A model generated the notes under the pieces. The model worked only from the letters and a program-made list of their open reading frames with translations. It was not told the DNA's origin and did not search any database. From Siminovitchia terrae (GTDB lineage Bacteria > Bacillota > Bacilli > Bacillales > Bacillaceae_C), in NCBI RefSeq assembly GCF_003605405.2, contig NZ_QYTW02000001.1, forward strand, positions 318,367-382,366: a stretch of DNA of 64,000 bases, written 5' to 3'. Position numbers and translations under genes: made by a program. Each line of letters opens with the position of its first letter. The stretch's first letter is position 1. Positions 1-64,000 of the stretch are shown here, one piece after another.

Positions 1-150
1 TCCTCCCACTCGTGAATAATGAGGATACCTATGTCTCATTATAACACAAAAGGAACAAACGTTCCCGCGGAGTTGCGACAAAGGCAAGCATTCATCCCCC
101 ACCTACGCTTTGCGTTGAGGAAGGGGACTTCTGCCCTAAGTTGTTAAAGT
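1..150 (+). mobile_element. possible right-end remnant of an IS200/IS605-like element
   Basis: The segment has no ORF. Bases 92-115 contain a GC-rich imperfect hairpin (CCCCCACCTACGC / GCGTTGAGGAAGGGG), followed by ACTTCTGCC and a TTAA end. The order 'GCATTCATC - hairpin - CTTCTGC - AAGTT - TTAA' matches the end of the five ~195-bp repeats elsewhere in the window, so the two may share ancestry. Hairpin-ended tails of this shape are typical of IS200/IS605 right ends, but no transposase or tnpB is visible. The left part is cut by the window edge. The identification is inference. Confidence 0.35.
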
Positions 151-684
151 ATCTTTCATGCTTTCATAAGAATTATTCCAGAAGTTAGGCTTCTCTTTGA
201 ACGTTTTTCCGACGATTTTAACCATCTCTTTGAATTTTTCATCATAGCTTTCATCATCCTTTGACGGCAGCTCTTTTCTGTATTCGTCGACGAATGCTTT
301 CGTCGATTCCGTGATTGGCCCCCATTTGGCCACCTGTTCGCCGTTTTCATCGATGAAAATGAAAATCGGAATCACCCGTTTGCCATTTGTCAAATATTGG
401 TCCATCAAATCCAGATGCTGATCTCGCGGAAGCAGCCGGACATCCATCTCTGTTTTTTCCGCTAGTCGAAGCAAAACGGGAACATTCAGCATACAATGAC
501 CGCACCAAACTTCTGCCAAAGCTATAGCGCGCAGGTTCTTCTCTTTTACTTTATTGAAAAAATCCTCGTCAGCGGGAGGCTGGAAGTTTTCATAGATATG
601 TAAAAAACCATCTTTTTGATGCTCTAGATCATTCATGTATTGCTCAGGCGTCAGCCCTTTTTCAAACCATTCATTCAAGTTCAA
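136..684 (-). CDS. thioredoxin-family protein (WCGHC)
   Basis: This 182-residue cytosolic protein carries a thioredoxin-like redox motif, WCGHC, near residue 60, preceded by the hydrophobic strand IALAEV. A later 'VIPIFIFID' strand fits the cis-Pro region of the fold. It resembles the stand-alone Bacillus thioredoxin_9-type proteins, which are probable thiol-disulfide exchange proteins with unknown partners. The start is TTG at 684, chosen because AAGGAGTG lies about nine bases upstream. There is no signal peptide. The neighbours (hotdog thioesterase, divergent) give no functional clue. The fold is well supported; the substrate is unknown. Confidence 0.85.
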   Translation of the reverse strand: MNLNEWFEKGLTPEQYMNDLEHQKDGFLHIYENFQPPADEDFFNKVKEKNLRAIALAEVWCGHCMLNVPVLLRLAEKTEMDVRLLPRDQHLDLMDQYLTNGKRVIPIFIFIDENGEQVAKWGPITESTKAFVDEYRKELPSKDDESYDEKFKEMVKIVGKTFKEKPNFWNNSYESMKDTLTT

Positions 685-819
685 TCTTTGTCACTCCTTC
701 ATTTATCTTATAAAAATCTTATCGAATCTTGATTATTCTGTAAACAAAACTGCTTGTCTACTATAATATAGATAAAGATAGAGAAAATATGAAATTAGAA
801 AGAAGGAGGAAAAGTAAAA

Positions 820-1296
820 TTGAAAAAAATCATTCATGCCATTCAAGATGAATATCCGGATGAATTCGCTCATTGTTTTGGATGCGGACGCTTAAATGAA
901 GCAGGGCATCGTTTTCGTACCGGATGGAACGGTGACAAAACACTCACCATTTATGAACCAAAACAAGAACACACAGCGATTCCGGGGTTTGTTTACGGCG
1001 GATTGCTTGCCTCACTGGTCGACTGCCACGGAACAGGATCGGCGGCACTTGCCTTACATAGGAAAAATGGCCACGAACCGGGCAGCGGGCATGCATCTCC
1101 CCGTTTTGTCACAGCTTCATTACATGTCGACTACCTGAAGCCTACACCACAAGGGACAGCTTTAAACGCAATCGGCACAGTCGAAGAAATTCATCCGAAG
1201 AAGTGGAAAACTTCAGTAGAAGTCTTCGCTGGGAACGTCCTTTGTGCAAAGGGCGAAGTGATAGCTGTCGTCATGCCCGATACTTTTAGAACTTGA
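820..1296 (+). CDS. PaaI/4HBT-type hotdog thioesterase
   Basis: The 158-residue protein has the hotdog-fold pattern: an N-terminal CFGCG motif, the helix segment GFVYGGLLASLVDCHGTGSA with the acidic residue expected in acyl-CoA thioesterases, and strands ASLHVDYLKPTP and AIGTVEEI. Members hydrolyse acyl-CoA or related thioesters; the substrate cannot be read from sequence. The TTG start at 820 is preceded by AGAAGGAGG, a very strong ribosome site. It is convergent with the MBL gene, and a shared hairpin terminator follows at 1302-1330. Confidence 0.85.
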   Translation: MKKIIHAIQDEYPDEFAHCFGCGRLNEAGHRFRTGWNGDKTLTIYEPKQEHTAIPGFVYGGLLASLVDCHGTGSAALALHRKNGHEPGSGHASPRFVTASLHVDYLKPTPQGTALNAIGTVEEIHPKKWKTSVEVFAGNVLCAKGEVIAVVMPDTFRT

Positions 1297-1301
1297 AAAT
1301 G

Positions 1302-1330
1302 AAAAAGCATCCTCTTTGGATGCTTTTTTA
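1302..1330. terminator. bidirectional terminator between hotdog and MBL genes
   Basis: AAAAGCATCC and GGATGCTTTTTT form a 10-bp stem with a four-base loop. There are A and T runs on both sides, so it can stop transcription from both convergent genes. Confidence 0.85.
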
Positions 1331-2152
1331 CGTATCAAACAAAGTTCCCTCCAACGCGCTGATATACCGACCGGCTGACATTTGAACAGCCTCATTGGCA
1401 TTTTGCGCAACCACTTTTTGAAAAGCATTATACAAGCGGTCAAATTGGAGTTCCTTTACATAATTGGCTATCGCTTTTACTTTTTCGGCCGGGAGCGGAA
1501 TCAAATTCGGGTAACTATACATGAAGCTAACCCAATTTGTATCAGCTACGACTTGAATAATATCACCAGTAAGTAAAACTCCTTTCCCATTGTTTCCTTC
1601 AGGCCAATGTAAGACAGCCCCTCCTTTGAAATGTCCGCCGAGCCTATGCAGGACAAGGTTTTCTGATAGCTCCAACTGTTCACCTGACCAAAGATTAATC
1701 CAATCACTTGGCTCCGTCACCCAATGACCGTCATCCTTATGGATGTAAATAGGAGCTTGAAAGCTTTCCGCCCATTCCACTTGAGCCGAATAATAATGCG
1801 GATGAGACAGGGCAATAGCATCAATTCCGCCTAGCTTTCTGACTTGCTTCTTTGTTTTTTCATCGAGAAAACTGATACAATCCCAAAGAACATTGAACCC
1901 ATCCCCTTGAACAAGGAAAGCGGACTGACCTATTCCGAATTTCGGCACCGTCGTTATCCTGTATAACCCTTTCTCCATTTCCACTATTTCATTTTCATAA
2001 TCTCCACTGGCCTGCATATCACCAAGCGTCGTCCATTCCTGGCCGTTTGGATTCACATACTGCCGTTCTTCCGTACAAATACTGCAAAATTCGGGCAGCT
2101 GAACGCTGACAGGATATTGAACACCGCAGGTTATACAAATGAACTTTGTCAT
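1328..2152 (-). CDS. zinc-ribbon plus metallo-beta-lactamase-fold protein
   Basis: The product is 274 residues from the ATG at 2152, which has AGGGAGG seven bases upstream. A longer frame would start inside a repeat and is unlikely. The N-terminus has two cysteine pairs (CITCG and CSICT) forming a rubredoxin-like knuckle. The rest matches an MBL-fold hydrolase: SHPHYYSAQVEW in place of the usual HxHxDH, LGGHFKGG for the next His, and LLTGDII for the Asp strand. The Asp-His half of the first motif is not conserved, so metal binding may be altered. The substrate is unknown. The upstream region is the 195-bp repeat, so its promoter may lie within or beyond that element. Confidence 0.8.
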   Translation of the reverse strand: MTKFICITCGVQYPVSVQLPEFCSICTEERQYVNPNGQEWTTLGDMQASGDYENEIVEMEKGLYRITTVPKFGIGQSAFLVQGDGFNVLWDCISFLDEKTKKQVRKLGGIDAIALSHPHYYSAQVEWAESFQAPIYIHKDDGHWVTEPSDWINLWSGEQLELSENLVLHRLGGHFKGGAVLHWPEGNNGKGVLLTGDIIQVVADTNWVSFMYSYPNLIPLPAEKVKAIANYVKELQFDRLYNAFQKVVAQNANEAVQMSAGRYISALEGTLFDT

Positions 2153-2171
2153 CTCCATCCTCCCTCTTCTT

Positions 2172-2366
2172 ATCAAATACGCCTTGGCGTATTTGCGCCC
2201 AGATTTTATCGAGCTTAAGCTCGATAAATTTCCTCTGAAAATCTGTGGCATCCGCCGGAGGCTTTGACTTTATTCAGCCGGGGTTTGAACCCCCACTGAA
2301 TGGGATACCAATAGGCATTCATCTCACCACTTATAGAAGTGGGAGATTTCTGCTGAATGAAGTTAA
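2172..2366 (+). repeat. 195-bp structured repeat, copy A
   Basis: This is the first of five copies, all in the same orientation (others at 10455, 29590, 43279 and 44757). Predicted pairings are: GCGCC/GGCGT near the left end; CAGATTTT with AAAATCTG enclosing ATCGAGC/GCTCGAT; ATTCAG-GGGGTT/AACCCC-CTGAAT; and CATTCA-CCACTT/AAGTGG-TGAATG at the right end. The copy ends with GAATGAAGTTAA. There is no ORF of its own. It separates the MBL gene from the put operon. Confidence 0.9.
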
Positions 2367-2575
2367 TCGTTCGTTTTATCAGTAATGCAGGAAAGGCTTT
2401 CTACTGACCCGGTCACTAAGCACCGGTCATGCCTCTGTTACAAAGCTTCTTCCGTCCCCTTTTGTTTCCAACCAACAACAAAAGCACCCAAAGTTTGTTT
2501 TCTACAGACGATGCCAGACATATTTAAAATTTATACAATAAATTTAAGTCTAATATATCTAAGGTGGTGAATAAA

Positions 2576-3493
2576 ATGGAAACGGTAACAAAAAATTTGT
2601 TTTTATTTCTTTCCAAAAACAATTGGCTGAATGAGATGGCAAAGAAAAGAGGCAGCAATATTGTTACAGGAAAAATTATTGCAGGGACTGATTTTCCAAG
2701 CTCCGTCCAAATCATCAAAGAACTGAACACCAGAGGCTTAGCCACCACTGTTGATCATTTGGGGGAATTTGTTAATTCAGAAAAAACAGCCGTTGAAAGG
2801 ACGGAAGAGGCTATTGCCACGATTGAAACGATTAGCAGAGAAAGACTCGACTCCCATATGTCCGTCAAAATGACGTCGCTCGGCCTCGATATTGACCGGG
2901 ATCTTGTCATCAGCAATATGACAAGTATTTTAGATACAGCGGAAAAACATGGTGTCATGGTGACAATTGATATGGAGGATGAACCCCGATGTGAAAAGAC
3001 ACTTGAACTATTTAAACAGTTCAAGCAATCATACAATTGTATCAGCACAGTTTTGCAGGCCTACTTGTACCGGACAGAACAGGATTTGAAAGAATTAAGT
3101 TCTTTGAAACCGTTTTTACGGCTTGTAAAGGGAGCATACAAAGAGCCGCAAACTGTCGCCTATCCGGATAAAAAAGATGTCGACGAAAATTATAAAAAAT
3201 TGATAGAACAAAGCTTTAGACTGGGGTTGTATACTGCAATCGCCACTCACGACGATCATATGATTGAGTATACAAAGGGACTTGCTGCAAGATTGCAAAT
3301 TCCCAATAATCAGTTCGAATTCCAAATGCTGTACGGCATGCGGAACAAAACACAATTAGAGCTTGTGGAACAAGGGTATAAGATGAGGGTCTACGTTCCT
3401 TACGGACGTGATTGGTACGGATACTTTATGAGAAGACTAGCTGAAAGGCCGGCAAATATTTCATTCGCCTTTAAAGGTTTCGTAAAAAATTAA
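2576..3493 (+). CDS. putB: proline dehydrogenase
   Basis: This is a FAD enzyme that oxidises L-proline to delta-1-pyrroline-5-carboxylate (P5C), at the cytosolic membrane face. It has 305 residues, the usual length of monofunctional Bacillus PRODH. Signature segments are LRLVKGAYKEP and, near the C-terminus, YVPYGRDWYGYFMRRLAERP, the conserved PRODH substrate-binding motif. ATG 2576 is preferred because AAGGTGGTG lies seven bases upstream; in-frame GTGs fall inside that site. It is first in putB-putC-putP, 30 bp before putC. The upstream 2405-2428 region has a GACC/GGTC hairpin that could sit in the leader. Confidence 0.95.
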   Translation: METVTKNLFLFLSKNNWLNEMAKKRGSNIVTGKIIAGTDFPSSVQIIKELNTRGLATTVDHLGEFVNSEKTAVERTEEAIATIETISRERLDSHMSVKMTSLGLDIDRDLVISNMTSILDTAEKHGVMVTIDMEDEPRCEKTLELFKQFKQSYNCISTVLQAYLYRTEQDLKELSSLKPFLRLVKGAYKEPQTVAYPDKKDVDENYKKLIEQSFRLGLYTAIATHDDHMIEYTKGLAARLQIPNNQFEFQMLYGMRNKTQLELVEQGYKMRVYVPYGRDWYGYFMRRLAERPANISFAFKGFVKN

Positions 3494-3523
3494 TCATTTT
3501 ATATTGATAAGGAGTTGTGTTGG

Positions 3524-5068
3524 ATGATCACTTATAAACACGAACCATTCACAGATTTTTCCAAAGAAGAGAACAAACAGGCGTTCAAAGCAGGGCATGA
3601 TTTGGTGGAGAACTATCTTGGCATGGAGTATCCATTAGTTATCGGCGGAAAGAAAATTACGACGGATGAAAGAATCATTTCGATCAACCCGGCCAATAAA
3701 GAAGAAATCGTCGGAAAGGTTTCGAAAGCTAACCGTGAATTGGCCCAACAAGCAATGGACAGTGCGTTCTCAGCCTTTCAATCTTGGAAAAAAGTGAAAC
3801 CGGAAGTCCGTGCAGATGTCCTTTTCAAAGCTGCCGCTATCATTCGCCGCAGGAAACACGAATTTTCCGCTTTGCTTGTCAAGGAAGCAGGCAAGCCGTG
3901 GAATGAAGCGGATGCCGACACAGCCGAAGGTATCGACTTTCTGGAGTACTATGGGAGACAAATGCTCGAGCTGAAGAGCGGCAAAAGAGTGGAAAGCAGA
4001 CCAGGGGAATACAATCGTTATGACTACATCCCGCTTGGCGTTGGTGTCATCATTTCCCCATGGAATTTCGCCTTTGCCATCATGGCTGGAACTACGGTGG
4101 CTGCTATCGTTTCAGGAAATGCGGTCCTTTTAAAGCCGGCATCCACGACGCCTGTTGTCGCAGCCAAATTTGTTGAAGTAATGGAGGAAGCTGGACTGCC
4201 AAAAGGTGTGCTCAACTATATTCCAGGAAACGGATCTGAAGTCGGCGACTTTCTTGTTGACCATCCAAAAACTCGGTTTATCAGTTTTACAGGATCAAGA
4301 GAAGTCGGAACCCGCATCTACGAACGTGCTGCCATTGTGAACGAAGGTCAGATCTGGCTGAAACGTGTAATTGCTGAAATGGGAGGAAAAGACACGATTG
4401 TCGTTGATAAGGAAGCGGATTTAGAGCTTGCTGCCCAATCAATCGTCAGCTCAGCTTTCGGTTTTTCGGGTCAAAAATGCTCCGCATGTTCCCGTGCTGT
4501 CATTGTCGAGGATGTATATGAAGAAGTGTTAAATCGTGCTGTCGAACTGACAAAAGAGTTGACCATTGGCGATCCTTCCGACCCAAACAACTTCATGGGG
4601 CCTGTGAACGACCAAAATGCTTTTGATAAAATCATGAAATATATTGAAATTGGAAAAAGCGAGGGTGAATTAATGATTGGCGGAGAGGGCGATGATTCCA
4701 AAGGCTATTTCATCAGGCCGACCATTTTTTCCGGACTTGACCCTAAAGCACGCATCATGCAGGAAGAGATTTTCGGCCCAGTTGTAGCCTTCGCCAAAGC
4801 GAAAAACTTTGATGAAGCGTTGGAAATTGCCAATAACACGGAATATGGGTTGACTGGAGCCGTCATTTCCAACAACCGACTGCACCTGGAGCAAGCACGT
4901 GAAGACTTCCATGTCGGAAATTTATATTTTAACCGCGGCTGTACTGGAGCGATTGTCGGTTACCAGCCTTTTGGAGGTTTCAACATGTCAGGTACCGATT
5001 CAAAGGCAGGAGGACCTGATTACCTGCTGCTCCATATGCAGGCAAAAACTACTTCCGAAATGTTATAG
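3524..5068 (+). CDS. putC: delta-1-pyrroline-5-carboxylate dehydrogenase
   Basis: This NAD-dependent aldehyde dehydrogenase turns P5C / glutamate semialdehyde into glutamate, the second step of proline use. Its 514 residues match the ~515 of the RocA/PutC family. Visible family marks are [24 protein letters not shown] (cofactor loop), EMGGKD, the catalytic-cysteine segment [12 protein letters not shown], and [12 protein letters not shown] 3524 follows AAGGAG by nine bases; a TTG three codons earlier is less likely. It lies between putB and putP in one operon. Confidence 0.95.
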
Positions 5069-5092
5069 TCATGAAAACGGAGATGACTTTAT

Positions 5093-6559
5093 ATGACTGA
5101 CGAGGCATTAAAGCTTGTAACGATTATTGTGTATATGATTCTCATGCTTGCAATCGGATGGGTCGCCTTCAGAAGGACGGGCGACCTGACCGACTATATG
5201 CTCGGCGGGCGATCTCTTGGACCGGCCGTTACAGCACTCAGCGCCGGGGCGGCGGATATGAGCGGTTGGCTGCTTATGGGTCTGCCGGGAGCTGTCTATG
5301 CAACCGGGTTAACCAGTGTCTGGATTGCCATTGGATTGACCGCGGGAGCTTATTTGAATTGGATTTTTGTTGCGCCAAGACTGCGCACCTATACTCAAGT
5401 GAGCAATGACTCTATTACGATTCCTTCTTTTTTTGAGAACCGGCTGAAAGATAATACGAAACTATTGCGAATAGTTTCAGCCCTTGTCATCTTGGTCTTT
5501 TTTACCTTTTATGTTTCTTCGGGTCTTGTCGCAGGAGCAGTTTTCTTTGAAAGCTCTTTTGGGTTTGGCTATCAGCAAGGGCTCCTCATCATTGCACTCG
5601 TAGTTGTGGCCTATACACTTTTTGGCGGTTTCCTCGCGGTAAGCTGGACAGACTTTGCACAGGGACTGATCATGTTGGTCGCACTGTTGATCGTTCCCGC
5701 ATTGGCCATCATGCATACGGGCGGTCCGGCAAAAACAGTTGAAACGATTCAGTCTATTGACCCTAAAATTTTCTCGTTTTTCAGGGATACAACATTTATC
5801 GGAATTATTTCCCTCCTTGCCTGGGGTCTCGGTTATGTGGGGCAGCCCCATATCATTGTAAGGTTCATGGCCATCAGTTCAGTAAGAGAAACAAAAGTAG
5901 CGCGCCGGATTGGGATGAGCTGGATGATTATATCGTTGCTGGGAGCTGTATTGACAGCCCTGATTGGGATCGCGTATTTTCATACGTCGAATCACACACT
6001 GCATGATAAGGAAGCTGTCTTTATCGAACTTGGCCAAATCCTTTTCCATCCCTTATTTGCGGGTTTTGTCTTAGCAGCGATTCTTGCTGCCATCATGAGC
6101 ACCATTTCATCACAGTTGATCGTCACTTCAAGCGCTCTGACTGAAGACTTATACAAATTAATTTTCCGTCGTGATGCAAGTGACAAAGAACTGGTCTTTT
6201 TCGGACGAATGGCAGTTTTGGCCGTGGCATTGATAGCCTTTATCATTAGTTCCAATAAAACGGAGTCGATCCTGAACCTTGTCGCCCATGCATGGGCTGG
6301 GTTTGGAGCTTCGTTCGGACCAGTCGTTGTACTAAGCCTTTATTGGAGGAAATTGACCAACTGGGGAGCAATTGCTGGTATGGTCGCTGGAGCAATCACT
6401 GTACTCATTTGGCAAAGCCTGGACTTTGAGTTATATAAAATCATACCAGGCTTCATCATCAACCTTCTCGTTGCAGTGATTGTCAGCCTGATCACTTATA
6501 AACCTAATGAAGAAATTGACAAAGAATTTGATGAGAGTTTACGCCTCCTAAAGGAATAA
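5093..6559 (+). CDS. putP: sodium/proline symporter
   Basis: The gene encodes a Na+-coupled proline importer of the SSS family in the cytoplasmic membrane: 488 residues with about 13 hydrophobic segments. Typical PutP stretches include MLGGRSLGPAVTALSAGAA, SGWLLMGLPGA, and the QPHIIVRFMAI region. The start ATG is preceded by CGGAGATG. It is 24 bp downstream of putC, so co-transcribed. The operon probably ends at the hairpin that follows at 6570-6616. Confidence 0.95.
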   Translation: MTDEALKLVTIIVYMILMLAIGWVAFRRTGDLTDYMLGGRSLGPAVTALSAGAADMSGWLLMGLPGAVYATGLTSVWIAIGLTAGAYLNWIFVAPRLRTYTQVSNDSITIPSFFENRLKDNTKLLRIVSALVILVFFTFYVSSGLVAGAVFFESSFGFGYQQGLLIIALVVVAYTLFGGFLAVSWTDFAQGLIMLVALLIVPALAIMHTGGPAKTVETIQSIDPKIFSFFRDTTFIGIISLLAWGLGYVGQPHIIVRFMAISSVRETKVARRIGMSWMIISLLGAVLTALIGIAYFHTSNHTLHDKEAVFIELGQILFHPLFAGFVLAAILAAIMSTISSQLIVTSSALTEDLYKLIFRRDASDKELVFFGRMAVLAVALIAFIISSNKTESILNLVAHAWAGFGASFGPVVVLSLYWRKLTNWGAIAGMVAGAITVLIWQSLDFELYKIIPGFIINLLVAVIVSLITYKPNEEIDKEFDESLRLLKE

Positions 6560-6569
6560 AGTATTTTCA

Positions 6570-6616
6570 TGAAGCGGTCAATGAAAGTATGATAAACTTT
6601 TCATTGACCGCTTGTA
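6570..6616 (+). terminator. hairpin after putP
   Basis: GAAGCGGTCAATGAAAG pairs with CTTTTCATTGACCGCTT around a short loop, then TTGTATTTT follows. This is a roughly 15-bp stem. It fits a terminator or partial attenuator between putP and putR. Confidence 0.7.
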
Positions 6617-6637
6617 TTTTGGATAGGGGGAGTTTGA

Positions 6638-7867
6638 ATGGACCGCCTCTTAGAAAAAATCATTTCACTGACGAATATAGAAGAAATAACAGAAATGATT
6701 AGTCAATTTTTAAAAAAACCTGTTGTTATAGAAGATGAACAATTTTCCCTTTTAGCGTATAGCTCTTTTTATATCAATCAGTTTGATGAAGCCAACAAGC
6801 AAACCATTTTTACAAAGCGCTGGACGATTCCCATCCTGGAGAAATTCATGGATGAGGGAATTGTGGATCGCTTAAAGACGCTTCCTGAACCCTTCAGAGT
6901 CGAAAAGATAGAGGAAATCGGATTGAATCAGCGTGTGGTTGTAAGCGCTAAATATAAAAACCACGTTTTAGGTTTCATCTGGGTACAGGAAACCGATCGG
7001 CTGCTGACTGAGGACGAACTCTCTTTTCTACTGGAAGTCTCTTTTCATGTTGGCAAACTCCTCTATCAAAATAAGCAATTGAAGTTGAAAAAAGACGAAC
7101 AGAAAAATAATTTTTATAAAAAAATCTTAGAGGATACTTTTCAAACGGAGGCACAAATCAAATGGGAAGCCGCTAACGTCAAAATCCCCATTCCGCACTC
7201 GTTTATTTCCATTGTTTTTACAGTCAGCCCCTCCAGTGAAGAATCTTTTGGAGAGCTGCTTGAAAAGGTGAGACTTTTCGCCAATACATTAAAAATGCCG
7301 AGCCACCTCTTTATTAATCAACTGATGGCAGTTGTCCTAATTGGAAGCAGTTTGTCATCACCCAAAGACCTGACGATACACGCAAACGCGTTGACAACAT
7401 CTGTTTTGGCACAATTCAACGGAGAGCAAGTATATGCTGGAATCAGTAATCAATATACTTCTGTCACCCATCTGAGAAAAAGCTATCTTGAAGCCATTGA
7501 AGTTATAAAGACAGCCAAATTTATCGGGATTGAGGAGCTTCCATCTTTTGAATATAAAAAGCTTGGGTTGTTCCGTTATTTGGAGACAATTTTACAGCAG
7601 CAGAAAAAAATGGGCGATCAGAACGAAGAACTGCTGAAGCTAAAACAAAAGGACGAAGAAAGCCAAACGAATCTCCTTCGAACGCTGGAGGTCTATTTGG
7701 AGGAAAACTGCCGGCTAAAGCAGGCTGCAGAAAAGTTATTCATCCATACAAACACATTGAAATACCGATTGAATCAAATCAACGAATTAACCGAAATCGA
7801 CTTTAATGACTTCAATCAGAACTGCCAACTATATATTGATTTGAAGATTATGAAAGTAAAAGGGTAA
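6638..7867 (+). CDS. putR: PucR/CdaR-type transcriptional activator, probable PutR
   Basis: This 409-residue regulator has a C-terminal PucR-type helix-turn-helix near residues 345-395 (LEVYLEENCRLKQAAEKL, then IHTNTLKYRLNQI). The variable N-terminal half could be a sensor domain. B. subtilis PutR belongs to this family and activates putBCP in response to proline. Position directly behind putBCP makes the same role likely here. ATG 6638 has ATAGGGGGAG upstream. That proline is its ligand is inference from the family and context. Confidence 0.88.
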   Translation: MDRLLEKIISLTNIEEITEMISQFLKKPVVIEDEQFSLLAYSSFYINQFDEANKQTIFTKRWTIPILEKFMDEGIVDRLKTLPEPFRVEKIEEIGLNQRVVVSAKYKNHVLGFIWVQETDRLLTEDELSFLLEVSFHVGKLLYQNKQLKLKKDEQKNNFYKKILEDTFQTEAQIKWEAANVKIPIPHSFISIVFTVSPSSEESFGELLEKVRLFANTLKMPSHLFINQLMAVVLIGSSLSSPKDLTIHANALTTSVLAQFNGEQVYAGISNQYTSVTHLRKSYLEAIEVIKTAKFIGIEELPSFEYKKLGLFRYLETILQQQKKMGDQNEELLKLKQKDEESQTNLLRTLEVYLEENCRLKQAAEKLFIHTNTLKYRLNQINELTEIDFNDFNQNCQLYIDLKIMKVKG

Positions 7868-7945
7868 GAAGCTGTTTCCAGTATGTTCTATAAATCAACC
7901 ATATCGTCAACTTGAGAAATCAATTTCATCATCCGATAACAGACC

Positions 7946-7991
7946 TAAAAAAACTCTCGGAAAGCAATTAACAGCTCTCCAAGAGTTTTTT
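7946..7991. terminator. bidirectional terminator between putR and the hydroxyproline arm
   Basis: AAAAAACTCT and AGAGTTTTTT are complementary arms with a longer inner loop that also pairs in part (CTCGG...CTCCAAG). The T tracts face both convergent genes. Confidence 0.75.
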
Positions 7992-7993
7992 CG

Positions 7994-9499
7994 TTATCCC
8001 TTCTCTTTCATATTTACAAAGACACTTTTTACTTCTGTATAGTTTGCGAGTCCATATTCCCCACCCATTTCGCGGCCGATTCCGGACTGTTTGTAACCCC
8101 CGAATGGCATGGTTTCCCATTCAAGCCCAAAGTCATTGATCCAAACCGTCCCGGATTGGAGTTTGCCCGCGATATAGTGGGCTTTTTTGACGTTTTCCGT
8201 CCAGATGCTCGCTGCCAGACCGTAGTCGCTGTCATTTGCCCGACGGATGACCTCTTCCACCGTATCAAACGGGAAGACAGCCATGACCGGCCCGAAGATT
8301 TCCTCCCGAGCGATGGTCATATTATCTGTCACATCTGCAAAAACAGTGGGGCGGACAAAATACCCTGTGTCATAAGCACGTTCTCCTCCTGAAATAAGGC
8401 GCGCACCTTCTTCCTTCCCTTTTTCGATATATGAAAGGACAGTTTCTAGCTGTTTTCGTGAAACAAGAGGCCCCATTTCCGTCGTTTCATCAAGTCCATG
8501 CCCGACTTTTAATGAATTTGCCCGTTCGGCCAATCCCTGCAATACTTCGTCATAAAGGGAGCGGTGAACGTAAACCCTTGTGCAGGCACTGCAGTTTTGG
8601 CCATGGTTATACATTGTTCCTGCAAACGCCCCGTCAATCGCTTCACTTAAATCCGCATCTTCCAGAATAATCGCCGGGGACTTTCCACCAAGCTCCAGTG
8701 TCACTCCCTTGATTTGGTCCGCTGCCTGCTTCATGACCGACTTGCCCACCGCCGTTGATCCCGTAAAAGCTACTTTATCGACAGCTTTATGGCGGACCAT
8801 CGCTTCTCCCGCTACCCGCCCATATCCAGGGACGACATTTACCACACCGTCCGGAAAGCCGGCTTCTTTAAACAATTGCGCTGCATACAGAATGGAGAGT
8901 GGTGTTTCGGTCGCCGGTTTGATCACCACTGTGCAGCCGACCGCCATGGCCGATCCCAGCTTCCATGCCGCCATGGCAAGCGGAAAATTCCATGGGATGA
9001 TCTGCCCGACAACTCCAACCGGTTCATGAACGATATAGTTCAGATAATCCGGTGAGACTTGGACTGTTTTCCCTTCAATCTTCGTGGTCCAGCCCGCATA
9101 GTAGCGGAAGTGCTGAACAGTGCCGTCCACATCGTCGGCCAAGGCAACAGCATACGGCTTTCCATTGTCCAATGTCTCAAGCTGCGCCAACTCTTCCCTG
9201 TTCTCTTCGAGTAAATCTGCAAACTTGTAGATCAGCCTGGAACGCGAAGCGGCGTCCATCCGAGTCCATTCCCCTTCGTCAAAAGCGCTGCGCGCTGCGG
9301 AAACTGCCAAATCGATGTCTTCCTCCCCCGCCTCATAAACTTCCGCAATCTTCTCTTCCGTGGCTGGATTCAATACATCGAATGTCTGCCCGCTTTTAGA
9401 TGAGACAAATTCCCCATTAATATACAGCCCTAATTTATTTTTTAAAAACTCCCGAACTCTGGGCTTCAGCTCTGTTGTTTTTGCCTTTACTTCCGTCAT
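7994..9499 (-). CDS. aldehyde dehydrogenase, probable alpha-ketoglutarate-semialdehyde dehydrogenase
   Basis: The protein is a 501-residue NAD(P)-dependent aldehyde dehydrogenase with the full family set: IIPWNFPLAMAAWKLGSA, KPATETPLS, FTGSTAVG, LELGGKSP (general-base Glu), GQNCSACTR (catalytic Cys near residue 300) and EEIFGPV. By sequence alone it could be a betaine-aldehyde-type enzyme. Its ATG overlaps the stop of the deaminase gene by four bases, and its place behind the epimerase operon makes 2,5-dioxopentanoate to 2-oxoglutarate the likely reaction, the last step of trans-4-hydroxyproline breakdown. Confidence 0.85.
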   Translation of the reverse strand: MTEVKAKTTELKPRVREFLKNKLGLYINGEFVSSKSGQTFDVLNPATEEKIAEVYEAGEEDIDLAVSAARSAFDEGEWTRMDAASRSRLIYKFADLLEENREELAQLETLDNGKPYAVALADDVDGTVQHFRYYAGWTTKIEGKTVQVSPDYLNYIVHEPVGVVGQIIPWNFPLAMAAWKLGSAMAVGCTVVIKPATETPLSILYAAQLFKEAGFPDGVVNVVPGYGRVAGEAMVRHKAVDKVAFTGSTAVGKSVMKQAADQIKGVTLELGGKSPAIILEDADLSEAIDGAFAGTMYNHGQNCSACTRVYVHRSLYDEVLQGLAERANSLKVGHGLDETTEMGPLVSRKQLETVLSYIEKGKEEGARLISGGERAYDTGYFVRPTVFADVTDNMTIAREEIFGPVMAVFPFDTVEEVIRRANDSDYGLAASIWTENVKKAHYIAGKLQSGTVWINDFGLEWETMPFGGYKQSGIGREMGGEYGLANYTEVKSVFVNMKEKG

Positions 9500-10419
9500 T
9501 TTCCTTCCCCTCCGTGGATCGTTGATGCTTCCAGAACATCCAACTGCTCCATTAACCTTTTAAGTGTTTCCTGCTCTTCCTGGCTCAATCCAAGACGCGG
9601 CTTACGGGCCGGACCGCCGGCGAGCCCCTTCAAGTCCATAGCATGTTTGGTAATTTGGACATACTTTCCGGAACCCTCAAGGAAGTTCAAAAGGGGAAGC
9701 AGCTTATCATACAATTCCCACGCACGATCGATCTCCCCTGCCACATAGGCATCATACATTTCCTTAGCCGTCCTCGGTGCGATGTTCCCCCCAACGGAAA
9801 TCCAACCTTCCGCCCCAACCATGAACGACTCAAGAACCATATCGTCCGCTCCACAGAACGTTTTGATAAATCCCTTGCCTTTGCGGGAAATGTCACGAAC
9901 GTTCCTGATTTCTCCGCTGGATTCTTTGACGTGTGTAATATTCCCCACATCTTTGCCTGTCCGAAGGATTGTATCAACCGAAATGTTCACACCGGATGTA
10001 AAAGGGTTGTTATAAATCATGACGGGAAAGGAGACGGACTCAGCCACAGCTTTAAAATGTTCGTAAACCTCTTCTTCCTTTGGATGAGCGTAATACGAAT
10101 TGATAAGAAGTGCGGCATCCGCTCCCGCCTTTTCAGCCTGCAGAGTATATTCGATCGCATCCTCCGTAGTTTCCGCTGCAGTTCCAACGATAAGAGGGAT
10201 TCTGCCGCCAACCTGCTCAACTGCCACTTCTACAGCCTTAAATCGTTCCTCTTTCGTCAAACTAACAAATTCTCCTGTGCTTCCATTGATGGCAAGTCCA
10301 TCTACACCCTGGTTAATGAAATACTCGATATTGTTTTTAAAACCTTCCCAATTGATCGTTTCGTCTTGGTGCATCGGTGTAATCATTACTGGAAATACGC
10401 CTTTTAAATATTTCATCAT
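9496..10419 (-). CDS. DapA-superfamily lyase, probable 1-pyrroline-4-hydroxy-2-carboxylate deaminase
   Basis: This is a 307-residue DHDPS/NAL-fold TIM barrel. It shows GSTGEFVSLTKEER, the YNNP motif with the active-site Tyr, and the Schiff-base lysine in THVKESSGE. Family members act as dihydrodipicolinate synthase, N-acetylneuraminate lyase or Pyr4H2C deaminase. The hydroxyproline neighbourhood and overlap with the dehydrogenase favour the deaminase, giving alpha-ketoglutarate semialdehyde plus ammonia. The start at 10419 has AGGAGGAATAG directly upstream; a second ATG follows at once. A 195-bp repeat lies before it, so it may be read through from the AgcS gene or have its own promoter, which I could not identify. 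Confidence 0.88.
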   Translation of the reverse strand: MMKYLKGVFPVMITPMHQDETINWEGFKNNIEYFINQGVDGLAINGSTGEFVSLTKEERFKAVEVAVEQVGGRIPLIVGTAAETTEDAIEYTLQAEKAGADAALLINSYYAHPKEEEVYEHFKAVAESVSFPVMIYNNPFTSGVNISVDTILRTGKDVGNITHVKESSGEIRNVRDISRKGKGFIKTFCGADDMVLESFMVGAEGWISVGGNIAPRTAKEMYDAYVAGEIDRAWELYDKLLPLLNFLEGSGKYVQITKHAMDLKGLAGGPARKPRLGLSQEEQETLKRLMEQLDVLEASTIHGGEGK

Positions 10420-10454
10420 CTATTCCTCCTAATGATTCGTTATTGCTTCATCTT

Positions 10455-10648
10455 ATCAAGTGCGCCTTGGCGTATTTGCGCCCAGATTTTATCGGGCTCC
10501 GCTCGATAAATTTCCTCTGAAAATCTGTGGCATCCGCCGGAGGCTTTGACTTTATTCAGCCGGGGTTTGAATCCCCACTGAATGGAATACCAATATGCAT
10601 TCATCTCACCACTTACAGAAGTGGGAGATTACTGCTGAATGAAGTTAA
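10455..10648 (+). repeat. 195-bp structured repeat, copy B
   Basis: Nearly identical to copy A. The stem ATCGGGC/GCTCGAT keeps pairing by a G-T wobble, and the right end is GAATGAAGTTAA. It sits inside the hydroxyproline catabolic gene row, between the AgcS transporter and the deaminase, and fills most of that ~320-bp gap. On the minus-strand transcript it would be present as its reverse complement. Confidence 0.9.
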
Positions 10649-10719
10649 AAAATCAGGTCCTTAGAGTACACACAGTAGTGAGTCTGATTATTCAAAAAAT
10701 AAAAGAACGGTCTGTACAG

Positions 10720-10750
10720 AACTGGATAGATAAGTTTTTTCTATCCAGTT
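10720..10750 (-). terminator. hairpin at the end of the AgcS gene
   Basis: AACTGGATAG and CTATCCAGTT pair over 10 bp. The stem overlaps the transporter stop codon. No strong T tract follows on the minus strand, so it may be partial and allow read-through to the deaminase gene. Confidence 0.5.
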
Positions 10751-12210
10751 GTACTCTTTTCTTTGGCTATACGAGCCTGTCTACTTTTTTCCTCCCAAAA
10801 ATCAGCACCGCTTATGCCAGCCTGAATCGGATCAAAAACAGGATCTTTACCTGCTTTTTTCTGAGTTTCATAATCTTTTAAGACCTTTAAAGTCGGTTTA
10901 GTGAGAAGTAAAATCGCAAACAGGCTGAGCCATGCCATAGACCCGAATCCGATATCACCCAGCGCCCACATCATAGATGCTGATTTAACGCTGCCGATAA
11001 AGATCATGAGGAGCATGACAACTTTTAGCGTTGTTTTCAACCAAGGCAATTCCCGCTTTCCGCTCAAATAGACCAACGTTGTTTCTGCGATATAGTAATA
11101 AGCCATCAACGTAGTAAACGCAAAGAAGAAAATAGCAATGGACACAAACCCGGGACCGAATCCAGGCAGCACTGTTTCGACCGCCATTTGAGTATAGGCA
11201 GGACCCGCCTCGATACTTGGCAACGTCTGAACAATCGGATCTCTTCCCTCCGGCGTTACATTATACATCCCCGTTACCAGAATCATTAGAGCGGTTGCCG
11301 TACAAACTAAAATTGTATCAATATAGACTGAGAAAGCTTGCACCAATCCTTGTTTAGCGGGATGTGACACTTCAGCAGCCGCAGAACTATATGTCGCTTC
11401 CCCGCAACCGGCAACATTGGAGAATATGGCCCTTCTGACCCCCCAGGCAATCGCTGTTCCTACTATTCCGCCAAAGATTTGGTTGGATCCGAAAGCACTG
11501 GTGAAGATCAAGGAAAGCATCCCAGGCACTTTGTCATAATTCAAGCCTAGTACAATAAAAGTAACAACCACATAGCCAACCGCCATAAACGGAACAACGG
11601 TTTGCGATACACTGGCAATGCGTTTTAGACCGCCAAAAATAATTACTCCAAGTAAAACAACCAGGAATATTCCGGTAACTGTCTTGTTTAAACCAAAGGC
11701 ATTTTCCATTCCCGCTGCAATATTATTTGCCTGTACTCCAGGTGTTAAGAATCCGTAGGAAATAGTGACAACCACAGCCATGATTACAGCAAACCACTTG
11801 AGCTTTAGCCCTTTTTCAATAAAATAAGGAGTTCCTCCGCGATATTCATTTCCCACCTTGCTCTTAAATACTTGTGCAAGCGTCGATTCAATAAAGGCAC
11901 TCGCACCGCCCAACAACGCCATGACCCACATCCAGAAAACCGCTCCCGGTCCGCCGTATGCAATGGCGGTTGCTACACCTGCGATATTCCCTACCCCTAC
12001 ACGGCCTGATAAAGCTAAACAAAATGCCTGAAAAGAGGAGATGCCGTTCTCGGAGCTTTTTCCCTCAAACAACAACAGAATCATGTCTTTAAAATACCGA
12101 ATTTGAACAAAGCGAGTCATAATGGAGAAAAATAGTCCTGCTCCAAGTGCAAAAACAACAAGACCAGTCCCCCATACTTGATCGACCAGCCAATTAATGA
12201 CTCCTTCCAT
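10741..12210 (-). CDS. sodium:alanine symporter (AgcS) family transporter
   Basis: This 489-residue integral membrane protein has about 11 hydrophobic helices. AgcS marks include the N-terminal GLFFSIMTRFVQIR, SGRVGVGNIAGVATAIAYGGPGA, and GCGEATYSSAAAEV. The family imports small neutral amino acids with Na+. It starts 20 bp after the racemase-paralog gene and lies in the hydroxyproline row, so it may import hydroxyproline or a D-amino acid; that substrate is inference. ATG 12210 has a GGGGGAG site upstream. Confidence 0.88.
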   Translation of the reverse strand: MEGVINWLVDQVWGTGLVVFALGAGLFFSIMTRFVQIRYFKDMILLLFEGKSSENGISSFQAFCLALSGRVGVGNIAGVATAIAYGGPGAVFWMWVMALLGGASAFIESTLAQVFKSKVGNEYRGGTPYFIEKGLKLKWFAVIMAVVVTISYGFLTPGVQANNIAAGMENAFGLNKTVTGIFLVVLLGVIIFGGLKRIASVSQTVVPFMAVGYVVVTFIVLGLNYDKVPGMLSLIFTSAFGSNQIFGGIVGTAIAWGVRRAIFSNVAGCGEATYSSAAAEVSHPAKQGLVQAFSVYIDTILVCTATALMILVTGMYNVTPEGRDPIVQTLPSIEAGPAYTQMAVETVLPGFGPGFVSIAIFFFAFTTLMAYYYIAETTLVYLSGKRELPWLKTTLKVVMLLMIFIGSVKSASMMWALGDIGFGSMAWLSLFAILLLTKPTLKVLKDYETQKKAGKDPVFDPIQAGISGADFWEEKSRQARIAKEKSTTG

Positions 12211-12230
12211 AGATGGGCTCCCCCTAAAAT

Positions 12231-13166
12231 TTATTTAATTAAAAACCCCTTCGGCAACGGATCCGTTGGATCGAGTACAAATGTTTGCAATCCGGTAATA
12301 AATGCTCTTGCATTCACAGCGAATTGAACTTTCCTGTCATGATGTGCCTTGGATTCAAGAAAGCTTCCGTAAACGCTTTCATTAAGTAGAGTTTGATCCA
12401 CTTCTATTCCACCTCTTGATAAAAGGGATGCAAAACAAGCTGCTGTTGGCCCAAAGCCCGGTGATCGGACAATCCAACCATCCTTCCGAAAGGTGACGGT
12501 CTTAATTTTTCCTTGTACCAGTGCTTCATCATCCATCAGTATGACGCCTTGTATATCAGGATTAGTTTTTAGTTCCTGTAAGGTGTTTTTCCCCCACTTT
12601 TTTAAAGTGGAAAGCTCACTTAGCTCAATTTTTAAGCCCAGTGCTTTATTATCAAACAGAGCATAACGCTGATCTGCCTGAACGACTGTATACGAAGCAT
12701 CAAGCAGCGGAACGTCAGTTTTAACCACAGTACATTCTCCAAGTGCCATTCTTGCAGAGACAACTTGTTCTTTTTCCTTTACTGCAATCACAGGAATCAC
12801 ACCCTGTACCGTTTCGATGAAATATTCACCAGCTGTTTTCTCCTTCAATCTGCCGCTTTCAAGCAATGCAGTGACGACGGCAATAACCCCTCCATAATGA
12901 ATAGGCAATGTACCTTCATGGTTAAAAAAGACGGCTGCCGCATCACCACTCTCGGTGAACGGAGGAACGACCAGACATCCGTTTATTCCCGCAAACCCCC
13001 GCGGTTCATTAAGTAAAAGTGCCATCTCTTCCAAGAATACGCTTGGCAGCTGCTCATCGAACTCTTTTAAACTTCCATATTGAACAAAAGGTACATCATC
13101 AATGATCCGAAACACTTCACCTGCTATGTGTACGTCTGTTGCGGTGTATACTTTTTGAAAGTTCAT
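12231..13166 (-). CDS. proline-racemase-fold protein lacking both catalytic cysteines
   Basis: The 311 residues align along their length with the neighbouring epimerase (shared LNEPRG, TALLESG, RSPGFGPT, ESVYGSFLE, DPTDPLPKGF). The two active-site motifs have decayed. MCGHDTIG of the neighbour is IHYGGVIA here, so Cys becomes His and the conserved His becomes Gly. DRSPCGTGT is VRSPGFGPT, so the second Cys becomes Gly. Racemisation or epimerisation by the usual two-thiol mechanism is therefore not expected. The frame is intact and overlaps the epimerase stop by four bases, so it is probably expressed, perhaps as a partner subunit, a binding protein or a lyase with new chemistry. Confidence 0.85.
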   Translation of the reverse strand: MNFQKVYTATDVHIAGEVFRIIDDVPFVQYGSLKEFDEQLPSVFLEEMALLLNEPRGFAGINGCLVVPPFTESGDAAAVFFNHEGTLPIHYGGVIAVVTALLESGRLKEKTAGEYFIETVQGVIPVIAVKEKEQVVSARMALGECTVVKTDVPLLDASYTVVQADQRYALFDNKALGLKIELSELSTLKKWGKNTLQELKTNPDIQGVILMDDEALVQGKIKTVTFRKDGWIVRSPGFGPTAACFASLLSRGGIEVDQTLLNESVYGSFLESKAHHDRKVQFAVNARAFITGLQTFVLDPTDPLPKGFLIK

Positions 13167-14200
13167 TTCACTTCCTCCCTCTCATGTTCCATTGGCGGAA
13201 TGAGGAGAAAGCCTTCTTTTAACGGATCTTCTTCGTTGTAGAAGAAGCGATGCATGCCCATCAGCCAGGCAGATCCTGAGATGTTCGTTACGACTGCTTC
13301 CTGCCCATTTACGCTTGTTGTTTCCAAGACGCGTCCTTTAAACAAAGAGCCAACAATGCTTTCGTGTACGAACTCTTCTCCTACGACAATTTCCTGATTA
13401 GCATAAAGGACCGCTAGTTTGGCTGAAGTTCCAGTTCCGCACGGTGAACGATCTATTCCCCCAGGGGGGACGACGACGGTATTTTTCACATCCGCCTTTT
13501 CGTTTGTCGGGTCGGTAAAAAACTCTACATGGGTCAATCCTTTGATGAAAGGATATTTCGGATGGACAACCTCGATCTGCTCATTGATGGTGTTTCTGAT
13601 TGTAATCGCTTGATCAATTATGATAGAGGCATTTTCAGGAACCAGATCAAGCCCGATTGACTTTGCGTCAATGATGGCGTAGAAATTGCCTCCATAGGCT
13701 ATATCTGCTTCAACCTTTCCAATTCCTTCCACGTCAACTGAGACTCTTCTCAACAAAAAAGCCGGTACATTGCAGAATGACACTTCTTTGGCTTTCCCGT
13801 TCTCCACCGTGATTTCTACTTCCACCAACCCTGCTGGCGTATCCAGCTTTAAAGTAGTGACAGGTTCTTTCGCTTCAATGATTCCCGTCTCAATCAAAGC
13901 AGTACAGACACCTATCGTATCGTGTCCGCACATCGGCAAATATCCGCCTGTTTCAATATAAATCACACCGAGGTCCGCTTTATGATGGCAAGGATCCGTA
14001 AGCAGCACTCCAGACATAACATCATGTCCCCTTGGTTCATTCATAAGCAGCTTCCGAATCCAATCATATTCTTTTTTCATATAGAGCATTTTCTCTGACA
14101 TGGTGCTTCCTTTCAATTCAGGAAGACCGCTGATCAATGTCCTAGTCGGGTTCCCTCCCGTATGTGTATCAATGGTTGTAAACACCTTATGTGCCTTCAT
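13163..14200 (-). CDS. 4-hydroxyproline 2-epimerase (proline racemase family)
   Basis: The enzyme interconverts trans-4-hydroxy-L-proline and cis-4-hydroxy-D-proline, the first step of hydroxyproline use. Its 345 residues keep both catalytic cysteines: LPMCGHDTIG and GGIDRSPCGTGTSAK. The second thiol argues against trans-3-hydroxyproline dehydratase, which has Thr there. Proline racemase activity is the alternative, but the deaminase, semialdehyde dehydrogenase and D-amino-acid oxidoreductase around it fit hydroxyproline. It overlaps both flanking genes by four bases, which shows tight coupling. Confidence 0.9.
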   Translation of the reverse strand: MKAHKVFTTIDTHTGGNPTRTLISGLPELKGSTMSEKMLYMKKEYDWIRKLLMNEPRGHDVMSGVLLTDPCHHKADLGVIYIETGGYLPMCGHDTIGVCTALIETGIIEAKEPVTTLKLDTPAGLVEVEITVENGKAKEVSFCNVPAFLLRRVSVDVEGIGKVEADIAYGGNFYAIIDAKSIGLDLVPENASIIIDQAITIRNTINEQIEVVHPKYPFIKGLTHVEFFTDPTNEKADVKNTVVVPPGGIDRSPCGTGTSAKLAVLYANQEIVVGEEFVHESIVGSLFKGRVLETTSVNGQEAVVTNISGSAWLMGMHRFFYNEEDPLKEGFLLIPPMEHEREEVK

Positions 14201-15372
14201 CGACTCACCTCCTTTTTCGAAAACCGGTTATAGCGGAGCGGATCAACAGGAATGCACGTTCCCTTTTCATTGAGCATCTCTTCGAGCACTTTTCCGGTCA
14301 CGGCCGAAAGGCTGACCCCATCCCCCTCATGGCCTGCCGCTATGTAAAAGCCTGGGACTTCATCCACATGGGAAACGATTGGTAGATGATCCTCTGTGTA
14401 TGGACGCAGACCAGCGTAGGAACGTATCATCATCATATCCGCCATCTTCGGATAAAAACGGATCGCCCTTTTCGCAATACACTCAATGACTTCATTTTTC
14501 ACTCTCGTATTAAAGCCGACAAACTCCCTGCTGCTTCCGATAAGAAAGTTTTGGCTTTCGGTCGGTTCAAACACAAGGGCCACTCCGTACTTTTCAGTGA
14601 GTGAATCCACTCGCCGCTGTCCTCCAAACTTAGAAATCAAGTAACCGAATTCCATTACCTTGCGGGAGCCGACATGTTCCTGTCTGGAAGCAACAATAAT
14701 ATGCCCTTTCCTTGGTTGAATTGGAATAGAAAGTCCTAACATTTTCCCGATTCGAGGTGCCCAGACACCGCATGCATTTACCACTTGATTGGCCTTAAAA
14801 TCGCCATTCGAGGCTTCTACTCTAAACCCGCCATCTGGTTCTTTTTTCATACTTTTTACTTCGGTTCGTTTCCAAGCCTCAGCTCCATAATTTTGTGCGC
14901 TTTCCAATAAAGCAAAAGCGAGCATATAAGGATTAATGGTTGAATCCGTAGCACATTCCAAGCCACCTAGCAGATCATCGGCAAAGTACTTTGATTCCTG
15001 GCGAATGTCTTCGCGATCCAATATCCGGAAAGGCAGCCCTGCCGTCTTTTGCCTATCTACCCACTGCTGAGCTGCTTCCATCTCTTCCTCCGATTCACAG
15101 ACAAGAATGCTTCCTGGTGCCCGGTATTCAAAGGGATAGTTCAATTCTTTTGACAGTTGATCCACCAGATTTTGGCTGACCAAGGACATTTGGCTATCAA
15201 AGCCAGGATCTTTATCAATCGCCAATATGTTGCCGTCACATTTGGAAGACGTCCCACTGACAAATTCCCCTTTTTCGAGAATCGTCACTTGCCGCCCTGA
15301 TTTGGATACGTAATAAGCGATCGCACAGCCAATAATCCCGCCTCCAATCACCAATACGTCGGTATGCTTCAA
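14197..15372 (-). CDS. FAD oxidoreductase, probable catalytic subunit of D-hydroxyproline dehydrogenase
   Basis: This DadA/glycine-oxidase-type flavoprotein of 391 residues has an N-terminal Rossmann motif (VLVIGGGIIGCAIAYYVS) and C-terminal GFYIAAGHEGDGVSLSAVTG. It would oxidise cis-4-hydroxy-D-proline to the pyrroline. Electron-transfer partners are encoded in the divergent operon (17219-19045), as in three- or four-part amine dehydrogenases. The TTG at 15372 is chosen because AAAGGAGGG lies seven bases upstream; an ATG six codons earlier overlaps that site. A sigma-54 promoter lies just upstream, making this the first gene of the minus-strand arm. Confidence 0.85.
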   Translation of the reverse strand: MKHTDVLVIGGGIIGCAIAYYVSKSGRQVTILEKGEFVSGTSSKCDGNILAIDKDPGFDSQMSLVSQNLVDQLSKELNYPFEYRAPGSILVCESEEEMEAAQQWVDRQKTAGLPFRILDREDIRQESKYFADDLLGGLECATDSTINPYMLAFALLESAQNYGAEAWKRTEVKSMKKEPDGGFRVEASNGDFKANQVVNACGVWAPRIGKMLGLSIPIQPRKGHIIVASRQEHVGSRKVMEFGYLISKFGGQRRVDSLTEKYGVALVFEPTESQNFLIGSSREFVGFNTRVKNEVIECIAKRAIRFYPKMADMMMIRSYAGLRPYTEDHLPIVSHVDEVPGFYIAAGHEGDGVSLSAVTGKVLEEMLNEKGTCIPVDPLRYNRFSKKEVSR

Positions 15373-15404
15373 TACTGTCCCTCCTTTCATTGCCTAACTA
15401 TATT

Positions 15405-15420
15405 TGCAAGGATTGTGCCA
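15405..15420 (-). promoter_or_regulatory. sigma-54 (-24/-12) promoter for the epimerase/oxidoreductase operon
   Basis: On the minus strand the sequence reads TGGCACAATCCTTGCA, an exact match to the TGGCAC-N5-TTGCA sigma-54 consensus with correct GG-GC spacing. The predicted start site is around 15393, about 20 bases before the TTG start. It lies 115 bp from the divergent sigma-54 activator gene. Confidence 0.9.
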
Positions 15421-15533
15421 TTGCGTATGTTCGTTAAACGGCTTTATTTTATAGAACATTTAAAAAAATTAAACAGTGGATGTATAATTAAATAGACACT
15501 GTATAAAAAATTTTACTCACGGGAGGCAGTTAA

Positions 15534-17165
15534 ATGGCTTTTTCACTTCCATCCATTGAAGATGTTCTAGAAGAAGCATTGAAAATAAAATCAAACAAGA
15601 ATCAGTTTTTTTATATGGAAAAGGAACAACCATACAAAACAGTCCACATGAACGACTCGGTGGAAAACTTGATTCAAGCGCTTCAGGAGGCTTCCTCAAT
15701 TGTCATCCTGGATAAGCAAGATCAGCCGGCTGGATCTGTATCAGCCTCTGAAGTCATCCAAATTCTTTACATCTTATACAGGCAATTGAAGGCTTTTTAT
15801 ACGACTGTCATTCAAACAACCGACTCCTCCGTCACTGTCATTGATAAGGAGGAACGGGTAAAAACATGGACCGAAGGCGCAGAAAAGATTTTTTCCATCA
15901 AACAAAAAGAAATTTTGAGGAGAAAAATAACCGATTTTTTTGAACCGGAAAAGCTTGAAATACTAGAATCCCTCCATAAGGGGAAAAGCATTGCCCATCA
16001 TCAGCACCAGCCCAGATCCGACTTGTTTGTGCTGATCAACTCCAATCCCGTTCTCTGCGACGGGGAAATCATCGGGGCTGTGGTCTCCGAAACAGATGTT
16101 ACAAGCCATGTGCTTCTTAATGAAAAGTTATTCAACATGTCAACGGAAGTCCATCGTCTCGAGCAGGAGGTCGCCAAGTATAGAAAAACTCAAGACCCCT
16201 TCAGTACCATCAAAGGAAAAAGCATTGCCCTTCAACAAACGGTGGAATTAGCCAGAAAAGTTTGCGGAGTGAAGTCCACTGTCCTGATTATGGGTGAAAG
16301 CGGTGTAGGCAAAGAAGTGTTTGCCAAGGCGATTCATGAGGCAAGTGAACTGAAAAAGGCCCCATTCATCCCCGTCAACTGCGGTGCGATTCCGGAATCA
16401 TTATTTGAAAGCGAAATGTTCGGCTATGAAAAAGGAGCTTTTTCTGGTGCCAACCAAAAAGGGAAAAAAGGAAAAGTGGAACTAGCGAAAGGAGGAACGC
16501 TTTTTTTAGATGAAATCGGTGAAATGCCGCTGGATATGCAAGTAAAGCTGTTACGGGTTTTACAAGAGCGTAAGTTTTACCGAATCGGAGGAGAACAAGA
16601 AATAGATATCGATTTTCGTATTATTGCTGCTACGAACCGCGATTTGGCAGAGCTTGTCGAAGACGGGAAATTCCGCGAAGATTTATTTTATCGATTGAAT
16701 GTGGTCAGCATACAAATTCCACCGTTAAGGGAAAGAAAAGAAGATATCATTGAACTGACAAGCCATTTTTTTAAAGAATTGTCCATTCGATATAAACGGC
16801 CGATTCACCGATTCCCATCAGATATCATGCATGCTCTACTCCAATACGACTGGCCGGGGAATATTCGAGAGCTCCGGAATGTCATTGAGCGCCTAGTTGT
16901 TTTTGCAGTCGATGGGCTGATAAAAACAGAATACTTGCCTTTTAATTCAAATGGACGAGTGATTAATCAGGCTCAAATAAATGACGGGCGAACGAGTGAA
17001 CAGGAAGAAATTCTCCCTCTCCAGGAAGAGATGGATTTACATGAAAAGGGAGTATTGGAGCGGGCATTAAGAATCGCTGAGGGAAATAAAGCCCATTGCG
17101 CGAAACAGCTCGGCATCACTAGAGCCACCCTATACAATCGAATGAAACGCCTCGGATTAAGTTAA
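15534..17165 (+). CDS. sigma-54-dependent activator of hydroxyproline genes (PAS-AAA+-Fis HTH)
   Basis: This is a 543-residue enhancer-binding protein. The N-terminus (about 1-90) may hold a CBS-like or unknown sensing region. A PAS domain follows near 95-195 (TDSSVTVIDKEERVKTWTEG), then a short coiled coil. The AAA+ domain (about 220-460) has Walker A GESGVGKE, sigma-54 contact loop GAFSGA, Walker B GGTLFLDEIGEM and the arginine segment FREDLFYRLNVV. A Fis-type HTH ends the protein (NKAHCAKQLGITRATLYNRM). It sits between two operons with -24/-12 promoters, so it very likely controls both. The inducer is unknown; hydroxyproline or proline is the obvious guess. Confidence 0.92.
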   Translation: MAFSLPSIEDVLEEALKIKSNKNQFFYMEKEQPYKTVHMNDSVENLIQALQEASSIVILDKQDQPAGSVSASEVIQILYILYRQLKAFYTTVIQTTDSSVTVIDKEERVKTWTEGAEKIFSIKQKEILRRKITDFFEPEKLEILESLHKGKSIAHHQHQPRSDLFVLINSNPVLCDGEIIGAVVSETDVTSHVLLNEKLFNMSTEVHRLEQEVAKYRKTQDPFSTIKGKSIALQQTVELARKVCGVKSTVLIMGESGVGKEVFAKAIHEASELKKAPFIPVNCGAIPESLFESEMFGYEKGAFSGANQKGKKGKVELAKGGTLFLDEIGEMPLDMQVKLLRVLQERKFYRIGGEQEIDIDFRIIAATNRDLAELVEDGKFREDLFYRLNVVSIQIPPLRERKEDIIELTSHFFKELSIRYKRPIHRFPSDIMHALLQYDWPGNIRELRNVIERLVVFAVDGLIKTEYLPFNSNGRVINQAQINDGRTSEQEEILPLQEEMDLHEKGVLERALRIAEGNKAHCAKQLGITRATLYNRMKRLGLS

Positions 17166-17167
17166 TC

Positions 17168-17183
17168 TGGTATATTTCTTGCA
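17168..17183 (+). promoter_or_regulatory. sigma-54 (-24/-12) promoter for the electron-transfer operon
   Basis: TGGTATATTTCTTGCA matches the sigma-54 consensus at the GG and GC dinucleotides with exactly 10 bases between them. It deviates only at CAC to TAT. It starts three bases after the activator stop codon, and the predicted start is near 17194, before the GTG at 17219. Confidence 0.8.
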
Positions 17184-17218
17184 TTATATTTTTGCAAGGA
17201 ATTGAAGGAGGGGATCAA

Positions 17219-17494
17219 GTGAACAGGCTGAAAGAAATGGTTGTTTGTCGGTGCGAGGAAGTGACCTTTGGACTTCTTCAGGAAACAGCCGAAAAACATC
17301 AATGCACAGCAAGAGAATTAAAATTAAGAACACGGGCGGGAATGGGCTTTTGTGGAGGAAGGACATGCCGGGTTTCCGTAGACAATATGATTGCAAGTAT
17401 TGTAAAGGAAGTTTCCTTGTCAGATATTCCTTTAAAATATCAACCTCCCATCCGCCCGGTCACTTTCAGATCAGTAGGTGATAATCATGAATAG
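17219..17494 (+). CDS. BFD-like [2Fe-2S] protein of D-hydroxyproline dehydrogenase
   Basis: This 91-residue protein has the four cysteines of a bacterioferritin-associated-ferredoxin-type cluster: VVCRCEEV near the N-terminus and GFCGGRTC further on. Such domains occur as small subunits, or fused to the flavoprotein, in octopine/nopaline and hydroxyproline dehydrogenases. The GTG at 17219 has AAGGAGGGG six bases upstream; the longer TTG frame would include the ribosome site. It overlaps the next gene by eight bases and belongs to a three-gene operon. Confidence 0.85.
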   Translation: MNRLKEMVVCRCEEVTFGLLQETAEKHQCTARELKLRTRAGMGFCGGRTCRVSVDNMIASIVKEVSLSDIPLKYQPPIRPVTFRSVGDNHE

Positions 17495-17819
17495 AATCAT
17501 AGACCATCCTATTCTAGGGTCCATAGATAATCAAAACACTATTCCTTTCCAGTTTGATGGAAAGACCTACTATTCTCACGAAGGGGAAACGGTAGCTGCT
17601 GCCTTGCTGGCAAACGGTGTCCGTCGGCTGCGGAACCATGAAGAAAGCGGAAAACCAAGAGGCTTTTATTGCAATATTGGCCACTGTATGGAATGTCGGG
17701 TTACAGTGAATGGACAATCCAATGTGAGGGCCTGCTTAACTCTTGTTGAGAAAAATATGAGAATAGAGAGTGGAAGACAGCTTCCCAACTTTGTGAAAAG
17801 GATGGTGGAAGAGCAGTGA
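17487..17819 (+). CDS. (2Fe-2S) ferredoxin-like subunit (SoxA/HcnA type)
   Basis: The 110-residue protein carries a plant-type 2Fe-2S pattern, YCNIGHCMECRVTVNG, with a last cysteine in VRACLT. Its N-terminal strands (IPFQFDGKTYYSHEGETVAA) look like the ubiquitin-like fold of ferredoxin domains in sarcosine and hydroxyproline oxidoreductases. It would pass electrons between flavin subunits. ATG 17487 has AGTAGGTG upstream. It overlaps the following gene by four bases. Confidence 0.85.
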   Translation: MNRIIDHPILGSIDNQNTIPFQFDGKTYYSHEGETVAAALLANGVRRLRNHEESGKPRGFYCNIGHCMECRVTVNGQSNVRACLTLVEKNMRIESGRQLPNFVKRMVEEQ

Positions 17820-19045
17820 TAGATGTCATTGTGATCGGAGCTGGCCCCGCGGGTTTAGCTGGAGCTATCGCTGCGAATAAGAATGGGCTAAGCGTTATGG
17901 TACTCGATGAGTTCATCAAGCCCGGTGGACGGCTGCTTGGACAACTGCATCAAGAACCATCCGGCGAATGGTGGAATGGGATAGAGGAATCAAAGCGGCT
18001 ACATGAAGAAGCAATAAACTTAGGCATCGATATCCGTTCCAATGTATCCGTTTTCAACATTTGTCAAGAAGACTCCCTTTGGAATGTTTATACAGATGCG
18101 AGTACATTTCAAGCTCCGTTTATTTTGCTTGCAACCGGAGCAGCCGAATATCCGATTCCCATCCCGGGCTGGACTTTGCCTGGCGTCATGTCCATTGGTG
18201 CTGCCCAGGTAATGACCAATGTCCATAGGGTTCAAGTTGGAAAAAGAGGAATCATCATCGGAGCTAATATTTTGTCCTTTGCCATTTTAAATGAGCTACA
18301 GCTTGCGGGAATCCATGTGGACAGGATCGTCCTCCCGGAAAAGAGTCCGCTGAGCAAAGACGCAGCCGTACCAGAAGAAGTGATGAAATCCCTGTTAAAC
18401 GTCGCACACCTTGCCCCTTCCCCTTTTCTAAGAGCTGGAAGCCGCATGATGAAAAATGTAGGGATAAGAAAAATAGGACTGCGCCTTTTTCCAAAAAGTG
18501 GGGTAAACGTCAATGGAACATCGCTGCAATTGCGTAAAGCGGCAGTTGAAATCGTGGGCAAAGAACAAGTGGAAGGTGTTCGTGTAGTAGATATTGACGC
18601 TCAAGGTAACAAAATCTCTGACTCGGAAATTGAGTACGATGCCGACTTTGTTTGTATCGCTGGCGGTTTATACCCTCTAGCGGAGTTGGCAGCTGTAGCG
18701 GGGTGTCCTTTTGAATACATACCTGCGCTCGGCGGACATGTCCCCATTCATTCAGAAGCAATGGAAACGCCGCTTCAAGGACTGTTTGTCGCTGGAAATA
18801 TCACTGGGATTGAGAGCGGGAAAATCGCCATGGCGCAGGGGACAGTTGCTGGCCTTTCTATTGCCAATAAAGTAGAAAAAGAAAGTAAAACAATCACTAA
18901 AAAACTAAGCCAGGCGCTACAACAGGTACAAACTGTCAGACAAGCATCTTCAATACAATTCAATCTTGACATTAACAGCGGAAGAAATAAAATGAAAAGT
19001 CTTTGGGCAGCATTTGATGTGAATAACTCTAAAAATATAGTCTAA
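17816..19045 (+). CDS. NAD(P)/FAD oxidoreductase subunit of D-hydroxyproline dehydrogenase
   Basis: This 409-residue flavoprotein resembles HcnB/SoxA-type alpha subunits. It has an N-terminal FAD motif (VIVIGAGPAGLAGAIAA), a second, imperfect dinucleotide motif (RGIIIGANILSFAI) and a late LFVAGNITGIESGKIA segment. The GTG start overlaps the ferredoxin stop, with GGTGGAAGAG upstream. With the two small Fe-S proteins it likely completes the complex whose catalytic flavoprotein is encoded in the divergent arm. The exact subunit make-up is inferred from related enzymes. Confidence 0.82.
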   Translation: MIDVIVIGAGPAGLAGAIAANKNGLSVMVLDEFIKPGGRLLGQLHQEPSGEWWNGIEESKRLHEEAINLGIDIRSNVSVFNICQEDSLWNVYTDASTFQAPFILLATGAAEYPIPIPGWTLPGVMSIGAAQVMTNVHRVQVGKRGIIIGANILSFAILNELQLAGIHVDRIVLPEKSPLSKDAAVPEEVMKSLLNVAHLAPSPFLRAGSRMMKNVGIRKIGLRLFPKSGVNVNGTSLQLRKAAVEIVGKEQVEGVRVVDIDAQGNKISDSEIEYDADFVCIAGGLYPLAELAAVAGCPFEYIPALGGHVPIHSEAMETPLQGLFVAGNITGIESGKIAMAQGTVAGLSIANKVEKESKTITKKLSQALQQVQTVRQASSIQFNLDINSGRNKMKSLWAAFDVNNSKNIV

Positions 19046-19057
19046 GAAATTTGATAA

Positions 19058-19216
19058 TAGTGCGTGTTCAAAAAGTTGCCGAATTAGAAGCAAGAAGGTC
19101 GAGGCGGCGCAGTTTTGAGCAGCGGAATGTATGCTTTTAAATACATGAGCAGCACAGAAACAAGCCAACGAAGAGATTCGTAGCTTATCATTTGGTGACT
19201 TTTTGAACATCCTCTA
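19058..19216. repeat. 159-bp MITE-like inverted-repeat element
   Basis: The ends are imperfect inverted repeats: TAGTGCGTGTTCAAAAAGT on the left and, read from the right, TAGAGGATGTTCAAAAAGT. The inside has no ORF worth keeping and contains a GGCGGCGCAG segment and a TGAGCAGCACAG segment. Elements of this shape are common between Bacillus genes. It lies just after the oxidoreductase gene. Mobility is inferred from structure. Confidence 0.7.
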
Positions 19217-19253
19217 ATAGGGACAATCTAAGCCGACATCATATCAAGGACAT

Positions 19254-19296
19254 AAAGCAGGTGAAAAAACTTGTTTTCTCCACCTGCTTTCTTTTT
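19254..19296. terminator. bidirectional terminator
   Basis: AAAGCAGGTG pairs with CACCTGCTTT over 10 bp, extended by inner A/T pairs, and is followed by CTTTTTAAAA. It lies between the plus-strand dehydrogenase operon and the minus-strand matrix operon. Confidence 0.85.
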
Positions 19297-19328
19297 AAAA
19301 CTTTTATCCAGCCTTAGTCATTAATCGC

Positions 19329-19913
19329 TTACTCATCAAAAGCCTGTATGGCAACAAACTTCCACTCCAGATTGAGTGCATCTCCCTGGAATTGGTTTTG
19401 GTCTTCTCCATTATCAATGAAGGAGAATTTTACAACAAGACGGTCACTGGCTCCGCTCGGAAGTCCCCCTTTGCCGATTGCCGGAATGGTGATATTTTTT
19501 GCTACAGCATCCGGTGACATATTTTTTAAGCTTGCCAGAGTAGTTTTATAGATCGGTTGATTTTGTTTGTCCATGTTCAGCAAAAATTCCACTGAAATAT
19601 GCTCCCCGAAATCTTCCGTATTGTCTCCCTTTGCATCAACAACAGTATAGTTTGTTTCTATCATCACTTTGCTGATGTCTAGTGAGCCGTTGTTTTTAAG
19701 TGTGAAACTCCGAAGAAAGGAGTCCCCAGGCTTCATATTTTTTACATTGATCAGTGTATTTGGATTCACGGACAAATCCAGTGTTCCCGATGCAAATGTA
19801 TTATCCGACACCTTATTATCGCTGAAATAGGCATAGGTTCCGCCACTTAATAGAGCGATCCCAAGCAGGATGGACATCAAACCGACCCTGAAGCCTTTCA
19901 TCATATGCACCAT
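19329..19913 (-). CDS. TasA/CalY (camelysin)-like secreted matrix protein, copy 2
   Basis: The 194-residue secreted protein has an N-terminal signal segment ending GGTYAYFSDN, the typical SipW-type cleavage region. A beta-rich domain follows with FASGTLDLSVNP, GDSFLRSFTLKNNGSLDI, and NGEDQNQFQGDALNLEW. The family comprises the TasA amyloid fibre subunit and CalY/camelysin (M73). It is closely related to the protein at 21655-22242. The true start is uncertain: ATG 19913, GTG 19910 or the ATG pair near 19904 all follow GGGGGAG. It lies 36 bp after the M28 peptidase gene. Confidence 0.88.
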   Translation of the reverse strand: MVHMMKGFRVGLMSILLGIALLSGGTYAYFSDNKVSDNTFASGTLDLSVNPNTLINVKNMKPGDSFLRSFTLKNNGSLDISKVMIETNYTVVDAKGDNTEDFGEHISVEFLLNMDKQNQPIYKTTLASLKNMSPDAVAKNITIPAIGKGGLPSGASDRLVVKFSFIDNGEDQNQFQGDALNLEWKFVAIQAFDE

Positions 19914-19948
19914 TCACTCCCCCTTCCCTACAAACGAAGTCTAAATAC

Positions 19949-21574
19949 TTAAGAAGCTTCTTTTAAATCTTTTTCCTGATTATTATGATCAATCAGGAAG
20001 TCAAATATGGCTTTGCTGACGATGTCTCCTGCAAATTGAAGTCTTTCAGGACTAATATTTTCGATTGTATCGTGATATGTGTGATATTCCGGTTCCAATC
20101 CGCCGTTTGCAGTCCCCATATTAAAGCAAGCTGCGGTAATGCCCGCATTATGGAATGGAACGTGGTCAGATGATCCCCTTTTGAAAAGAATCAGTTTTTC
20201 TTTGTCCTTGCCTAATTTATCAAAGGCATTATTTGTGTAATCCCAGGCTGTGTTTGCTTTTCCATCAACCGTATTGACCGCAAGATATGAAGCAGGCTCA
20301 TATTTCGCTCCCAGCATTTCCATCTGGAAGTTAATCAAACTCCTGTCTAGATCCTCCTTTGGAAGATTGCGCACATAGTAATTTGAACCGACTAAACCAA
20401 TCTCTTCTGCACCAAAGGCAACGAATCTCAGTTCTTTATCAGTCGGGAAGTTCTTTAGAATTCTTGCCAATTCAACAATTGTACTGGTCCCTGATCCGTC
20501 ATCATTTGCTCCCGGAGAATAGGGGACACTATCATAATGAGACGTGACGTACACAATTTCAGGATTGACAACGTTTGCTGGCTTCTTCACTGCAATTACA
20601 TTCTGAGATGTTTGATTTGCATGTGTATGAATAATCAAATTGGCTTTCACATCACCTTTTGAAAGCTGTGCGAGTATAGATTCGCCCAACTCTTTCGAAG
20701 TGCCGACTACTGGAATCGTGCTATTGTTATTCAACGCAGGACGAAGCGGGGTAAGGCTGTCCACGTTATCATAAATGACAACGCCAATCGCTCCGGCATT
20801 GGTTGCATTCTGCACTTTTTCCCAGTAGGAATTCTCTCCTCTTTGAACTAATGCGATTTTACCTTTTGCATCATCCGTAAAATCGCCCGGCTGGCCAAGG
20901 CCTGCATGATAAATGGAACCCGTAACCCCTTTTGCGTCGGTTACAGATGATCCTGTAGCGGCACCCAAAGCAAGTTCCTTATTATTGTTTAGGATTTTCA
21001 ATGTTCTTTCTGTCCGGTTACTGATCGAAAACTCTTGAATGGAGGTTTCATATCCGAAGCTCTGAAACTGATTTTTCAAGTATTCCGCGGCTTTCTTTTC
21101 ACCTTTCGTACCGGCAACTCTCGGTCCGATCTCTACACTTAATTGATGCAAGTAATCCATCACTCTATCAGAATCAAATACAGTATCCCACTTACTGATC
21201 AACGCATCGGCATAGTCTCTTAAGAGATTGTCCGCATTCTCGGAAATCATTCCTTTATTTCCATAGCTGTTGAGTAAAACATAGAAGCTTTCCATGTGTT
21301 TGATCGCTTTTTTGTATGATTTGCTGCTTTCGTAATGTCCCACCGCAGTGATATGGGTCTTTAAAGCCCGAGAAACAGCAGCACTTGAAAACTCCCCATC
21401 TTTTTCCAGACGGTCAAGAAGCGCCTGCATGTTAACTATGCTAGTTTCTGTTTCCTCTTGGGTAATTGCCGGGCTGCTTGTATGATTGTACTCTATGCTC
21501 TTCGGAGAAAATCCGACCAGCGTAGAACCGATTAATACTGCTGATAAAAAGGCGCCAAAGCGACGTATTTTCAT
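19949..21574 (-). CDS. secreted M28 aminopeptidase with N-terminal FIMAH module
   Basis: This 541-residue exported peptidase has a signal peptide (1-30) and a FIMAH-type helical module at about 48-130 (RALKTHITAVGHYE, AIKHMESF). A PA-like domain follows (AGAIGVVIYDNVDS), then an M28 zinc domain with SHYDSVP, GANDDGSG, FGAEEIGLVGS and SSDHVPFH. The metal-site strand usually written NxDM is NFQMEMLG here, a Glu in place of Asp. It is a close relative of the M28 half of the 1290-residue proteins. The gene lies between the two TasA-like genes, after a small hairpin at 21621-21642 that may reduce its expression. Confidence 0.9.
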   Translation of the reverse strand: MKIRRFGAFLSAVLIGSTLVGFSPKSIEYNHTSSPAITQEETETSIVNMQALLDRLEKDGEFSSAAVSRALKTHITAVGHYESSKSYKKAIKHMESFYVLLNSYGNKGMISENADNLLRDYADALISKWDTVFDSDRVMDYLHQLSVEIGPRVAGTKGEKKAAEYLKNQFQSFGYETSIQEFSISNRTERTLKILNNNKELALGAATGSSVTDAKGVTGSIYHAGLGQPGDFTDDAKGKIALVQRGENSYWEKVQNATNAGAIGVVIYDNVDSLTPLRPALNNNSTIPVVGTSKELGESILAQLSKGDVKANLIIHTHANQTSQNVIAVKKPANVVNPEIVYVTSHYDSVPYSPGANDDGSGTSTIVELARILKNFPTDKELRFVAFGAEEIGLVGSNYYVRNLPKEDLDRSLINFQMEMLGAKYEPASYLAVNTVDGKANTAWDYTNNAFDKLGKDKEKLILFKRGSSDHVPFHNAGITAACFNMGTANGGLEPEYHTYHDTIENISPERLQFAGDIVSKAIFDFLIDHNNQEKDLKEAS

Positions 21575-21620
21575 ATAGAAAGCCTCCTTTATTTAGTTTT
21601 GTAAATATTTTCCGTTAAAT

Positions 21621-21642
21621 TGGAGCAGGATATCACCTGCTC
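21621..21642 (-). terminator. hairpin between the TasA-like and M28 genes
   Basis: GGAGCAGG and CCTGCTCC pair over 8 bp with a six-base loop. The T tract on the minus strand is weak. It may act as a partial terminator or mRNA-stabilising structure downstream of the abundant fibre-protein message. Confidence 0.5.
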
Positions 21643-21654
21643 CGATTTTGTCCT

Positions 21655-22242
21655 TTATCTTTGTTCACCGGGCTTTTGTGTCGCATTAAATGTCCATGTT
21701 AATTTCAGTGAATCTCCCTGGAACTGGTTTTGATCTTCTCCGTTATCAAGGAAATTAAATTTAACGATGAGGTCATGCGTTTCTCCAACCGGAAGTCCTT
21801 TATCACCAATCTCGGGATAAAAAATATGTTGATTCACAGCTTCTGGCGTCATATCTTTCAGGTCTGCTAAAGTTGTTTCAAAAATAACTTCATCCAGATT
21901 ACTCACGTTATATAGAAATTCCACCTGAATATGTTCTGCCATGTCTTCTGTATTGTCCCCTTTAGCATCATTGACAATATAATCTGTTTCCAGCAATACC
22001 TTATCGATGTCCAGCGATCCTCCATTTCCTAGTTCAAAGTCACGGATAAATGAATCGCCAGGAGCAATATTGTCGACATTGATAATTTCTGTCGGGGATA
22101 GTGTCAAATCAAGAGTACCCGCTGCAAAAGTATTATTTGTCGTTTCCGTATCGCTGAAATAAGCATAAGTCCCTCCGCCAATCAACGCTGCCCCCAAAGC
22201 CACAGTCATCATGCCCTTACCAAAACGCTTTTTCATACCCAT
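21655..22242 (-). CDS. TasA/CalY (camelysin)-like secreted matrix protein, copy 1
   Basis: The 195-residue protein has an N-terminal export signal with GGGTYAYFSDT at the expected SipW cleavage site. The CalY/TasA beta domain contains FAAGTLDLTLSP, GDSFIRDFELGNGGSLDID and NGEDQNQFQGDSLKLTW. It would form or decorate extracellular fibres. It follows sipW by 76 bp, in the order tapA-sipW-tasA known from B. subtilis. Confidence 0.92.
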   Translation of the reverse strand: MGMKKRFGKGMMTVALGAALIGGGTYAYFSDTETTNNTFAAGTLDLTLSPTEIINVDNIAPGDSFIRDFELGNGGSLDIDKVLLETDYIVNDAKGDNTEDMAEHIQVEFLYNVSNLDEVIFETTLADLKDMTPEAVNQHIFYPEIGDKGLPVGETHDLIVKFNFLDNGEDQNQFQGDSLKLTWTFNATQKPGEQR

Positions 22243-22318
22243 ACTTCATTCCCCCAATAATTTATTTTTTCTATCTCAAAGAGATAGGCACTACCCACTT
22301 TCAAAAATAAGATGGATG

Positions 22319-22897
22319 CTATTCATTTGGCGTTTGCGCTTCTGAATCCCTATAGTTTTCTGAAATTCGCATTGTCCGCCAGAGCGTGATAAGACCATGT
22401 CCTATCAGCAATATTCCAGGTAAAAACAATAACAGCGCTGCCCCCAGCCGCGATTCTGTGATTTTAAATGCATAGCCCACATACGGAATCGTAATCCCCG
22501 TGTATCGACCAACGATATTTTTAATATGGACAGGTTCCAAATCTGGACCATTGTTATGATCGCCTTTTGTAATAAAATGGCTCCCTCCGTCTTTCACTTT
22601 TGCAATCCTATGCGTCACGAGGATATTTTCTTCTGTGATAAAAGTGATGACATCACCTTTTTCAAATTGATCCCTATCTGACGCAACTTTGATAAAAATG
22701 ATGGAGCCAGTTTTGATATCAGGCTCCATCGAACCGGAAAGGACAGCCTTCATTTGATAGCCAAAAATGCTGGGATTTTCACCAGACATCTTGGATGTAA
22801 CCACATTGAACAAGATGACAGCCAGGACGATCAACGATAGTGTCGATCCAATATTTCCGATTGCTTTCTTCGTTTTTTGCCACTTCTGCCACTTCAT
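22319..22897 (-). CDS. sipW: ER-type signal peptidase SipW
   Basis: This 192-residue membrane protease has two hydrophobic segments (about 15-35 and 148-170). The catalytic serine is in VLSGSMEPDI (Ser56), and VTHRIAKV supplies His96 in place of the usual bacterial lysine. The 40-residue Ser-His spacing equals that of B. subtilis SipW (Ser47/His87). It would process the two TasA/CalY-like proteins and perhaps the TapA-like protein. It lies 42 bp after the tapA-like gene in one operon. Confidence 0.95.
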   Translation of the reverse strand: MKWQKWQKTKKAIGNIGSTLSLIVLAVILFNVVTSKMSGENPSIFGYQMKAVLSGSMEPDIKTGSIIFIKVASDRDQFEKGDVITFITEENILVTHRIAKVKDGGSHFITKGDHNNGPDLEPVHIKNIVGRYTGITIPYVGYAFKITESRLGAALLLFLPGILLIGHGLITLWRTMRISENYRDSEAQTPNE

Positions 22898-22939
22898 AGT
22901 AAAACATCACCCCGACCTGTTTTGGGTTATAAATAGCCC

Positions 22940-23404
22940 TTACTGAACTAGTGCTTCCTCTTCTTCTTTGCCGCTAAGATCGGCATCATCTAAATCATTC
23001 GTTTGTTGATCCACAGGTTCGGCTTCTTCGGACTCTGCTTTTTCACTTTGGGTGGCAGCACCATGATCGACCTCATCTGACTTTCCTGTGTCATCCATGT
23101 CATCCTTTTCGTTTTCACTTTCGTTCGACTTCGCCTGGTTATGATCCAAATCACTTTCTGTGTCTATTTCCGCTTCTTCCTCTTGGTCGGATGTCTGAGC
23201 ATCGTCAGACTCATCTGTTTCCTCTAACTGATCACTGACAAACATCTCACCCGTTATTTTTTCCTCATAAGTGTAATGTGCAGTTGTCGGAGCAGTCAGA
23301 TGAAAGGCGATGACAATTAACAAATATAAAATAACAAACCGCTTGATGATTAGATGTTTCTTTAAGGAAACTGCCACTTTTTTTGCTATTTGAAAGCCTT
23401 TCAT
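22940..23404 (-). CDS. short TapA-like protein with acidic tail
   Basis: The product is 154 residues from ATG 23404, which has AAAGGAG eight bases upstream. An export/membrane segment (FVILYLLIVIAFHLTAP) is followed by TTAHYTYEEKITGEMFVS, which resembles the region around the TapA cleavage site and fibre-nucleating segment. The rest, about 90 residues, is extremely acidic and low in complexity (Asp, Glu, Ser). B. subtilis TapA is longer and has a folded domain that is missing here. Location directly before sipW supports a fibre-anchoring or assembly role; the name is tentative. It starts only 18 bp after the upstream peptidase gene. Confidence 0.7.
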   Translation of the reverse strand: MKGFQIAKKVAVSLKKHLIIKRFVILYLLIVIAFHLTAPTTAHYTYEEKITGEMFVSDQLEETDESDDAQTSDQEEEAEIDTESDLDHNQAKSNESENEKDDMDDTGKSDEVDHGAATQSEKAESEEAEPVDQQTNDLDDADLSGKEEEEALVQ

Positions 23405-23422
23405 CCAATTTGCTCCTTTCAA

Positions 23423-26400
23423 TTAAGATGCTTTTTTCTTTCCGTCCCCTTGCTCCTGTGCTATGAGGTCTGATACTGCAGAATAAATGATACTGCCGAT
23501 GATCTGCATTCTATCCGGACTGACATTTTCAATTACATCACCAGGAGTGTGGTACCATGGTTCCAAGCGATGAACGACAGGCTCTTCCCAGATGAAAAGT
23601 GCTGCATCGATTCCGGCTTCATAGAACGGGATGTGATCCGATCCGCCAGAGCGGTACATGTGCAAAATCTTTTCATCTATTCCCAGCTTGGCAGCTGCTG
23701 CTTTTCCTGACTCCCATGCCAGGTTGGACTTGCCATCACCTGTATTCACAGACAATTGAGTAGCCTTGTCCCAATTTGTTCCAACCATATCCAGGTTAAA
23801 GTTGACCAAACTTCTGCTTACTTCCTCTTTTGACAACTGACCAACATAATATCTGGAACCAACCAATCCAATCTCTTCAGCACCAAAGGCAACGAATCTG
23901 ATTTCTTTATTAGTTGGGATGTCCTTGAAATTCCTAGCTAACTCCAGTATGGAGGAGGTCCCCGTTCCATTATCATTGGCACCCGGCGAACCAGGGACAC
24001 TGTCATAATGGGCGGTAATGTAGACGATTTCCGGATTTGCAACCCCTTTAGGCTTTTTCACCGCAATGACATTCTGTGATGTTTGATTCGTCAGTGTCCG
24101 CACGGTGAGATTGACTTTCACTTCTCCAGAAGAAAGCTTCGATAGCAGCCCTTTTCCATCCGCCTGTGTAATCCCGACTACTGGGATGGTGCTTTGATTA
24201 TTCCCTAGGCTTGGGTTAACAGGAGCAAGACTTTCCGTATTGTCATAAATGATGACACCTGTTGCTCCCGCTTTCGTTGCGTTATCAACTTTTTCCCAAA
24301 AGCTGTTATCGCCTCTTTCAATCAGAGCGATTTTTCCTTCAGCTTCTTCAGTAAAATTCTCTGGCTTTCCTAATCCTGCATGAAAAATATCTCCAGTAAT
24401 TCCTTTTTCATCTGTTTGCCCCGATCCGGCTGATACAGCGGAATGCAATTTCTTATTGTTATCAGATACTATCTTCAATTCACCACTGACCCTATCCCGG
24501 ATACTAAATTCCTGAGTAGAAACGGCATATCCAAGCTTCTCGAATTCATTTTGAATGTATTGGGCAGCCTGTTTTTCTTCATCCGTGCCTGTTACCCTTG
24601 GCCCAATACCCACACTCAATTTCTGCAGATGCTGCATTGCCTTTTCAGGATCAAAGCGTTTATCCCATTTTTCTATCAAATCATCTGCATATCCCTTTAG
24701 AATACGCGCAGCTTTTTCTGAAATGAGCTTATTCTTCACCTGCTGATCGAGCAGTGTCTTGAAGCTGTTCATATGTTTAATGACTTTATCTGCTTCTCTT
24801 TTCTGTTCGTAAACCTCTACTGCAGTCAAGTGGGTTTTTAGTGCGCGTGCCGCAACAGAGCTCGCAAACTCATCTTCAGACTCAAAACGCTCAACAAGTT
24901 CTTTCATTGCCTTGGCGCTTACTCCCTCAGCCAAGTAGTCGATGACAATTTTCGCTTGATTGTAGTCGTTTTTATCTCCATCAGGATTGTATCCGTTTTC
25001 AATATTTCCTGCTGCATCTATGGAGAACCAATTGATCGTGGTGGTTTCATCGATTTTTAAGGATTCCGCCGCCTCTCTTGTTCCAGCCACTTGAATCGCT
25101 TTCGATTTGAATGTCGGCCTTGATCCGTCAAGCGTATAATAGACAGTTGCCGGTTCACTCGTTTCAAACTTGATTTCCACAGGATTGTTATAGGTTCCAG
25201 CTCCTGGAGTTATTTTAGATTCAGGCCTAACATCATCGTTCGCATTTTCATAAGCCACTTCAAACATCCCGATAAGCCCGTTAGCAAATTCCATTGCCTC
25301 AGCATGTCCTTCGCTAAATGCTGGCTGGAAACCAGCGGCTGTCCACCGTTTGGTTTCGGCATTCCACAGATCTGCTCCAACTTCAAAGTTCCATGCATAG
25401 ATACCGTGTTCGTACCAAAGCGTATCCGCGGAGTTGCCTCCTGCCGAATACAATACATCCGGAATCGGCCCGGTTCGGCTTGGCAAAATGACAGTTCCAC
25501 GATGCTCTTTGATCCTTTTTAAAATATGCTCGGACGCTTGCCAATAATAGGCTTCCTCTCCAGCTGTAGGTCGGGGAAGCGTTACCCGGTTTGCATCATA
25601 TGCTCCAGGTGACCACATGAAATAACCGCCATAAGCATGGATATTCATCGCAAATTTAATGTTCGGATTTTCTTCTGCCAGCCAATTCAAGTTCTGTGCC
25701 TCAGGTTCTGAGAATGGTTCCGGTCCAGCAAAGGTATCGGAGGTACAACTCTTCGATCCACCAATCCAGCCGTCCCATACCGTTCCAATTTTATAATTTC
25801 GGTTTAAGTCGACTCCCCATGAATTGCGGTAAGCCGGATCAGATGCTTCAGGTCCGCAGTGGTTCGTCAAATTTCTCCGTTGAGAATTGTAATCATAAAA
25901 TGAATAGTGTCCACCGTCTGGATTAACGCTTGGAACGATAAATATGTCCAAGTTATCTACTAGCTTCTTCGTATTCTTATCTGTATGGTAATTTCGCAGT
26001 AGTCTCTCTGCGGTTTCAACAGAGACGAGCGGCGTTACCCATTCACGCGCGTGTTCCTGAGAGTAGCCTAAAACTCCTGGTTTGGAACCGTCACGTACCT
26101 TACCGATACGAATGGCTTTCACTTCGAATGGATCCCTGGAAACTTCTTTTGGAGCCTTTAAATTATCGGTCAATTTAATATCACTTTGCGGTTGCACAAT
26201 GCCAGTCCCGTTGGAGTTTCTATATCTTGCGGCAGTTACCAAATCGCCAGCTTTCTCGTTGATAGCTTTGATCACTGCATCGGATGTACTGTTATTTCCG
26301 AGATTAACCGTCAAATGGCTGCCATCGAGTTCAACTCCCAAAGCGGAATCCCCATTTTTGGGCGCTTTAATATCAACCGTAATATCGTTACCACCTTCGT

Positions 26401-27295
26401 GTCCCCATGCTTTTGAGGTAAGCACTATTGCCGAGTTCACAACACTTCCAATCGTAACTTGGGCTTTCCGTCTATAACCGTTTGTTTTTTCAGGGAGAGC
26501 CACAATTTCAGCCAACTCAGGGAAATCCTTGGCAAGCTGTTCAATCCTTTCCGTCACTTCGGTCGGTGTCATATATTTGTCAACAAAGTCACTAAAATAA
26601 TCATCATCTCCAGGGGTTCCGTCGCCGATCCATTCTTTCAACCCCGTCTCGACCTTCCCGCCCTGGTTAGTAGTAATAACGACATTTTCCGGAACAGAAT
26701 CGATATCCATTAGTACATAGTGATATAAATATTCTCCCGCATCAATCTTCCGGGTCATGGCAGCGGTCTGTTTATTTCCCTTGCCATCTATCCATTCTGC
26801 TGTCATTACGGTATTGGGACCAGCACTTGACTTCACTTCAAGATACAAAAACAATCCTGAATGATTTTTGAAATAATCCGCTCGAAATACCTTTACATTG
26901 TCGGCCTGCTGTACAAGTTGCCGTTTCTTCTTTTCTGTCTGCTCCTGCTGCCGCAACAGCTTTTTGCCTTCTTCAGCAGTTTGGATAACTGTCACTTTGT
27001 ATCCTTTCAGCTTTAACATCTCAATGTCAGCCTCTGTCACTACCGCCTGCACCTCGAGCTGCCCGTTTCGATCACTGACATATCCTGTCAGGTCAAAACC
27101 TTTTATTACCAAGTCCTCCACTGCCTTCCGATCTGGTACAACAATTTCCACAAGCGCCGTTTCCCGTTCAAACTCAACCTTTGTCGTTTCCTCTTTAGGG
27201 GCCGCTGCAGTGGGATTTACAAAAAAAGAGGAAAGCGTTAAAGCAACGATGCTTGTCCCTGCTATGAAATGTGACACAAATCGTCTGTAAAGCAC
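23423..27295 (-). CDS. M14-FIMAH-M28 fusion metallopeptidase, copy 1
   Basis: The 1290-residue secreted protein has a signal peptide (1-32) and an N-terminal pro-like region to about 230. An M14 carboxypeptidase domain carries HAREW (His415, Glu418), NIHAYGG (His553) and NFEVGA (Glu638). A chitobiase-C-like beta module follows (about 700-770, YYTLDGSRPTFKSK), then a FIMAH module (about 797-880) and a PA plus M28 aminopeptidase domain (about 880-1280; HYDSVPGSPGANDNG, GAEEIGLVGS, NFNLDMVG, GSDHIPF). An extra module of about 110 residues interrupts the M14 domain before the HxxE motif. It can act from both peptide ends. GTG start with GGGGGGA upstream. It heads the tapA-sipW-tasA row. Confidence 0.92.
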   Translation of the reverse strand: MLYRRFVSHFIAGTSIVALTLSSFFVNPTAAAPKEETTKVEFERETALVEIVVPDRKAVEDLVIKGFDLTGYVSDRNGQLEVQAVVTEADIEMLKLKGYKVTVIQTAEEGKKLLRQQEQTEKKKRQLVQQADNVKVFRADYFKNHSGLFLYLEVKSSAGPNTVMTAEWIDGKGNKQTAAMTRKIDAGEYLYHYVLMDIDSVPENVVITTNQGGKVETGLKEWIGDGTPGDDDYFSDFVDKYMTPTEVTERIEQLAKDFPELAEIVALPEKTNGYRRKAQVTIGSVVNSAIVLTSKAWGHEGGNDITVDIKAPKNGDSALGVELDGSHLTVNLGNNSTSDAVIKAINEKAGDLVTAARYRNSNGTGIVQPQSDIKLTDNLKAPKEVSRDPFEVKAIRIGKVRDGSKPGVLGYSQEHAREWVTPLVSVETAERLLRNYHTDKNTKKLVDNLDIFIVPSVNPDGGHYSFYDYNSQRRNLTNHCGPEASDPAYRNSWGVDLNRNYKIGTVWDGWIGGSKSCTSDTFAGPEPFSEPEAQNLNWLAEENPNIKFAMNIHAYGGYFMWSPGAYDANRVTLPRPTAGEEAYYWQASEHILKRIKEHRGTVILPSRTGPIPDVLYSAGGNSADTLWYEHGIYAWNFEVGADLWNAETKRWTAAGFQPAFSEGHAEAMEFANGLIGMFEVAYENANDDVRPESKITPGAGTYNNPVEIKFETSEPATVYYTLDGSRPTFKSKAIQVAGTREAAESLKIDETTTINWFSIDAAGNIENGYNPDGDKNDYNQAKIVIDYLAEGVSAKAMKELVERFESEDEFASSVAARALKTHLTAVEVYEQKREADKVIKHMNSFKTLLDQQVKNKLISEKAARILKGYADDLIEKWDKRFDPEKAMQHLQKLSVGIGPRVTGTDEEKQAAQYIQNEFEKLGYAVSTQEFSIRDRVSGELKIVSDNNKKLHSAVSAGSGQTDEKGITGDIFHAGLGKPENFTEEAEGKIALIERGDNSFWEKVDNATKAGATGVIIYDNTESLAPVNPSLGNNQSTIPVVGITQADGKGLLSKLSSGEVKVNLTVRTLTNQTSQNVIAVKKPKGVANPEIVYITAHYDSVPGSPGANDNGTGTSSILELARNFKDIPTNKEIRFVAFGAEEIGLVGSRYYVGQLSKEEVSRSLVNFNLDMVGTNWDKATQLSVNTGDGKSNLAWESGKAAAAKLGIDEKILHMYRSGGSDHIPFYEAGIDAALFIWEEPVVHRLEPWYHTPGDVIENVSPDRMQIIGSIIYSAVSDLIAQEQGDGKKKAS

Positions 27296-27518
27296 TTAAT
27301 TCCCCCCTACTTAAAATTTTTAGAATTCCTTCGTCGATTATATCAGTATTTTTAGAAGATTGTTATAGTTTGGAATAAAATGATTATATAGCATTATAAA
27401 GATAACATTTTTTACAACGGTGGATGGTATATTAGTAACATCGTTAAATAGGCTTATTTACCAATAAGTAGTTCTTTATTCCTGTCATTGAGTTTTTAAT
27501 ACAAAAATCGTTCAAAAG

Positions 27519-27548
27519 ACCCCTGCACTGAAGTAACAGTCCAGGGGT
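27519..27548 (-). terminator. terminator of the M14-FIMAH gene
   Basis: ACCCCTGCACTG and CAGTCCAGGGGT pair around AAGTAA with one bulge. On the minus strand CTTTTGAACGATTTTT follows. Confidence 0.75.
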
Positions 27549-27559
27549 GTTAATACTCA

Positions 27560-28993
27560 TTAGCTAGCGTTGTCACCAAGCGATTGATTTTTTTGTTTTT
27601 CCATCAGTACTTTCAAATAATCACTATTGCTTTTCAGCATTTGATGTGTGCCTTGAGTTATTAAATTATTCTTTTTCTGCTGGTCTATTAACTTATTAAA
27701 TCCGTCTAAATGTTTAATGACCTTATCATATTGTCCCGTCTCTTCATAATGCTTCAAGGCTGTTGCATGTGTCTTCAGAGTTTGGGCAGCGTCTTTGTTT
27801 GAGAACTTACCGATTTCCTCATAACGTTCAACAAGTGCTTTCATGTGATCAGCAGACACTTTCACTGGAATTTCCGGGCGTGGAGGATTGATAGGAATAA
27901 CCCCTTGATAATCAGTATTAAAGCCGCTAATAGGACGGATCGGCACTTCGTTCCAACGTTTAGGATCAGCTTTATACAGGTCTCCTGACGCAAGTCCAGA
28001 TAAAAACGCGTGAGTAGCGATTATATTCTGCTGGATCAATGGTTCCCGCTCTCCATCAAGGAATTGGCCTGATGTTTCCAGGAAAACAGCTGGGTTGCTA
28101 TGCCCCTCATTGTTAAGGCCTTCATAATTGATAGCCAGCATCATTCCAGATGAAACTCCGCCACGAATGTCAATAACATTGCTGCCAGTGATATATTGGT
28201 CGACAGTAAATTCTTTATACGGCTTTAACGCATCAAATACAGTGACCATTGCCTGACGAGTCGAATCTTCATACTCTCCGCCCTTGATATTAGGTATAGT
28301 AGGGCCACCAGGGTTTAATGAGATACCAAGCGACAGTGTCACAGGAATGTTGGTTCCATAGAAATTTTTATTGCCTTGATGATGGATATCCATCATAAAC
28401 TCAGGCTTGATCTGCGTCCAAAGCTTGTAATATCCGACTGACTCGATCGCAGCAAAGCCCCCATCAACCCAGTCCCTGTTCAAATCAACAGAGATGGTTT
28501 GTCCCCTGTCATTCAGTTTGGGTTCCCCAGTCTCATGGTCATACAAGATCGTTCCACGCTGGTCTCTATTAGCGCCATCGACATTATACATTGGAATAAA
28601 ATAGATCGTTAATTCATTTAAAATTTCTTTGTATGAAGCGTCCTTTTCGTTTATCAGGTTTTCTATCAGGCGCAGTGTGGCATTTGTACCATAAGGCTCG
28701 TTTCCATGGATGCGTCCTTGAACCCAGACGTTTCTGTCCCCATTACCTATTTTTGCAACGTAAAGATCTTTCCCGGTTTCACTTCTTCCTTCCTCGATCC
28801 CTATCTCCTTCAATGTGAATACATCCAGTTTTCCGTTACTTTGTTCTTCCAACTGTCCAAGAATATCAACCATTTCATCATAGAGAATGACATTGGAGCC
28901 GACGATGCTTTCCGACTCCGCCCCAGCCATTCCGCTGGAGGTAAAAACAAGAAATAAGGCTGCGACTACTAAAAATACACGCCTCTTCAACAT
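27560..28993 (-). CDS. secreted M14 carboxypeptidase with C-terminal FIMAH module
   Basis: The product is 477 residues from ATG 28993, which follows AAAGGAGTG; an earlier TTG would precede that site. A signal peptide (1-25) leads into an M14 domain with zinc motif GRIHGNEPYG, third ligand DIHHQGN and catalytic Glu in VFLETSGQ. The last ~85 residues form a FIMAH module (AAQTLKTHATALKHYE, KVIKHLDGF). It lies between the two 1290-residue paralogues and is followed by its own terminator. Confidence 0.9.
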   Translation of the reverse strand: MLKRRVFLVVAALFLVFTSSGMAGAESESIVGSNVILYDEMVDILGQLEEQSNGKLDVFTLKEIGIEEGRSETGKDLYVAKIGNGDRNVWVQGRIHGNEPYGTNATLRLIENLINEKDASYKEILNELTIYFIPMYNVDGANRDQRGTILYDHETGEPKLNDRGQTISVDLNRDWVDGGFAAIESVGYYKLWTQIKPEFMMDIHHQGNKNFYGTNIPVTLSLGISLNPGGPTIPNIKGGEYEDSTRQAMVTVFDALKPYKEFTVDQYITGSNVIDIRGGVSSGMMLAINYEGLNNEGHSNPAVFLETSGQFLDGEREPLIQQNIIATHAFLSGLASGDLYKADPKRWNEVPIRPISGFNTDYQGVIPINPPRPEIPVKVSADHMKALVERYEEIGKFSNKDAAQTLKTHATALKHYEETGQYDKVIKHLDGFNKLIDQQKKNNLITQGTHQMLKSNSDYLKVLMEKQKNQSLGDNAS

Positions 28994-29589
28994 TTTCCTC
29001 ACTCCTTTCAAATTTTCCCTCTTTGCCACTTGGTTGAATAGCACAGTTATGTAAGAGGTTCATATGGCCAGTGTCAGTTGCAGGAACCAATAGCTTCTTT
29101 TAATTACTACGCACATCACCCCCTTTAGCATCAAACAAGACCAATACTTACTCCTATGCCTTCTGAAAATCAATAGCAGTTAAATCATTCGTAACCAATA
29201 AAATTTAACCGTAAAATATCCGTTATGTTTGAACAGAAAAAAATCATATCCTTTCAGATTTTTTGACGAATATCTATGATATAGAATGATTGAAAACAAC
29301 CTCTTCATTCCAAATATTCGCAATTTATCATTTGCGAATGTATATGTATCATGCTTTATTCCCCCGATTTAAGGACTTTCGTGTCATTTTTGATTCAAAT
29401 TAGCTAGACTTTGTCTAACGAAATCTTATCAGATTTATCTAAATATTAGAATAAGAATTATGAAAACGGTTCCAAAGAAACGGGTATATTATTATTTTTT
29501 AGTACTAAGTTACTTTATCCAAGTCGTAATGATTAGTAGAAAAGTAGTTCCCGCCTGCCAAATACCTGTAAAATCAGTTTTTAGACATT
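28994..29589. other. AT-rich intergenic region with an inverted repeat
   Basis: The region holds no convincing gene. It must contain the promoter of the M14-FIMAH gene. Bases 29316-29339 form a perfect 8-bp inverted repeat (ATTCGCAA / TTGCGAAT, 8-base gap) that could be an operator; nothing identifies the regulator. Confidence 0.4.
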
Positions 29590-29780
29590 ATCAAATGCGC
29601 CTTGGCGTATTTGCCCCAGATTTTATCGAGCTCCGCTCGATAAATTTCCTCTGAAAATCTGTGGCATCCGCCGGAGGCTTTGACTTTATTCAGCCGGGGT
29701 TTGAACCCCACTGAATGGAATACCAATAGGCATTCATCTCACACTTACAGAAGTGGGAGATGAATGCTGAATGAAGTTAA
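29590..29780 (+). repeat. 195-bp structured repeat, copy C
   Basis: This copy has several single-base losses relative to the others (TTGCCCCAGA, AACCCCACTG, CTCACACTT), so it appears older or decaying. It keeps the ATCGAGC/GCTCGAT stem and the GAATGAAGTTAA end. Its right end touches the hairpin at 29781. Confidence 0.9.
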
Positions 29781-29817
29781 ATACAAAATCAGGGGAACAG
29801 GTCCCCTGATTTGTATT
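29781..29817 (-). terminator. strong hairpin next to repeat copy C
   Basis: ATACAAAATCAGGGGA pairs with GTCCCCTGATTTGTAT, a near-perfect 15-bp stem with a four-base loop. On the minus strand the following T-rich tail (TATTTAACTT) is supplied by the end of the repeat. It could terminate the 1290-residue copy-2 gene. Confidence 0.75.
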
Positions 29818-29827
29818 AGGTTTTGTT

Positions 29828-29943
29828 AGATTATATTTCGGCTTCTTTCTATTTGGGGGGTCTGACCCCCATCCCATTAAAGTGATAACGCATTAACGGA
29901 GTGGGGGTCAGACCCCTTCAAAGATTATATTTCGGCTTCTTTC
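29828..29943. repeat. GGGGTCTGACCCC element flanked by a 22-bp direct repeat
   Basis: Two palindromic cores, GGGGGTCTGACCCCC (from 29856) and GGGGGTCAGACCCC (from 29903), face each other around a spacer with CCATT/AACGGAG. The pair is bracketed by identical 22-bp sequences at 29828-29849 and 29922-29943, beginning AGATTATATTTCGG. The direct repeat looks like a duplication made on insertion or by slippage. A related palindrome is at 60623-60666. Confidence 0.75.
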
Positions 29944-29991
29944 CACTGTCTCAAAAGATTTTGACAATACTTCTTTGAAAATGCTGTGATC

Positions 29992-32900
29992 CTAAGATGC
30001 TTTTTTCGACTGTGTGCCCTGTTTTTGGGTAACAAGCTCTGATACAGCCGAATGGATGATGTTTCCAACCATTTGTATTCTTTCAGGGCTGACATTTTCA
30101 ATTTTATCATTCGGCGTGTGGTACCAAGGCTCCAATCCGGCTGTTCCAGGTACCATCCAAATAAATAGCGCTGCATCAATGCCGGCTTCATGGAAAGGTA
30201 CATGGTCTGACCTACTGAATTGGTACAAGTTCAGAACATTGTCATCTATGTTCAACCTTTCTGAAGCCGCTTTCACTGATTGCCATACAGTATTGGATTT
30301 CCCATCTACCGTGTTGACATACAATTGGGAAGCAGGCTCATAATTTGTTCCAACCATATCCAAGTTGAAATTAGCAATACTTCTGGAGATTTCATCTTTA
30401 GACAACTGGCTGACGTAATATCGGGATCCAACTAATCCGATCTCCTCTGCACCGAAGGTAACAAACCTGATTTCTTTATTATTTGGTATATTTTTCATTG
30501 CGTTAGCCAATTCAAGAATGGTAGTGGTTCCCGATCCATTATCGTTGGCTCCTGGCGAACCGGATACACTGTCATGATGCGAGGTAACATATACGATTTC
30601 AGGGTTTGGAATTCCCTTCGGTTTCTTTACTGCTATGACGTTTTGCGACTTTTGATTAGTAAAAGTACGCACCATTAAATTGACCTTTAACTCACCTGAG
30701 GAAGCTTTTGAAAGCAAGTCCTTTCCATCCGCTTGAGTTATACCGACTACAGGAATAGTACTCTTATTATTACCCAAGCTTGGATTAATAGGAGAGGCAC
30801 TATCCGTATTGTCATAAATGATGACACCTGCCGCTCCCGCTTTCATTGCATTTTCAACTTTCTCCCAAAAAGAGAGTTCCCCTCTTTGAACAAGCGCAAT
30901 TTTTCCTTCTACATCTGAAAGCTCTTCTGGTTTACCCAACCCAGAATCAACTACATCTCCTGTAATTCCTTTTTCATCCGTTTGGGATGATCCGGTTGAG
31001 ATTGCTATGTTCAGCTTTTTATTGTTATTGGAAATCACTTTTAATTCTCCGCCAAACCGATCAGGTATACTAAACTCCTGAGTGGAAACGTCGTATCCCA
31101 GTTTTTTAAACTCATTTTGGATATATTGGACTGCTTGTCTTTCCTCATCTGTTCCGGTGACTCTTGGTCCAATGTCCACACTCAAATGCTGAAGATGTTT
31201 CATCGCTTTTTCTGAGCTGAATTGTGCATCCCATTTCTCAATCAGTTGATTCGAATAGGATTTGAGAATGCGGACCACTTTTCCGCTGACCAGCTTGTCC
31301 TTCTCCTGCTGTTCAATCAGTAAGTTGAAGCTCTTCATATGCTTCGTTACTTTTTCTGCATCGTTTTGCTTCTCGTATAACGCAACTGCCGTCAAGTGTG
31401 TTTTCAGTGCCCTGGCAGCCACTTCACTGGCGAATTCGCCCTCTTTCTCAAAACGCTCAACGAGTGATTTCATGCCATCGGCAGTGACGCCGTCAGGCAA
31501 ATAATCAATAACAAACTTCGCTTCGTTGTAATTGTTTTCTTTCCCGTCTGGATCATAGCCGTTTTCGACATTCCCCGCTGCATCCACCGAGAACCATTTA
31601 ATTGTTGTTGTTTCATCAAGCGTTATGGTTTCGGCACCATCCCTCGTACCGGCAACTCCAATTACTTTGGATTTCAGTGTCGGTCTGGAACCATCAAGCG
31701 TGTAATAAATGGTGGCAGGCTTACTAGTCTCGAATTTGATTTCAACAGGTTCGTTGTATGTGCCTGCCTTAATATTAAGCTTTGATTCAGGGCTCACGTC
31801 GTCATTGAAATTATTAAGCGCCACTTCGAACATTCCGATTAACCCATTGGCAAATTCCATTGCTTCAGCATGCCCTTCCTCAAATTCAGGTTGGAAGCCA
31901 ACACTTACCCAGCGCTTTGTAGCGGCATCCCACAAAGGCGCCCCAACTTCAAAGTTCCAGGCGTAAATTCCATGTTCATACCAAAGCGTATCAGCGGAAT
32001 TGCCTCCTGCAGAATACAATACATCAGGAATCGGGCCTGTCCTTCCAGGCATAATGACTGTTCCGCGATGTTCTTTGATTTTCTTCAAAATATGTTCGGA
32101 TGCCTGCCAATAATAGGCTTCCTCCCCAGCAGTCGGACGTGGCAATGTCACACGATTTGCATCATAAGCTCCAGGTGACCACATGAAATAACCGCCGTTC
32201 GAATGAATATTCATCGCAAATTTAATATTCGGGTTCTCTTCAGCCAGCCAATTCAAGTTCTGTGCTTCTGGCTCTGAGAAGGGCTCTGGACCAGCGTACG
32301 TACCTGAAAGACATTCCTTTGATCCGCCTATCCAGCCATCCCACACAGTCCCGATTTTATAGTTTCGGTTCAAATCAACTCCCCACGAATTACGGTATCC
32401 GGGATCAGATGTTTCTGGTCCACAATGATTGACTAAGTTCTTCCGCTGCATATTATAATCATAGAAAGAGAAATGTCCGCCATCCGGGTTAACACTCGGC
32501 ACAATGAATATATCGAGATTATCTACAAGCTTCTTAGTATTTTCATCAGTATGATAGTTTCTTAGCAAGCGCTCGGCAGTTTCTACTGAAACAAGAGGGG
32601 TCACCCATTCGCGAGCATGCTCCTGCGAATACCCAAGTACCCCCGGTTTAGAGCCGTCACGTACTTTACCAATCCGAATCGCTTTAACTGTCCACGGATC
32701 CCTGGAAATCTCTTCAGGTGCCTTCAGATTATCGGAAAGAGAAATGCCTGATTGAGGTTCAACAATCCCTTTTCCATCCGAATTTCTATACTTTTCTGCA
32801 CTTACCAAATCACCTGCTGCCTTATTGATAGCCTCTATTATTTCGGCAGATGTACTATTTGGTTTTACCGCCCCATCCGTTCCCAGTATTACTGTGATCT

Positions 32901-33864
32901 GATCACCATCTACCTCCACCTTCAAGTCAGTATTCGCTTTATTGGCTGATTTCAACTCAACCTTTATATCATTTCCTCCCTCATGCCCCCAAGCTTTTGA
33001 GGTAAGAACGAAAGCAGCATTTGCTGCATTACCAATCGTTGCCTGTGCATGTCGGCGGTATCCATTTGTTTTATGGGGCAACGAGACAATTTCCGCCAAT
33101 TCAGGAAACTCTTCAGCCAACTGTTCAACCCGCTCCGTGACCTCCGTTGGGTTCATGTAGTGGTCAACAAAATCGCTGAAATATTCATCACCAGAAGGTG
33201 TACCATCGCCGATCCATTCAGTTAGTTTGGTTTCGATCTTTCCTCCCTCTTTTGTAGTGATCGTCACATTTTCCGGAACAGCATCAATGTCCGTTAAGAT
33301 GTAATGATAGAGGTATTCTCCAGCATCGACTTTTCTTGTCATGGAACCCGTTTCTTTTTCCCCTTTGCCATTTGTCCATTCAGCTGTCATCGTGGCGTCT
33401 GGGCCGACACTTGATTTTACCTCTAGGTATAAAAATGTCCCTGACTGATTTTTAAAATAATCCGCCCGAAAAACTTTCAGCTTGTCTTCCTGCTGAATCC
33501 TCTGCATCTTCCTTTCTTGTTTTCTTAATTTCTCGTTTGCCTCCTGTGCAGTCTGGATCGTTTTCACTTTCAACCCTTGCAGTGTTAACATTTTAATGTC
33601 AGCTTCGCTTACAATTAACTGCACTTCGATGTCCCCGTTCCGGTCATTTAATCCTGCAATATCAATCCCTTTCGTGACCAAATCATCCAAGACTTTCCGA
33701 TCCGGCAGAATTGTTTCGACGAGTGACATCTCTCGTTCAAACTCGACTTCCTTTTCGGGTTCCTTGGACACCGCGGAAATTGGCTGAACACCGAAAGAAA
33801 TCATCGTCAAGGCCATAACACTGGATACAGCAAGCATTCGAGACGTGAACTTTTTTATGCTCAT
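29992..33864 (-). CDS. M14-FIMAH-M28 fusion metallopeptidase, copy 2
   Basis: This is a paralogue of the protein at 23423-27295 with exactly the same length (1290 residues) and domain order: signal peptide, pro-like region, interrupted M14 domain (SKAWGHEGGND insertion edge, HAREW, NIHSNGG, NFEVGA), chitobiase-C-like module (YYTLDGSRPTLKSK), FIMAH, and PA plus M28 (HHDSVSGSPGANDNG, GAEEIGLVGS, NFNLDMVG, RSDHVPF). ATG 33864 has AGGGGAGG upstream. It is monocistronic: gaps on both sides hold terminators or repeats. The duplication suggests a need for high dosage or slightly different specificity. Confidence 0.92.
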   Translation of the reverse strand: MSIKKFTSRMLAVSSVMALTMISFGVQPISAVSKEPEKEVEFEREMSLVETILPDRKVLDDLVTKGIDIAGLNDRNGDIEVQLIVSEADIKMLTLQGLKVKTIQTAQEANEKLRKQERKMQRIQQEDKLKVFRADYFKNQSGTFLYLEVKSSVGPDATMTAEWTNGKGEKETGSMTRKVDAGEYLYHYILTDIDAVPENVTITTKEGGKIETKLTEWIGDGTPSGDEYFSDFVDHYMNPTEVTERVEQLAEEFPELAEIVSLPHKTNGYRRHAQATIGNAANAAFVLTSKAWGHEGGNDIKVELKSANKANTDLKVEVDGDQITVILGTDGAVKPNSTSAEIIEAINKAAGDLVSAEKYRNSDGKGIVEPQSGISLSDNLKAPEEISRDPWTVKAIRIGKVRDGSKPGVLGYSQEHAREWVTPLVSVETAERLLRNYHTDENTKKLVDNLDIFIVPSVNPDGGHFSFYDYNMQRKNLVNHCGPETSDPGYRNSWGVDLNRNYKIGTVWDGWIGGSKECLSGTYAGPEPFSEPEAQNLNWLAEENPNIKFAMNIHSNGGYFMWSPGAYDANRVTLPRPTAGEEAYYWQASEHILKKIKEHRGTVIMPGRTGPIPDVLYSAGGNSADTLWYEHGIYAWNFEVGAPLWDAATKRWVSVGFQPEFEEGHAEAMEFANGLIGMFEVALNNFNDDVSPESKLNIKAGTYNEPVEIKFETSKPATIYYTLDGSRPTLKSKVIGVAGTRDGAETITLDETTTIKWFSVDAAGNVENGYDPDGKENNYNEAKFVIDYLPDGVTADGMKSLVERFEKEGEFASEVAARALKTHLTAVALYEKQNDAEKVTKHMKSFNLLIEQQEKDKLVSGKVVRILKSYSNQLIEKWDAQFSSEKAMKHLQHLSVDIGPRVTGTDEERQAVQYIQNEFKKLGYDVSTQEFSIPDRFGGELKVISNNNKKLNIAISTGSSQTDEKGITGDVVDSGLGKPEELSDVEGKIALVQRGELSFWEKVENAMKAGAAGVIIYDNTDSASPINPSLGNNKSTIPVVGITQADGKDLLSKASSGELKVNLMVRTFTNQKSQNVIAVKKPKGIPNPEIVYVTSHHDSVSGSPGANDNGSGTTTILELANAMKNIPNNKEIRFVTFGAEEIGLVGSRYYVSQLSKDEISRSIANFNLDMVGTNYEPASQLYVNTVDGKSNTVWQSVKAASERLNIDDNVLNLYQFSRSDHVPFHEAGIDAALFIWMVPGTAGLEPWYHTPNDKIENVSPERIQMVGNIIHSAVSELVTQKQGTQSKKAS

Positions 33865-34108
33865 TTAAACCTCCCCTTAGAATTTGTCTAGCTAGAGAAA
33901 ATTATATCACTAAATTCAGAAAATTTTATCCATTCCGATAAAAACAGTGCCTAAGAAACACTTTTATCGAAAATTCCAACTTATTCACAAGGAAAAAAGA
34001 ATGATAATCAACTGACTGGATAGGTGAAAAAACACAAAAAAAATGGTGCCTGTAGGTAAAATGTCTAGTCTACTTCTGGAATCAGTTCCATTGAACCAAA
34101 CTTCTCAT

Positions 34109-34145
34109 AAAAAACCCCTTGCACGAAATGATGCAAGGGAAAAAC
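34109..34145 (-). terminator. terminator of the M28-FIMAH gene
   Basis: CCCTTGCA and TGCAAGGG form an 8-bp stem with an 8-base loop. On the minus strand it is followed by GTTTTTT. Confidence 0.85.
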
Positions 34146-34147
34146 AA

Positions 34148-35365
34148 TCATTTGTTCCACTTCTTCTCCAAAGCCATTGAATCCACTTTTAGAATATGGT
34201 ACGCCTTATCCGAAATCTGTCCATCGTTTTTTTGATGTTCGAGCAATTGGACAAATCCTTTCATATGCTTCGCTGCTTTATCAATTGAACCTTTATCTTC
34301 ATAATGTTTGACTGCAGTCAAATGTGTGGATAGGGCTCGAGCAGCCCCGTCATTTGTAATTCCACCTTCATCACGAGCATACTCAACGAGCCTATTAATA
34401 TGCTCTATACTTGATGGCTCTGCCGCAGCCAACTGAAGGACAAGCTTGGTTAAAATATGCGAATAAGAGTTCAGTCTTTCCATACGCTCCGGAAATTCAG
34501 AAAGGATAAATCGCATATTATCTTTGGAAGGATCGTGCCAAATCCCGCCGTGCTTTTCTGTTTGTGTATATCCATCCATGTCTCCAATTTCCCAATTGGT
34601 AGATTCAAGATACCCAAATGGAATACCTTTTTGATGGAATGGTGCATGGTCACTCCAGTCCCCAGTTGTCCCTTTGGGATAGTCTGGATTCAATCCAGGA
34701 TTTGTTTGAAGACCGATGCCAATTTCTTTACCAATATCCAAAGCCAATTCTCTTACGAAGCCTTTTTTGCCCAAGCCTCCATAAACATACATATTGTCGC
34801 CGACTATCAAGCTGTCCAGATTGATCATGGCTTTCGTATTGGCAATATCAGAGGCATTCATCTTAGCCACATATGCATTCGAACCTCTGAGTCCTGATTC
34901 CTCCGCACCAAAAGCTATAAAACGAATCGTATATGGTATTTTCAAATCCTTGATCCTTTCGGCTGTCTCCAGCATGACACCAACACCTGATCCATTATCC
35001 TCTACACCTTCCACACCACGCACCGAGTCATAGTGGGCACCAATAATAATTTCCTCTTTTAAACTGCCTCGCTTGATGGCGATGACATTGGCAGAGTCCA
35101 CAGTAGTTCCTCTGTTAGTATAGGAAAATGCTTGAATTTCGGTATCATATCCAAGGTCCTCGAAGGCTTGAAATAGATAATCCCGTGCCCGTTCCTCGCC
35201 TTTTGTCCCAGCAACCCTCTCTCCAATATTTTGTGATAAATACGATAAATGTTGAAAAGCAATGCTACCAAACTCTTTATCTATTGCCTGCGCTGAAAAA
35301 CCATTACAGATAACCCCAAAGGTCATGATGAGAACAATAATACAATATCGTTTGATTCCCTTCAT
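34148..35365 (-). CDS. secreted M28 aminopeptidase with C-terminal FIMAH module
   Basis: The 405-residue exported enzyme has a signal peptide (1-27) followed by an M28 domain without a PA insert. Metal-site motifs are AHYDSVRG, VEDNGSGVG, FGAEESGLRGS, NLDSLIVGD and WSDHAPFHQKG. The last ~85 residues are a FIMAH module (AARALSTHLTAVKHYE, AAKHMKGFVQLLEHQ). Here the order is M28 then FIMAH, the reverse of the 19949-21574 protein. It has its own terminator, so it is a single-gene unit. Confidence 0.92.
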   Translation of the reverse strand: MKGIKRYCIIVLIMTFGVICNGFSAQAIDKEFGSIAFQHLSYLSQNIGERVAGTKGEERARDYLFQAFEDLGYDTEIQAFSYTNRGTTVDSANVIAIKRGSLKEEIIIGAHYDSVRGVEGVEDNGSGVGVMLETAERIKDLKIPYTIRFIAFGAEESGLRGSNAYVAKMNASDIANTKAMINLDSLIVGDNMYVYGGLGKKGFVRELALDIGKEIGIGLQTNPGLNPDYPKGTTGDWSDHAPFHQKGIPFGYLESTNWEIGDMDGYTQTEKHGGIWHDPSKDNMRFILSEFPERMERLNSYSHILTKLVLQLAAAEPSSIEHINRLVEYARDEGGITNDGAARALSTHLTAVKHYEDKGSIDKAAKHMKGFVQLLEHQKNDGQISDKAYHILKVDSMALEKKWNK

Positions 35366-35575
35366 ACATACCCACCCCCACTTAAATTAATAAATTCATG
35401 CCACCAAACCAGTGTCTTGATTACAGCTGCCAATATGTTCGGTTTCGTGTTTTCCAAGCTGGCAATGTTATTTACCTATTCTAGTTCACCATAAGAAATA
35501 AATTTTTATCAACAATAAAGCGCCCTTTAAATCCCGTTATTACACTTTTTAGCTAATGTTAAAAGGCAATCGTAT

Positions 35576-38092
35576 TTATTCCCATTTCTTGATCAGTGCA
35601 TTCGTATCAGACTTTAATAAATGGTACACTTTTCCAGAAATCAACCCATTGTTTTTCTGATGCTCAAGCAGCTGGTCAAAACCTTCCATATGCTTGACAA
35701 CCTTATCAGCCTGCCTCTTTTCCTCATACAAGTTGACTGCCGTCAAATGGGTGGTCAAGGCACGTGCATCCTCGTCGTTTTTAAATGCTCCTTCTTTCGC
35801 ATAACGTTCCACACGGGCCTTTGTCCCTGCGGCGGTTGTTAAAATCGTTTCTTCTCCCGGATAAATCGCGTTTGTCAGAAGCCTGTAGAGATATTCAGGA
35901 TGCGCACGGAATCCAACTTCCATCCCAAATAATGTAACTCCAGGATCAGCCCCTTTGATGATGACCGGCTGTCCCTGTGCAGGCTGAGGATTCTTCCAGA
36001 ATCCGGCTTTGAAGAATTTCCCTTCTCCAAATGAGGCTGCTACTCTATCATTCTCAACACTCGTATACCAGACTGGATTATAAACGAACCCAATATCCTG
36101 TTCCTTATAACTAGCAGTGATAGATGTATCCCCATAGAGTACATCGACGATCCCATTGCTGTTCGTTCCACCGCTGTTTACCGTCGCTTCAGTCAATTCA
36201 AGCTGTACAGCAGCCTTTGATGCGTTGGCACCGATGGCGATATATTTTCCTCCATTAGAAACAAACTCATGTATCGTTTCTTTATAGGCATCATTTTTGA
36301 CAATGCCCGAACCGTTGGCCACAAGAACATCAAACTCTGCCAATCCGTTAGCCTCAATATCCTGATCTCTGAGCTCAGTCACATCAAAGCCAAGCTGTTT
36401 AAGTGCTGTTCTAACTCCGTGTTGACCGCCATCATTTAAAATGGCGACATTAACTCTTTCTAACTCCTTAGCCTTTGCTGGCATCGGCTTGCTCATTAAT
36501 GCCAGACCTGATTCTTTCACCGCATTGGATAAGGAGGCGCTTCCCTGCTCGATATAAAAATGGCCATTTTCCCCCTTTAAAACAGAGATATTGCTTTGAA
36601 TCAGCCTGTTGACAAGGGCTATCGCTCCGACAGAGCTGTTTGTAATTTCGTAAGGGCCTGCGCCGATTAACTTGCCTTCTTCAATCGCCTTATTCACTTC
36701 TTTCATTGGAACGTCAATATCAGAATCGGTGGGGATCGCTTCAAATCCCCATAGCTCCGGCAGATTCCACGCAGAAATGTCATACATAGCTCCTACACGA
36801 TCACTAATATCTTCACCATCCCAAAGCAGTGTATTTACTAAGCCAGCTTTTGCCTGGTTAAGATTTATAATGTATGTTCCTTTATCATACTTGTTTCCAT
36901 CAATCAAAGCAGGACCTTCTACTTGGTGAATCTTTACACCGTATTTCAGAAGATGATTCACTGTTTTCACTGTTGCAGATGGATCTGTTTGATCAACAGG
37001 CAATACATACGCCCTAGGGAAAAATCCCGGTGCATGGTCCGGATGATCGAATTCGACACCGCGCCTGAATACCTCTATCTGATCCTCCAGCATTCCCACT
37101 TTATTTTTCACAGCATATTTCAAAGCACCCATTACAGCCTGATAATGCCATTCTACTCCGTCCTGAGTTTTGTTTGGGGTTTCAAGTGTAGAAACATAGG
37201 CGCCGTGATACATTCCATGTCCTGGAGCAAAGATCGGCGGATAGTCATCCCAGCCGTCCTCCGCATCACGATAAGGAATATGGGTCCCTTCCATATTTTT
37301 ATATAGATCGGTTTCAAATTTATCCTTATTTGCCACCAGTTCCGCTTCCATTGCTTCTGCCTGTGGCAAAGCCCACTTCAAATACAAATCATGTTCAGTA
37401 TTTGGATTATGCGGGCTTGTCGTAGGTTCAATCAGCCCCGGAGTCCGATTAGTACGCACAACAAATCCGTGCAAGTCCAAAAAGACCATGGGAACCCATT
37501 CTTTCATTAGTTCTACCGTAGCATGGGTTTCCGGCTGTGAAAGTGTCACAAAATCACGATTGACATCAAATCCGTTGCCATTTGCTCGTGTTCCGAGAAT
37601 ACGTCCGTCAGGATTTTGAACCACATTGAAAATCAGTATGTTATTTTCCAAGATACTCATTGTCTCTTCATCATTTTCGTATCCGAAACGATCAATTAAC
37701 TTTAGGATTGCATCAACACCCGGCTCTTCATTCCCATGAATAGACCCATTAATTAAAATAGGAACTTTAACATCAGGATTCTCAGCAACAAATTTTTTTG
37801 CTTTGGTCGGGTCAGCCACCATTAATTCCCTCAATTTTTTTGATTGATTAATGTCTTCGGCTGATTCAGCAATCACTACGCTATAAAGATCATGTCCCAT
37901 CGAAGATTGACCAATGACGTCCAGCGTTACACGTTCACTTTCTTTTACATGTTTTTCAAGAATGGGCAATATTTCCTCATACGGAACTGGCGTATAGGCA
38001 ACAGCATTAGCCTTTGCTGCTTGTGTGACTGGTGCGAGAAAAGAAAAAACCATCATGAATGCAATCAATGGAGCAAGTAAATGCCTTCTCAT
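35576..38092 (-). CDS. large secreted M14 peptidase with C-terminal FIMAH module
   Basis: This 838-residue exported protein has a signal peptide (1-25) and an N-terminal M14 domain with NGSIHGNEEPG (zinc His/Glu) and FLDLHGFV (third ligand). A long middle region (about 380-740) follows, part of which looks like a class-I-glutamine-amidotransferase-like or Rossmann module (VAILNDGGQHGVRTALKQLG, VLVANGSGIV). A FIMAH module (ARALTTHLTAVNLYE, KVVKHMEGFDQLLEHQ) closes the chain. ATG 38092 with GGGGGAAAGC upstream. Substrate unknown. Confidence 0.88.
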   Translation of the reverse strand: MRRHLLAPLIAFMMVFSFLAPVTQAAKANAVAYTPVPYEEILPILEKHVKESERVTLDVIGQSSMGHDLYSVVIAESAEDINQSKKLRELMVADPTKAKKFVAENPDVKVPILINGSIHGNEEPGVDAILKLIDRFGYENDEETMSILENNILIFNVVQNPDGRILGTRANGNGFDVNRDFVTLSQPETHATVELMKEWVPMVFLDLHGFVVRTNRTPGLIEPTTSPHNPNTEHDLYLKWALPQAEAMEAELVANKDKFETDLYKNMEGTHIPYRDAEDGWDDYPPIFAPGHGMYHGAYVSTLETPNKTQDGVEWHYQAVMGALKYAVKNKVGMLEDQIEVFRRGVEFDHPDHAPGFFPRAYVLPVDQTDPSATVKTVNHLLKYGVKIHQVEGPALIDGNKYDKGTYIINLNQAKAGLVNTLLWDGEDISDRVGAMYDISAWNLPELWGFEAIPTDSDIDVPMKEVNKAIEEGKLIGAGPYEITNSSVGAIALVNRLIQSNISVLKGENGHFYIEQGSASLSNAVKESGLALMSKPMPAKAKELERVNVAILNDGGQHGVRTALKQLGFDVTELRDQDIEANGLAEFDVLVANGSGIVKNDAYKETIHEFVSNGGKYIAIGANASKAAVQLELTEATVNSGGTNSNGIVDVLYGDTSITASYKEQDIGFVYNPVWYTSVENDRVAASFGEGKFFKAGFWKNPQPAQGQPVIIKGADPGVTLFGMEVGFRAHPEYLYRLLTNAIYPGEETILTTAAGTKARVERYAKEGAFKNDEDARALTTHLTAVNLYEEKRQADKVVKHMEGFDQLLEHQKNNGLISGKVYHLLKSDTNALIKKWE

Positions 38093-38775
38093 AAGCTTTC
38101 CCCCTTATCTCTTCTTATAACTGAATATTCCGACTTAAATAACCCTATTAATTCCCACTAGCAGAGCACTATTTAAACAAATCAATCCCCCTTTTTTGAC
38201 AGAATATCCACACTAAAAAATGTATAGCACGGAAAAAGTCTGGTAAACTATAAAATTACTCAAATAGATACCCATCAGCATCTATCGACTAATTTTACTC
38301 TTCTATTTCCTTATTCTTTTTGCACTAATTGACATTATAACAGTATTTTTAGAATATTTTATCTATTTATTTTATTTAAACAAAAAATTCATCCTAAAGC
38401 ATTAAACTTTTGGAAATTACAACTCTTCTCTGGGTAGTTTTCCCCCTAAAGTCTGTAGGATTAAAAAGGTTAAAATGCCTAAAGAATATCCTACATAAGC
38501 ACGAACCGGAAAACATGAATAGTTATACAGAATGTGGTCAATAACTGTTAGAATGTTATCGTATTTGTAGAAATATAAGACAGCTGAGGCCGATATAAGA
38601 CAGATTTAAGAGGAAAAACCAAAATCTTGAGGATACGTTCTGGCACTGCAATGTTTGAACCGAATAATCACACATAAAATCATTAGCCAATCATTTCATG
38701 TTCATAAGACAAACGTTATGTTTCACATGTAAAAAAGGTTAAAATAAGGAGAGACTGCGATCAGGAGGAATCTAT
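38093..38775. other. AT-rich intergenic region, no gene seen
   Basis: About 680 bp between divergent genes. I find no ORF with a ribosome site, no RNA-gene signature and no strong hairpin. ATATAAGACAG occurs twice close together (near 38573 and 38595), of unknown meaning. It should hold promoters for both flanking genes. Confidence 0.4.
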
Positions 38776-39168
38776 GTGAATCCCATCGTATTATTTGACG
38801 GCGTTTGTAATTTCTGTGATGCAAGTGTGCAGTTTATCATTAAAAATGACCCTAAAGGAAAGTTCCGCTTTGCCCCGCTCCAAAGCGATATCGGACAAAA
38901 ACTACTGAAGCAATATCATTTTTCTTCACATGTAGACAGTATCGTTTTGATCGAGGAAGATAAGACCTATTGCAAATCAGATGCTGCGCTGAGAATCTGT
39001 CGGCATTTGAAAGGTCTTTGGAAGTTGACCTATATACTAATCATCATCCCGGCCCCAGCACGGAACTTTGTCTACGATGTTTTAGCCAGAAACCGCTACA
39101 AGTGGTTCGGAAAAAAGGACAGCTGCGTCCTCCCATCTTCAGATGTGCGCAGAAGATTCTTATCTTAA
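38776..39168 (+). CDS. DCC-type thiol-disulfide oxidoreductase family protein (DUF393)
   Basis: This 130-residue cytosolic protein has the family hallmark near the N-terminus: LFDGVCNFCDASVQF (Asp-x-x-Cys-x-x-Cys). B. subtilis YuxK is of this type. A redox role is assumed from the CxxC but the true function is not established. GTG start at 38776 follows TCAGGAGG. The hairpin at 39184-39212 ends the unit. Confidence 0.88.
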   Translation: MNPIVLFDGVCNFCDASVQFIIKNDPKGKFRFAPLQSDIGQKLLKQYHFSSHVDSIVLIEEDKTYCKSDAALRICRHLKGLWKLTYILIIIPAPARNFVYDVLARNRYKWFGKKDSCVLPSSDVRRRFLS

Positions 39169-39183
39169 TTAGTAAGAGAGAAA

Positions 39184-39212
39184 GCATGCTTTTGGACCGA
39201 ACCAAAGCATGC
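39184..39212 (+). terminator. terminator after the DCC gene
   Basis: GCATGCTTTTGG pairs with CCAAAGCATGC (one bulged T), followed by CATCATTTT. Confidence 0.7.
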
Positions 39213-39253
39213 CATCATTTTAGGACCCTCACCTCAAATTCGGTATGGGTACC

Positions 39254-40126
39254 TTAACTATGATTCAGCTCAAAAAATTGATAAAACGGCTCCTTGTTCA
39301 ATTTTTGAAGTTCCAGTTCCAAATCAAACCACTTAAATACTTCGTCGTTCATATCATTAATCTGAAACGGAATTTGTCTATCATGGGCGATTTCCTTGAT
39401 CTGCTGGGCTGTCTCCAATGAATCCCTTGACAGACTTTGAAAATGATATTCAACTTTCTCGTTATGATGATCAACAAAGATTAGTTTCCATGTAAACTCT
39501 GTCTCGTCAGTCGAATCACTCAGTTTCGCTCTATGTATGGATGGCTGTACGTAAATCCCCTTAATTTCATCGAATGATTGGACTGTCCGCTTTCCATTCC
39601 AAGACTGTGAAACAAGTCCAAGCTCCTGATGGACCCCTCGGTAATCGGACCACATGATATATTGAAAGCCCCCGTAGAGAAAAACAGTCCCAACAATCAT
39701 TCCGGTCAAAAGGCGTTTTCTCTTTAAGTCTGGGCTGAAAAAACGAATCGCTATGAACAGAAGAAGTACTATCATGAAGATAAGTGAAAGTGAACTGAGC
39801 TCACTGGCCCCCGGTTCATATAAGATATATTTTCCATCTATCATTGCTTTTTGTTTTTTCCCCTCATAAGTCTCATATGAATAAAATATGAGTGGAACAA
39901 TCATAGTACAGTATACGTAGATGACAAGCCAACCTTTAATCTTACTCTTGAAATCTATCCAAGATGTTCGCATTCCCTGGCCTAACAGATAAACCGGGAG
40001 ACTAGCAAGAAATAAAATAAAGATGGAAACGGTCGTATTCTCCTCAAACTCCGATAGAGCCCCGAAAGCCAATACCGCACTGAAGACAATACACATGATT
40101 CCTATGAACTTTTTTATCTCATTCAC
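39254..40126 (-). CDS. membrane protein of unknown function
   Basis: I do not recognise this 290-residue protein. Four or five hydrophobic helices lie in the first ~165 residues (IMCIVFSAVLAFGAL, ISIFILFL-like, LVIYVYCTMIVPLIFYSY, SLIFMIVLLLFIAI, MIVGTVFLYGGFQYIM). A soluble C-terminal domain of about 120 residues follows, with alternating strands (GIYVQPSIH, WKLIFVDHH, VEYHFQSL). The start is GTG 40126 with AAAGAGGTG very close upstream; a later ATG at codon 11 is possible. It is divergent from the Asp-box protein gene. Confidence 0.65.
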   Translation of the reverse strand: MNEIKKFIGIMCIVFSAVLAFGALSEFEENTTVSIFILFLASLPVYLLGQGMRTSWIDFKSKIKGWLVIYVYCTMIVPLIFYSYETYEGKKQKAMIDGKYILYEPGASELSSLSLIFMIVLLLFIAIRFFSPDLKRKRLLTGMIVGTVFLYGGFQYIMWSDYRGVHQELGLVSQSWNGKRTVQSFDEIKGIYVQPSIHRAKLSDSTDETEFTWKLIFVDHHNEKVEYHFQSLSRDSLETAQQIKEIAHDRQIPFQINDMNDEVFKWFDLELELQKLNKEPFYQFFELNHS

Positions 40127-40247
40127 CTCTTTCGACTAAAAAGCAAGCAGGGACACTACTTTTCTATTGTATTTATTTTCTTCCATATTCACCAGTAGCG
40201 TACTTCTGTTAAACTGATAATAATCTAAAGTTCAAGGAGATTCGCCA

Positions 40248-41132
40248 ATGAAAAATGTTGTCTTCAGTATAGCAGCGCTCATAATAATCGGCTTGATTGC
40301 CGGATTATTTTTTTATCACATGCCTTCCAAACATGCAGAAGTACAAGAACCAAATGTCCAAGAGACACCTGCAAAACAGCCTCTCTATGCTAACGAGACA
40401 ATTGATTATTCCCTGCAAAACGATGAGGTCAAGATCACTTTCGATAAAGGAGAGAACTGGCTCCCCATTCCAATAGAAAAAGACGCGCTTTTTAATGGAG
40501 AGTACAATGGAAGTAAAGAGGAACTGATTGAGAATAGCTATATCCTAACGAAAAAAAGGATAGCCTTCCTCTATTATGAACAGGACAACATCAAAATGTT
40601 ATCATCCATTGATCAGGGTGAATCCTGGCAGGAGACGCTCATTTCCGAGCACTATCCGCCCATCCGTTTTCGAAAAACCGCTTTTCTAAATGAACACTTT
40701 GGCTATGTCATCATTTCTGGCGATCGTACAATGTCACAAGAGATGTCAAACGTCTTTTTAACCCTTGACGGCGGAAAAACCTGGAACGAAACCAATAACA
40801 CTAATGTCACAAGATTGGTAGCAGATGGCGGCTTCACCAATGAGCAGACAGGCTTTTTATCGTTTGGTATCCTCAACCCTGAACAGCCCGAACTTCATGT
40901 GACACAAGATGGCGGAGCAAATTGGAGTGAAGCGGAAATACAGATTCCTGAGAAATATCGTAAAATCTTTGTGATAGCAGAAGCACCCTTCAAAGAAGGA
41001 AATCAATTGGCAATGTTAGTAAACCAAGGACCTAGTGGCGATTATTTAGGCGGGAAGGTAAAAGGAAAGTTTCTTTCAAAAGATGAGGGGAAAACATGGG
41101 AATTTGCCAGGGAGGTGCAGCCTGATGAATAA
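40248..41132 (+). CDS. membrane-anchored Asp-box (BNR) beta-propeller-like protein
   Basis: The 294-residue protein has an N-terminal membrane anchor (residues 5-24) and an extracellular part containing five Asp-box repeats: FDKGENWLP, SIDQGESWQ, TLDGGKTWN, TQDGGANWS and SKDEGKTWE. Such repeats mark sialidase-like or YCF48-type beta-propellers, but no catalytic residues are evident. ATG 40248 follows AAGGAG. The end overlaps the next gene by eight bases. Confidence 0.8.
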   Translation: MKNVVFSIAALIIIGLIAGLFFYHMPSKHAEVQEPNVQETPAKQPLYANETIDYSLQNDEVKITFDKGENWLPIPIEKDALFNGEYNGSKEELIENSYILTKKRIAFLYYEQDNIKMLSSIDQGESWQETLISEHYPPIRFRKTAFLNEHFGYVIISGDRTMSQEMSNVFLTLDGGKTWNETNNTNVTRLVADGGFTNEQTGFLSFGILNPEQPELHVTQDGGANWSEAEIQIPEKYRKIFVIAEAPFKEGNQLAMLVNQGPSGDYLGGKVKGKFLSKDEGKTWEFAREVQPDE

Positions 41133-41973
41133 AAACATCAAAAATATCGGAGGGTGGATTTTATTTCTTCTCGCCATAGGCTGCTTCCTTTTGCAAATGT
41201 CTTTCTTGTTTTTACATGCCAAGTTTCAAGTTGAATACACCGATAACCAACTTTTCTTTTTAATCAACATTTTGAGTGCTATCTTTCTTTGGCTGGCGAT
41301 CCTATTACTATTGCAAATTGGAAAAAAACAGCAGCTATTTAGTGGAGCCCTCATCGTACTGTTCATTTTAGCCAATGTCATTCTTCTCACTATGGACCAA
41401 ACCAAAACACATAATGTTGTCAGTCTTTCTCCAGATTTAAAGCATGTTTTATCCATCAAAGAGAATAAAGAAACAAAGCAGGCAACCTTTTACAGAACAT
41501 ATTACCACATCCTTTCCCGTCCAAAAGAAAGTCTGCCCTATAAAACAACCGGCGATTTTAAGGTGAAGTGGCTGGCCAACGATGTAGCAGCTGTCACCTA
41601 TCAAGCGGATGATAAGAGCATTCACCAATACATAGGTACATACGGAGACCGTGGCAGCGGAGGCTATTATTACGTAGGCCCATCTATCTACGGACAGTGG
41701 TCTGGCGGTGATATAGAGGTCATAAGTGATCAGTCGGGAATCAAGGTAATTCATCCAGAAGGTTTGGATACATTTAACTGGAATCAAGTCGTACAGTTTG
41801 GAACGTTGGCAATAGTGTTGATCAATAATGATGAAGCCATATGGACAATTGCCCTAAGTAAAAATTTTAAAGTGCAATCTGAAGCACTCGAACCGCCATT
41901 AGGAGACATCATCATTTACAAGGCAACAATGGAGGAATCCAGACCCATTACTTTAAAGTATGTTGGGTCTTGA
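41125..41973 (+). CDS. hypothetical membrane protein
   Basis: The product is 282 residues from ATG 41125, which has GGGAGGTG upstream; the longer frame lies inside the previous gene. Three hydrophobic helices occupy the first ~100 residues, followed by a soluble domain with a Gly/Tyr-rich stretch (GDRGSGGYYYVGPSIYG). I do not recognise a family. Translational overlap with the Asp-box gene suggests they work together on the outer membrane face. Confidence 0.7.
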   Translation: MNKNIKNIGGWILFLLAIGCFLLQMSFLFLHAKFQVEYTDNQLFFLINILSAIFLWLAILLLLQIGKKQQLFSGALIVLFILANVILLTMDQTKTHNVVSLSPDLKHVLSIKENKETKQATFYRTYYHILSRPKESLPYKTTGDFKVKWLANDVAAVTYQADDKSIHQYIGTYGDRGSGGYYYVGPSIYGQWSGGDIEVISDQSGIKVIHPEGLDTFNWNQVVQFGTLAIVLINNDEAIWTIALSKNFKVQSEALEPPLGDIIIYKATMEESRPITLKYVGS

Positions 41974-42011
41974 AAAAGAACTGCACTAACTGATAGCCAT
42001 CTCCATATCTC

Positions 42012-42155
42012 CTATTTTTTGAATCTATACGGGGCACAATCAGAATACGTTCCGGCAATCCATTCATTTTCCCCCGATAGTTCAGGCGAAAAATCCACTT
42101 CAAGCAAACGAACACGAAAAGCTGCTGTTGCAGGAATTCCCTCTGCCAGCAGCTT
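42012..42155 (-). pseudogene. short orphan 3' coding remnant
   Basis: Directly after the AraC-type gene the minus strand reads an open stretch of 47 codons with no usable start, ending at a stop at 42012. It contains LLEVDFSPELSGENEW and AGTYSDCAPYRFKK. The composition looks protein-like, and a stop codon lies immediately upstream. It may be the tail of a deleted gene. I cannot name the parent. It overlaps the hairpin at 42117-42157. Confidence 0.3.
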
Positions 42156-42157
42156 TT
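42117..42157 (-). terminator. hairpin after the AraC-type gene
   Basis: AAAAGCTGCTG pairs with CAGCAGCTTTT over 11 bp. It lies eight bases past the stop. The T tract is part of the stem itself. Confidence 0.6.
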
Positions 42158-42164
42158 AAAAAAA

Positions 42165-43022
42165 CTATTCAATTGCTACCCAAATCTCATTATAAGAATC
42201 TTCCCTATAAGGATTTATATCTATATATGCCTCAATAGAAGCTACTTTAGCCGGTTCGTAGCCATTTGAAGGAAACCACTCTGAATATATTTGTTTCGTC
42301 GTGGCGAGGATAGCATCCGGGACAGGTCCTTTGGCCTCAAAAACCGCCCATTTGGCTGCCGGGAAATGAAATGTCGAAAATCCATCAGATTTTTCTCCAC
42401 TATGTTCCGCTGCAATCCAATAATCAACTGTGTTATTCTCCAAGTTAAAGTTAGAGCAAATACCTAGCAAACCTTTGATCTGTCCATCGTTTAATTGCAG
42501 TAATTTTGTACTTTCCCTATTGCTGTTTACTTCTTCCCAAAATTCCGGAACTCCTGGAATTCCAATTTCATCCCAGCATTGAAACTCCCGTTTAATCCCT
42601 ACTGCTTTAAATGCACTTCTTTTCACAATACGATAATTCATTGGTTCCGCCCCTTTCAGATTTACCTGGATTACCATACGGTTGTATGATTGGAGCTTCC
42701 CTATCCCTTTTCTGGCTTCACTTGGGGTTATGCCGTGCTGTTTTCGGAAAGCTCTTGAGAAAGATTCAGGAGTATCATAGCCATATTTAAAGGCAAGGTC
42801 GATAATTTTGCTATCTGTACTAGACAGTTCTTGAGCAGCTAATGTCAGGCGCCGCTTTCGAAGATATTCTCCTACAGACATATCGGTCAAAATCATAAAT
42901 ATACGCTGAAAATGAAAGGAAGACACATTCGCCTGTTTCGCAATATCTTCGATTGTCATTGTGTCAAACAAATGAGTCTCCATATAATCGATAGCCTTTT
43001 GTAAAGATTCAACCAATGCCAT
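42165..43022 (-). CDS. AraC-family regulator with GyrI-like effector domain
   Basis: The product is 285 residues from ATG 43022, which has AAGGAG nine bases upstream. The first ~105 residues are a double helix-turn-helix (TIEDIAKQANVSSFHFQRIF, then IDLAFKYGYDTPESFSRAFR with the PSEAR end). From about residue 125 to the end there is a GyrI/BmrR-type ligand-binding domain (YRIVKRSAFKAVGIKREF to YNEIWVAIE). Members of this class sense small hydrophobic molecules. Its target genes are not evident nearby. Confidence 0.88.
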   Translation of the reverse strand: MALVESLQKAIDYMETHLFDTMTIEDIAKQANVSSFHFQRIFMILTDMSVGEYLRKRRLTLAAQELSSTDSKIIDLAFKYGYDTPESFSRAFRKQHGITPSEARKGIGKLQSYNRMVIQVNLKGAEPMNYRIVKRSAFKAVGIKREFQCWDEIGIPGVPEFWEEVNSNRESTKLLQLNDGQIKGLLGICSNFNLENNTVDYWIAAEHSGEKSDGFSTFHFPAAKWAVFEAKGPVPDAILATTKQIYSEWFPSNGYEPAKVASIEAYIDINPYREDSYNEIWVAIE

Positions 43023-43109
43023 GCTGATCAACTCCTTATTTCCATACTAACAACACGGTTTATCTCATTCATGACTTTTTGTGCTTCTTAAAGTCAGCTC
43101 TCAATATTA

Positions 43110-43232
43110 GAAAAGCGCAAGACGGCTGATCAGGGGCGACAAGCACAAGGCGAATGGAGAGGAGGTAGCTCCTAAACCACCACAGTCATTTGACTTGTGA
43201 CCTCGATCCCCTGCCGCCTGGAGCTGGACACC
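43110..43232. repeat. Bacillus-type intergenic repeat (GCGCAAG...GGAGCTGGACA)
   Basis: The segment starts AGAAAAGCGCAAGACGG, passes through a CGACAAGCACAAGGCGAA block and GACCTCGATCCCC, and ends CTGGAGCTGGACA. I recognise the pattern as a small non-coding repeat frequent between genes of Bacillus and relatives. Only one copy is in this window. The identification rests on memory of the pattern, not a search. Confidence 0.6.
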
Positions 43233-43278
43233 AATAAGAAACAACATATGATTTTATAAGAAAGATGCCGCTGGAATG

Positions 43279-43472
43279 ATCAAATGCGCCTTGGCGTATT
43301 TGCGCCCAGATTTTATCGAGCTCTGCTCGATAAATTTCCTCTGAAAATCTGTGGCATCCGCCGGAGGCTTTAACTTTATTCAGCCGGGGTTTGAACCCCC
43401 ACTGAATGGAATAATAATATGCATTTATCTCACCACTTACAGAAGTGGGAGATTTCTGCTGAATAAAGTTAA
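43279..43472 (+). repeat. 195-bp structured repeat, copy D
   Basis: A good copy with small changes (GCTCTGCTCGAT loop, GAATAATAATATGCATTTATC). Its right end GAATAAAGTTAA runs into the terminator hairpin of the DUF3238-like gene, and the repeat supplies part of that terminator's T tract on the minus strand. Confidence 0.9.
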
Positions 43473-43474
43473 AA

Positions 43475-43496
43475 GGTTCGGACAGCCATCCGAACC
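43475..43496 (-). terminator. terminator of the DUF3238-like gene
   Basis: GGTTCGGA and TCCGAACC form an 8-bp stem with a six-base loop. On the minus strand it is followed by TTTTAACTTT, which is the edge of repeat copy D. Confidence 0.8.
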
Positions 43497-43500
43497 CTCT

Positions 43501-44736
43501 CTATTTAAAATTCGACATTCTCCAATGCATAGGAGCTGCCAACTCTCTCCCTTCGTCTTTGGACTGATGAAGGGTAGTCCACGACCGTTGTATCCCGTGT
43601 TTCAAATAAACTTCATGATTGGGAGCCTGCTCATGTATTCCTGTAATGTCATAATATCCACTCTGGAAAAACTCAGCCCAAACTTGATAATCGACAGCGG
43701 GCAACTCAACCAAAGGGTCTTCAACCGAGTGCCTCAATACGAAGGAAGCTTTCTCCTTCTCTATTTCAACTTCTTCCAAGAAGATGCCGTCATCTGAAGG
43801 AACTACTTCACCCTTCAATTTTCGCAGCATCCCGTACCCTTTCGTTTTCCCTATATCTTTGTTCAATTTGATCTCAGATCCATCAGCTGTTACAACGATT
43901 TCGGACATCGAGCGGTAAGCCTCAGAGGATGGGTCAAAACTGCGCCCCTCTCCTTTAAAATAGCGATAAGGAGAGGTATGATCCAAATTTTTTATCCAGT
44001 TTTTAGATACAAACGTTTTATACAGGAATTTCCATTCCTTTTTCTCAAGCGGGCGGTCTTCAGCATTTAAAATTTCTTCCAATGAATCAAGCACCTTTGT
44101 CATTTGGAATTTTTCCATGGCTACATTTTGTTCTTTCGCCTCTTTTTTCGTTACTCTGGATCCATGATCTACATCTTGATCCAACGCTAACGGCCGTTCA
44201 GCATACACCCGATATGTGTATTCCACCTGGCTTCTTACCCAGCGGTCAACAAAAATTGGCTCTTCCACTTTGCCAATCCTTTTGCCGTTCCGATAAATTA
44301 GATACTCCTCAGCACCTTCAATCGGCTCCCACTCCATCGCAACCAACGATCGCGAAATAATAGTGGTCTGAATGCAATTCTTCAGCACATTCTCTAATTC
44401 CTTGGATTCAGCCGCAGTAGAGGTTTGGACTTTCAGCCGTTCTGGCGAACCTCTTCTTGTGCCTATTTCAATTGTATAAAGATATGTAGTCTCAGCAGCC
44501 AATTCACTGTCCCTAAAGGCTTCATCAGCCCCTTCATAAATCAGCCGCCCTTCCCTGTAGATCCGAAACGGCCCTTTCCCGCCCTTAAAATAAAAAATGA
44601 TTTCATTTGTTGCCTGCTCAACCGCTTTAATCGGGAAGCTTTTCGGATATGCGATCTTCGTTTGGAACTTTTTACCAATCATTACAAGAGTTGTTCCAAT
44701 AAAACTGATGAATGGTATCAAATAACGCCTAACCAT
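43501..44736 (-). CDS. fibronectin-like/DUF3238-type protein
   Basis: The 411-residue protein has an N-terminal hydrophobic anchor (about 1-22) and two fibronectin-III-like segments (about 35-105 and 125-190; FYFKGGKGPFRIYREGRLIYEG, YLIYRNGKRIG). The C-terminal half contains GEGRSFDPSSEAYRS, DYQVWAEFFQSGYYDITG and a His-containing end, which I associate tentatively with DUF3238. Function unknown. ATG/GTG choice at 44736 is not strongly supported by a ribosome site. The gene is bracketed on both sides by direct copies of the 195-bp repeat. Confidence 0.7.
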   Translation of the reverse strand: MVRRYLIPFISFIGTTLVMIGKKFQTKIAYPKSFPIKAVEQATNEIIFYFKGGKGPFRIYREGRLIYEGADEAFRDSELAAETTYLYTIEIGTRRGSPERLKVQTSTAAESKELENVLKNCIQTTIISRSLVAMEWEPIEGAEEYLIYRNGKRIGKVEEPIFVDRWVRSQVEYTYRVYAERPLALDQDVDHGSRVTKKEAKEQNVAMEKFQMTKVLDSLEEILNAEDRPLEKKEWKFLYKTFVSKNWIKNLDHTSPYRYFKGEGRSFDPSSEAYRSMSEIVVTADGSEIKLNKDIGKTKGYGMLRKLKGEVVPSDDGIFLEEVEIEKEKASFVLRHSVEDPLVELPAVDYQVWAEFFQSGYYDITGIHEQAPNHEVYLKHGIQRSWTTLHQSKDEGRELAAPMHWRMSNFK

Positions 44737-44756
44737 ATTATCGACCTCGCTTTCCC

Positions 44757-44952
44757 ATCAAATTCGCCTTGGCGTATTTGCGCCTAGATTTTACCGAGCT
44801 CCGCCCGATAAATTTCCTCTGAAAATCTGTGGCATCCGCCGGAGGCTTTGACTTTATTCAGTCGAGGTTTGACCCCCCCACTGAATGGAATACCAATAGG
44901 CATTCATCTCACCACTTACAGAAGTGGGAGATTTCTGCTGAATGAAATGAAA
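44757..44952 (+). repeat. 195-bp structured repeat, copy E
   Basis: The most diverged copy: stem bases changed to ACCGAGC/GCCCGAT (two mismatches), TCAGTCGAGGTTTGACCCCCC in the central hairpin, and end GAATGAAATGAA. An open frame through it joins the downstream AEC gene but is probably not translated. Confidence 0.88.
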
Positions 44953-45012
44953 AGAATTGCATTTCGAACCAGTGACAAGAACCCATCATATCTTAAACAG
45001 CAGGGGGTGGTG

Positions 45013-45966
45013 ATGATCTCGTCAGGTGTGTTTTTCCAGGAAATGCTTACTTTATATTGTATCGCCCTTTTGGGCTGGGCCGCCAGAAAAAGGAATATCT
45101 TGGGTAAAGAATCAATATCTGTGCTGACCCAAGTTCTATTATATATCACCCTGCCTGCCCTCATTTTACACTCTCTGAATATTAAGCTATCGCTTGGTTT
45201 TATAAAAGATTTCATCTGGCTGGTGGCAATGTCAGCTTATGTTTGTATCGTGTCTGCAATCTTCGCGGCTTATTTCAGTAAAAAAGCTCGGTTGCCGACT
45301 AAACAAAAATCTGTATACGAAAGCCTGATGATTTTTGGAAATCAGGGATATATCGGCTATGCCGTCAGTTTTATTCTATTAGAAGAAAAAGGGATCATTT
45401 ATCTCACTATTTTTAATATCTGTTATTTAGTTTTTATCTGGGCGTACGGGATCCACCTTTTTACGAGAAAAAAAGGTGAAATCAACTGGCAAGCTATTCT
45501 TGTGAATCCCGGAATTGTCTCTACAGTTGTCGGTCTCATTCTTTTATTTCTTCCTTTTAAGTGGCCGATTTTCTTAGCTGGAACATTGGAAAGCGTAGGA
45601 GAAATGACCGTTCCCCTATCGATGATCCTTGTCGGAGCATTAGTGGCCAATGTGAAAATGAAGACATTTTTCTTATCGCTGAAAAATGGTTATTTGTGGA
45701 CCTCATCCCTTTTACGACTCCTTTTCTTTCCCTTGCTGTTACTTCCGTTCGCCGTATTGTCCATACCATTTCCTGTTCTATTAATCGCCTTCATTGTTTC
45801 CGGCATGCCATCCGCGCCAACTATTTGCATATACGTACAAAAGTACGGCGGAGATTCACTTTTTGCTTCGCTCGGAGTTTTATTAACAACCGCGCTTAGC
45901 ATCATAACGATTCCTCTTATCTACCTTTTCATTACTCATACCTTTCCAGTCCTTGCCTCACGCTAA
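45013..45966 (+). CDS. AEC-family transporter (auxin/malate efflux carrier type)
   Basis: The product is 317 residues from ATG 45013, with AGGGGGTGG upstream; the longer frame reads through repeat E. There are about ten hydrophobic helices in two halves, with FGNQGYIGYAVSF in the first and PSAPTICIYVQKYGG in the second, as in AEC carriers. It is an integral membrane protein, probably exporting or importing an organic acid; the substrate is unknown. Its promoter may lie within or next to repeat E. Confidence 0.88.
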   Translation: MISSGVFFQEMLTLYCIALLGWAARKRNILGKESISVLTQVLLYITLPALILHSLNIKLSLGFIKDFIWLVAMSAYVCIVSAIFAAYFSKKARLPTKQKSVYESLMIFGNQGYIGYAVSFILLEEKGIIYLTIFNICYLVFIWAYGIHLFTRKKGEINWQAILVNPGIVSTVVGLILLFLPFKWPIFLAGTLESVGEMTVPLSMILVGALVANVKMKTFFLSLKNGYLWTSSLLRLLFFPLLLLPFAVLSIPFPVLLIAFIVSGMPSAPTICIYVQKYGGDSLFASLGVLLTTALSIITIPLIYLFITHTFPVLASR

Positions 45967-46283
45967 TGAAAAGATCCAACTAGGCGAACCATAAAAACGA
46001 TAACATTTGAATCCGCAAACAGACAGGTATAAAATTCTTCACGACACACTCAGCTTGGGCAGTAACTGTAAAGGAATGAAAAATTCACTCAATCGCTTTG
46101 TGGACAATTGGATACTTTTCCTAATTCAAAGAGGCGGGGAAGCATTCCTGCAAATTAAATGCAGAAACGATCGATAGCTCTCCTTCCTTAAAAAATAATC
46201 AAAAAGATTGTGAACTTTTCCCAGTATAGATGCCGTTATGATACACTTAATTCGAAATGAATTCTTATTGGAGTGTATCGATA
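45967..46283. other. intergenic region, no gene seen
   Basis: About 317 bp with no ORF carrying a ribosome site and no strong hairpin. It should include the ctaM promoter; AT-rich boxes near 46215-46245 (TTGTGAAC, TATGATA) are poorly spaced, so I do not call it. Confidence 0.35.
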
Positions 46284-46835
46284 ATGAACAATAACAATTT
46301 TGGGACTATTGGCCATGTGAAACGCAACTACCGACCAGCTATTATCACTATTTCAGTCGTGCTGATCGGAGCGATCGGTGTGTTAGCCGGGATGCCAGGA
46401 ATCGAGGACTTCGATGCATTCGACGTTACGATTCTTCCTCTGTTGAACGCCATTTTAAACAGCTTCACTTTTCTATTTCTAGTAGGTGCATTAATCGCCA
46501 TCCTAAAGCGTAATGTCAAGGTTCACCGTCGTTTCATCTATTCGGCTTTCGTAACCACATTTTTCTTTCTTATCACATACGTGACATTCCACTTCCTTTC
46601 CCCCTCTACGCCATATGGAGGGTCAGGACTGCTGGCAGGTATTTATTATTTTGTTTTAATCACACATATCACACTGGCTGCCGCCATTGTACCGCTCGCC
46701 CTTACCAGTGTTGCACGGGCATGGAACCAAGAAAACGAACGCCATAGAAAAATCGCCCGTTGGACAATGCCAATCTGGCTGTACGTGAGCTTCACGGGCG
46801 TGCTGGTCTATATTATGATTTCTCCATATTATTAA
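46284..46835 (+). CDS. ctaM: CtaM/YozB-type haem-copper oxidase assembly protein (DUF420)
   Basis: The product is 183 residues from ATG 46284 (GGAGTG ten bases upstream; an ATG at 46257 is also in frame). It has four to five membrane helices, with VKVHRRFIYSAF, ITYVTFHFL and LITHITLAAAIVPLAL. The regularly placed membrane histidines are typical of DUF420. Family members (CtaM in Staphylococcus, YozB in Bacillus) are needed to mature aa3-type oxidases. It stands alone here. Confidence 0.85.
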   Translation: MNNNNFGTIGHVKRNYRPAIITISVVLIGAIGVLAGMPGIEDFDAFDVTILPLLNAILNSFTFLFLVGALIAILKRNVKVHRRFIYSAFVTTFFFLITYVTFHFLSPSTPYGGSGLLAGIYYFVLITHITLAAAIVPLALTSVARAWNQENERHRKIARWTMPIWLYVSFTGVLVYIMISPYY

Positions 46836-47094
46836 TATCGAGTTGTAAAGAGTGCTTCCAATTGACGGGAGCATTTTTTATCCCTCTTTCCCCCGTCTGC
46901 AAAAGTACAGATGGCTCAGCTTACTCTTTTTCTTTTCATAGAATTACATCTTAACGCGTCGAACATTATTTCGACGACTTTAAGCGATCATATGGATGGT
47001 ACAAAAGTATATTAGTAGCTTTAGAGTTATTACAGCACCATCCTCGGCCAAACAATACCTGTGAATTAAAGAATGCATGAGAAAATGATGGATT

Positions 47095-47253
47095 ATGACT
47101 GCGAACGACCAAATGGACGTTTCGGACTTGCTGAATGAAATTACAAGCACGGCCAAGGTTTATGGAAAATAGTTCTTTAAAGGAGAAAATGATGGAACTT
47201 TTACAAAAGATGTAAAGGAAGATTACGAAGCCCTGAATGGAGAAAGTGTATAA
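47095..47253 (+). pseudogene. short ORF interrupted by an in-frame TAG
   Basis: ATG 47095 opens a frame of 25 codons (with VSDLLNEITSTAKVYGK), meets TAG at 47170, then continues in the same frame for 26 codons (FFKGENDGTFTKDVKEDY) to TAA at 47251. The two halves read as one protein-like sequence. Parent family not recognised; no clear ribosome site. Confidence 0.3.
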
Positions 47254-47346
47254 AAACTGTTACGAAATATGTGCTTAAGACACTGTAAAAAATAGACCTT
47301 TTTTTAGATATTTCACATACTTTCTTATACAAGAGGCTCATCTATA

Positions 47347-47406
47347 AATCCCTAAAATCAAGTCGGCCGAAGAAAACGTTTCTTTCGTTTTTCTTCGGCT
47401 GATTTT
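47347..47406. repeat. long imperfect hairpin
   Basis: CGGCCGAAGAAAACG pairs with CGTTTTTCTTCGGCTG around a short loop, extended by AAATCA/TGATTTT. It is not near a gene end, so a terminator role is unclear. Confidence 0.6.
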
Positions 47407-47518
47407 GTATTGGTGGCGTCTCTCTCCGAAAAAGCCTTGAGTGATACTACCACTTTTAAGATATTCTGCTCCATGGCTATCATTCATATTCGATGACGTG
47501 CAGATCGTTTTCCTCACT

Positions 47519-47680
47519 GAACGAATACTACCCATTTTGATTAAAATAATGGCCGAAGAAAACCATACTGTCCTACTTCGATGGATTACTGTCTAAATAA
47601 GAAGCGATACTATCCACTTCCCGCGAAATACTGGCCCCCAAAAAGAAATACTAGCCAAATAAGAAAAATACTGTCCAGCC
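47519..47680 (+). repeat. degenerate ~22-nt tandem-like repeat array (ATACTGTCC core)
   Basis: Around eight loosely spaced units share a core of the type AATACTGGCC or ATACTGTCC, often followed by AAATAAGAA (for example near 47528, 47563, 47583, 47606, 47625, 47645 and 47666). The spacing is irregular (about 17-35 nt) and units diverge, so it is not CRISPR. Confidence 0.55.
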
Positions 47681-47730
47681 TTAGGATGTAGTCTACTAAA
47701 TCGTAACGGTTTTTAATAGAAACAACAAAG

Positions 47731-47749
47731 AACAGGCATTAAGCCTGTC
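47731..47749 (-). terminator. weak terminator after srtB
   Basis: ACAGGC and GCCTGT form a 6-bp stem; on the minus strand TCTTTGTTGTTT follows. Confidence 0.5.
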
Positions 47750-47801
47750 CCAATGCCCACTTCTGGACATTTCTCTGTTCAATATTAATGTAACGCGGTA
47801 T

Positions 47802-48572
47802 TTAGCCATTCCTCGGAACCAGCTTCGCTTGTACTACAAATCTCCCCTTATCGGGATCCAGCAAGTAATCACAAGTTGATAAGGTAAGGATTTGATCATC
47901 TGCCTGCAATTCAACATCTGTCCAATGAACTGACTCATCCATCATCTTCTGCAAAAGAGCGGCATACTCTTCGTCTGAATCAAATTCCGTTTGAATATAA
48001 TCAAAGTCGGTTGTTGTATGATAAACGGCAAATACTTTCGCATCGTAAGCGCCATACAGCGTATCATAATAAATTGTTTGATGCGATTCAAAGAAATCTT
48101 TATCAAGGAACTTCTTCAACTGATTGAACATGGAACCATCTTTCATAGAATGGCCATAGACAATGGTGTTCCGATCATGTGCAGTAACATCATTCCTGTA
48201 ATCCATGAAAATACTGCCCGCACGAGAGTCTTCCTTTTTATAATTCCGGTATAGATAATACTCATTTGTATCTGCCTGCAAGATCGGATAATTAACCATC
48301 GTATCATCAACGGTGATCCAGCCTATCATATCAGGGTTTATTTGAAGCAATTTATTAAACTGAGGACGGATTTCACCTTCTTTGACCTCCTCGATTTCAG
48401 CGGAATGTTCATTATAATAGAGTTGCTGGACTTCTGCCAAGACCTGGCGATTTTTGTAATAACCGATGAAAATGTTCGCCAGCTCATATCCCGAATAAAC
48501 AAGGACAACTAAACATAAGATGGTGAACACCTTTTGTCCAATTCTTCCTTTCTTTTGCCGTTTTCCGCCCAT
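47802..48572 (-). CDS. srtB: class B sortase
   Basis: This membrane transpeptidase joins NPxT-type surface proteins to the cell wall. The product is 256 residues from ATG 48572 (GAGGTGG upstream), with an N-terminal membrane anchor (about 12-32). The catalytic set is visible: His in VYGHSMKDGSMFNQL, Cys in LTLSTCDYL and Arg in KGRFVVQAKL. It is the last gene of the haem operon; likely substrates are the proteins at 51356 (NPKTA) and 55584 (NPPTG). Confidence 0.95.
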   Translation of the reverse strand: MGGKRQKKGRIGQKVFTILCLVVLVYSGYELANIFIGYYKNRQVLAEVQQLYYNEHSAEIEEVKEGEIRPQFNKLLQINPDMIGWITVDDTMVNYPILQADTNEYYLYRNYKKEDSRAGSIFMDYRNDVTAHDRNTIVYGHSMKDGSMFNQLKKFLDKDFFESHQTIYYDTLYGAYDAKVFAVYHTTTDFDYIQTEFDSDEEYAALLQKMMDESVHWTDVELQADDQILTLSTCDYLLDPDKGRFVVQAKLVPRNG

Positions 48573-48596
48573 CACCAACCACCTCAAGCAAAAAGA

Positions 48597-49370
48597 TTAT
48601 TGAGTTCCCAAAGGGAGAATATACAAACCAGATTCCTCATCCATTTTGACAACCGCCTGCACTCCGTATATTTCTTGAATCAATTCAGAAGTAACGACTT
48701 GTTCAGGGGTGCCTTTCTTTATCAGTTTTCCATCTTTCATTACCATAATCGTATCACTATAGCGAATAGCTTGATTAATATCATGGAGCACCATCACAAT
48801 CGTTAAACCATTTTCGCTATTTAACTGTTTGACCAATTCCAATATTTCATACTGGTAATAAATATCCAAGTAAGTAGTCGGTTCATCCAGAAATAGATAT
48901 GGAGTACTTTGCGCCAATGTCATTGCTATCCAAGCACGTTGCCTCTCTCCTCCCGATAGTTCACTGATCATTTTAGTCTTCTTAGCTATTAAATTTGTTT
49001 TTTGTAAAGCCCATTCAACAGCTTGTTGATCATCAGGGGTCTGATTGGAAAAGATTGATTTGTACGGCAGTCTTCCATAGCTTGTCAGCTTTTCTACTGT
49101 CATATCGGCTGGTGCACTATTTTGTTGATGTACAATGGCAATCTTTTTTGCCAGTTCCTTTGGTTTTATCTGATGTAATTGCTTCCCATCTATCATCACT
49201 TGCCCCTTATTCGGAGCATAGCTATTGGCTAATATCCCTAATAAAGTTGACTTTCCTGAACCATTTGGGCCAATAATAGTTGTGATCTTGTGCTGATCAA
49301 TCTTACTGGAGATATTTTCTAGATGATTTGTTTTCTTATCATATGAATAAGTAATATCTTTAATTTCCAT
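48597..49370 (-). CDS. haem/iron ABC transporter ATP-binding protein
   Basis: The 257-residue ATPase is of the FecE/HmuV type, with Walker [10 protein letters not shown], signature [11 protein letters not shown], Walker B LFLDEPTTYLD and the switch His in VLHDINQ. It energises import by the permease it overlaps (11 bases) and the IsdE-like lipoprotein. An alternative GTG start is at 49382. Confidence 0.92.
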   Translation of the reverse strand: MEIKDITYSYDKKTNHLENISSKIDQHKITTIIGPNGSGKSTLLGILANSYAPNKGQVMIDGKQLHQIKPKELAKKIAIVHQQNSAPADMTVEKLTSYGRLPYKSIFSNQTPDDQQAVEWALQKTNLIAKKTKMISELSGGERQRAWIAMTLAQSTPYLFLDEPTTYLDIYYQYEILELVKQLNSENGLTIVMVLHDINQAIRYSDTIMVMKDGKLIKKGTPEQVVTSELIQEIYGVQAVVKMDEESGLYILPLGTQ

Positions 49371-50343
49371 AGATACGATCACTCTTTCTAAGTAAGAATA
49401 TTAAAAATGGCCCACCAATCAATGCCATAATGATCGATGCAGGAATTTCATTTGGAGCTATTAATGTTCTTCCCAGTGTATCCGAAAGTAAAATTAATAG
49501 CGCACCTAATAGTGCAGAAAAAGGGATTAGTACTTTATGATCCGTTCCAACCAGTATGCGGCCGATATGTGGTACAAGCAGCCCCACAAATACAAACAAT
49601 CCAGCAGTGGCAGTAGCGATTGATGCAAGCAAGACCGCAATGGCTGAAATGAGAAAACGAGCTAAGTTCACATTAAATCCCAGGCTTTTTGCCGTTTTAT
49701 CTTCCAATCCTAAATAGTTGCACCACGCATATACTGCTAAGGCCAGAATTAATCCGACTGTCCCATAAATAACCATTATCTCCACGTCACTCCACTTCTT
49801 CATTGCCAAAGTGGATGTTGTTACTTCTTGTACCATCGATGTAGTATAACTTCCCCGGTAATTAAATGTTTGGCTTAAACTTGTAAAAATCGCATTGATT
49901 GCTACCCCGATTAAAATCATCCGCAACGGATCTAAACCTGATTTCCACGAAATGGAATAGACAAGAAAAAATGCCAGGGCACCACCTAAAAAGGCAAACA
50001 AAGGCATATAGAAATATAAAGTCGGAAAGATTGCCACCAATAACATCGCCATAAAACCTGCCCCTGACGAAACACCGATTATTCCTGGTTCTGCTAATGG
50101 GTTTCTCATCACTGCTTGCAGCAACACTCCTGAAACCGATAGAGACGCTCCTGCAAACACTGCAATAATAATCCTAGGCAGACGCAAATCTCTAATGACT
50201 TGAACGTCTCCATTTGTACCAGTTATTAGCCCGTTTATTAATTCACCGAAAGAAACTTGAATACTGCCGGTATTGACCGAGTAAATAAGCGCAATCATTA
50301 ATAATACAATTATTGTAATAAAACTAAGCCATTTTTTCTTCAT
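49360..50343 (-). CDS. haem/iron ABC transporter permease (FecCD type)
   Basis: The 327-residue permease has about nine to ten membrane helices. FecCD landmarks include VRDLRLPRIIIAVFAGASLSVSG, NPLAEPGIIGVSSGAGF and VGLLVPHIGRILVGTDHK. ATG 50343 lies 39 bp after the isdE-like gene. It forms the membrane channel for haem or siderophore import; context favours haem. Confidence 0.92.
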   Translation of the reverse strand: MKKKWLSFITIIVLLMIALIYSVNTGSIQVSFGELINGLITGTNGDVQVIRDLRLPRIIIAVFAGASLSVSGVLLQAVMRNPLAEPGIIGVSSGAGFMAMLLVAIFPTLYFYMPLFAFLGGALAFFLVYSISWKSGLDPLRMILIGVAINAIFTSLSQTFNYRGSYTTSMVQEVTTSTLAMKKWSDVEIMVIYGTVGLILALAVYAWCNYLGLEDKTAKSLGFNVNLARFLISAIAVLLASIATATAGLFVFVGLLVPHIGRILVGTDHKVLIPFSALLGALLILLSDTLGRTLIAPNEIPASIIMALIGGPFLIFLLRKSDRIYGN

Positions 50344-50382
50344 TTAGAACATCCTTTTCAATAGACAACAGTCTATCCACTC

Positions 50383-51264
50383 TTATTCCGAATAAAGCAT
50401 TTCTACCATCACATCTAACGCTTCTGACGCAGCTAGGTTTCCGGTCGTGCCGAAAAGAGTCTCCTCCAAGTCATATATCCTATTATTTTTTACAGCATCA
50501 AAATGTTTCCAAATATCATTTTCCTTAAATTCTTTGTCAAACATTTCTACTACTTCATCCGGCATTCCGTGTGCCGCCCGTAAAATAATATCAGGATTTG
50601 ATTGCTGTAAGTATTCGGTATTCGAGGCGAGATATTCAACTTTTTCGCCAGAAAAAACATTTATACCGCCGCTTTTTTCAACCAAGTCACCTATGTACGA
50701 ACGATCCGTAGCAACTAAATAGCTTCCAGGGACCCCCATTAAAATAAGTACCTTAGGCGCTGGTTTCCCTTCAATTTTCCTCTCAATTTCTATCAATTTT
50801 TCATCAAATTCATTCACTATTTTCTCTGCTTGCTCTTGACGTTGATATTTTTCTCCAATCTTTAAAACTTCTGAGTACATATCATCGATACTCTCTAAGT
50901 TTACATATCGAGTATTAATACCAGCATCATCAAAAACAGACTCTAAATCATATTTTAACGTTGTAACAGACATAACCTCTTTCGGCTGTAATGACATAAT
51001 TAATTCCATATCTGGACTCATCGGATTTCCCACTTCTGTAATCCCCTTGTATCTCTCGGGCAATTTTTTATAGCTTGTTGGAATACCGATTAAATCAATT
51101 TCCAATGCATCCATTATTTCAGTTACTGCCACCGTCGTAGCTACTATACGATTATTTTCAGGATCATTATTCTCTTTTATTGTTTTCTTTGCATTTTTTT
51201 CAGCTGAACAGCCTATGAGTAACAAGATGACAACCATTAATAAAACAAGGATTTTCCTTTTCAT
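50383..51264 (-). CDS. isdE: IsdE-like haem-binding lipoprotein
   Basis: The product is 293 residues from ATG 51264 (GGGTGGG upstream). Lipobox LLLIGCSA gives a membrane-anchored lipoprotein. The two haem axial-ligand regions of IsdE are present: VGNPMSPDMEL for the Met and RAAHGMPDEV for the His. It takes haem from the NEAT proteins to the permease. It is set apart from the upstream NEAT gene by a hairpin (51306-51340). Confidence 0.9.
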   Translation of the reverse strand: MKRKILVLLMVVILLLIGCSAEKNAKKTIKENNDPENNRIVATTVAVTEIMDALEIDLIGIPTSYKKLPERYKGITEVGNPMSPDMELIMSLQPKEVMSVTTLKYDLESVFDDAGINTRYVNLESIDDMYSEVLKIGEKYQRQEQAEKIVNEFDEKLIEIERKIEGKPAPKVLILMGVPGSYLVATDRSYIGDLVEKSGGINVFSGEKVEYLASNTEYLQQSNPDIILRAAHGMPDEVVEMFDKEFKENDIWKHFDAVKNNRIYDLEETLFGTTGNLAASEALDVMVEMLYSE

Positions 51265-51305
51265 AAGAAGTTCCCACCCATAGCAAGACATATTTATCAA
51301 AACAG

Positions 51306-51340
51306 GAGTCTTGTTACCAAGAACAAAGGCAACAAGACTC
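51306..51340 (-). terminator. internal terminator/attenuator between NEAT gene and isdE
   Basis: GAGTCTTGTT and AACAAGACTC form a perfect 10-bp stem with a 15-base loop. On the minus strand CTGTTTTGATAA follows. It may give lower expression of transporter than of surface proteins. Confidence 0.65.
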
Positions 51341-51355
51341 GACTTAACGTACTTC

Positions 51356-54300
51356 TTAATTATTCGTACCTAGTTTTCTACGCCACTTAATGATTAATAA
51401 AATGAGTGATCCCATTAATAAAGTGGCAAATAAAATAATTTTTGCTTTATCAGCTGTTTTAGGATTGATTCCTAGTTTGTTCGTAATGCCATTGTTGCTT
51501 TTATTGATCTTATCGCCATTACGGTCAAATGCTGGAACAGTAGTATCCTGTTCATTTTCTTGCCCAGACTTAGTTTCTCCATTCGACTTTTGCTTCGTAT
51601 CTTCTACCTCGCCTTTAGGCGGGTAATTTTCTCCCGCTTTTAATAGCTTGATAGAATTTGGATCGAAAGCAAATTGCACATCATACTCGTTGTGATAGCT
51701 TAAGCCTGGAATGTCAAAGTCGACTTTTACCCAAGCATCCAGCTTTTTAAATAAATCGCCTACTTCAAATTCTACGACACGAGTATCCGCCTTAGTGTCT
51801 GTACTTAATACTGTCGGCGCAGCTAATTTCCCTTGTTGATTTACTTTAAAGTCTGTAATCCATGAACTATTTTTTAGCGTAATCGCTAAAAATTTCTTTC
51901 CATCTTTTACTTTCAAATGACCAGGGCTTACAACATAATCATTCATCACAGATGTTTGGTTCGTATTGTATTTTAATACTTTGTATTCAATCGAATACTC
52001 TCCATCTTTTAAGTTTCTAGGATCGATGGCTTGATTTTGTTCTCCATTGCCCTTGTTACCATTTTGACCGTTGTTATTGCTGTTGTTATTGCCGTTTTGA
52101 TTTTCATTATTCGAATGATCGTCGTTATTGTCTTCTCCGATTGGATCTTTGCCATCATCCACAAATCCGTTATCGCCGTTCTGTACCAGCTTAAGTTGGT
52201 CGGTATGGAACTTAAAGCGGATGTCATATTTGTTGTCGTATTCGAAACCTGGAATTCCTTTGACGATGATGTGGACTTTACCAGTTAAAATCTCATCCAA
52301 ATCTTCGACAGCAAATTGAACGATGCGTGTGTCATCCTTCTTATTCTCACTTACAGTTTTTACCTCTTTATATTTGTTGCCAAAAGCTGTCTGGAATGAC
52401 TTCCACCACGAACCATTTTTTAATGTGGTCTGAACCGTATATTTCCCTTTTTCAATTTTAACTGTTGCCGGTTTAACAAAATAACCATCAGCTACAGAAG
52501 AAATATTTTCTTTATCTTTCCACACGACAAAAGGTAGCGTGTAAACTCCATCTTTGTATTTCGAATCATCTTCACCTGGATTTTTCCCTGGTCCTTCACC
52601 TGGGGTTTCCCCTGGTCCTTCACCTGGGGTTTCCCCTGGTCCTTCACCCGGGGTTTCTCCCGGTCCTTCACCTGGGGTTTCTCCCGGTCCTTCACCCGGG
52701 GTTTCTCCCGGTCCTTCACCCGGGTTTTCTCCCGGTCCTTCGCCCGGGTTTTCTCCTGATATTGGGATTTCACTTGTATCAAATTTAAAGCGGATGTCAT
52801 ACTTATTATCGTAATTAAGGCCAGGAATTCCTGTCACGATAATATGCACTTTGGCATTTAAGATTTGATCAAGATCATCTACTTTAAATTTAACAATCCT
52901 TGTACCTTTCTTCACATCTTCACTAACAGTGGTAGCATCAACAAAATCATTACCTGATTGTACCTTGAAATACTGCCACCATGAACTATTCTTTAATTCA
53001 GCTTGGACAGTGTAATTTCCATCTTCTATGGTCAGTTGGGCTGGCTTTTCGAAATAATCATCCGCTACAGATTTCTCATCCTTCTCTGCTTGCCACACAA
53101 CAAACGGTAATTTATAAACTCCATCTTTGTATTTCGGTTGATCTACTCCTTCATTCTTACCATCATCTTCTACCACAGTCACGCTGTCCTTGTCAAACTG
53201 AAGGCGAAGCGGTTGGTCACCATTGTGAGCACCTACCGTATACTGCACTTGCGCGTTCATCATCGTTGTTAGCTCATCAAGTTCATACGTGACTGTTCTC
53301 GTATTTTTCGCTTCATTTACTTCTTCTTTTACTGGCTGCTTTCCTTCCACTTGAAAACCAGTGACTGTCTTATGATCAGTTAACGTAAGCGTTAGAAGGG
53401 TTTTTCCACCTTTTACTGCTAGGGAAGCTGTCTGGTCAATATATCTTGCCATACCGGATGGTTTATCTTCTTTAGCATGCAAGGCATTAAGAGCAATTGT
53501 ATAATTTCCTTCGTCCAAATGTATTGGAGTCGAGGTCTCTTCAGGTTCTTCCACAACGACTTCTGATACACTGTCTTCATTGAATGCTAGACGAAGCGGT
53601 TGGTCACCATTGTGAGCACCTGCCGTATACTGCACTTGCGCGTTCATCATCGTTGTTAGCTCATCAAGTTCATACGTGACTGCTCTCATATTTTTCACTT
53701 CATCTACTTCTTCTTTTACTGGCTGCTTTCCTTCTACTTGAAAACCAGTGACTGTCTTATGATCAGTTAACGTAAGTGTCAGAAGGGTTTTTCCACCTTT
53801 TATCGCTAGGGAAGCTGTCTGGTCAATATATCTTGCCATACCAGATGGTTTATCCTCCTTAGCATGCAAGGCCTCAAGGTCAATGGTGTAATTTCCATCT
53901 TCCAAATGTATTGGTTCAGGCTTATTGTCCCCATTTTGGAGTTCCATTTCACTCGGATCAAATTTAAAGCGGATGTCATATTGATTATCGTAATTAATGA
54001 ATGGAACGATAATATGCACTTTGGCATTTAGGATTTGATCAAGATCATCTACTTTAAATTCAACGATTTTTGTATCCTTTTCTTCATCTTTACTTACTTC
54101 AGTAACATCAATAAAATCATTGCCAGATTGAACTTTGAAATACTGCCACCATGAACTGTTCTTTAATTCAGCTTGGACAGTGTACTTTCCATTTTCAATG
54201 GTTAGCTTAGCCGGCTTTTCGAAATAATCATCCGCTACAGATTGCTCATCCACAAGCTCTTTCCACACGACAAATGGCAATGCGTAAACTCCATCTGCAT

Positions 54301-55552
54301 ATTTCGGATGATTGGTATCTCCATCTTCCTCTTTTTCATCTGCTTCTGTAATGCTGTCCTTGTTAAATTGAAGTCGAAGCGGCTGGTCACCATTATGAGC
54401 CCCTACCAAATATTGAACTTGTGCGTTCATCATCGTTGTTAATTGATCAAACTCATACGTGACAGCTCTCGTATTGTCAGCTTCATTTACTTCCTCTTTT
54501 ACCGGCTGCTTTCCTTCTACTTGAAAGCCGGAAACTGTCTTATGATCAGTTAAGGTAAGCGTCAGAAGTGTTTTTCCACCTTTTACTGCCAGTGAACCTG
54601 TCTGGTCAATATATCTTGCCATACCGGATGGTTTATCCTCTTTAGCATGCAAGGCATTAAGAGCAATTGTATAATTTCCTTCTTCCAGTATGATTGTTTC
54701 CAGATCAGTTTTTTCCCCATCCTCATTTTCTTCAGTGGTGCCATCTTCTTTTCCCGGATCTTGTTCATCTCCGCCGTTTTCTTCAGCAGAGCCGTCCTCG
54801 TTTCCTGGATCCTGTTCATCTCCACCGTTTTCCTCAGCAGAGCCATTCTCGTTTCCTGGATCCTGCTCATCTCCGCCGTTTTCTTCAGTAGAGCCGTTCT
54901 CGTTTCCTGGATCCTGTTCATCTTCACCATTTTCCTCAGCAGAGCCGTTTTCGTTTCCTGGATCCTGTTCATCTCCGCCGTTTTCTTGCTGTCCACCTTC
55001 AGACCCTGAACCTTCCTCAGGTGTTTGGCCATTATTCGGATTTTCCCCTTCCTCACCATTTTCATTGTCACCTGGTTGAGAAGCTAATGGGATTCCACTT
55101 GGATCAAACTTAAAGCGAATGTCATACTTATTATCGTAATTAAGGCCAGGAATTCCTGTCACGATAATATGCACTTTGGCATTTAAGATTTGATTAAGAT
55201 CATCCACTTTAAATTGAACAACTCTTGTATCATTCTCATCACTAACTGTGGTCACATCAACAAAATCATTACCTAATTGTACCTTGAAATACTGCCACCA
55301 TGAACTATTCTTCAATGTCGCCTGGACCGTATACTCGCCATTTTCAACAGTCAGTTTAGCTGGCTTTTCAAAATATCCATCTGCTACAGATGGACTATCT
55401 GCATTATCTTTCCATACTTGGAAGGGCAAATTATATTCCCCGTCAGCATATACATCATCCTCTTTAGCTTCTGCAAAAACAGACGGCACCGAAGGAAATA
55501 TCGATAGGAATGTTAATGCAAAAATTAACATTATCGAAAGAATTCTTTTCAT
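51356..55552 (-). CDS. eight-NEAT-domain cell-wall haem/haemoprotein receptor
   Basis: The product is 1398 residues from ATG 55552 (AAAGGGGTG upstream) with a signal peptide (1-28). NEAT domains start near residues 37, 291, 417, 547, 677, 804, 997 and 1179. Domains 1, 3, 6, 7 and 8 end in the haem-binding YxxxY pattern (YDNKYDIRF, YHNEYDVQF). Domains 2, 4 and 5 are a second class with GAHNGDQPLRL instead. Linkers are an acidic 17-residue repeat (about 157-284), a GETPGEGP 8-residue repeat (931-994) and an Asn-rich stretch (1137-1176). The C-terminus has NPKTA near 1362, a hydrophobic span and RRK: a sortase B anchor. Likely strips haem from haemoproteins and passes it inward. Confidence 0.93.
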   Translation of the reverse strand: MKRILSIMLIFALTFLSIFPSVPSVFAEAKEDDVYADGEYNLPFQVWKDNADSPSVADGYFEKPAKLTVENGEYTVQATLKNSSWWQYFKVQLGNDFVDVTTVSDENDTRVVQFKVDDLNQILNAKVHIIVTGIPGLNYDNKYDIRFKFDPSGIPLASQPGDNENGEEGENPNNGQTPEEGSGSEGGQQENGGDEQDPGNENGSAEENGEDEQDPGNENGSTEENGGDEQDPGNENGSAEENGGDEQDPGNEDGSAEENGGDEQDPGKEDGTTEENEDGEKTDLETIILEEGNYTIALNALHAKEDKPSGMARYIDQTGSLAVKGGKTLLTLTLTDHKTVSGFQVEGKQPVKEEVNEADNTRAVTYEFDQLTTMMNAQVQYLVGAHNGDQPLRLQFNKDSITEADEKEEDGDTNHPKYADGVYALPFVVWKELVDEQSVADDYFEKPAKLTIENGKYTVQAELKNSSWWQYFKVQSGNDFIDVTEVSKDEEKDTKIVEFKVDDLDQILNAKVHIIVPFINYDNQYDIRFKFDPSEMELQNGDNKPEPIHLEDGNYTIDLEALHAKEDKPSGMARYIDQTASLAIKGGKTLLTLTLTDHKTVTGFQVEGKQPVKEEVDEVKNMRAVTYELDELTTMMNAQVQYTAGAHNGDQPLRLAFNEDSVSEVVVEEPEETSTPIHLDEGNYTIALNALHAKEDKPSGMARYIDQTASLAVKGGKTLLTLTLTDHKTVTGFQVEGKQPVKEEVNEAKNTRTVTYELDELTTMMNAQVQYTVGAHNGDQPLRLQFDKDSVTVVEDDGKNEGVDQPKYKDGVYKLPFVVWQAEKDEKSVADDYFEKPAQLTIEDGNYTVQAELKNSSWWQYFKVQSGNDFVDATTVSEDVKKGTRIVKFKVDDLDQILNAKVHIIVTGIPGLNYDNKYDIRFKFDTSEIPISGENPGEGPGENPGEGPGETPGEGPGETPGEGPGETPGEGPGETPGEGPGETPGEGPGKNPGEDDSKYKDGVYTLPFVVWKDKENISSVADGYFVKPATVKIEKGKYTVQTTLKNGSWWKSFQTAFGNKYKEVKTVSENKKDDTRIVQFAVEDLDEILTGKVHIIVKGIPGFEYDNKYDIRFKFHTDQLKLVQNGDNGFVDDGKDPIGEDNNDDHSNNENQNGNNNSNNNGQNGNKGNGEQNQAIDPRNLKDGEYSIEYKVLKYNTNQTSVMNDYVVSPGHLKVKDGKKFLAITLKNSSWITDFKVNQQGKLAAPTVLSTDTKADTRVVEFEVGDLFKKLDAWVKVDFDIPGLSYHNEYDVQFAFDPNSIKLLKAGENYPPKGEVEDTKQKSNGETKSGQENEQDTTVPAFDRNGDKINKSNNGITNKLGINPKTADKAKIILFATLLMGSLILLIIKWRRKLGTNN
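52570..52760 (-). repeat. 24-bp tandem repeat coding GETPGEGP linker
   Basis: About seven to eight near-identical 24-bp units (CCTGGTCCTTCACCTGGGGT type on the plus strand) code for a Gly-Pro-Glu linker before NEAT domain 7. Such arrays change in copy number by slippage, so linker length may vary between strains. Confidence 0.85.
53178..54690 (-). repeat. three near-identical coding repeats (class-2 NEAT domains)
   Basis: The DNA for NEAT domains 2, 4 and 5 (about 54345-54690, 53560-53910 and 53178-53520) is almost identical over ~330 bp. This indicates recent internal duplication or gene conversion within the receptor gene. Confidence 0.85.
54700..55020 (-). repeat. 51-bp tandem repeat coding acidic linker
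   Basis: About five 51-bp units encode the 17-residue acidic motif ENGSAEENGGDEQDPGN with small variations, between NEAT domains 1 and 2. Confidence 0.85.
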
Positions 55553-55583
55553 TGTATGCACCCCTTTCATGCGTTACTGATCG

Positions 55584-56234
55584 TTACCTAACACGTACTT
55601 TACGATAAACGACAAAACCTGAAGCAAGCAGAACTACAGTAAGTAATAAAATAGGGGCTTCGTCACCTGTTGGTGGGTTTTTTTCAATTTTTTTGCTTCC
55701 AGTAGCTGAGTTATCAGTGCTTTGTTCACTATTTTGATTTTGTTCATTAGAATTGCCTTGGTTTAGTTCACCCTTATTAGCTGTTTCGCTGTTTCCCGAA
55801 CCGGATATACCAGAAGTATCAAACTTAAAACGAATATCATATTTATTGTCATAATCAATATTTGGTACGATGACATGAATTTTCGCATCAGTAATCGTGT
55901 CTAAATCTTGGACTTCAAATTGAACTACTCTTGTGTCATTGCCCTCACTAATTACTGTGACATCTTGTGATCCCACTTTAAACTCTTTCCACCAAGAGCT
56001 ATTTTTCAGAGTCAATTGAACAAAGTTTTTACCGTCTTTTACAATTAACTTTCCAGGGGAAGATAAGTAATCATTCGTCATTGACCTTTCGTCACTATCA
56101 CCTTTCAAAACAGTAAATGGTAAAGTATACTCTCCATCAGCATAAGGTGTTGCTGCCGCCGCATTACTGATGTTGAATGTAAGGACGAATAAAGCCAATA
56201 ATAGAGGGATAATTAGTTTTTTGAATCCTTTCAT
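55584..56234 (-). CDS. isdC: IsdC-like single-NEAT wall protein
   Basis: This 216-residue surface protein has a signal peptide (1-27), one NEAT domain (about 30-150) with ADGEYTLPFTVLK and the haem motif YDNKYDIRFKF, and a low-complexity Asn/Gln linker. Near residue 180 a KNPPTGDEAP sorting signal precedes a hydrophobic span and RKVRVR. NPPTG fits sortase B rather than LPxTG enzymes. It overlaps the upstream gene by four bases and lies 31 bp before the eight-NEAT gene. It would relay haem across the wall to IsdE. Confidence 0.9.
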   Translation of the reverse strand: MKGFKKLIIPLLLALFVLTFNISNAAAATPYADGEYTLPFTVLKGDSDERSMTNDYLSSPGKLIVKDGKNFVQLTLKNSSWWKEFKVGSQDVTVISEGNDTRVVQFEVQDLDTITDAKIHVIVPNIDYDNKYDIRFKFDTSGISGSGNSETANKGELNQGNSNEQNQNSEQSTDNSATGSKKIEKNPPTGDEAPILLLTVVLLASGFVVYRKVRVR

Positions 56235-56956
56235 TTTACATTCTCCTTATCTTTCTTATTTTTATTTCGCCAAATGATTAGGATCATAAGAGCCAACAAA
56301 ACAACTACAGTAATAGTTACAGTAATTAAGACAGTATTATATTTTGCTTCACCGCCGGATTTCGCTTCACTATTAGTTTTCGTTTCATCCTTACCATCTG
56401 TGGCTTCAGCCTTTTTTTCTGGATCGATAAAATCAGTTTCTTTTATTTCTAATTTTTCAATCTCTTTTTCCTCTAACTCTTTCAAACTCTTTAAATTAAA
56501 ACTAAATCTTACAGTATAACGATGATCATATACTGGATCCATCGATTCAATGAGAACATGCATCTTAAACTCAATCGGTTCTTGCAAATCTCGATCTACT
56601 TTAAACTGTACGATTCTTGTGTTTTTTTCTTTATCCTCGCTGATTACATGAACATCAACAAACGAATCCCCTAAGGGAGATTGTAATTCCTTCGTCCATT
56701 CACTATGATTCAACTCGAAACGTATGTAATGCTCATCACCTTTTACAATTAAAAATGCTGGTTTTTCAAAATAGTCATTGGCGATGGAAACTGATTCGGT
56801 TTCTGCATGTAAAATGACATAATCAAGTGAATAGACTCCATCTTCTAATGAATCTAGGTCATTTGCTGCAAAACTGCTTTCTGGCCGCAAAAAAACGATT
56901 CCCAATAAGACAACAATGATGAATGTAACAGCAATTTGTCTAAGATTATTTCTCAC
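56231..56956 (-). CDS. membrane-anchored single-NEAT protein
   Basis: The 241-residue protein is the first gene of the minus-strand haem operon. It has a signal peptide (1-30), a NEAT domain (about 35-160) with LEDGVYSLDYVILHAE and YDHRYTVRFSF (YxxxY kept), and a charged linker rich in Glu/Lys. A C-terminal membrane helix (TVLITVTITVVVLLALMILI) ends in a Lys-rich tail. There is no sortase motif, so it is held in the membrane rather than the wall. It could hand haem from IsdC to the transporter. Confidence 0.88.
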   Translation of the reverse strand: MRNNLRQIAVTFIIVVLLGIVFLRPESSFAANDLDSLEDGVYSLDYVILHAETESVSIANDYFEKPAFLIVKGDEHYIRFELNHSEWTKELQSPLGDSFVDVHVISEDKEKNTRIVQFKVDRDLQEPIEFKMHVLIESMDPVYDHRYTVRFSFNLKSLKELEEKEIEKLEIKETDFIDPEKKAEATDGKDETKTNSEAKSGGEAKYNTVLITVTITVVVLLALMILIIWRNKNKKDKENVK

Positions 56957-57000
56957 TTATTTCCCCCTCACTCCTCTAAAGTTGATGCGATATGTGATAT

Positions 57001-57015
57001 TGAAATTCATTATCA
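57001..57015 (-). promoter_or_regulatory. Fur box of the NEAT operon
   Basis: The minus strand reads TGATAATGAATTTCA, 13 of 15 matches to the Fur 7-1-7 consensus. It lies 45 bp upstream of the first NEAT gene. Confidence 0.85.
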
Positions 57016-57188
57016 ATTAAAGGTAAAAAAAGAAGTCCTTACTCTTCATACCTTTATTGATTTTTTTAATGAGTGACAAAGGTCCGGTTGCATTACGTCA
57101 GGGGGAACTGCTCTCTGTTTGGTTTGGTCTGATCCCTCCAATCTTTATTTATTATTCATAAAATCAGCAGTCCCACGTATAATGAAAT

Positions 57189-57203
57189 TGAAAATCATTA
57201 TCA
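57189..57203. promoter_or_regulatory. Fur box, mid-intergenic
   Basis: TGAAAATCATTATCA matches the Fur consensus closely. It lies between the two divergent haem operons and could act on either. Confidence 0.75.
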
Positions 57204-57312
57204 GTTGAAACTAAAAAAAATAACCTCCCCCTTTACTTTCTATAGATTTCATAAAAAATCACTGCAGTTGTTAGTCTTTTCTGGAAAACACCTCCAAGAT
57301 ATATAAGTCAAT

Positions 57313-57327
57313 TGATATTCATTCTCA
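57313..57327. promoter_or_regulatory. Fur-like box
   Basis: TGATATTCATTCTCA, within a 24-bp sequence (57307-57330) that recurs exactly at 57513-57536. Confidence 0.7.
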
Positions 57328-57486
57328 CTTTGTGCTTCGAATCTATCATACTCAATTAAAAAAAATTGTCAAACACATTTTTAAATCTTTATTAAAAAAA
57401 CATGACTAATGGATTACAAAATTATCGTTACTTATTCATCAGTACTTTTTAGAATTTTAATTTTTTTGTAATCTCTTTATTGACAT

Positions 57487-57533
57487 TGAGAATCATTTTC
57501 ATTATGATAGGTGTCAATTGATATTCATTCTCA
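57487..57533 (+). promoter_or_regulatory. double Fur box before the second haem operon
   Basis: TGAGAATCATTTTCA (57487-57501) and TGATATTCATTCTCA (57519-57533) lie within 75 bp of the lipoprotein start. TTGACA-like and TATGAT-like bases overlap the first box (57480-57508), as expected for a repressed promoter. Confidence 0.8.
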
Positions 57534-57559
57534 CTTGAATATTCACGGAGGATTTAAGC

Positions 57560-58504
57560 ATGAAAAGAAAAATGCTTTTAAGCACTATCATTCTGCCCTT
57601 TTTGCTGATGGGCTGTTCTCAAAGCCAAAGTAAGGAAGATTATGGGACACCTAGCTCAACGGCCGCTTCAGTGACAGATTTTGCAGACCGTACAGTCACT
57701 TTTGAACACGTTCCTGAAAGAATTGTTGCCTTATCCAACGGTGATATGGATATTGTTTATGCATTCGGAGATGAAGTTGTCGGCAGACCCAATTCAAACG
57801 GGGCGATTGCTATAAAAGAAGCTGAAAATGCCGAGGAGGTCGGTTCCACTCACTCTATCGACATTGAAAAAATTACTGCCCTTCAGCCTGATGTGGTGCT
57901 GGGAGGCTATCCAATGAACTTAAAAGATGTCCCTGCCATCGAAGGAACTGGGGCAAAGGTCATCTTAACCGGAGCAAATTCTGTGGATGATATTAAAAAG
58001 CAAGTAGGTTTATTAGGCGAGGTACTTGGAAAAGAAGACAAATCTAAGGAAATCATCGCTGATATTGATCATAAAGTTGAGGAAATCCAATCGGAACTGC
58101 CTGAAGAAAAACCTAGAGTATTATTAGTTTACGGTGCACCCGGCACAAACATGGCTGCATTGCCCAATTCATTAAGCGGTAATCTGTTAGAAATGGCAGG
58201 AGGAGAAAACATTGCCAGCGACTATCCCGGATTGGACAGCTACCCTCAATACGCTCAGTTGAATACTGAAAGGATCATAGAGTCTAACCCGGAAATCATT
58301 TTACTCATGAGTCATGGCAACCCTGAAGAAGTGAAAGACAGCTTTATGAATGAAATGAAGAAAAATGCAGGTTGGAAAGACCTGGATGCGGTGAAAAATG
58401 ATCGCTTTATCATATTGCCATCCGAACTTTTCGGGACAAATCCTGGAACGCAGGTAACTGAATCACTTGAGTTTCTTCAAAAGACTTTTAAAGAGATGAA
58501 ATAA
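57560..58504 (+). CDS. haem/iron ABC transporter substrate-binding lipoprotein
   Basis: The 314-residue lipoprotein has lipobox LLMGCSQS and a FecB/IsdE-type two-lobed binding domain (TVTFEHVPERIVALSNGDMD, LMSHGNPEEVKDSF). The SHGNP motif parallels the haem-ligand AHGMP of the isdE-like protein in this window, but a matching Met is less clear, so the ligand could be haem or a siderophore. ATG 57560 has GGAGG upstream. It overlaps the permease start by one base. Fur boxes precede it. Confidence 0.88.
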   Translation: MKRKMLLSTIILPFLLMGCSQSQSKEDYGTPSSTAASVTDFADRTVTFEHVPERIVALSNGDMDIVYAFGDEVVGRPNSNGAIAIKEAENAEEVGSTHSIDIEKITALQPDVVLGGYPMNLKDVPAIEGTGAKVILTGANSVDDIKKQVGLLGEVLGKEDKSKEIIADIDHKVEEIQSELPEEKPRVLLVYGAPGTNMAALPNSLSGNLLEMAGGENIASDYPGLDSYPQYAQLNTERIIESNPEIILLMSHGNPEEVKDSFMNEMKKNAGWKDLDAVKNDRFIILPSELFGTNPGTQVTESLEFLQKTFKEMK

Positions 58505-59505
58505 TGAACACTTCCTTACATAAAAGACAACGGAGAAAAAAATATGCAATCATTGCCACGCCTGTCCTGCTTTTTCTTGCTTGTTTCTACGGATTAACTG
58601 ATGGCTCTGTTCAAATAAGCCTGCCGGAAATGTGGCGGGCCATGACAGGAAATGGGGAGAGCATTCATGAGAAGATTCTTTTCGATGTCAGGCTTCCAAG
58701 AGTATTAATCGGTATTTTCGTAGGCGGATGTTTAGCAGCATCGGGAGCTTTGCTGCAAGGTGTCATGAAGAACCCGCTTGCCGATCCGGGAATTATCGGA
58801 GTCTCCGCAGGCGGAGGATTGGCAGCAGTCATCACAATGATTATCCTGCCGCAATTGACTTATTTATTGCCATTTACCGCTTTCCTCGGAGCGCTTATTA
58901 CCTCTACGGTGATCTATTTTCTGGCATGGGAGCGAGGTACATCCCCTGTCAAAATCATTTTGGCCGGTGTTGCGGTCAATGCTTTACTCGGTGCAATTAC
59001 TAGCGGAGTCATGCTCATATACAGCGACCGAGTTCAAGCCGTTTTACCATGGCTGGCCGGTGATTTGAGCGGTAAAGGCTGGCATCATTTTGAATTTATG
59101 TCCCCCTATGCAGCCGCGGGAATATTATTGTGTTTCTTGGCCATCAAGCCGGCCAATCTCCTGCTTTTAGGAGATGACACAGCACAGCTGCTCGGACAAA
59201 GAGTGGAAATGCAAAGATTTCTAATGATTGTATTAGCTTCTTTTTTGGCAGGTATCGGAGTTAGTGTGGCCGGGTTGGTTGGTTTTGTCGGACTCGTCAT
59301 CCCACATATCGCTCGTATCATCATCGGTGATGACTACCGTTTTTTACTGCCATTATCTATCTTCTGGGGAGCGTCACTTGTCGTTTTTGCAGATACTGCC
59401 GCGCGCTCGTGGTTTGATCCGACTGAACTTCCGGTCGGGATACTACTCGCTTCATTGGGAGCGCCGTTCTTTCTATTTTTATTAAGGAAACGGAGAATCG
59501 CATAA
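58504..59505 (+). CDS. FecCD-type ABC permease
   Basis: The 333-residue integral membrane protein has about nine to ten helices, VRLPRVLIGIFVGGCLAASG, NPLADPGIIGVSAGGGLA, and GLVGFVGLVIPHIARIIIG. It is a paralogue of the permease at 49360-50343. The coding ends overlap both neighbours by one base, giving a tight operon with the lipoprotein and ATPase genes. Confidence 0.92.
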   Translation: MNTSLHKRQRRKKYAIIATPVLLFLACFYGLTDGSVQISLPEMWRAMTGNGESIHEKILFDVRLPRVLIGIFVGGCLAASGALLQGVMKNPLADPGIIGVSAGGGLAAVITMIILPQLTYLLPFTAFLGALITSTVIYFLAWERGTSPVKIILAGVAVNALLGAITSGVMLIYSDRVQAVLPWLAGDLSGKGWHHFEFMSPYAAAGILLCFLAIKPANLLLLGDDTAQLLGQRVEMQRFLMIVLASFLAGIGVSVAGLVGFVGLVIPHIARIIIGDDYRFLLPLSIFWGASLVVFADTAARSWFDPTELPVGILLASLGAPFFLFLLRKRRIA

Positions 59506-60293
59506 TGACAGCTATTCAAACAAAAGAAATGGAATTGGATCTTGGACATTTCCATCTAAAGGATGTATCTTGTTCCATTCCAAATGGAAAGATCACCTCC
59601 ATTGTGGGACCAAATGGCTCTGGAAAGTCTACGATATTAAAATTGATCACAAGATTAACAAAACAAACTTCCGGAGAGATTTATATTTATGACAAGCAAA
59701 CGAATAAGTATTCTTTGAAAAAATTTTCCCAGACGGTTTCCATGTTGCCTCAGTCCAAAGAGGGTCTTCCAGATTTAACTGTCAAGGAGCTAGTAGCTTA
59801 TGGACGATCGCCATATAAAAAGCTCTTTGAACACCGATTGACCCAAAAGGATGAAGAAATTATTAACAGAGCACTGGAAATGACGGGGACGAAACAATAT
59901 GAGAATCGTTTGATCCACACACTTTCTGGAGGAGAACGGCAAAGAGCTCGGATCGCGATGGCATTGGCACAATCAACAGATATTTTAATTTTGGATGAAC
60001 CGACCACCTTTTTGGATATAGCCCATCAGTTTGAATTAATGGAGATGTTGCGTCACATTAATGAGATTTATCAGATGACTATTGTGATGGTCCTCCATGA
60101 TCTTCAGCAGGCAGCTGCCTACAGCCATCATTTAATAGCGGTAAAAAATGGGCAGATTCAAGCCATGGGAAGTCCCGAATCCGTATTGGATTCCAAATTT
60201 CTGAAAGATATCTATGGCTTAGATGCTGATGTACAGTTTGATGGATATTTTCCAATTATCATACCTAAAATAAAAAATTTAAGGAGGAATTAA
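59505..60293 (+). CDS. haem/iron ABC transporter ATPase
   Basis: The 262-residue ATPase has Walker [10 protein letters not shown], signature [11 protein letters not shown], Walker [12 protein letters not shown] and switch VLHDLQQ. It is a paralogue of the protein at 48597-49370. It is followed after one base by isdG, so import and haem breakdown are co-expressed. Confidence 0.92.
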
Positions 60294-60294
60294 A

Positions 60295-60618
60295 ATGGTT
60301 ATTGTAACAAATACAAATCACATTAAAAAAGGTGAAGGACAGCGCTTAATTGACAGGTTTAATAAAGTTGGAAAAATAGAGTATATGGAAGGCTTTTTAG
60401 GTTTAGAAGTTCTTTTTAATGAAAATACAAAAGATTACGACGAAGTGACAATCAGCACCCGTTGGGACTCAAAGGACGATTTTACAGCCTGGACAAAAAG
60501 TGATGCCTTCCGTGAAGCGCATTCCCGTGATTCAGGTGGCAGACCTGATTACATCATTGATAATAAAATCTCTTTCTACGAAGTAAAAATTGTAAGGAAT
60601 CCGATTGTTCCTGCATAA
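60295..60618 (+). CDS. isdG: IsdG-type haem-degrading monooxygenase
   Basis: The 107-residue ABM-fold enzyme opens haem to release iron in the cytosol. The catalytic triad of IsdG enzymes is in place: Asn6 (TNTNHI), Trp57 (STRWDSK) and His76 (REAHSR). The sequence closely resembles the Bacillus anthracis IsdG pattern ([24 protein letters not shown]). Ribosome site AAGGAGG; it is last in the plus-strand operon. Confidence 0.93.
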
Positions 60619-60622
60619 AAAT

Positions 60623-60666
60623 AGGGGTCAGACCCCCTTTAGTATACTAAAGGGGGTCTGACCCCT
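60623..60666. repeat. 44-bp perfect palindrome with GGGGTCAGACCCC core
   Basis: Each half reads AGGGGTCAGACCCCC followed by TTTAGTA, and the other half is its exact reverse complement. It lies between the convergent isdG and ydjI-like genes and can serve as a terminator for both. It belongs to the same core family as the element at 29828-29943. Confidence 0.85.
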
Positions 60667-60679
60667 TATTATGACCTTA

Positions 60680-61660
60680 TTACACAAGCTTCTGTCCACA
60701 GTTCGAGCAGAAATTGCCTCCGCTCGTTTTCTCTCCGCAATTCGGACAGAAGTTCGGAATCTTTCCTCCGCTGGACGGAGATGCCTCGGACTGATTCGAG
60801 GTTTCTTGTTGGGCTGTCTCATTCATATTTTTCATCATTTGACCAGCCATACCCATTCCCATCATCATTCCTGCCATATCCGCTGCAGTTCCGCCGCCCT
60901 TCACCTTTCCGGAAGCGATGCCGTCTGTCATGGATACCTGCTGGTAACGCTGCAAATCGCCAATCATACCATGTGAAGCGTTTTTCGTAATCATATCCTG
61001 GATTTCTTTCGGATAGTTAAAGCTCATGATGTTGAATCCTGTTATGGTCATTCCACTGTCTAAAATTTGCATATCAAGATCTGTCTTGATTCCCTGGGCA
61101 ATTTCGAAGGCATTGGCCTGGAGATTGAACATGTCTTTTCCCTCTTTGGAAATCCACTTCATGAGCAATTGATCCAAAATGGACGTGATCCTGATCTTCA
61201 CGTCTTCCACAAGATAACTGTTTTTTACTCCAGCGATTTTATCAATCAGAGCAATATAATCGTTCACTTTAAAGTTGAATGTACCGTTTGCCCGGACAGG
61301 GATGCCGCCAGGAAGCTGTGGAGAAGGAATATTAATGGCATTCTTCGTTCCCCACTTCACTGTAAATTCCTTCGTATTGACGAACAGCACTTCTACCCGC
61401 ATACCGCTGTTGAAGCCGAACTTGAATCCTTTTAAAGTCGACAAGAATGGGATAATCTGTGACTCGACGTTATAGTCTCCTTCTTCTTGAAAAATCCCTT
61501 CAATTTTTCCATTGTTGATAAAAATGGCATCCTGACCCGGCTGGATGATGAGCCGGCTTCCTTTTTTAATTTCGCGGTTATTCCATTTCCAAAAGATCAT
61601 ATCATCTCTGAATTCTTCCCATTCAACTACATTGGCAAATTGATTTCTAAAAAAGCTCAT
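60680..61660 (-). CDS. ydjI: SPFH-domain protein with C-terminal zinc ribbon (YdjI type)
   Basis: This 326-residue cytosolic or peripheral membrane protein has an SPFH/virion-core-like domain (about 30-240; RLIIQPGQDAIFINNGKIEG, MRVEVLFVNTKEFTVKWG). A Met/Gly-rich stretch (AAGMMMGMGMAGQMM) follows, then a C-terminal zinc ribbon with NFCPNCG and NFCSNCG. B. subtilis YdjI recruits or partners PspA (YdjF) at the membrane under envelope stress. It is last in the ydjFGHI-like row, 21 bp after the TPM protein gene. Confidence 0.88.
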   Translation of the reverse strand: MSFFRNQFANVVEWEEFRDDMIFWKWNNREIKKGSRLIIQPGQDAIFINNGKIEGIFQEEGDYNVESQIIPFLSTLKGFKFGFNSGMRVEVLFVNTKEFTVKWGTKNAINIPSPQLPGGIPVRANGTFNFKVNDYIALIDKIAGVKNSYLVEDVKIRITSILDQLLMKWISKEGKDMFNLQANAFEIAQGIKTDLDMQILDSGMTITGFNIMSFNYPKEIQDMITKNASHGMIGDLQRYQQVSMTDGIASGKVKGGGTAADMAGMMMGMGMAGQMMKNMNETAQQETSNQSEASPSSGGKIPNFCPNCGEKTSGGNFCSNCGQKLV

Positions 61661-61681
61661 CTTGTGTCATTCCTTTCGAAC

Positions 61682-62482
61682 CTAGAATTTTCCTCTGCTG
61701 CCGCTGTGGGAGTGTCCGCCTCTCGTGACGCCTCCGCCTCCACCACCGCCGCTAAAGCCTCCTCCACTGCTTTGGTTGGATGGCTTTCTTCTTTTGGTTG
61801 TGGATGTGCGGATGTACTGGTCCCTTCTATGATTCACTCTCGTATTCTCTCTATCTTGATATGTCCCCGCACTTACCGTCACTTTTCCGCCTGTATTAAT
61901 GGCCATGATTCCAACAACTGCTCCAGCAATGGCAAGAGACACAATGATTTGAAACCATAGGTTGAAAAGTATATTATCCGGGTCTACTCCCGGCCTGATT
62001 CCCATATATTTGGATGAAATCTTTATAAAAGATTCAAAAGCTTTATCGTAATTTCCACTTGATAGATCCGAGGTGATTTTTTTACGGACAAGCGTTGCAC
62101 GATGATCATCCAAATAGGTTTCTCCCCGATAAAAACCTGCCACATAAACATCCCGTTTTTTCATATCAAGTGTCAAAATCACTGTGTTCCCATGCGGTTT
62201 GTCATAACCCGGAGCTTCATCATCATAAAAATCCTGCATAATGTCTTCAACATCTTTATTCTCTTCGTTATTGCTCGTTAATATAATAAAGTCGGTATCT
62301 CGCTTAGCGCTATGTTTTTCAGCTAATGCTTCAAGCTCTTGGACCTCATTGTCACTTAGAAGTCCAGCATTATCATAGATTCTTTGCTTTGCAGGAGAGT
62401 CTGCGGATGCAAAAGCAAAAGGCAGCAGAAAAAAGAAAACTAATAATATCAGAGTTTTTGTAAAAGAGCCGCCTCTCACCAT
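61682..62482 (-). CDS. ydjH: TPM-domain membrane protein (YdjH type)
   Basis: The 266-residue exported protein has a signal peptide (1-28) and a TPM domain (about 32-160; RIYDNAGLLSDNEVQELEAL, DFIILTSNN). A membrane helix lies near 178-198, and a Gly/Ser/His-rich tail (GGGFSGGGGGGGVTRGGHSHSG) is typical of the family. The role is unclear; in B. subtilis the ydj operon responds to envelope stress. It overlaps the ydjG-like gene by seven bases. Confidence 0.85.
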   Translation of the reverse strand: MVRGGSFTKTLILLVFFFLLPFAFASADSPAKQRIYDNAGLLSDNEVQELEALAEKHSAKRDTDFIILTSNNEENKDVEDIMQDFYDDEAPGYDKPHGNTVILTLDMKKRDVYVAGFYRGETYLDDHRATLVRKKITSDLSSGNYDKAFESFIKISSKYMGIRPGVDPDNILFNLWFQIIVSLAIAGAVVGIMAINTGGKVTVSAGTYQDRENTRVNHRRDQYIRTSTTKRRKPSNQSSGGGFSGGGGGGGVTRGGHSHSGSRGKF

Positions 62483-63504
62483 AGGCCACCTCCCATGATC
62501 AGTGCAACCACTTTAAGTGTGATAAAGGAAGTCGCCGCAATCCCTCCGAACCAGGCAGCCACCTTCTGAAAGCTGATTGGCGGCTTTCCAACCACCTTTC
62601 CGGTTTGGCCGTTCATCGCAAAGGTATGCTCCGTTTTATCATAATCATAGTAAACCATCCAAACAGGAAGAAGAACATAATAACTGCGGACTTTCTTCGT
62701 GTTGATATGCTTATGATTATAACTGACGGAAGAATATCCTGAAATCGTTGAGCGAATATACGACTCTATAAAATTCTTTATTTTGGATTCAACACGCGGA
62801 TAGAGCACTTTATCATCGTAGTTATATTTCTCCGCAATATATCCCGCTAAATAGGGCGTCTTGAAATCCTTTAATTGATCGTAAGGAAACGGCTCCAGTT
62901 TATCCATGATTTTATCATCCATTTTTTCGGATGCATCAACAGGGACTTTGATATACGAGAGATCAATATCCCGATAGACATCAAAAAACTTTGTTTCAGT
63001 GTATTCATAATCTCCTCTTGTGTACTTCCTTACCTTCGTTCCGACCGCTTCTACCTTGGCCTTCGTCTTCAAATCATAAAGCCAAAATGGGACATACATT
63101 CCTGTGATTCCCTTGATTCGGTCCGCTGTCATGAATCCTTTTGGGGTGAGGCGGCCGTTTCTACACCACTTTTTAAAAGCCTGCATCGCTTCTTCCTTAC
63201 TGATGGTAAAAGGAATCACCTTAGCTGGAGCAAGTACACCAGACAATCTTTCCTGTAGAACTACACCTGCTCCGCAAAAGCCGCAAGTTGTCGCGGCGGT
63301 CTCTGCCTCTGTAATCAAAGCTGCACCGCAATTTTCACAATGATATTCCTTTGCTTCATCCTCAGATAATACAGATGTCTTCAAGTCCTCTGAAAAATCT
63401 TCAATTTGATCTTGTCTTCCACAGCTTTGACAGGTCAGCATTCCTGATTCGCTGTCAAAAGCCATGTCATCACCGCAATTCAGACATTTATAGTGAATGA
63501 CCAA
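62476..63504 (-). CDS. ydjG: zinc-ribbon membrane protein (YdjG type)
   Basis: The product is 342 residues from TTG 63504, which has AAGGGGGG upstream; the GTG eight codons earlier precedes that site. Two N-terminal zinc ribbons are visible (CLNCGDDM...CQSCG and HCENCGAAL...CGFCG). A soluble domain (IPFTISKEEAMQAFKKWCR, MYVPFWLYDLKTKA, LLPVWMVYYDYD) and a C-terminal membrane helix follow. With YdjH it is thought to form a membrane complex that works with YdjI and PspA. Confidence 0.85.
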   Translation of the reverse strand: MVIHYKCLNCGDDMAFDSESGMLTCQSCGRQDQIEDFSEDLKTSVLSEDEAKEYHCENCGAALITEAETAATTCGFCGAGVVLQERLSGVLAPAKVIPFTISKEEAMQAFKKWCRNGRLTPKGFMTADRIKGITGMYVPFWLYDLKTKAKVEAVGTKVRKYTRGDYEYTETKFFDVYRDIDLSYIKVPVDASEKMDDKIMDKLEPFPYDQLKDFKTPYLAGYIAEKYNYDDKVLYPRVESKIKNFIESYIRSTISGYSSVSYNHKHINTKKVRSYYVLLPVWMVYYDYDKTEHTFAMNGQTGKVVGKPPISFQKVAAWFGGIAATSFITLKVVALIMGGGLW

Positions 63505-63597
63505 TGAGATCCCCCCTTTGTCACACACAACAGTTTGAGAGCTGCAGCCCGGGCTACAGCTCTATCTGTAAGTCGGTTATTTGTTTAATAGCGCTGT

Positions 63598-64000
63598 CTA
63601 CTCTTTACTTTTGATTTGCTCCCTCAAAGCTGCCAATTCATCTTCTACATCCGGTCTACTATCATATTTTGCGGTCAAATCTTTTATGTCATCTTTCGGA
63701 GCTGCATTCAATTCTGCCATTGCATTCGCCTCATCAAGAGCCTTCTCCACTTTCTCTTCCATTCTATTAAAAGCCGACATGGAGCGGTTGGCTCCAGATA
63801 CCGAGGAACCGATCTTATTGAGCCTTTCCTGTGTTTTCGCTACAGCCATCTTACTTTTGATCATCGTTCTGCGGGCCTCTAGCTCTCCAATATCGGAAAC
63901 AAGCTTGTCATGCATCTCCCTCATCCGTACCGCATTGGAAGCTGCCAAACTGTATGCCTGCTGTAATTCCGCTTCTTTTTCAGCCAAAGATGCCTTCTTC
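63598..64000 (-). CDS. pspA: PspA/IM30 family protein (partial, runs off the window)
   Basis: Only the C-terminal part (about 134 residues) is visible; the frame stays open to base 64000. It is almost all helical with heptad patterns (QQAYSLAASNAVRMREMHDK, KMAVAKTQERLNKIG, MEEKVEKALDEANAMAEL) and ends in the acidic ALREQIKSKE region, as in PspA. PspA proteins coat and repair the cytoplasmic membrane. It is the first visible gene of the ydj-like operon. An ATG/TTG inside is not the true start. Confidence 0.85.
   Translation of the reverse strand, partial: KKASLAEKEAELQQAYSLAASNAVRMREMHDKLVSDIGELEARRTMIKSKMAVAKTQERLNKIGSSVSGANRSMSAFNRMEEKVEKALDEANAMAELNAAPKDDIKDLTAKYDSRPDVEDELAALREQIKSKE

Follow-up and report, generated by a model that had tools for sequence, protein, structure and literature searches.

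Type A FIMAH modules of secreted hydrolases are linked to separate SipW and TasA lineages in Siminovitchia terrae and related bacteria

In Siminovitchia terrae and its relatives, the linkage between sipW and one subtype of the FIMAH module, type A, is conserved and specific. The linked loci have in common a natural mini-TapA, with a donor-strand segment but no Ig domain, and their own lineages of SipW and TasA, and these are co-inherited. The cluster could be a four-part inherited module that uses type A FIMAH to keep secreted exo-hydrolases attached to a TasA fibre of its own, a reading to which we give an even chance. The pattern suggests that several groups of Bacillus relatives hang digestive enzymes on TasA fibres of their own. 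Work on TasA fibres has mostly treated them as structural components of the matrix. If the reading is true, the fibre would have a second job in a TasA lineage co-inherited with tagged hydrolases, that of keeping digestive enzymes at the cell, and the unexplained FIMAH domain would receive its first functional hypothesis. Judging by titles and the beginnings of abstracts, no paper linking FIMAH with TasA fibres was found; the titles under the name FIMAH concern only E. coli of the urinary tract, and those on NamZ/NagZ clusters gave no lead.

Genes and domains of the cluster

The window is a 64,000-nucleotide stretch of Siminovitchia terrae (contig NZ_QYTW02000001.1, GCF_003605405.2). Ten ORFs of the cluster are present at the coordinates given here, all on the minus strand. 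Six encode peptidases, and FIMAH (PF22888, curated cut-off 24.8 bits) is found once in each at 63–80 bits. This agrees with the sequence-only reading, which had described one helical module common to the six and placed differently from protein to protein. In the 5.3-Mb draft of the source genome, FIMAH matches at E ≤ 0.001 number six, all within this cluster, and the same search gives none in 14 control genomes.

The module is C-terminal and of type A in three exoenzymes. Two are M14 carboxypeptidase-like: 35576..38092 (PF00246, 53.9 bits; PF22888, 80.1 bits; FIMAH at residues 755–834 of 838, 114.7 bits against the type A profile) and 27560..29044 (73.6 and 72.1 bits; 399–477 of 494). The third is M28 aminopeptidase-like, 34148..35365 (PF04389, 112.8 bits; PF22888, 79.1 bits; 321–398 of 405), and a terminator-like hairpin lies 3' of its gene (34140–34115). 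Two M14-FIMAH-PA-M28 fusions of 1290 residues combine both catalytic families in a single chain around a central FIMAH. One copy is 23423..27295 (residues 796–875), identified by Pfam domain matches and heading the likely matrix operon; the second is 29992..33864 (residues 796–876; type A profile, 113.7 bits), with a terminator-like hairpin 3' of it at 29812–29786. The promoter-like element with TG before the -10 ahead of the former (27366–27337) is weak evidence, because such matches are no more frequent in this region than in shuffled sequence (44 versus a mean of 44.8, no excess over chance). In the FIMAH-PA-M28 protein (19949..21574, Pfam domain matches), the type A module is N-terminal, at residues 48–126 of 541. 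Here Gln stands at a likely Asp metal-ligand position (NFQM at 415), as it does in four orthologues.

The fusion gene at 23423 is followed by genes for a mini-TapA (22940..23404), a SipW signal peptidase (22319..22897) and TasA-like fibre subunit 1 (21655..22242); TasA-like fibre subunit 2 (19329..19913) lies beyond the FIMAH-PA-M28 gene. An inverted repeat with a 13-pair stem, found on the plus strand (21617..21648), occupies the gap between the first tasA-like gene and the FIMAH-PA-M28 gene. Peptidase genes had been placed before, inside and after this row. They do flank the tapA-like, sipW and tasA genes, and one sits between the two tasA-like genes, but none lies between the tapA-like gene, sipW and the first tasA. 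The 18-bp gap claimed between the fusion and tapA-like genes is real only if counted from ATG 23404; the longest ORF, from TTG 23422, abuts the peptidase stop codon.

The identity of sipW is confirmed by NF046067 (207.7 bits, equivalog cut-off 190). Both TasA-like proteins match PF12389 (278.7 and 261.2 bits) and the SipW-type signal TIGR04088 (48.5 and 39.3 bits). Against NF046066, the model of B. subtilis-type TasA with a cut-off of 450 bits, they score 97.1 and 86.2 bits. TasA-like subunit 1 also matches the TasA of PDB 8aur (E 9e-12). The tapA-like protein gives no more than an N-terminal fragment match to TIGR04087: 22.6 bits, below the equivalog cut-off of 80, over model positions 13–66 of 186. 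The protein has a membrane/signal segment, an LTxPTxAxY motif kept in family alignment A2 and an acidic tail, and contains no Ig domain.

Linkage of type A FIMAH with the fibre genes

In the FIMAH tree, a 100/100 branch parts type A (65 domains) from type B (28 domains). All 45 domains labelled sipW-linked are of type A, and none of the 28 of type B is linked. In the order-wide sample, sipW lies within 10 kb of 15 of 49 type A places versus 0 of 79 other FIMAH places. This rules out the idea that FIMAH of any type marks sipW loci. When the window genome is left out, six of nine genomes in this sample are linked versus 0.30 expected (P 2e-9), which rules out a chance assembly of secreted enzymes. 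In the family of Siminovitchia terrae, all 13 type A genomes have sipW within about 10 kb, in one case (G019) only as contig-end fragments.

All 18 genomes found with at least two type A domains of at least 60 bits are linked, including two found after the pattern was already known. Where a single such domain is present, 13 of 14 genomes have none near sipW, which counts against the preferred explanation; in five unlinked genomes with a single type A domain (G116, G213, G309, G334 and G412), no SipW scores above the thresholds applied. Among loci fetched for 29 named organisms, sipW is seen in 22 and a TasA gene in 26, or in 14 and 17 of 19 after removal of ten organisms common to the other set. 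For 40 of 48 TasA genes a FIMAH gene lies no more than 300 bp away, and for 47 of 48 it is on the same strand, and component pairs neighbouring at less than 1.5 kb are co-directional in 203 of 214.

The fibre genes of linked loci form lineages of their own. The SipW set comprises 43 rows, 41 of them FIMAH-linked (SH-aLRT 99; exception, L217), and the TasA set 57 rows, all FIMAH-linked (SH-aLRT 99). The window sipW and first tasA-like gene belong to these lineages. Some TasA residues set the linked lineage apart, such as E108, E118, E134 and D157, and are candidates for a docking face.

Mini-TapAs match TIGR04087 at E 0.01 in 14 of 16 cases, and the profile match covers TapA positions about 5–62. 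The motif reads AHY in the window and AxF in most others. Acidic tails also occur at some unlinked loci, and two mini-TapAs at linked loci (L151 and L152, 57 residues) have no long tail; because of these cases, the tail alone was dropped as a mark. The missing Ig domain (residues 71–190 in B. subtilis TapA) is a better one: it is covered by 0 of 16 and 0 of 26 mini-TapAs in two sets, that is, by 0 of 42 entries, whereas at unlinked loci 59 of the 103 ORFs upstream cover it; some genomes are entered twice. Equated by eye, the mini-TapA segment corresponds to TapA residues 44–57, the minimal unit sufficient for biofilm formation in B. subtilis according to the text available of PMC10151520. The natural mini-TapAs independently agree with this laboratory-defined segment.

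FIMAH was found in all 121 scanned proteins, spanning many catalytic families; for two islands the enzyme families were scanned in each protein separately. Tag bearers include exopeptidases, GH3, NamZ, beta-lactamase-fold, M60, PL8 and other enzymes, so the module is not peptidase-specific. It occurs as a single copy in 194 of 195 proteins, and in 162 of 196 cases no more than 10 residues separate the end of the domain from the C-terminus. In the named set of 182 FIMAH proteins (L184–L253, to which the six window proteins do not belong), 174 have a strongly hydrophobic stretch within the first 70 residues. None of the 182 shows a SipW-type signal or, in the last 60 residues, an LPxTG-like end, ruling out these enzymes as SipW substrates and their anchoring by sortase. 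No gene family beyond the four parts recurs near the islands in more than three genera, which speaks against an extra conserved scaffold gene in the islands. Sugar-transport- or amino-sugar-like ORFs, judged by eye, are found repeatedly in the surroundings of islands, in two or three genera.

Possible roles of the type A module

The proposed module would consist of secreted hydrolases each with one type A FIMAH, a mini-TapA cut down to the putative TasA-seeding segment and, in most cases, an acidic tail, a dedicated SipW lineage and a dedicated TasA lineage. SipW would cleave the mini-TapA and the TasA-like subunits, and the N-terminal A-x-F/Y segment of the mini-TapA may seed TasA polymerisation. 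Ordinary Sec-type signal peptides would export the tagged enzymes, whose FIMAH modules might dock to the fibre, or to the acidic tail of the mini-TapA at its base. Docking on the fibre would thus keep a chosen enzyme set together at the cell, with products set free beside uptake systems. M14 enzymes digest peptides from the C-terminus and M28 enzymes from the N-terminus, and Siminovitchia terrae could therefore break down peptides from either end. The slight acidity of type A domains (mean charge -2.4) has no obvious fit to an acidic tail, which counts against docking there. If docking is real, type A FIMAH would be a small portable handle for enzyme display on bacterial fibres.

The fibre-linked digestion proposed in the sequence-only reading is partly supported by the conserved linkage, which extends to related genomes and is confined to one FIMAH subtype, and by the separate SipW and TasA lineages, which argue for co-inheritance. 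As worded, it was too narrow, since FIMAH tags many kinds of hydrolases beyond peptidases, and too broad, since type B and most single type A genes are away from sipW. Type B enzymes cluster in G006 and G008, genomes without SipW, and therefore FIMAH as a whole is independent of fibres; SipW is also not much enriched among FIMAH-bearing genomes in the order sample (24 of 52).

These type B arrays, together with the single type A genes lacking a nearby sipW, would be expected if FIMAH binds wall or polysaccharide and makes enzymes adhere to envelope or substrate, the TasA operon adjoining because both serve sessile surface feeding and are co-expressed. Co-location may indeed reflect co-regulation only. 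In the available text of PMC10167667, NnGH92 without its FIMAH-like four-helix domain loses about 50% of its binding to yeast cell-wall extract and keeps 81% of its activity, a result in favour of FIMAH binding carbohydrate or wall and against fibre docking. However, wall binding predicts neither the restriction of sipW loci to one subtype nor dedicated TasA, SipW and mini-TapA lineages. The polymers attacked by tagged enzymes are very different, and therefore a substrate-specific role is unlikely. We regard wall or polysaccharide binding as unlikely overall, though the strongest competitor of fibre docking.

The same NnGH92 construct melts at 53 °C instead of 60 °C (PMC10167667, available text), as a module for folding, stability or secretion efficiency would predict. 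A hydrolase island would then have acquired the TasA operon once, and the SipW and TasA lineages do suggest that the association arose mainly once. A single event followed by inertia leaves unexplained why the association is retained with very different enzyme sets in many genera, and TasA genes accompany FIMAH genes also in 14 of 70 loci showing no sipW; this explanation is improbable. Peptidases and peptidoglycan-type enzymes in or beside a fibre operon could also act on the matrix itself, trimming or remodelling TasA fibres, wall or exopolymer at dispersal. Other islands hold glycan enzymes (PL8, GH101, M60) better suited to feeding, and the sugar-related ORFs mentioned above speak against it as well, making remodelling highly improbable.

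Comparison with known systems

The tapA-sipW-tasA operon of B. subtilis shares SipW-processed TasA-family subunits and a TapA-family starter with a T-x-A-x-F/Y motif encoded directly before sipW. It differs in that TapA of the window type has no Ig domain, SipW and TasA belong to separate lineages, and FIMAH enzymes stand in the same gene row at linked loci. As far as the available text of PMC13082335 goes, the sipW-tasA-calY system of B. cereus also has two TasA-family subunits and has no TapA, and no linked tagged enzymes are named for it; its starter CapP, a possible parallel to mini-TapA, is anchored to the wall by a disordered C-part and drives assembly through its N-part. The EPS/TasA biofilm of B. 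subtilis retains secreted hydrolases (cellulase) with improved digestion, and the available text of PMC9329931 mentions neither a tag nor a dedicated fibre operon.

NnGH92, the sole crystallised FIMAH protein found, carries a C-terminal helical module ('FHB', PDB 7nsn) on a secreted hydrolase. This domain matches the type A profile weakly (E 1.5e-5) and resembles type B by eye, and PMC10167667, in its available part, assigns it no function.

The cellulosome consists of dockerin-tagged enzymes on a cohesin scaffold, and the best reading of the cluster may be as its functional analogue. In both, many unrelated hydrolases carry one small, mostly C-terminal module per protein, and the genes of some are distant from the scaffold locus. 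FIMAH is not dockerin, for which the six window peptidases give no match at E 0.01, and no scaffoldin is seen near the islands. It can be speculated, at somewhat less than an even chance, that a Gram-positive counterpart of the cellulosome exists, with type A FIMAH as the docking tag and, as the scaffold, a dedicated TasA filament whose growth starts from a natural mini-TapA. Each lineage would equip it with an exchangeable enzyme kit, for peptide, peptidoglycan, mucin or glycosaminoglycan digestion and with some members encoded away from the fibre locus.

Gene layout of the island

The ORF positions of the sequence-only reading were recovered at the same coordinates. The module that it had described as common to six peptidases is FIMAH (PF22888), found once in each protein on the minus strand at 63–80 bits (cut-off 24.8). 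Its placement at the N-terminus, the center, or the C-terminus, depending on the protein, is borne out by the PF22888 matches. A six-frame search (E ≤ 0.001) of the genome (5,302,661 bases in 68 contigs) yielded six FIMAH matches, all within this cluster. The row of tapA-like, sipW, and tasA-like genes stands in part: sipW passes its model and two TasA-like proteins pass both PF12389 and TIGR04088, while the match of the tapA-like protein is partial, being confined to the first third of TapA.

The six genes from 27295 to 19329 are separated by 18, 42, 76, 80, and 35 bp, and this tight spacing suggests that they form one operon. A scan that returned 24 terminator-like sites, compared with 14.9 in shuffles, places such hairpins at 34140–34115 and 29812–29786; these point to separate transcription units for the peptidase genes upstream. 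An inverted repeat with a 13-pair stem (21617–21648) lies between the first tasA-like gene and the FIMAH-M28 gene, and perhaps sets the fiber-to-enzyme ratio. The FIMAH-M28 protein (19949–21574) reads NFQM where NLD stands in the three other M28 domains of the cluster. Gln (residue 417) replaces the likely metal-ligand Asp, also in four orthologues, and the protein may be inactive or altered with its FIMAH module retained.

A proline/hydroxyproline-type catabolic cluster (7994–19045) adjoins the island. It contains two proline-racemase-family proteins, a PrdR-like regulator, FAD and 2Fe-2S oxidoreductase subunits, a DHDPS-family protein, an aldehyde dehydrogenase, and an amino-acid carrier. 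By eye, genes of this cluster are again present beside the islands of S. fordii (locus L186) and S. thermophila (L176), and none occur in the flanks seen for S. fortis (L185) or B. norwichensis (L184). The cluster would suit collagen-like peptides as food.

Two FIMAH types and their linkage to sipW

FIMAH is seen in 21 and SipW in 24 of 34 genomes of the same family. In the order sample of 249 genomes, FIMAH is seen in 52 (E ≤ 1e-5) and SipW in 116 (E ≤ 1e-20). Of the 52 FIMAH-bearing genomes, 24 have sipW above the cut-off, so the tie between SipW and FIMAH in general is not a strong one.

The loci gathered to that point gave a tree of 93 FIMAH domains (80 columns, bootstrap not settled), which a 100/100 branch of length 1.74 divides in two. 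Type A comprises 65 rows, including all 45 domains labeled sipW-linked, and type B comprises 28 rows, none of them sipW-linked. With both profiles scored on their own members, the A-minus-B difference is at least +59 for 65/65 type A and at most −72 for 28/28 type B domains. Rows of large type-B enzymes are found in three genomes (loci L179, L180, and L181 of G006, G007, and G008), and the stretches fetched there contain neither sipW nor TasA. For G006 and G008, a search at E ≤ 0.001 gave no SipW match. A different anchoring route may be the one that type B serves.

The co-occurrence of FIMAH with sipW–tasA across relatives, as raised by the sequence-only reading, is seen for type A and not for other FIMAH. 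Genomes were searched with profile A1, which was made from 58 of the 65 type-A domains. The order sample has sipW near 15 of 49 type-A places and near 0 of 79 places of other FIMAH; 41 of these 79 are in genomes with sipW above the cut-off. Among genomes with both in this sample (the window's genome excluded), 6/9 show linkage where 0.30 would be expected (P 2e-9), an expectation raised by counting clustered copies as independent. Within the family, type A reaches 60 bits in 13 of 34 genomes, and each of the 13 has a type-A domain with sipW no more than about 10 kb away (for genome G019, fragments of sipW at the ends of contigs). Eight family genomes with FIMAH but without type A have no listed FIMAH place near sipW.

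The wider sample of 397 genomes added ten type-A-positive genomes. Two are multi-copy, with a type-A domain and sipW separated by about 400 bp (G362) and 440 bp (G295), and the eight single-copy genomes have no sipW within 10 kb of type A. Over all sets, 18/18 genomes with two or more type-A domains (≥60 bits; G091, at 55.8 bits, excluded) are linked, and 1/14 with a single one, although at most 22 or, in the wider sample, 14 candidates were scored per genome and some single-copy genomes may have more. The single-copy genomes are the main evidence against a strict rule. Many type-A enzyme genes are far from sipW, as in G012 with 15 copies and one near sipW, which is expected of a tag working in trans.

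Loci were also collected around sipW places above the cut-off: 132 and the window, mostly 10 kb each side and shorter at contig ends, with places in a common stretch counted once. TasA-family genes are seen in 133/133 and FIMAH genes in 20/133 with profiles built here; the stretches of G026 and G028 were chosen with their FIMAH genes already known.

Fiber genes of the linked loci

A search with A4, a nine-row type-A alignment, gave 70 loci in 29 organisms from the best 80 of 107 matches. They belong to Siminovitchia, Lederbergia, Lentibacillus, Virgibacillus, Oceanobacillus, Heyndrickxia, Ornithinibacillus, and Geomicrobium, besides records named Bacillus or Bacillales. Among these best matches, the fetched stretches contain sipW in 22/29 organisms (23/70 loci), TasA in 26/29 (37/70), and mini-TapA, the short tapA-like product, at 25 bits or more in 22/29 (25/70). 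At least ten organisms are also among the sampled genomes; with ten shared organisms removed, the counts are 14/19, 17/19, and 14/19. In this named set, 40/48 TasA genes are within 300 bp of a FIMAH gene and 47/48 on the same strand, and for 19/26 mini-TapA genes a co-oriented FIMAH gene lies upstream at a distance below 300 bp. Neighboring component pairs less than 1.5 kb apart are co-directional in 203/214 cases.

Fourteen of the 70 loci (L213, L219, L222, L224, L226, L237, and others) have FIMAH genes and a TasA-like gene with no sipW in the fetched stretch, as if extra fiber types share one SipW. Four loci titled Bacillus subtilis DE0224 (L209, L211, L250, and L251) carry many type-A FIMAH genes, and this species label looks wrong. 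L199 contains a 127-residue ORF (38–421) of near-identical 14-residue repeats (RAILHELRDFSPEL type), which belongs to a cluster of five from three organisms in a single genus.

The fiber genes form matching lineages. In a quick SipW tree of 158 rows, anchored-set rows below 205 bits omitted, a single set of 43 (SH-aLRT 99) takes in 41/42 FIMAH-linked rows. The two unlinked rows inside are both sipW copies beside another sipW, and the lone linked row outside is from L217, with a weak mini-TapA match (17 bits). In a quick TasA tree of 175 rows, one set holds 57/61 FIMAH-linked and 0/114 unlinked rows (SH-aLRT 99), with a program warning of long branches elsewhere; some genomes are present twice in both trees. 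The SipW and TasA closest to those of the window are from Bacillus norwichensis loci, followed by S. fordii, S. fortis, and S. thermophila. Judged by these named relatives, the window belongs to Siminovitchia or close beside it.

A short ORF of 57–207 residues precedes sipW in 20/20 linked loci. It has a membrane or signal segment, an LTxPTxAxF/Y-like motif, and a short strand, in most cases with an acidic tail as well; those of L151 and L152 (57 residues) are without the long tail. A simple motif pattern matches 13/16 position-found linked ORFs and no unlinked ones. Judged against a TapA profile built here, the Ig region is covered in 0/16 and 0/26 mini-TapAs, two sets sharing genomes, versus 59/103 ORFs upstream of unlinked sipW. 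Because these 103 were chosen by their position and contain non-TapA ORFs, as many as 44 unlinked loci have no recognized full TapA there. TIGR04087 matches 14/16 and 67/103 at E 0.01. In the available text of PMC10151520, the Ig domain of B. subtilis TapA is 71–190, residues beyond 190 are dispensable, and secreted residues 44–57 alone give proper biofilms. With no coverage of the Ig region, mini-TapA thus looks like a natural minimal TapA and would be the putative fiber starter. Its acidic tail could possibly be a wall anchor, by analogy with the C-domain that anchors B. cereus CapP to the wall (PMC13082335, available part).

Tagged enzymes and their possible docking

FIMAH is single-copy in 194/195 proteins of the named set, and the domain ends within 10 residues of the C-terminus in 162/196; sortase-type ends are absent. 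Families were scanned in 121 of 176 non-redundant complete proteins, those in loci with sipW, mini-TapA, or TasA. The families listed include GH3 (18), M14 (18), M28 (14), beta-lactamase fold (12), NamZ (12), Exo_endo_phos (10), gamma-glutamyltranspeptidase (7), M60 (at least 5), PL8 (at least 4), S15 (4), GH20 domain (4), and GH101 (at least 3). Where checked protein by protein, the kits look coherent. That of the window would digest peptide ends (M14/M28). Those of Lentibacillus sediminis (two GH3, NamZ, beta-lactamase fold, S13 D-Ala-D-Ala carboxypeptidase, Exo_endo_phos) and Virgibacillus salexigens (GH3, NamZ, beta-lactamase fold, Exo_endo_phos) read as peptidoglycan digestion.

The preferred hypothesis is that mini-TapA seeds a dedicated TasA fiber, that FIMAH-A docks the enzymes onto the fiber or its starter, and that the docked enzymes would release small products at the cell. 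Alternatively, FIMAH may be a wall-binding module. A type-A alignment (A7) matches residues 1325–1405 of NnGH92 (PDB 7nsn; E 1.5e-5), a four-helix bundle whose function is given as unknown in the available part of PMC10167667. According to the same text, the enzyme without this domain retained 81% of its activity, melted at 53 instead of 60 °C, and bound about 50% less to yeast cell-wall extract. By eye the 7nsn domain is type-B-like, so wall binding is supported for FIMAH in general rather than for type A. For type A, docking to the fiber rather than the wall is favored because only one FIMAH subtype is linked, the fiber genes form matching lineages, and no further shared gene is seen that would serve as a receptor. 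Docking to the fiber is not certain, since there are single-copy genomes without linkage and the type-B-like domain gave the yeast-wall result.

No description of FIMAH at TasA loci was found in the open-access literature, judged mostly by titles and abstract openings. The nearest published idea, from the available part of PMC9329931, is that the B. subtilis matrix retains cellulase.
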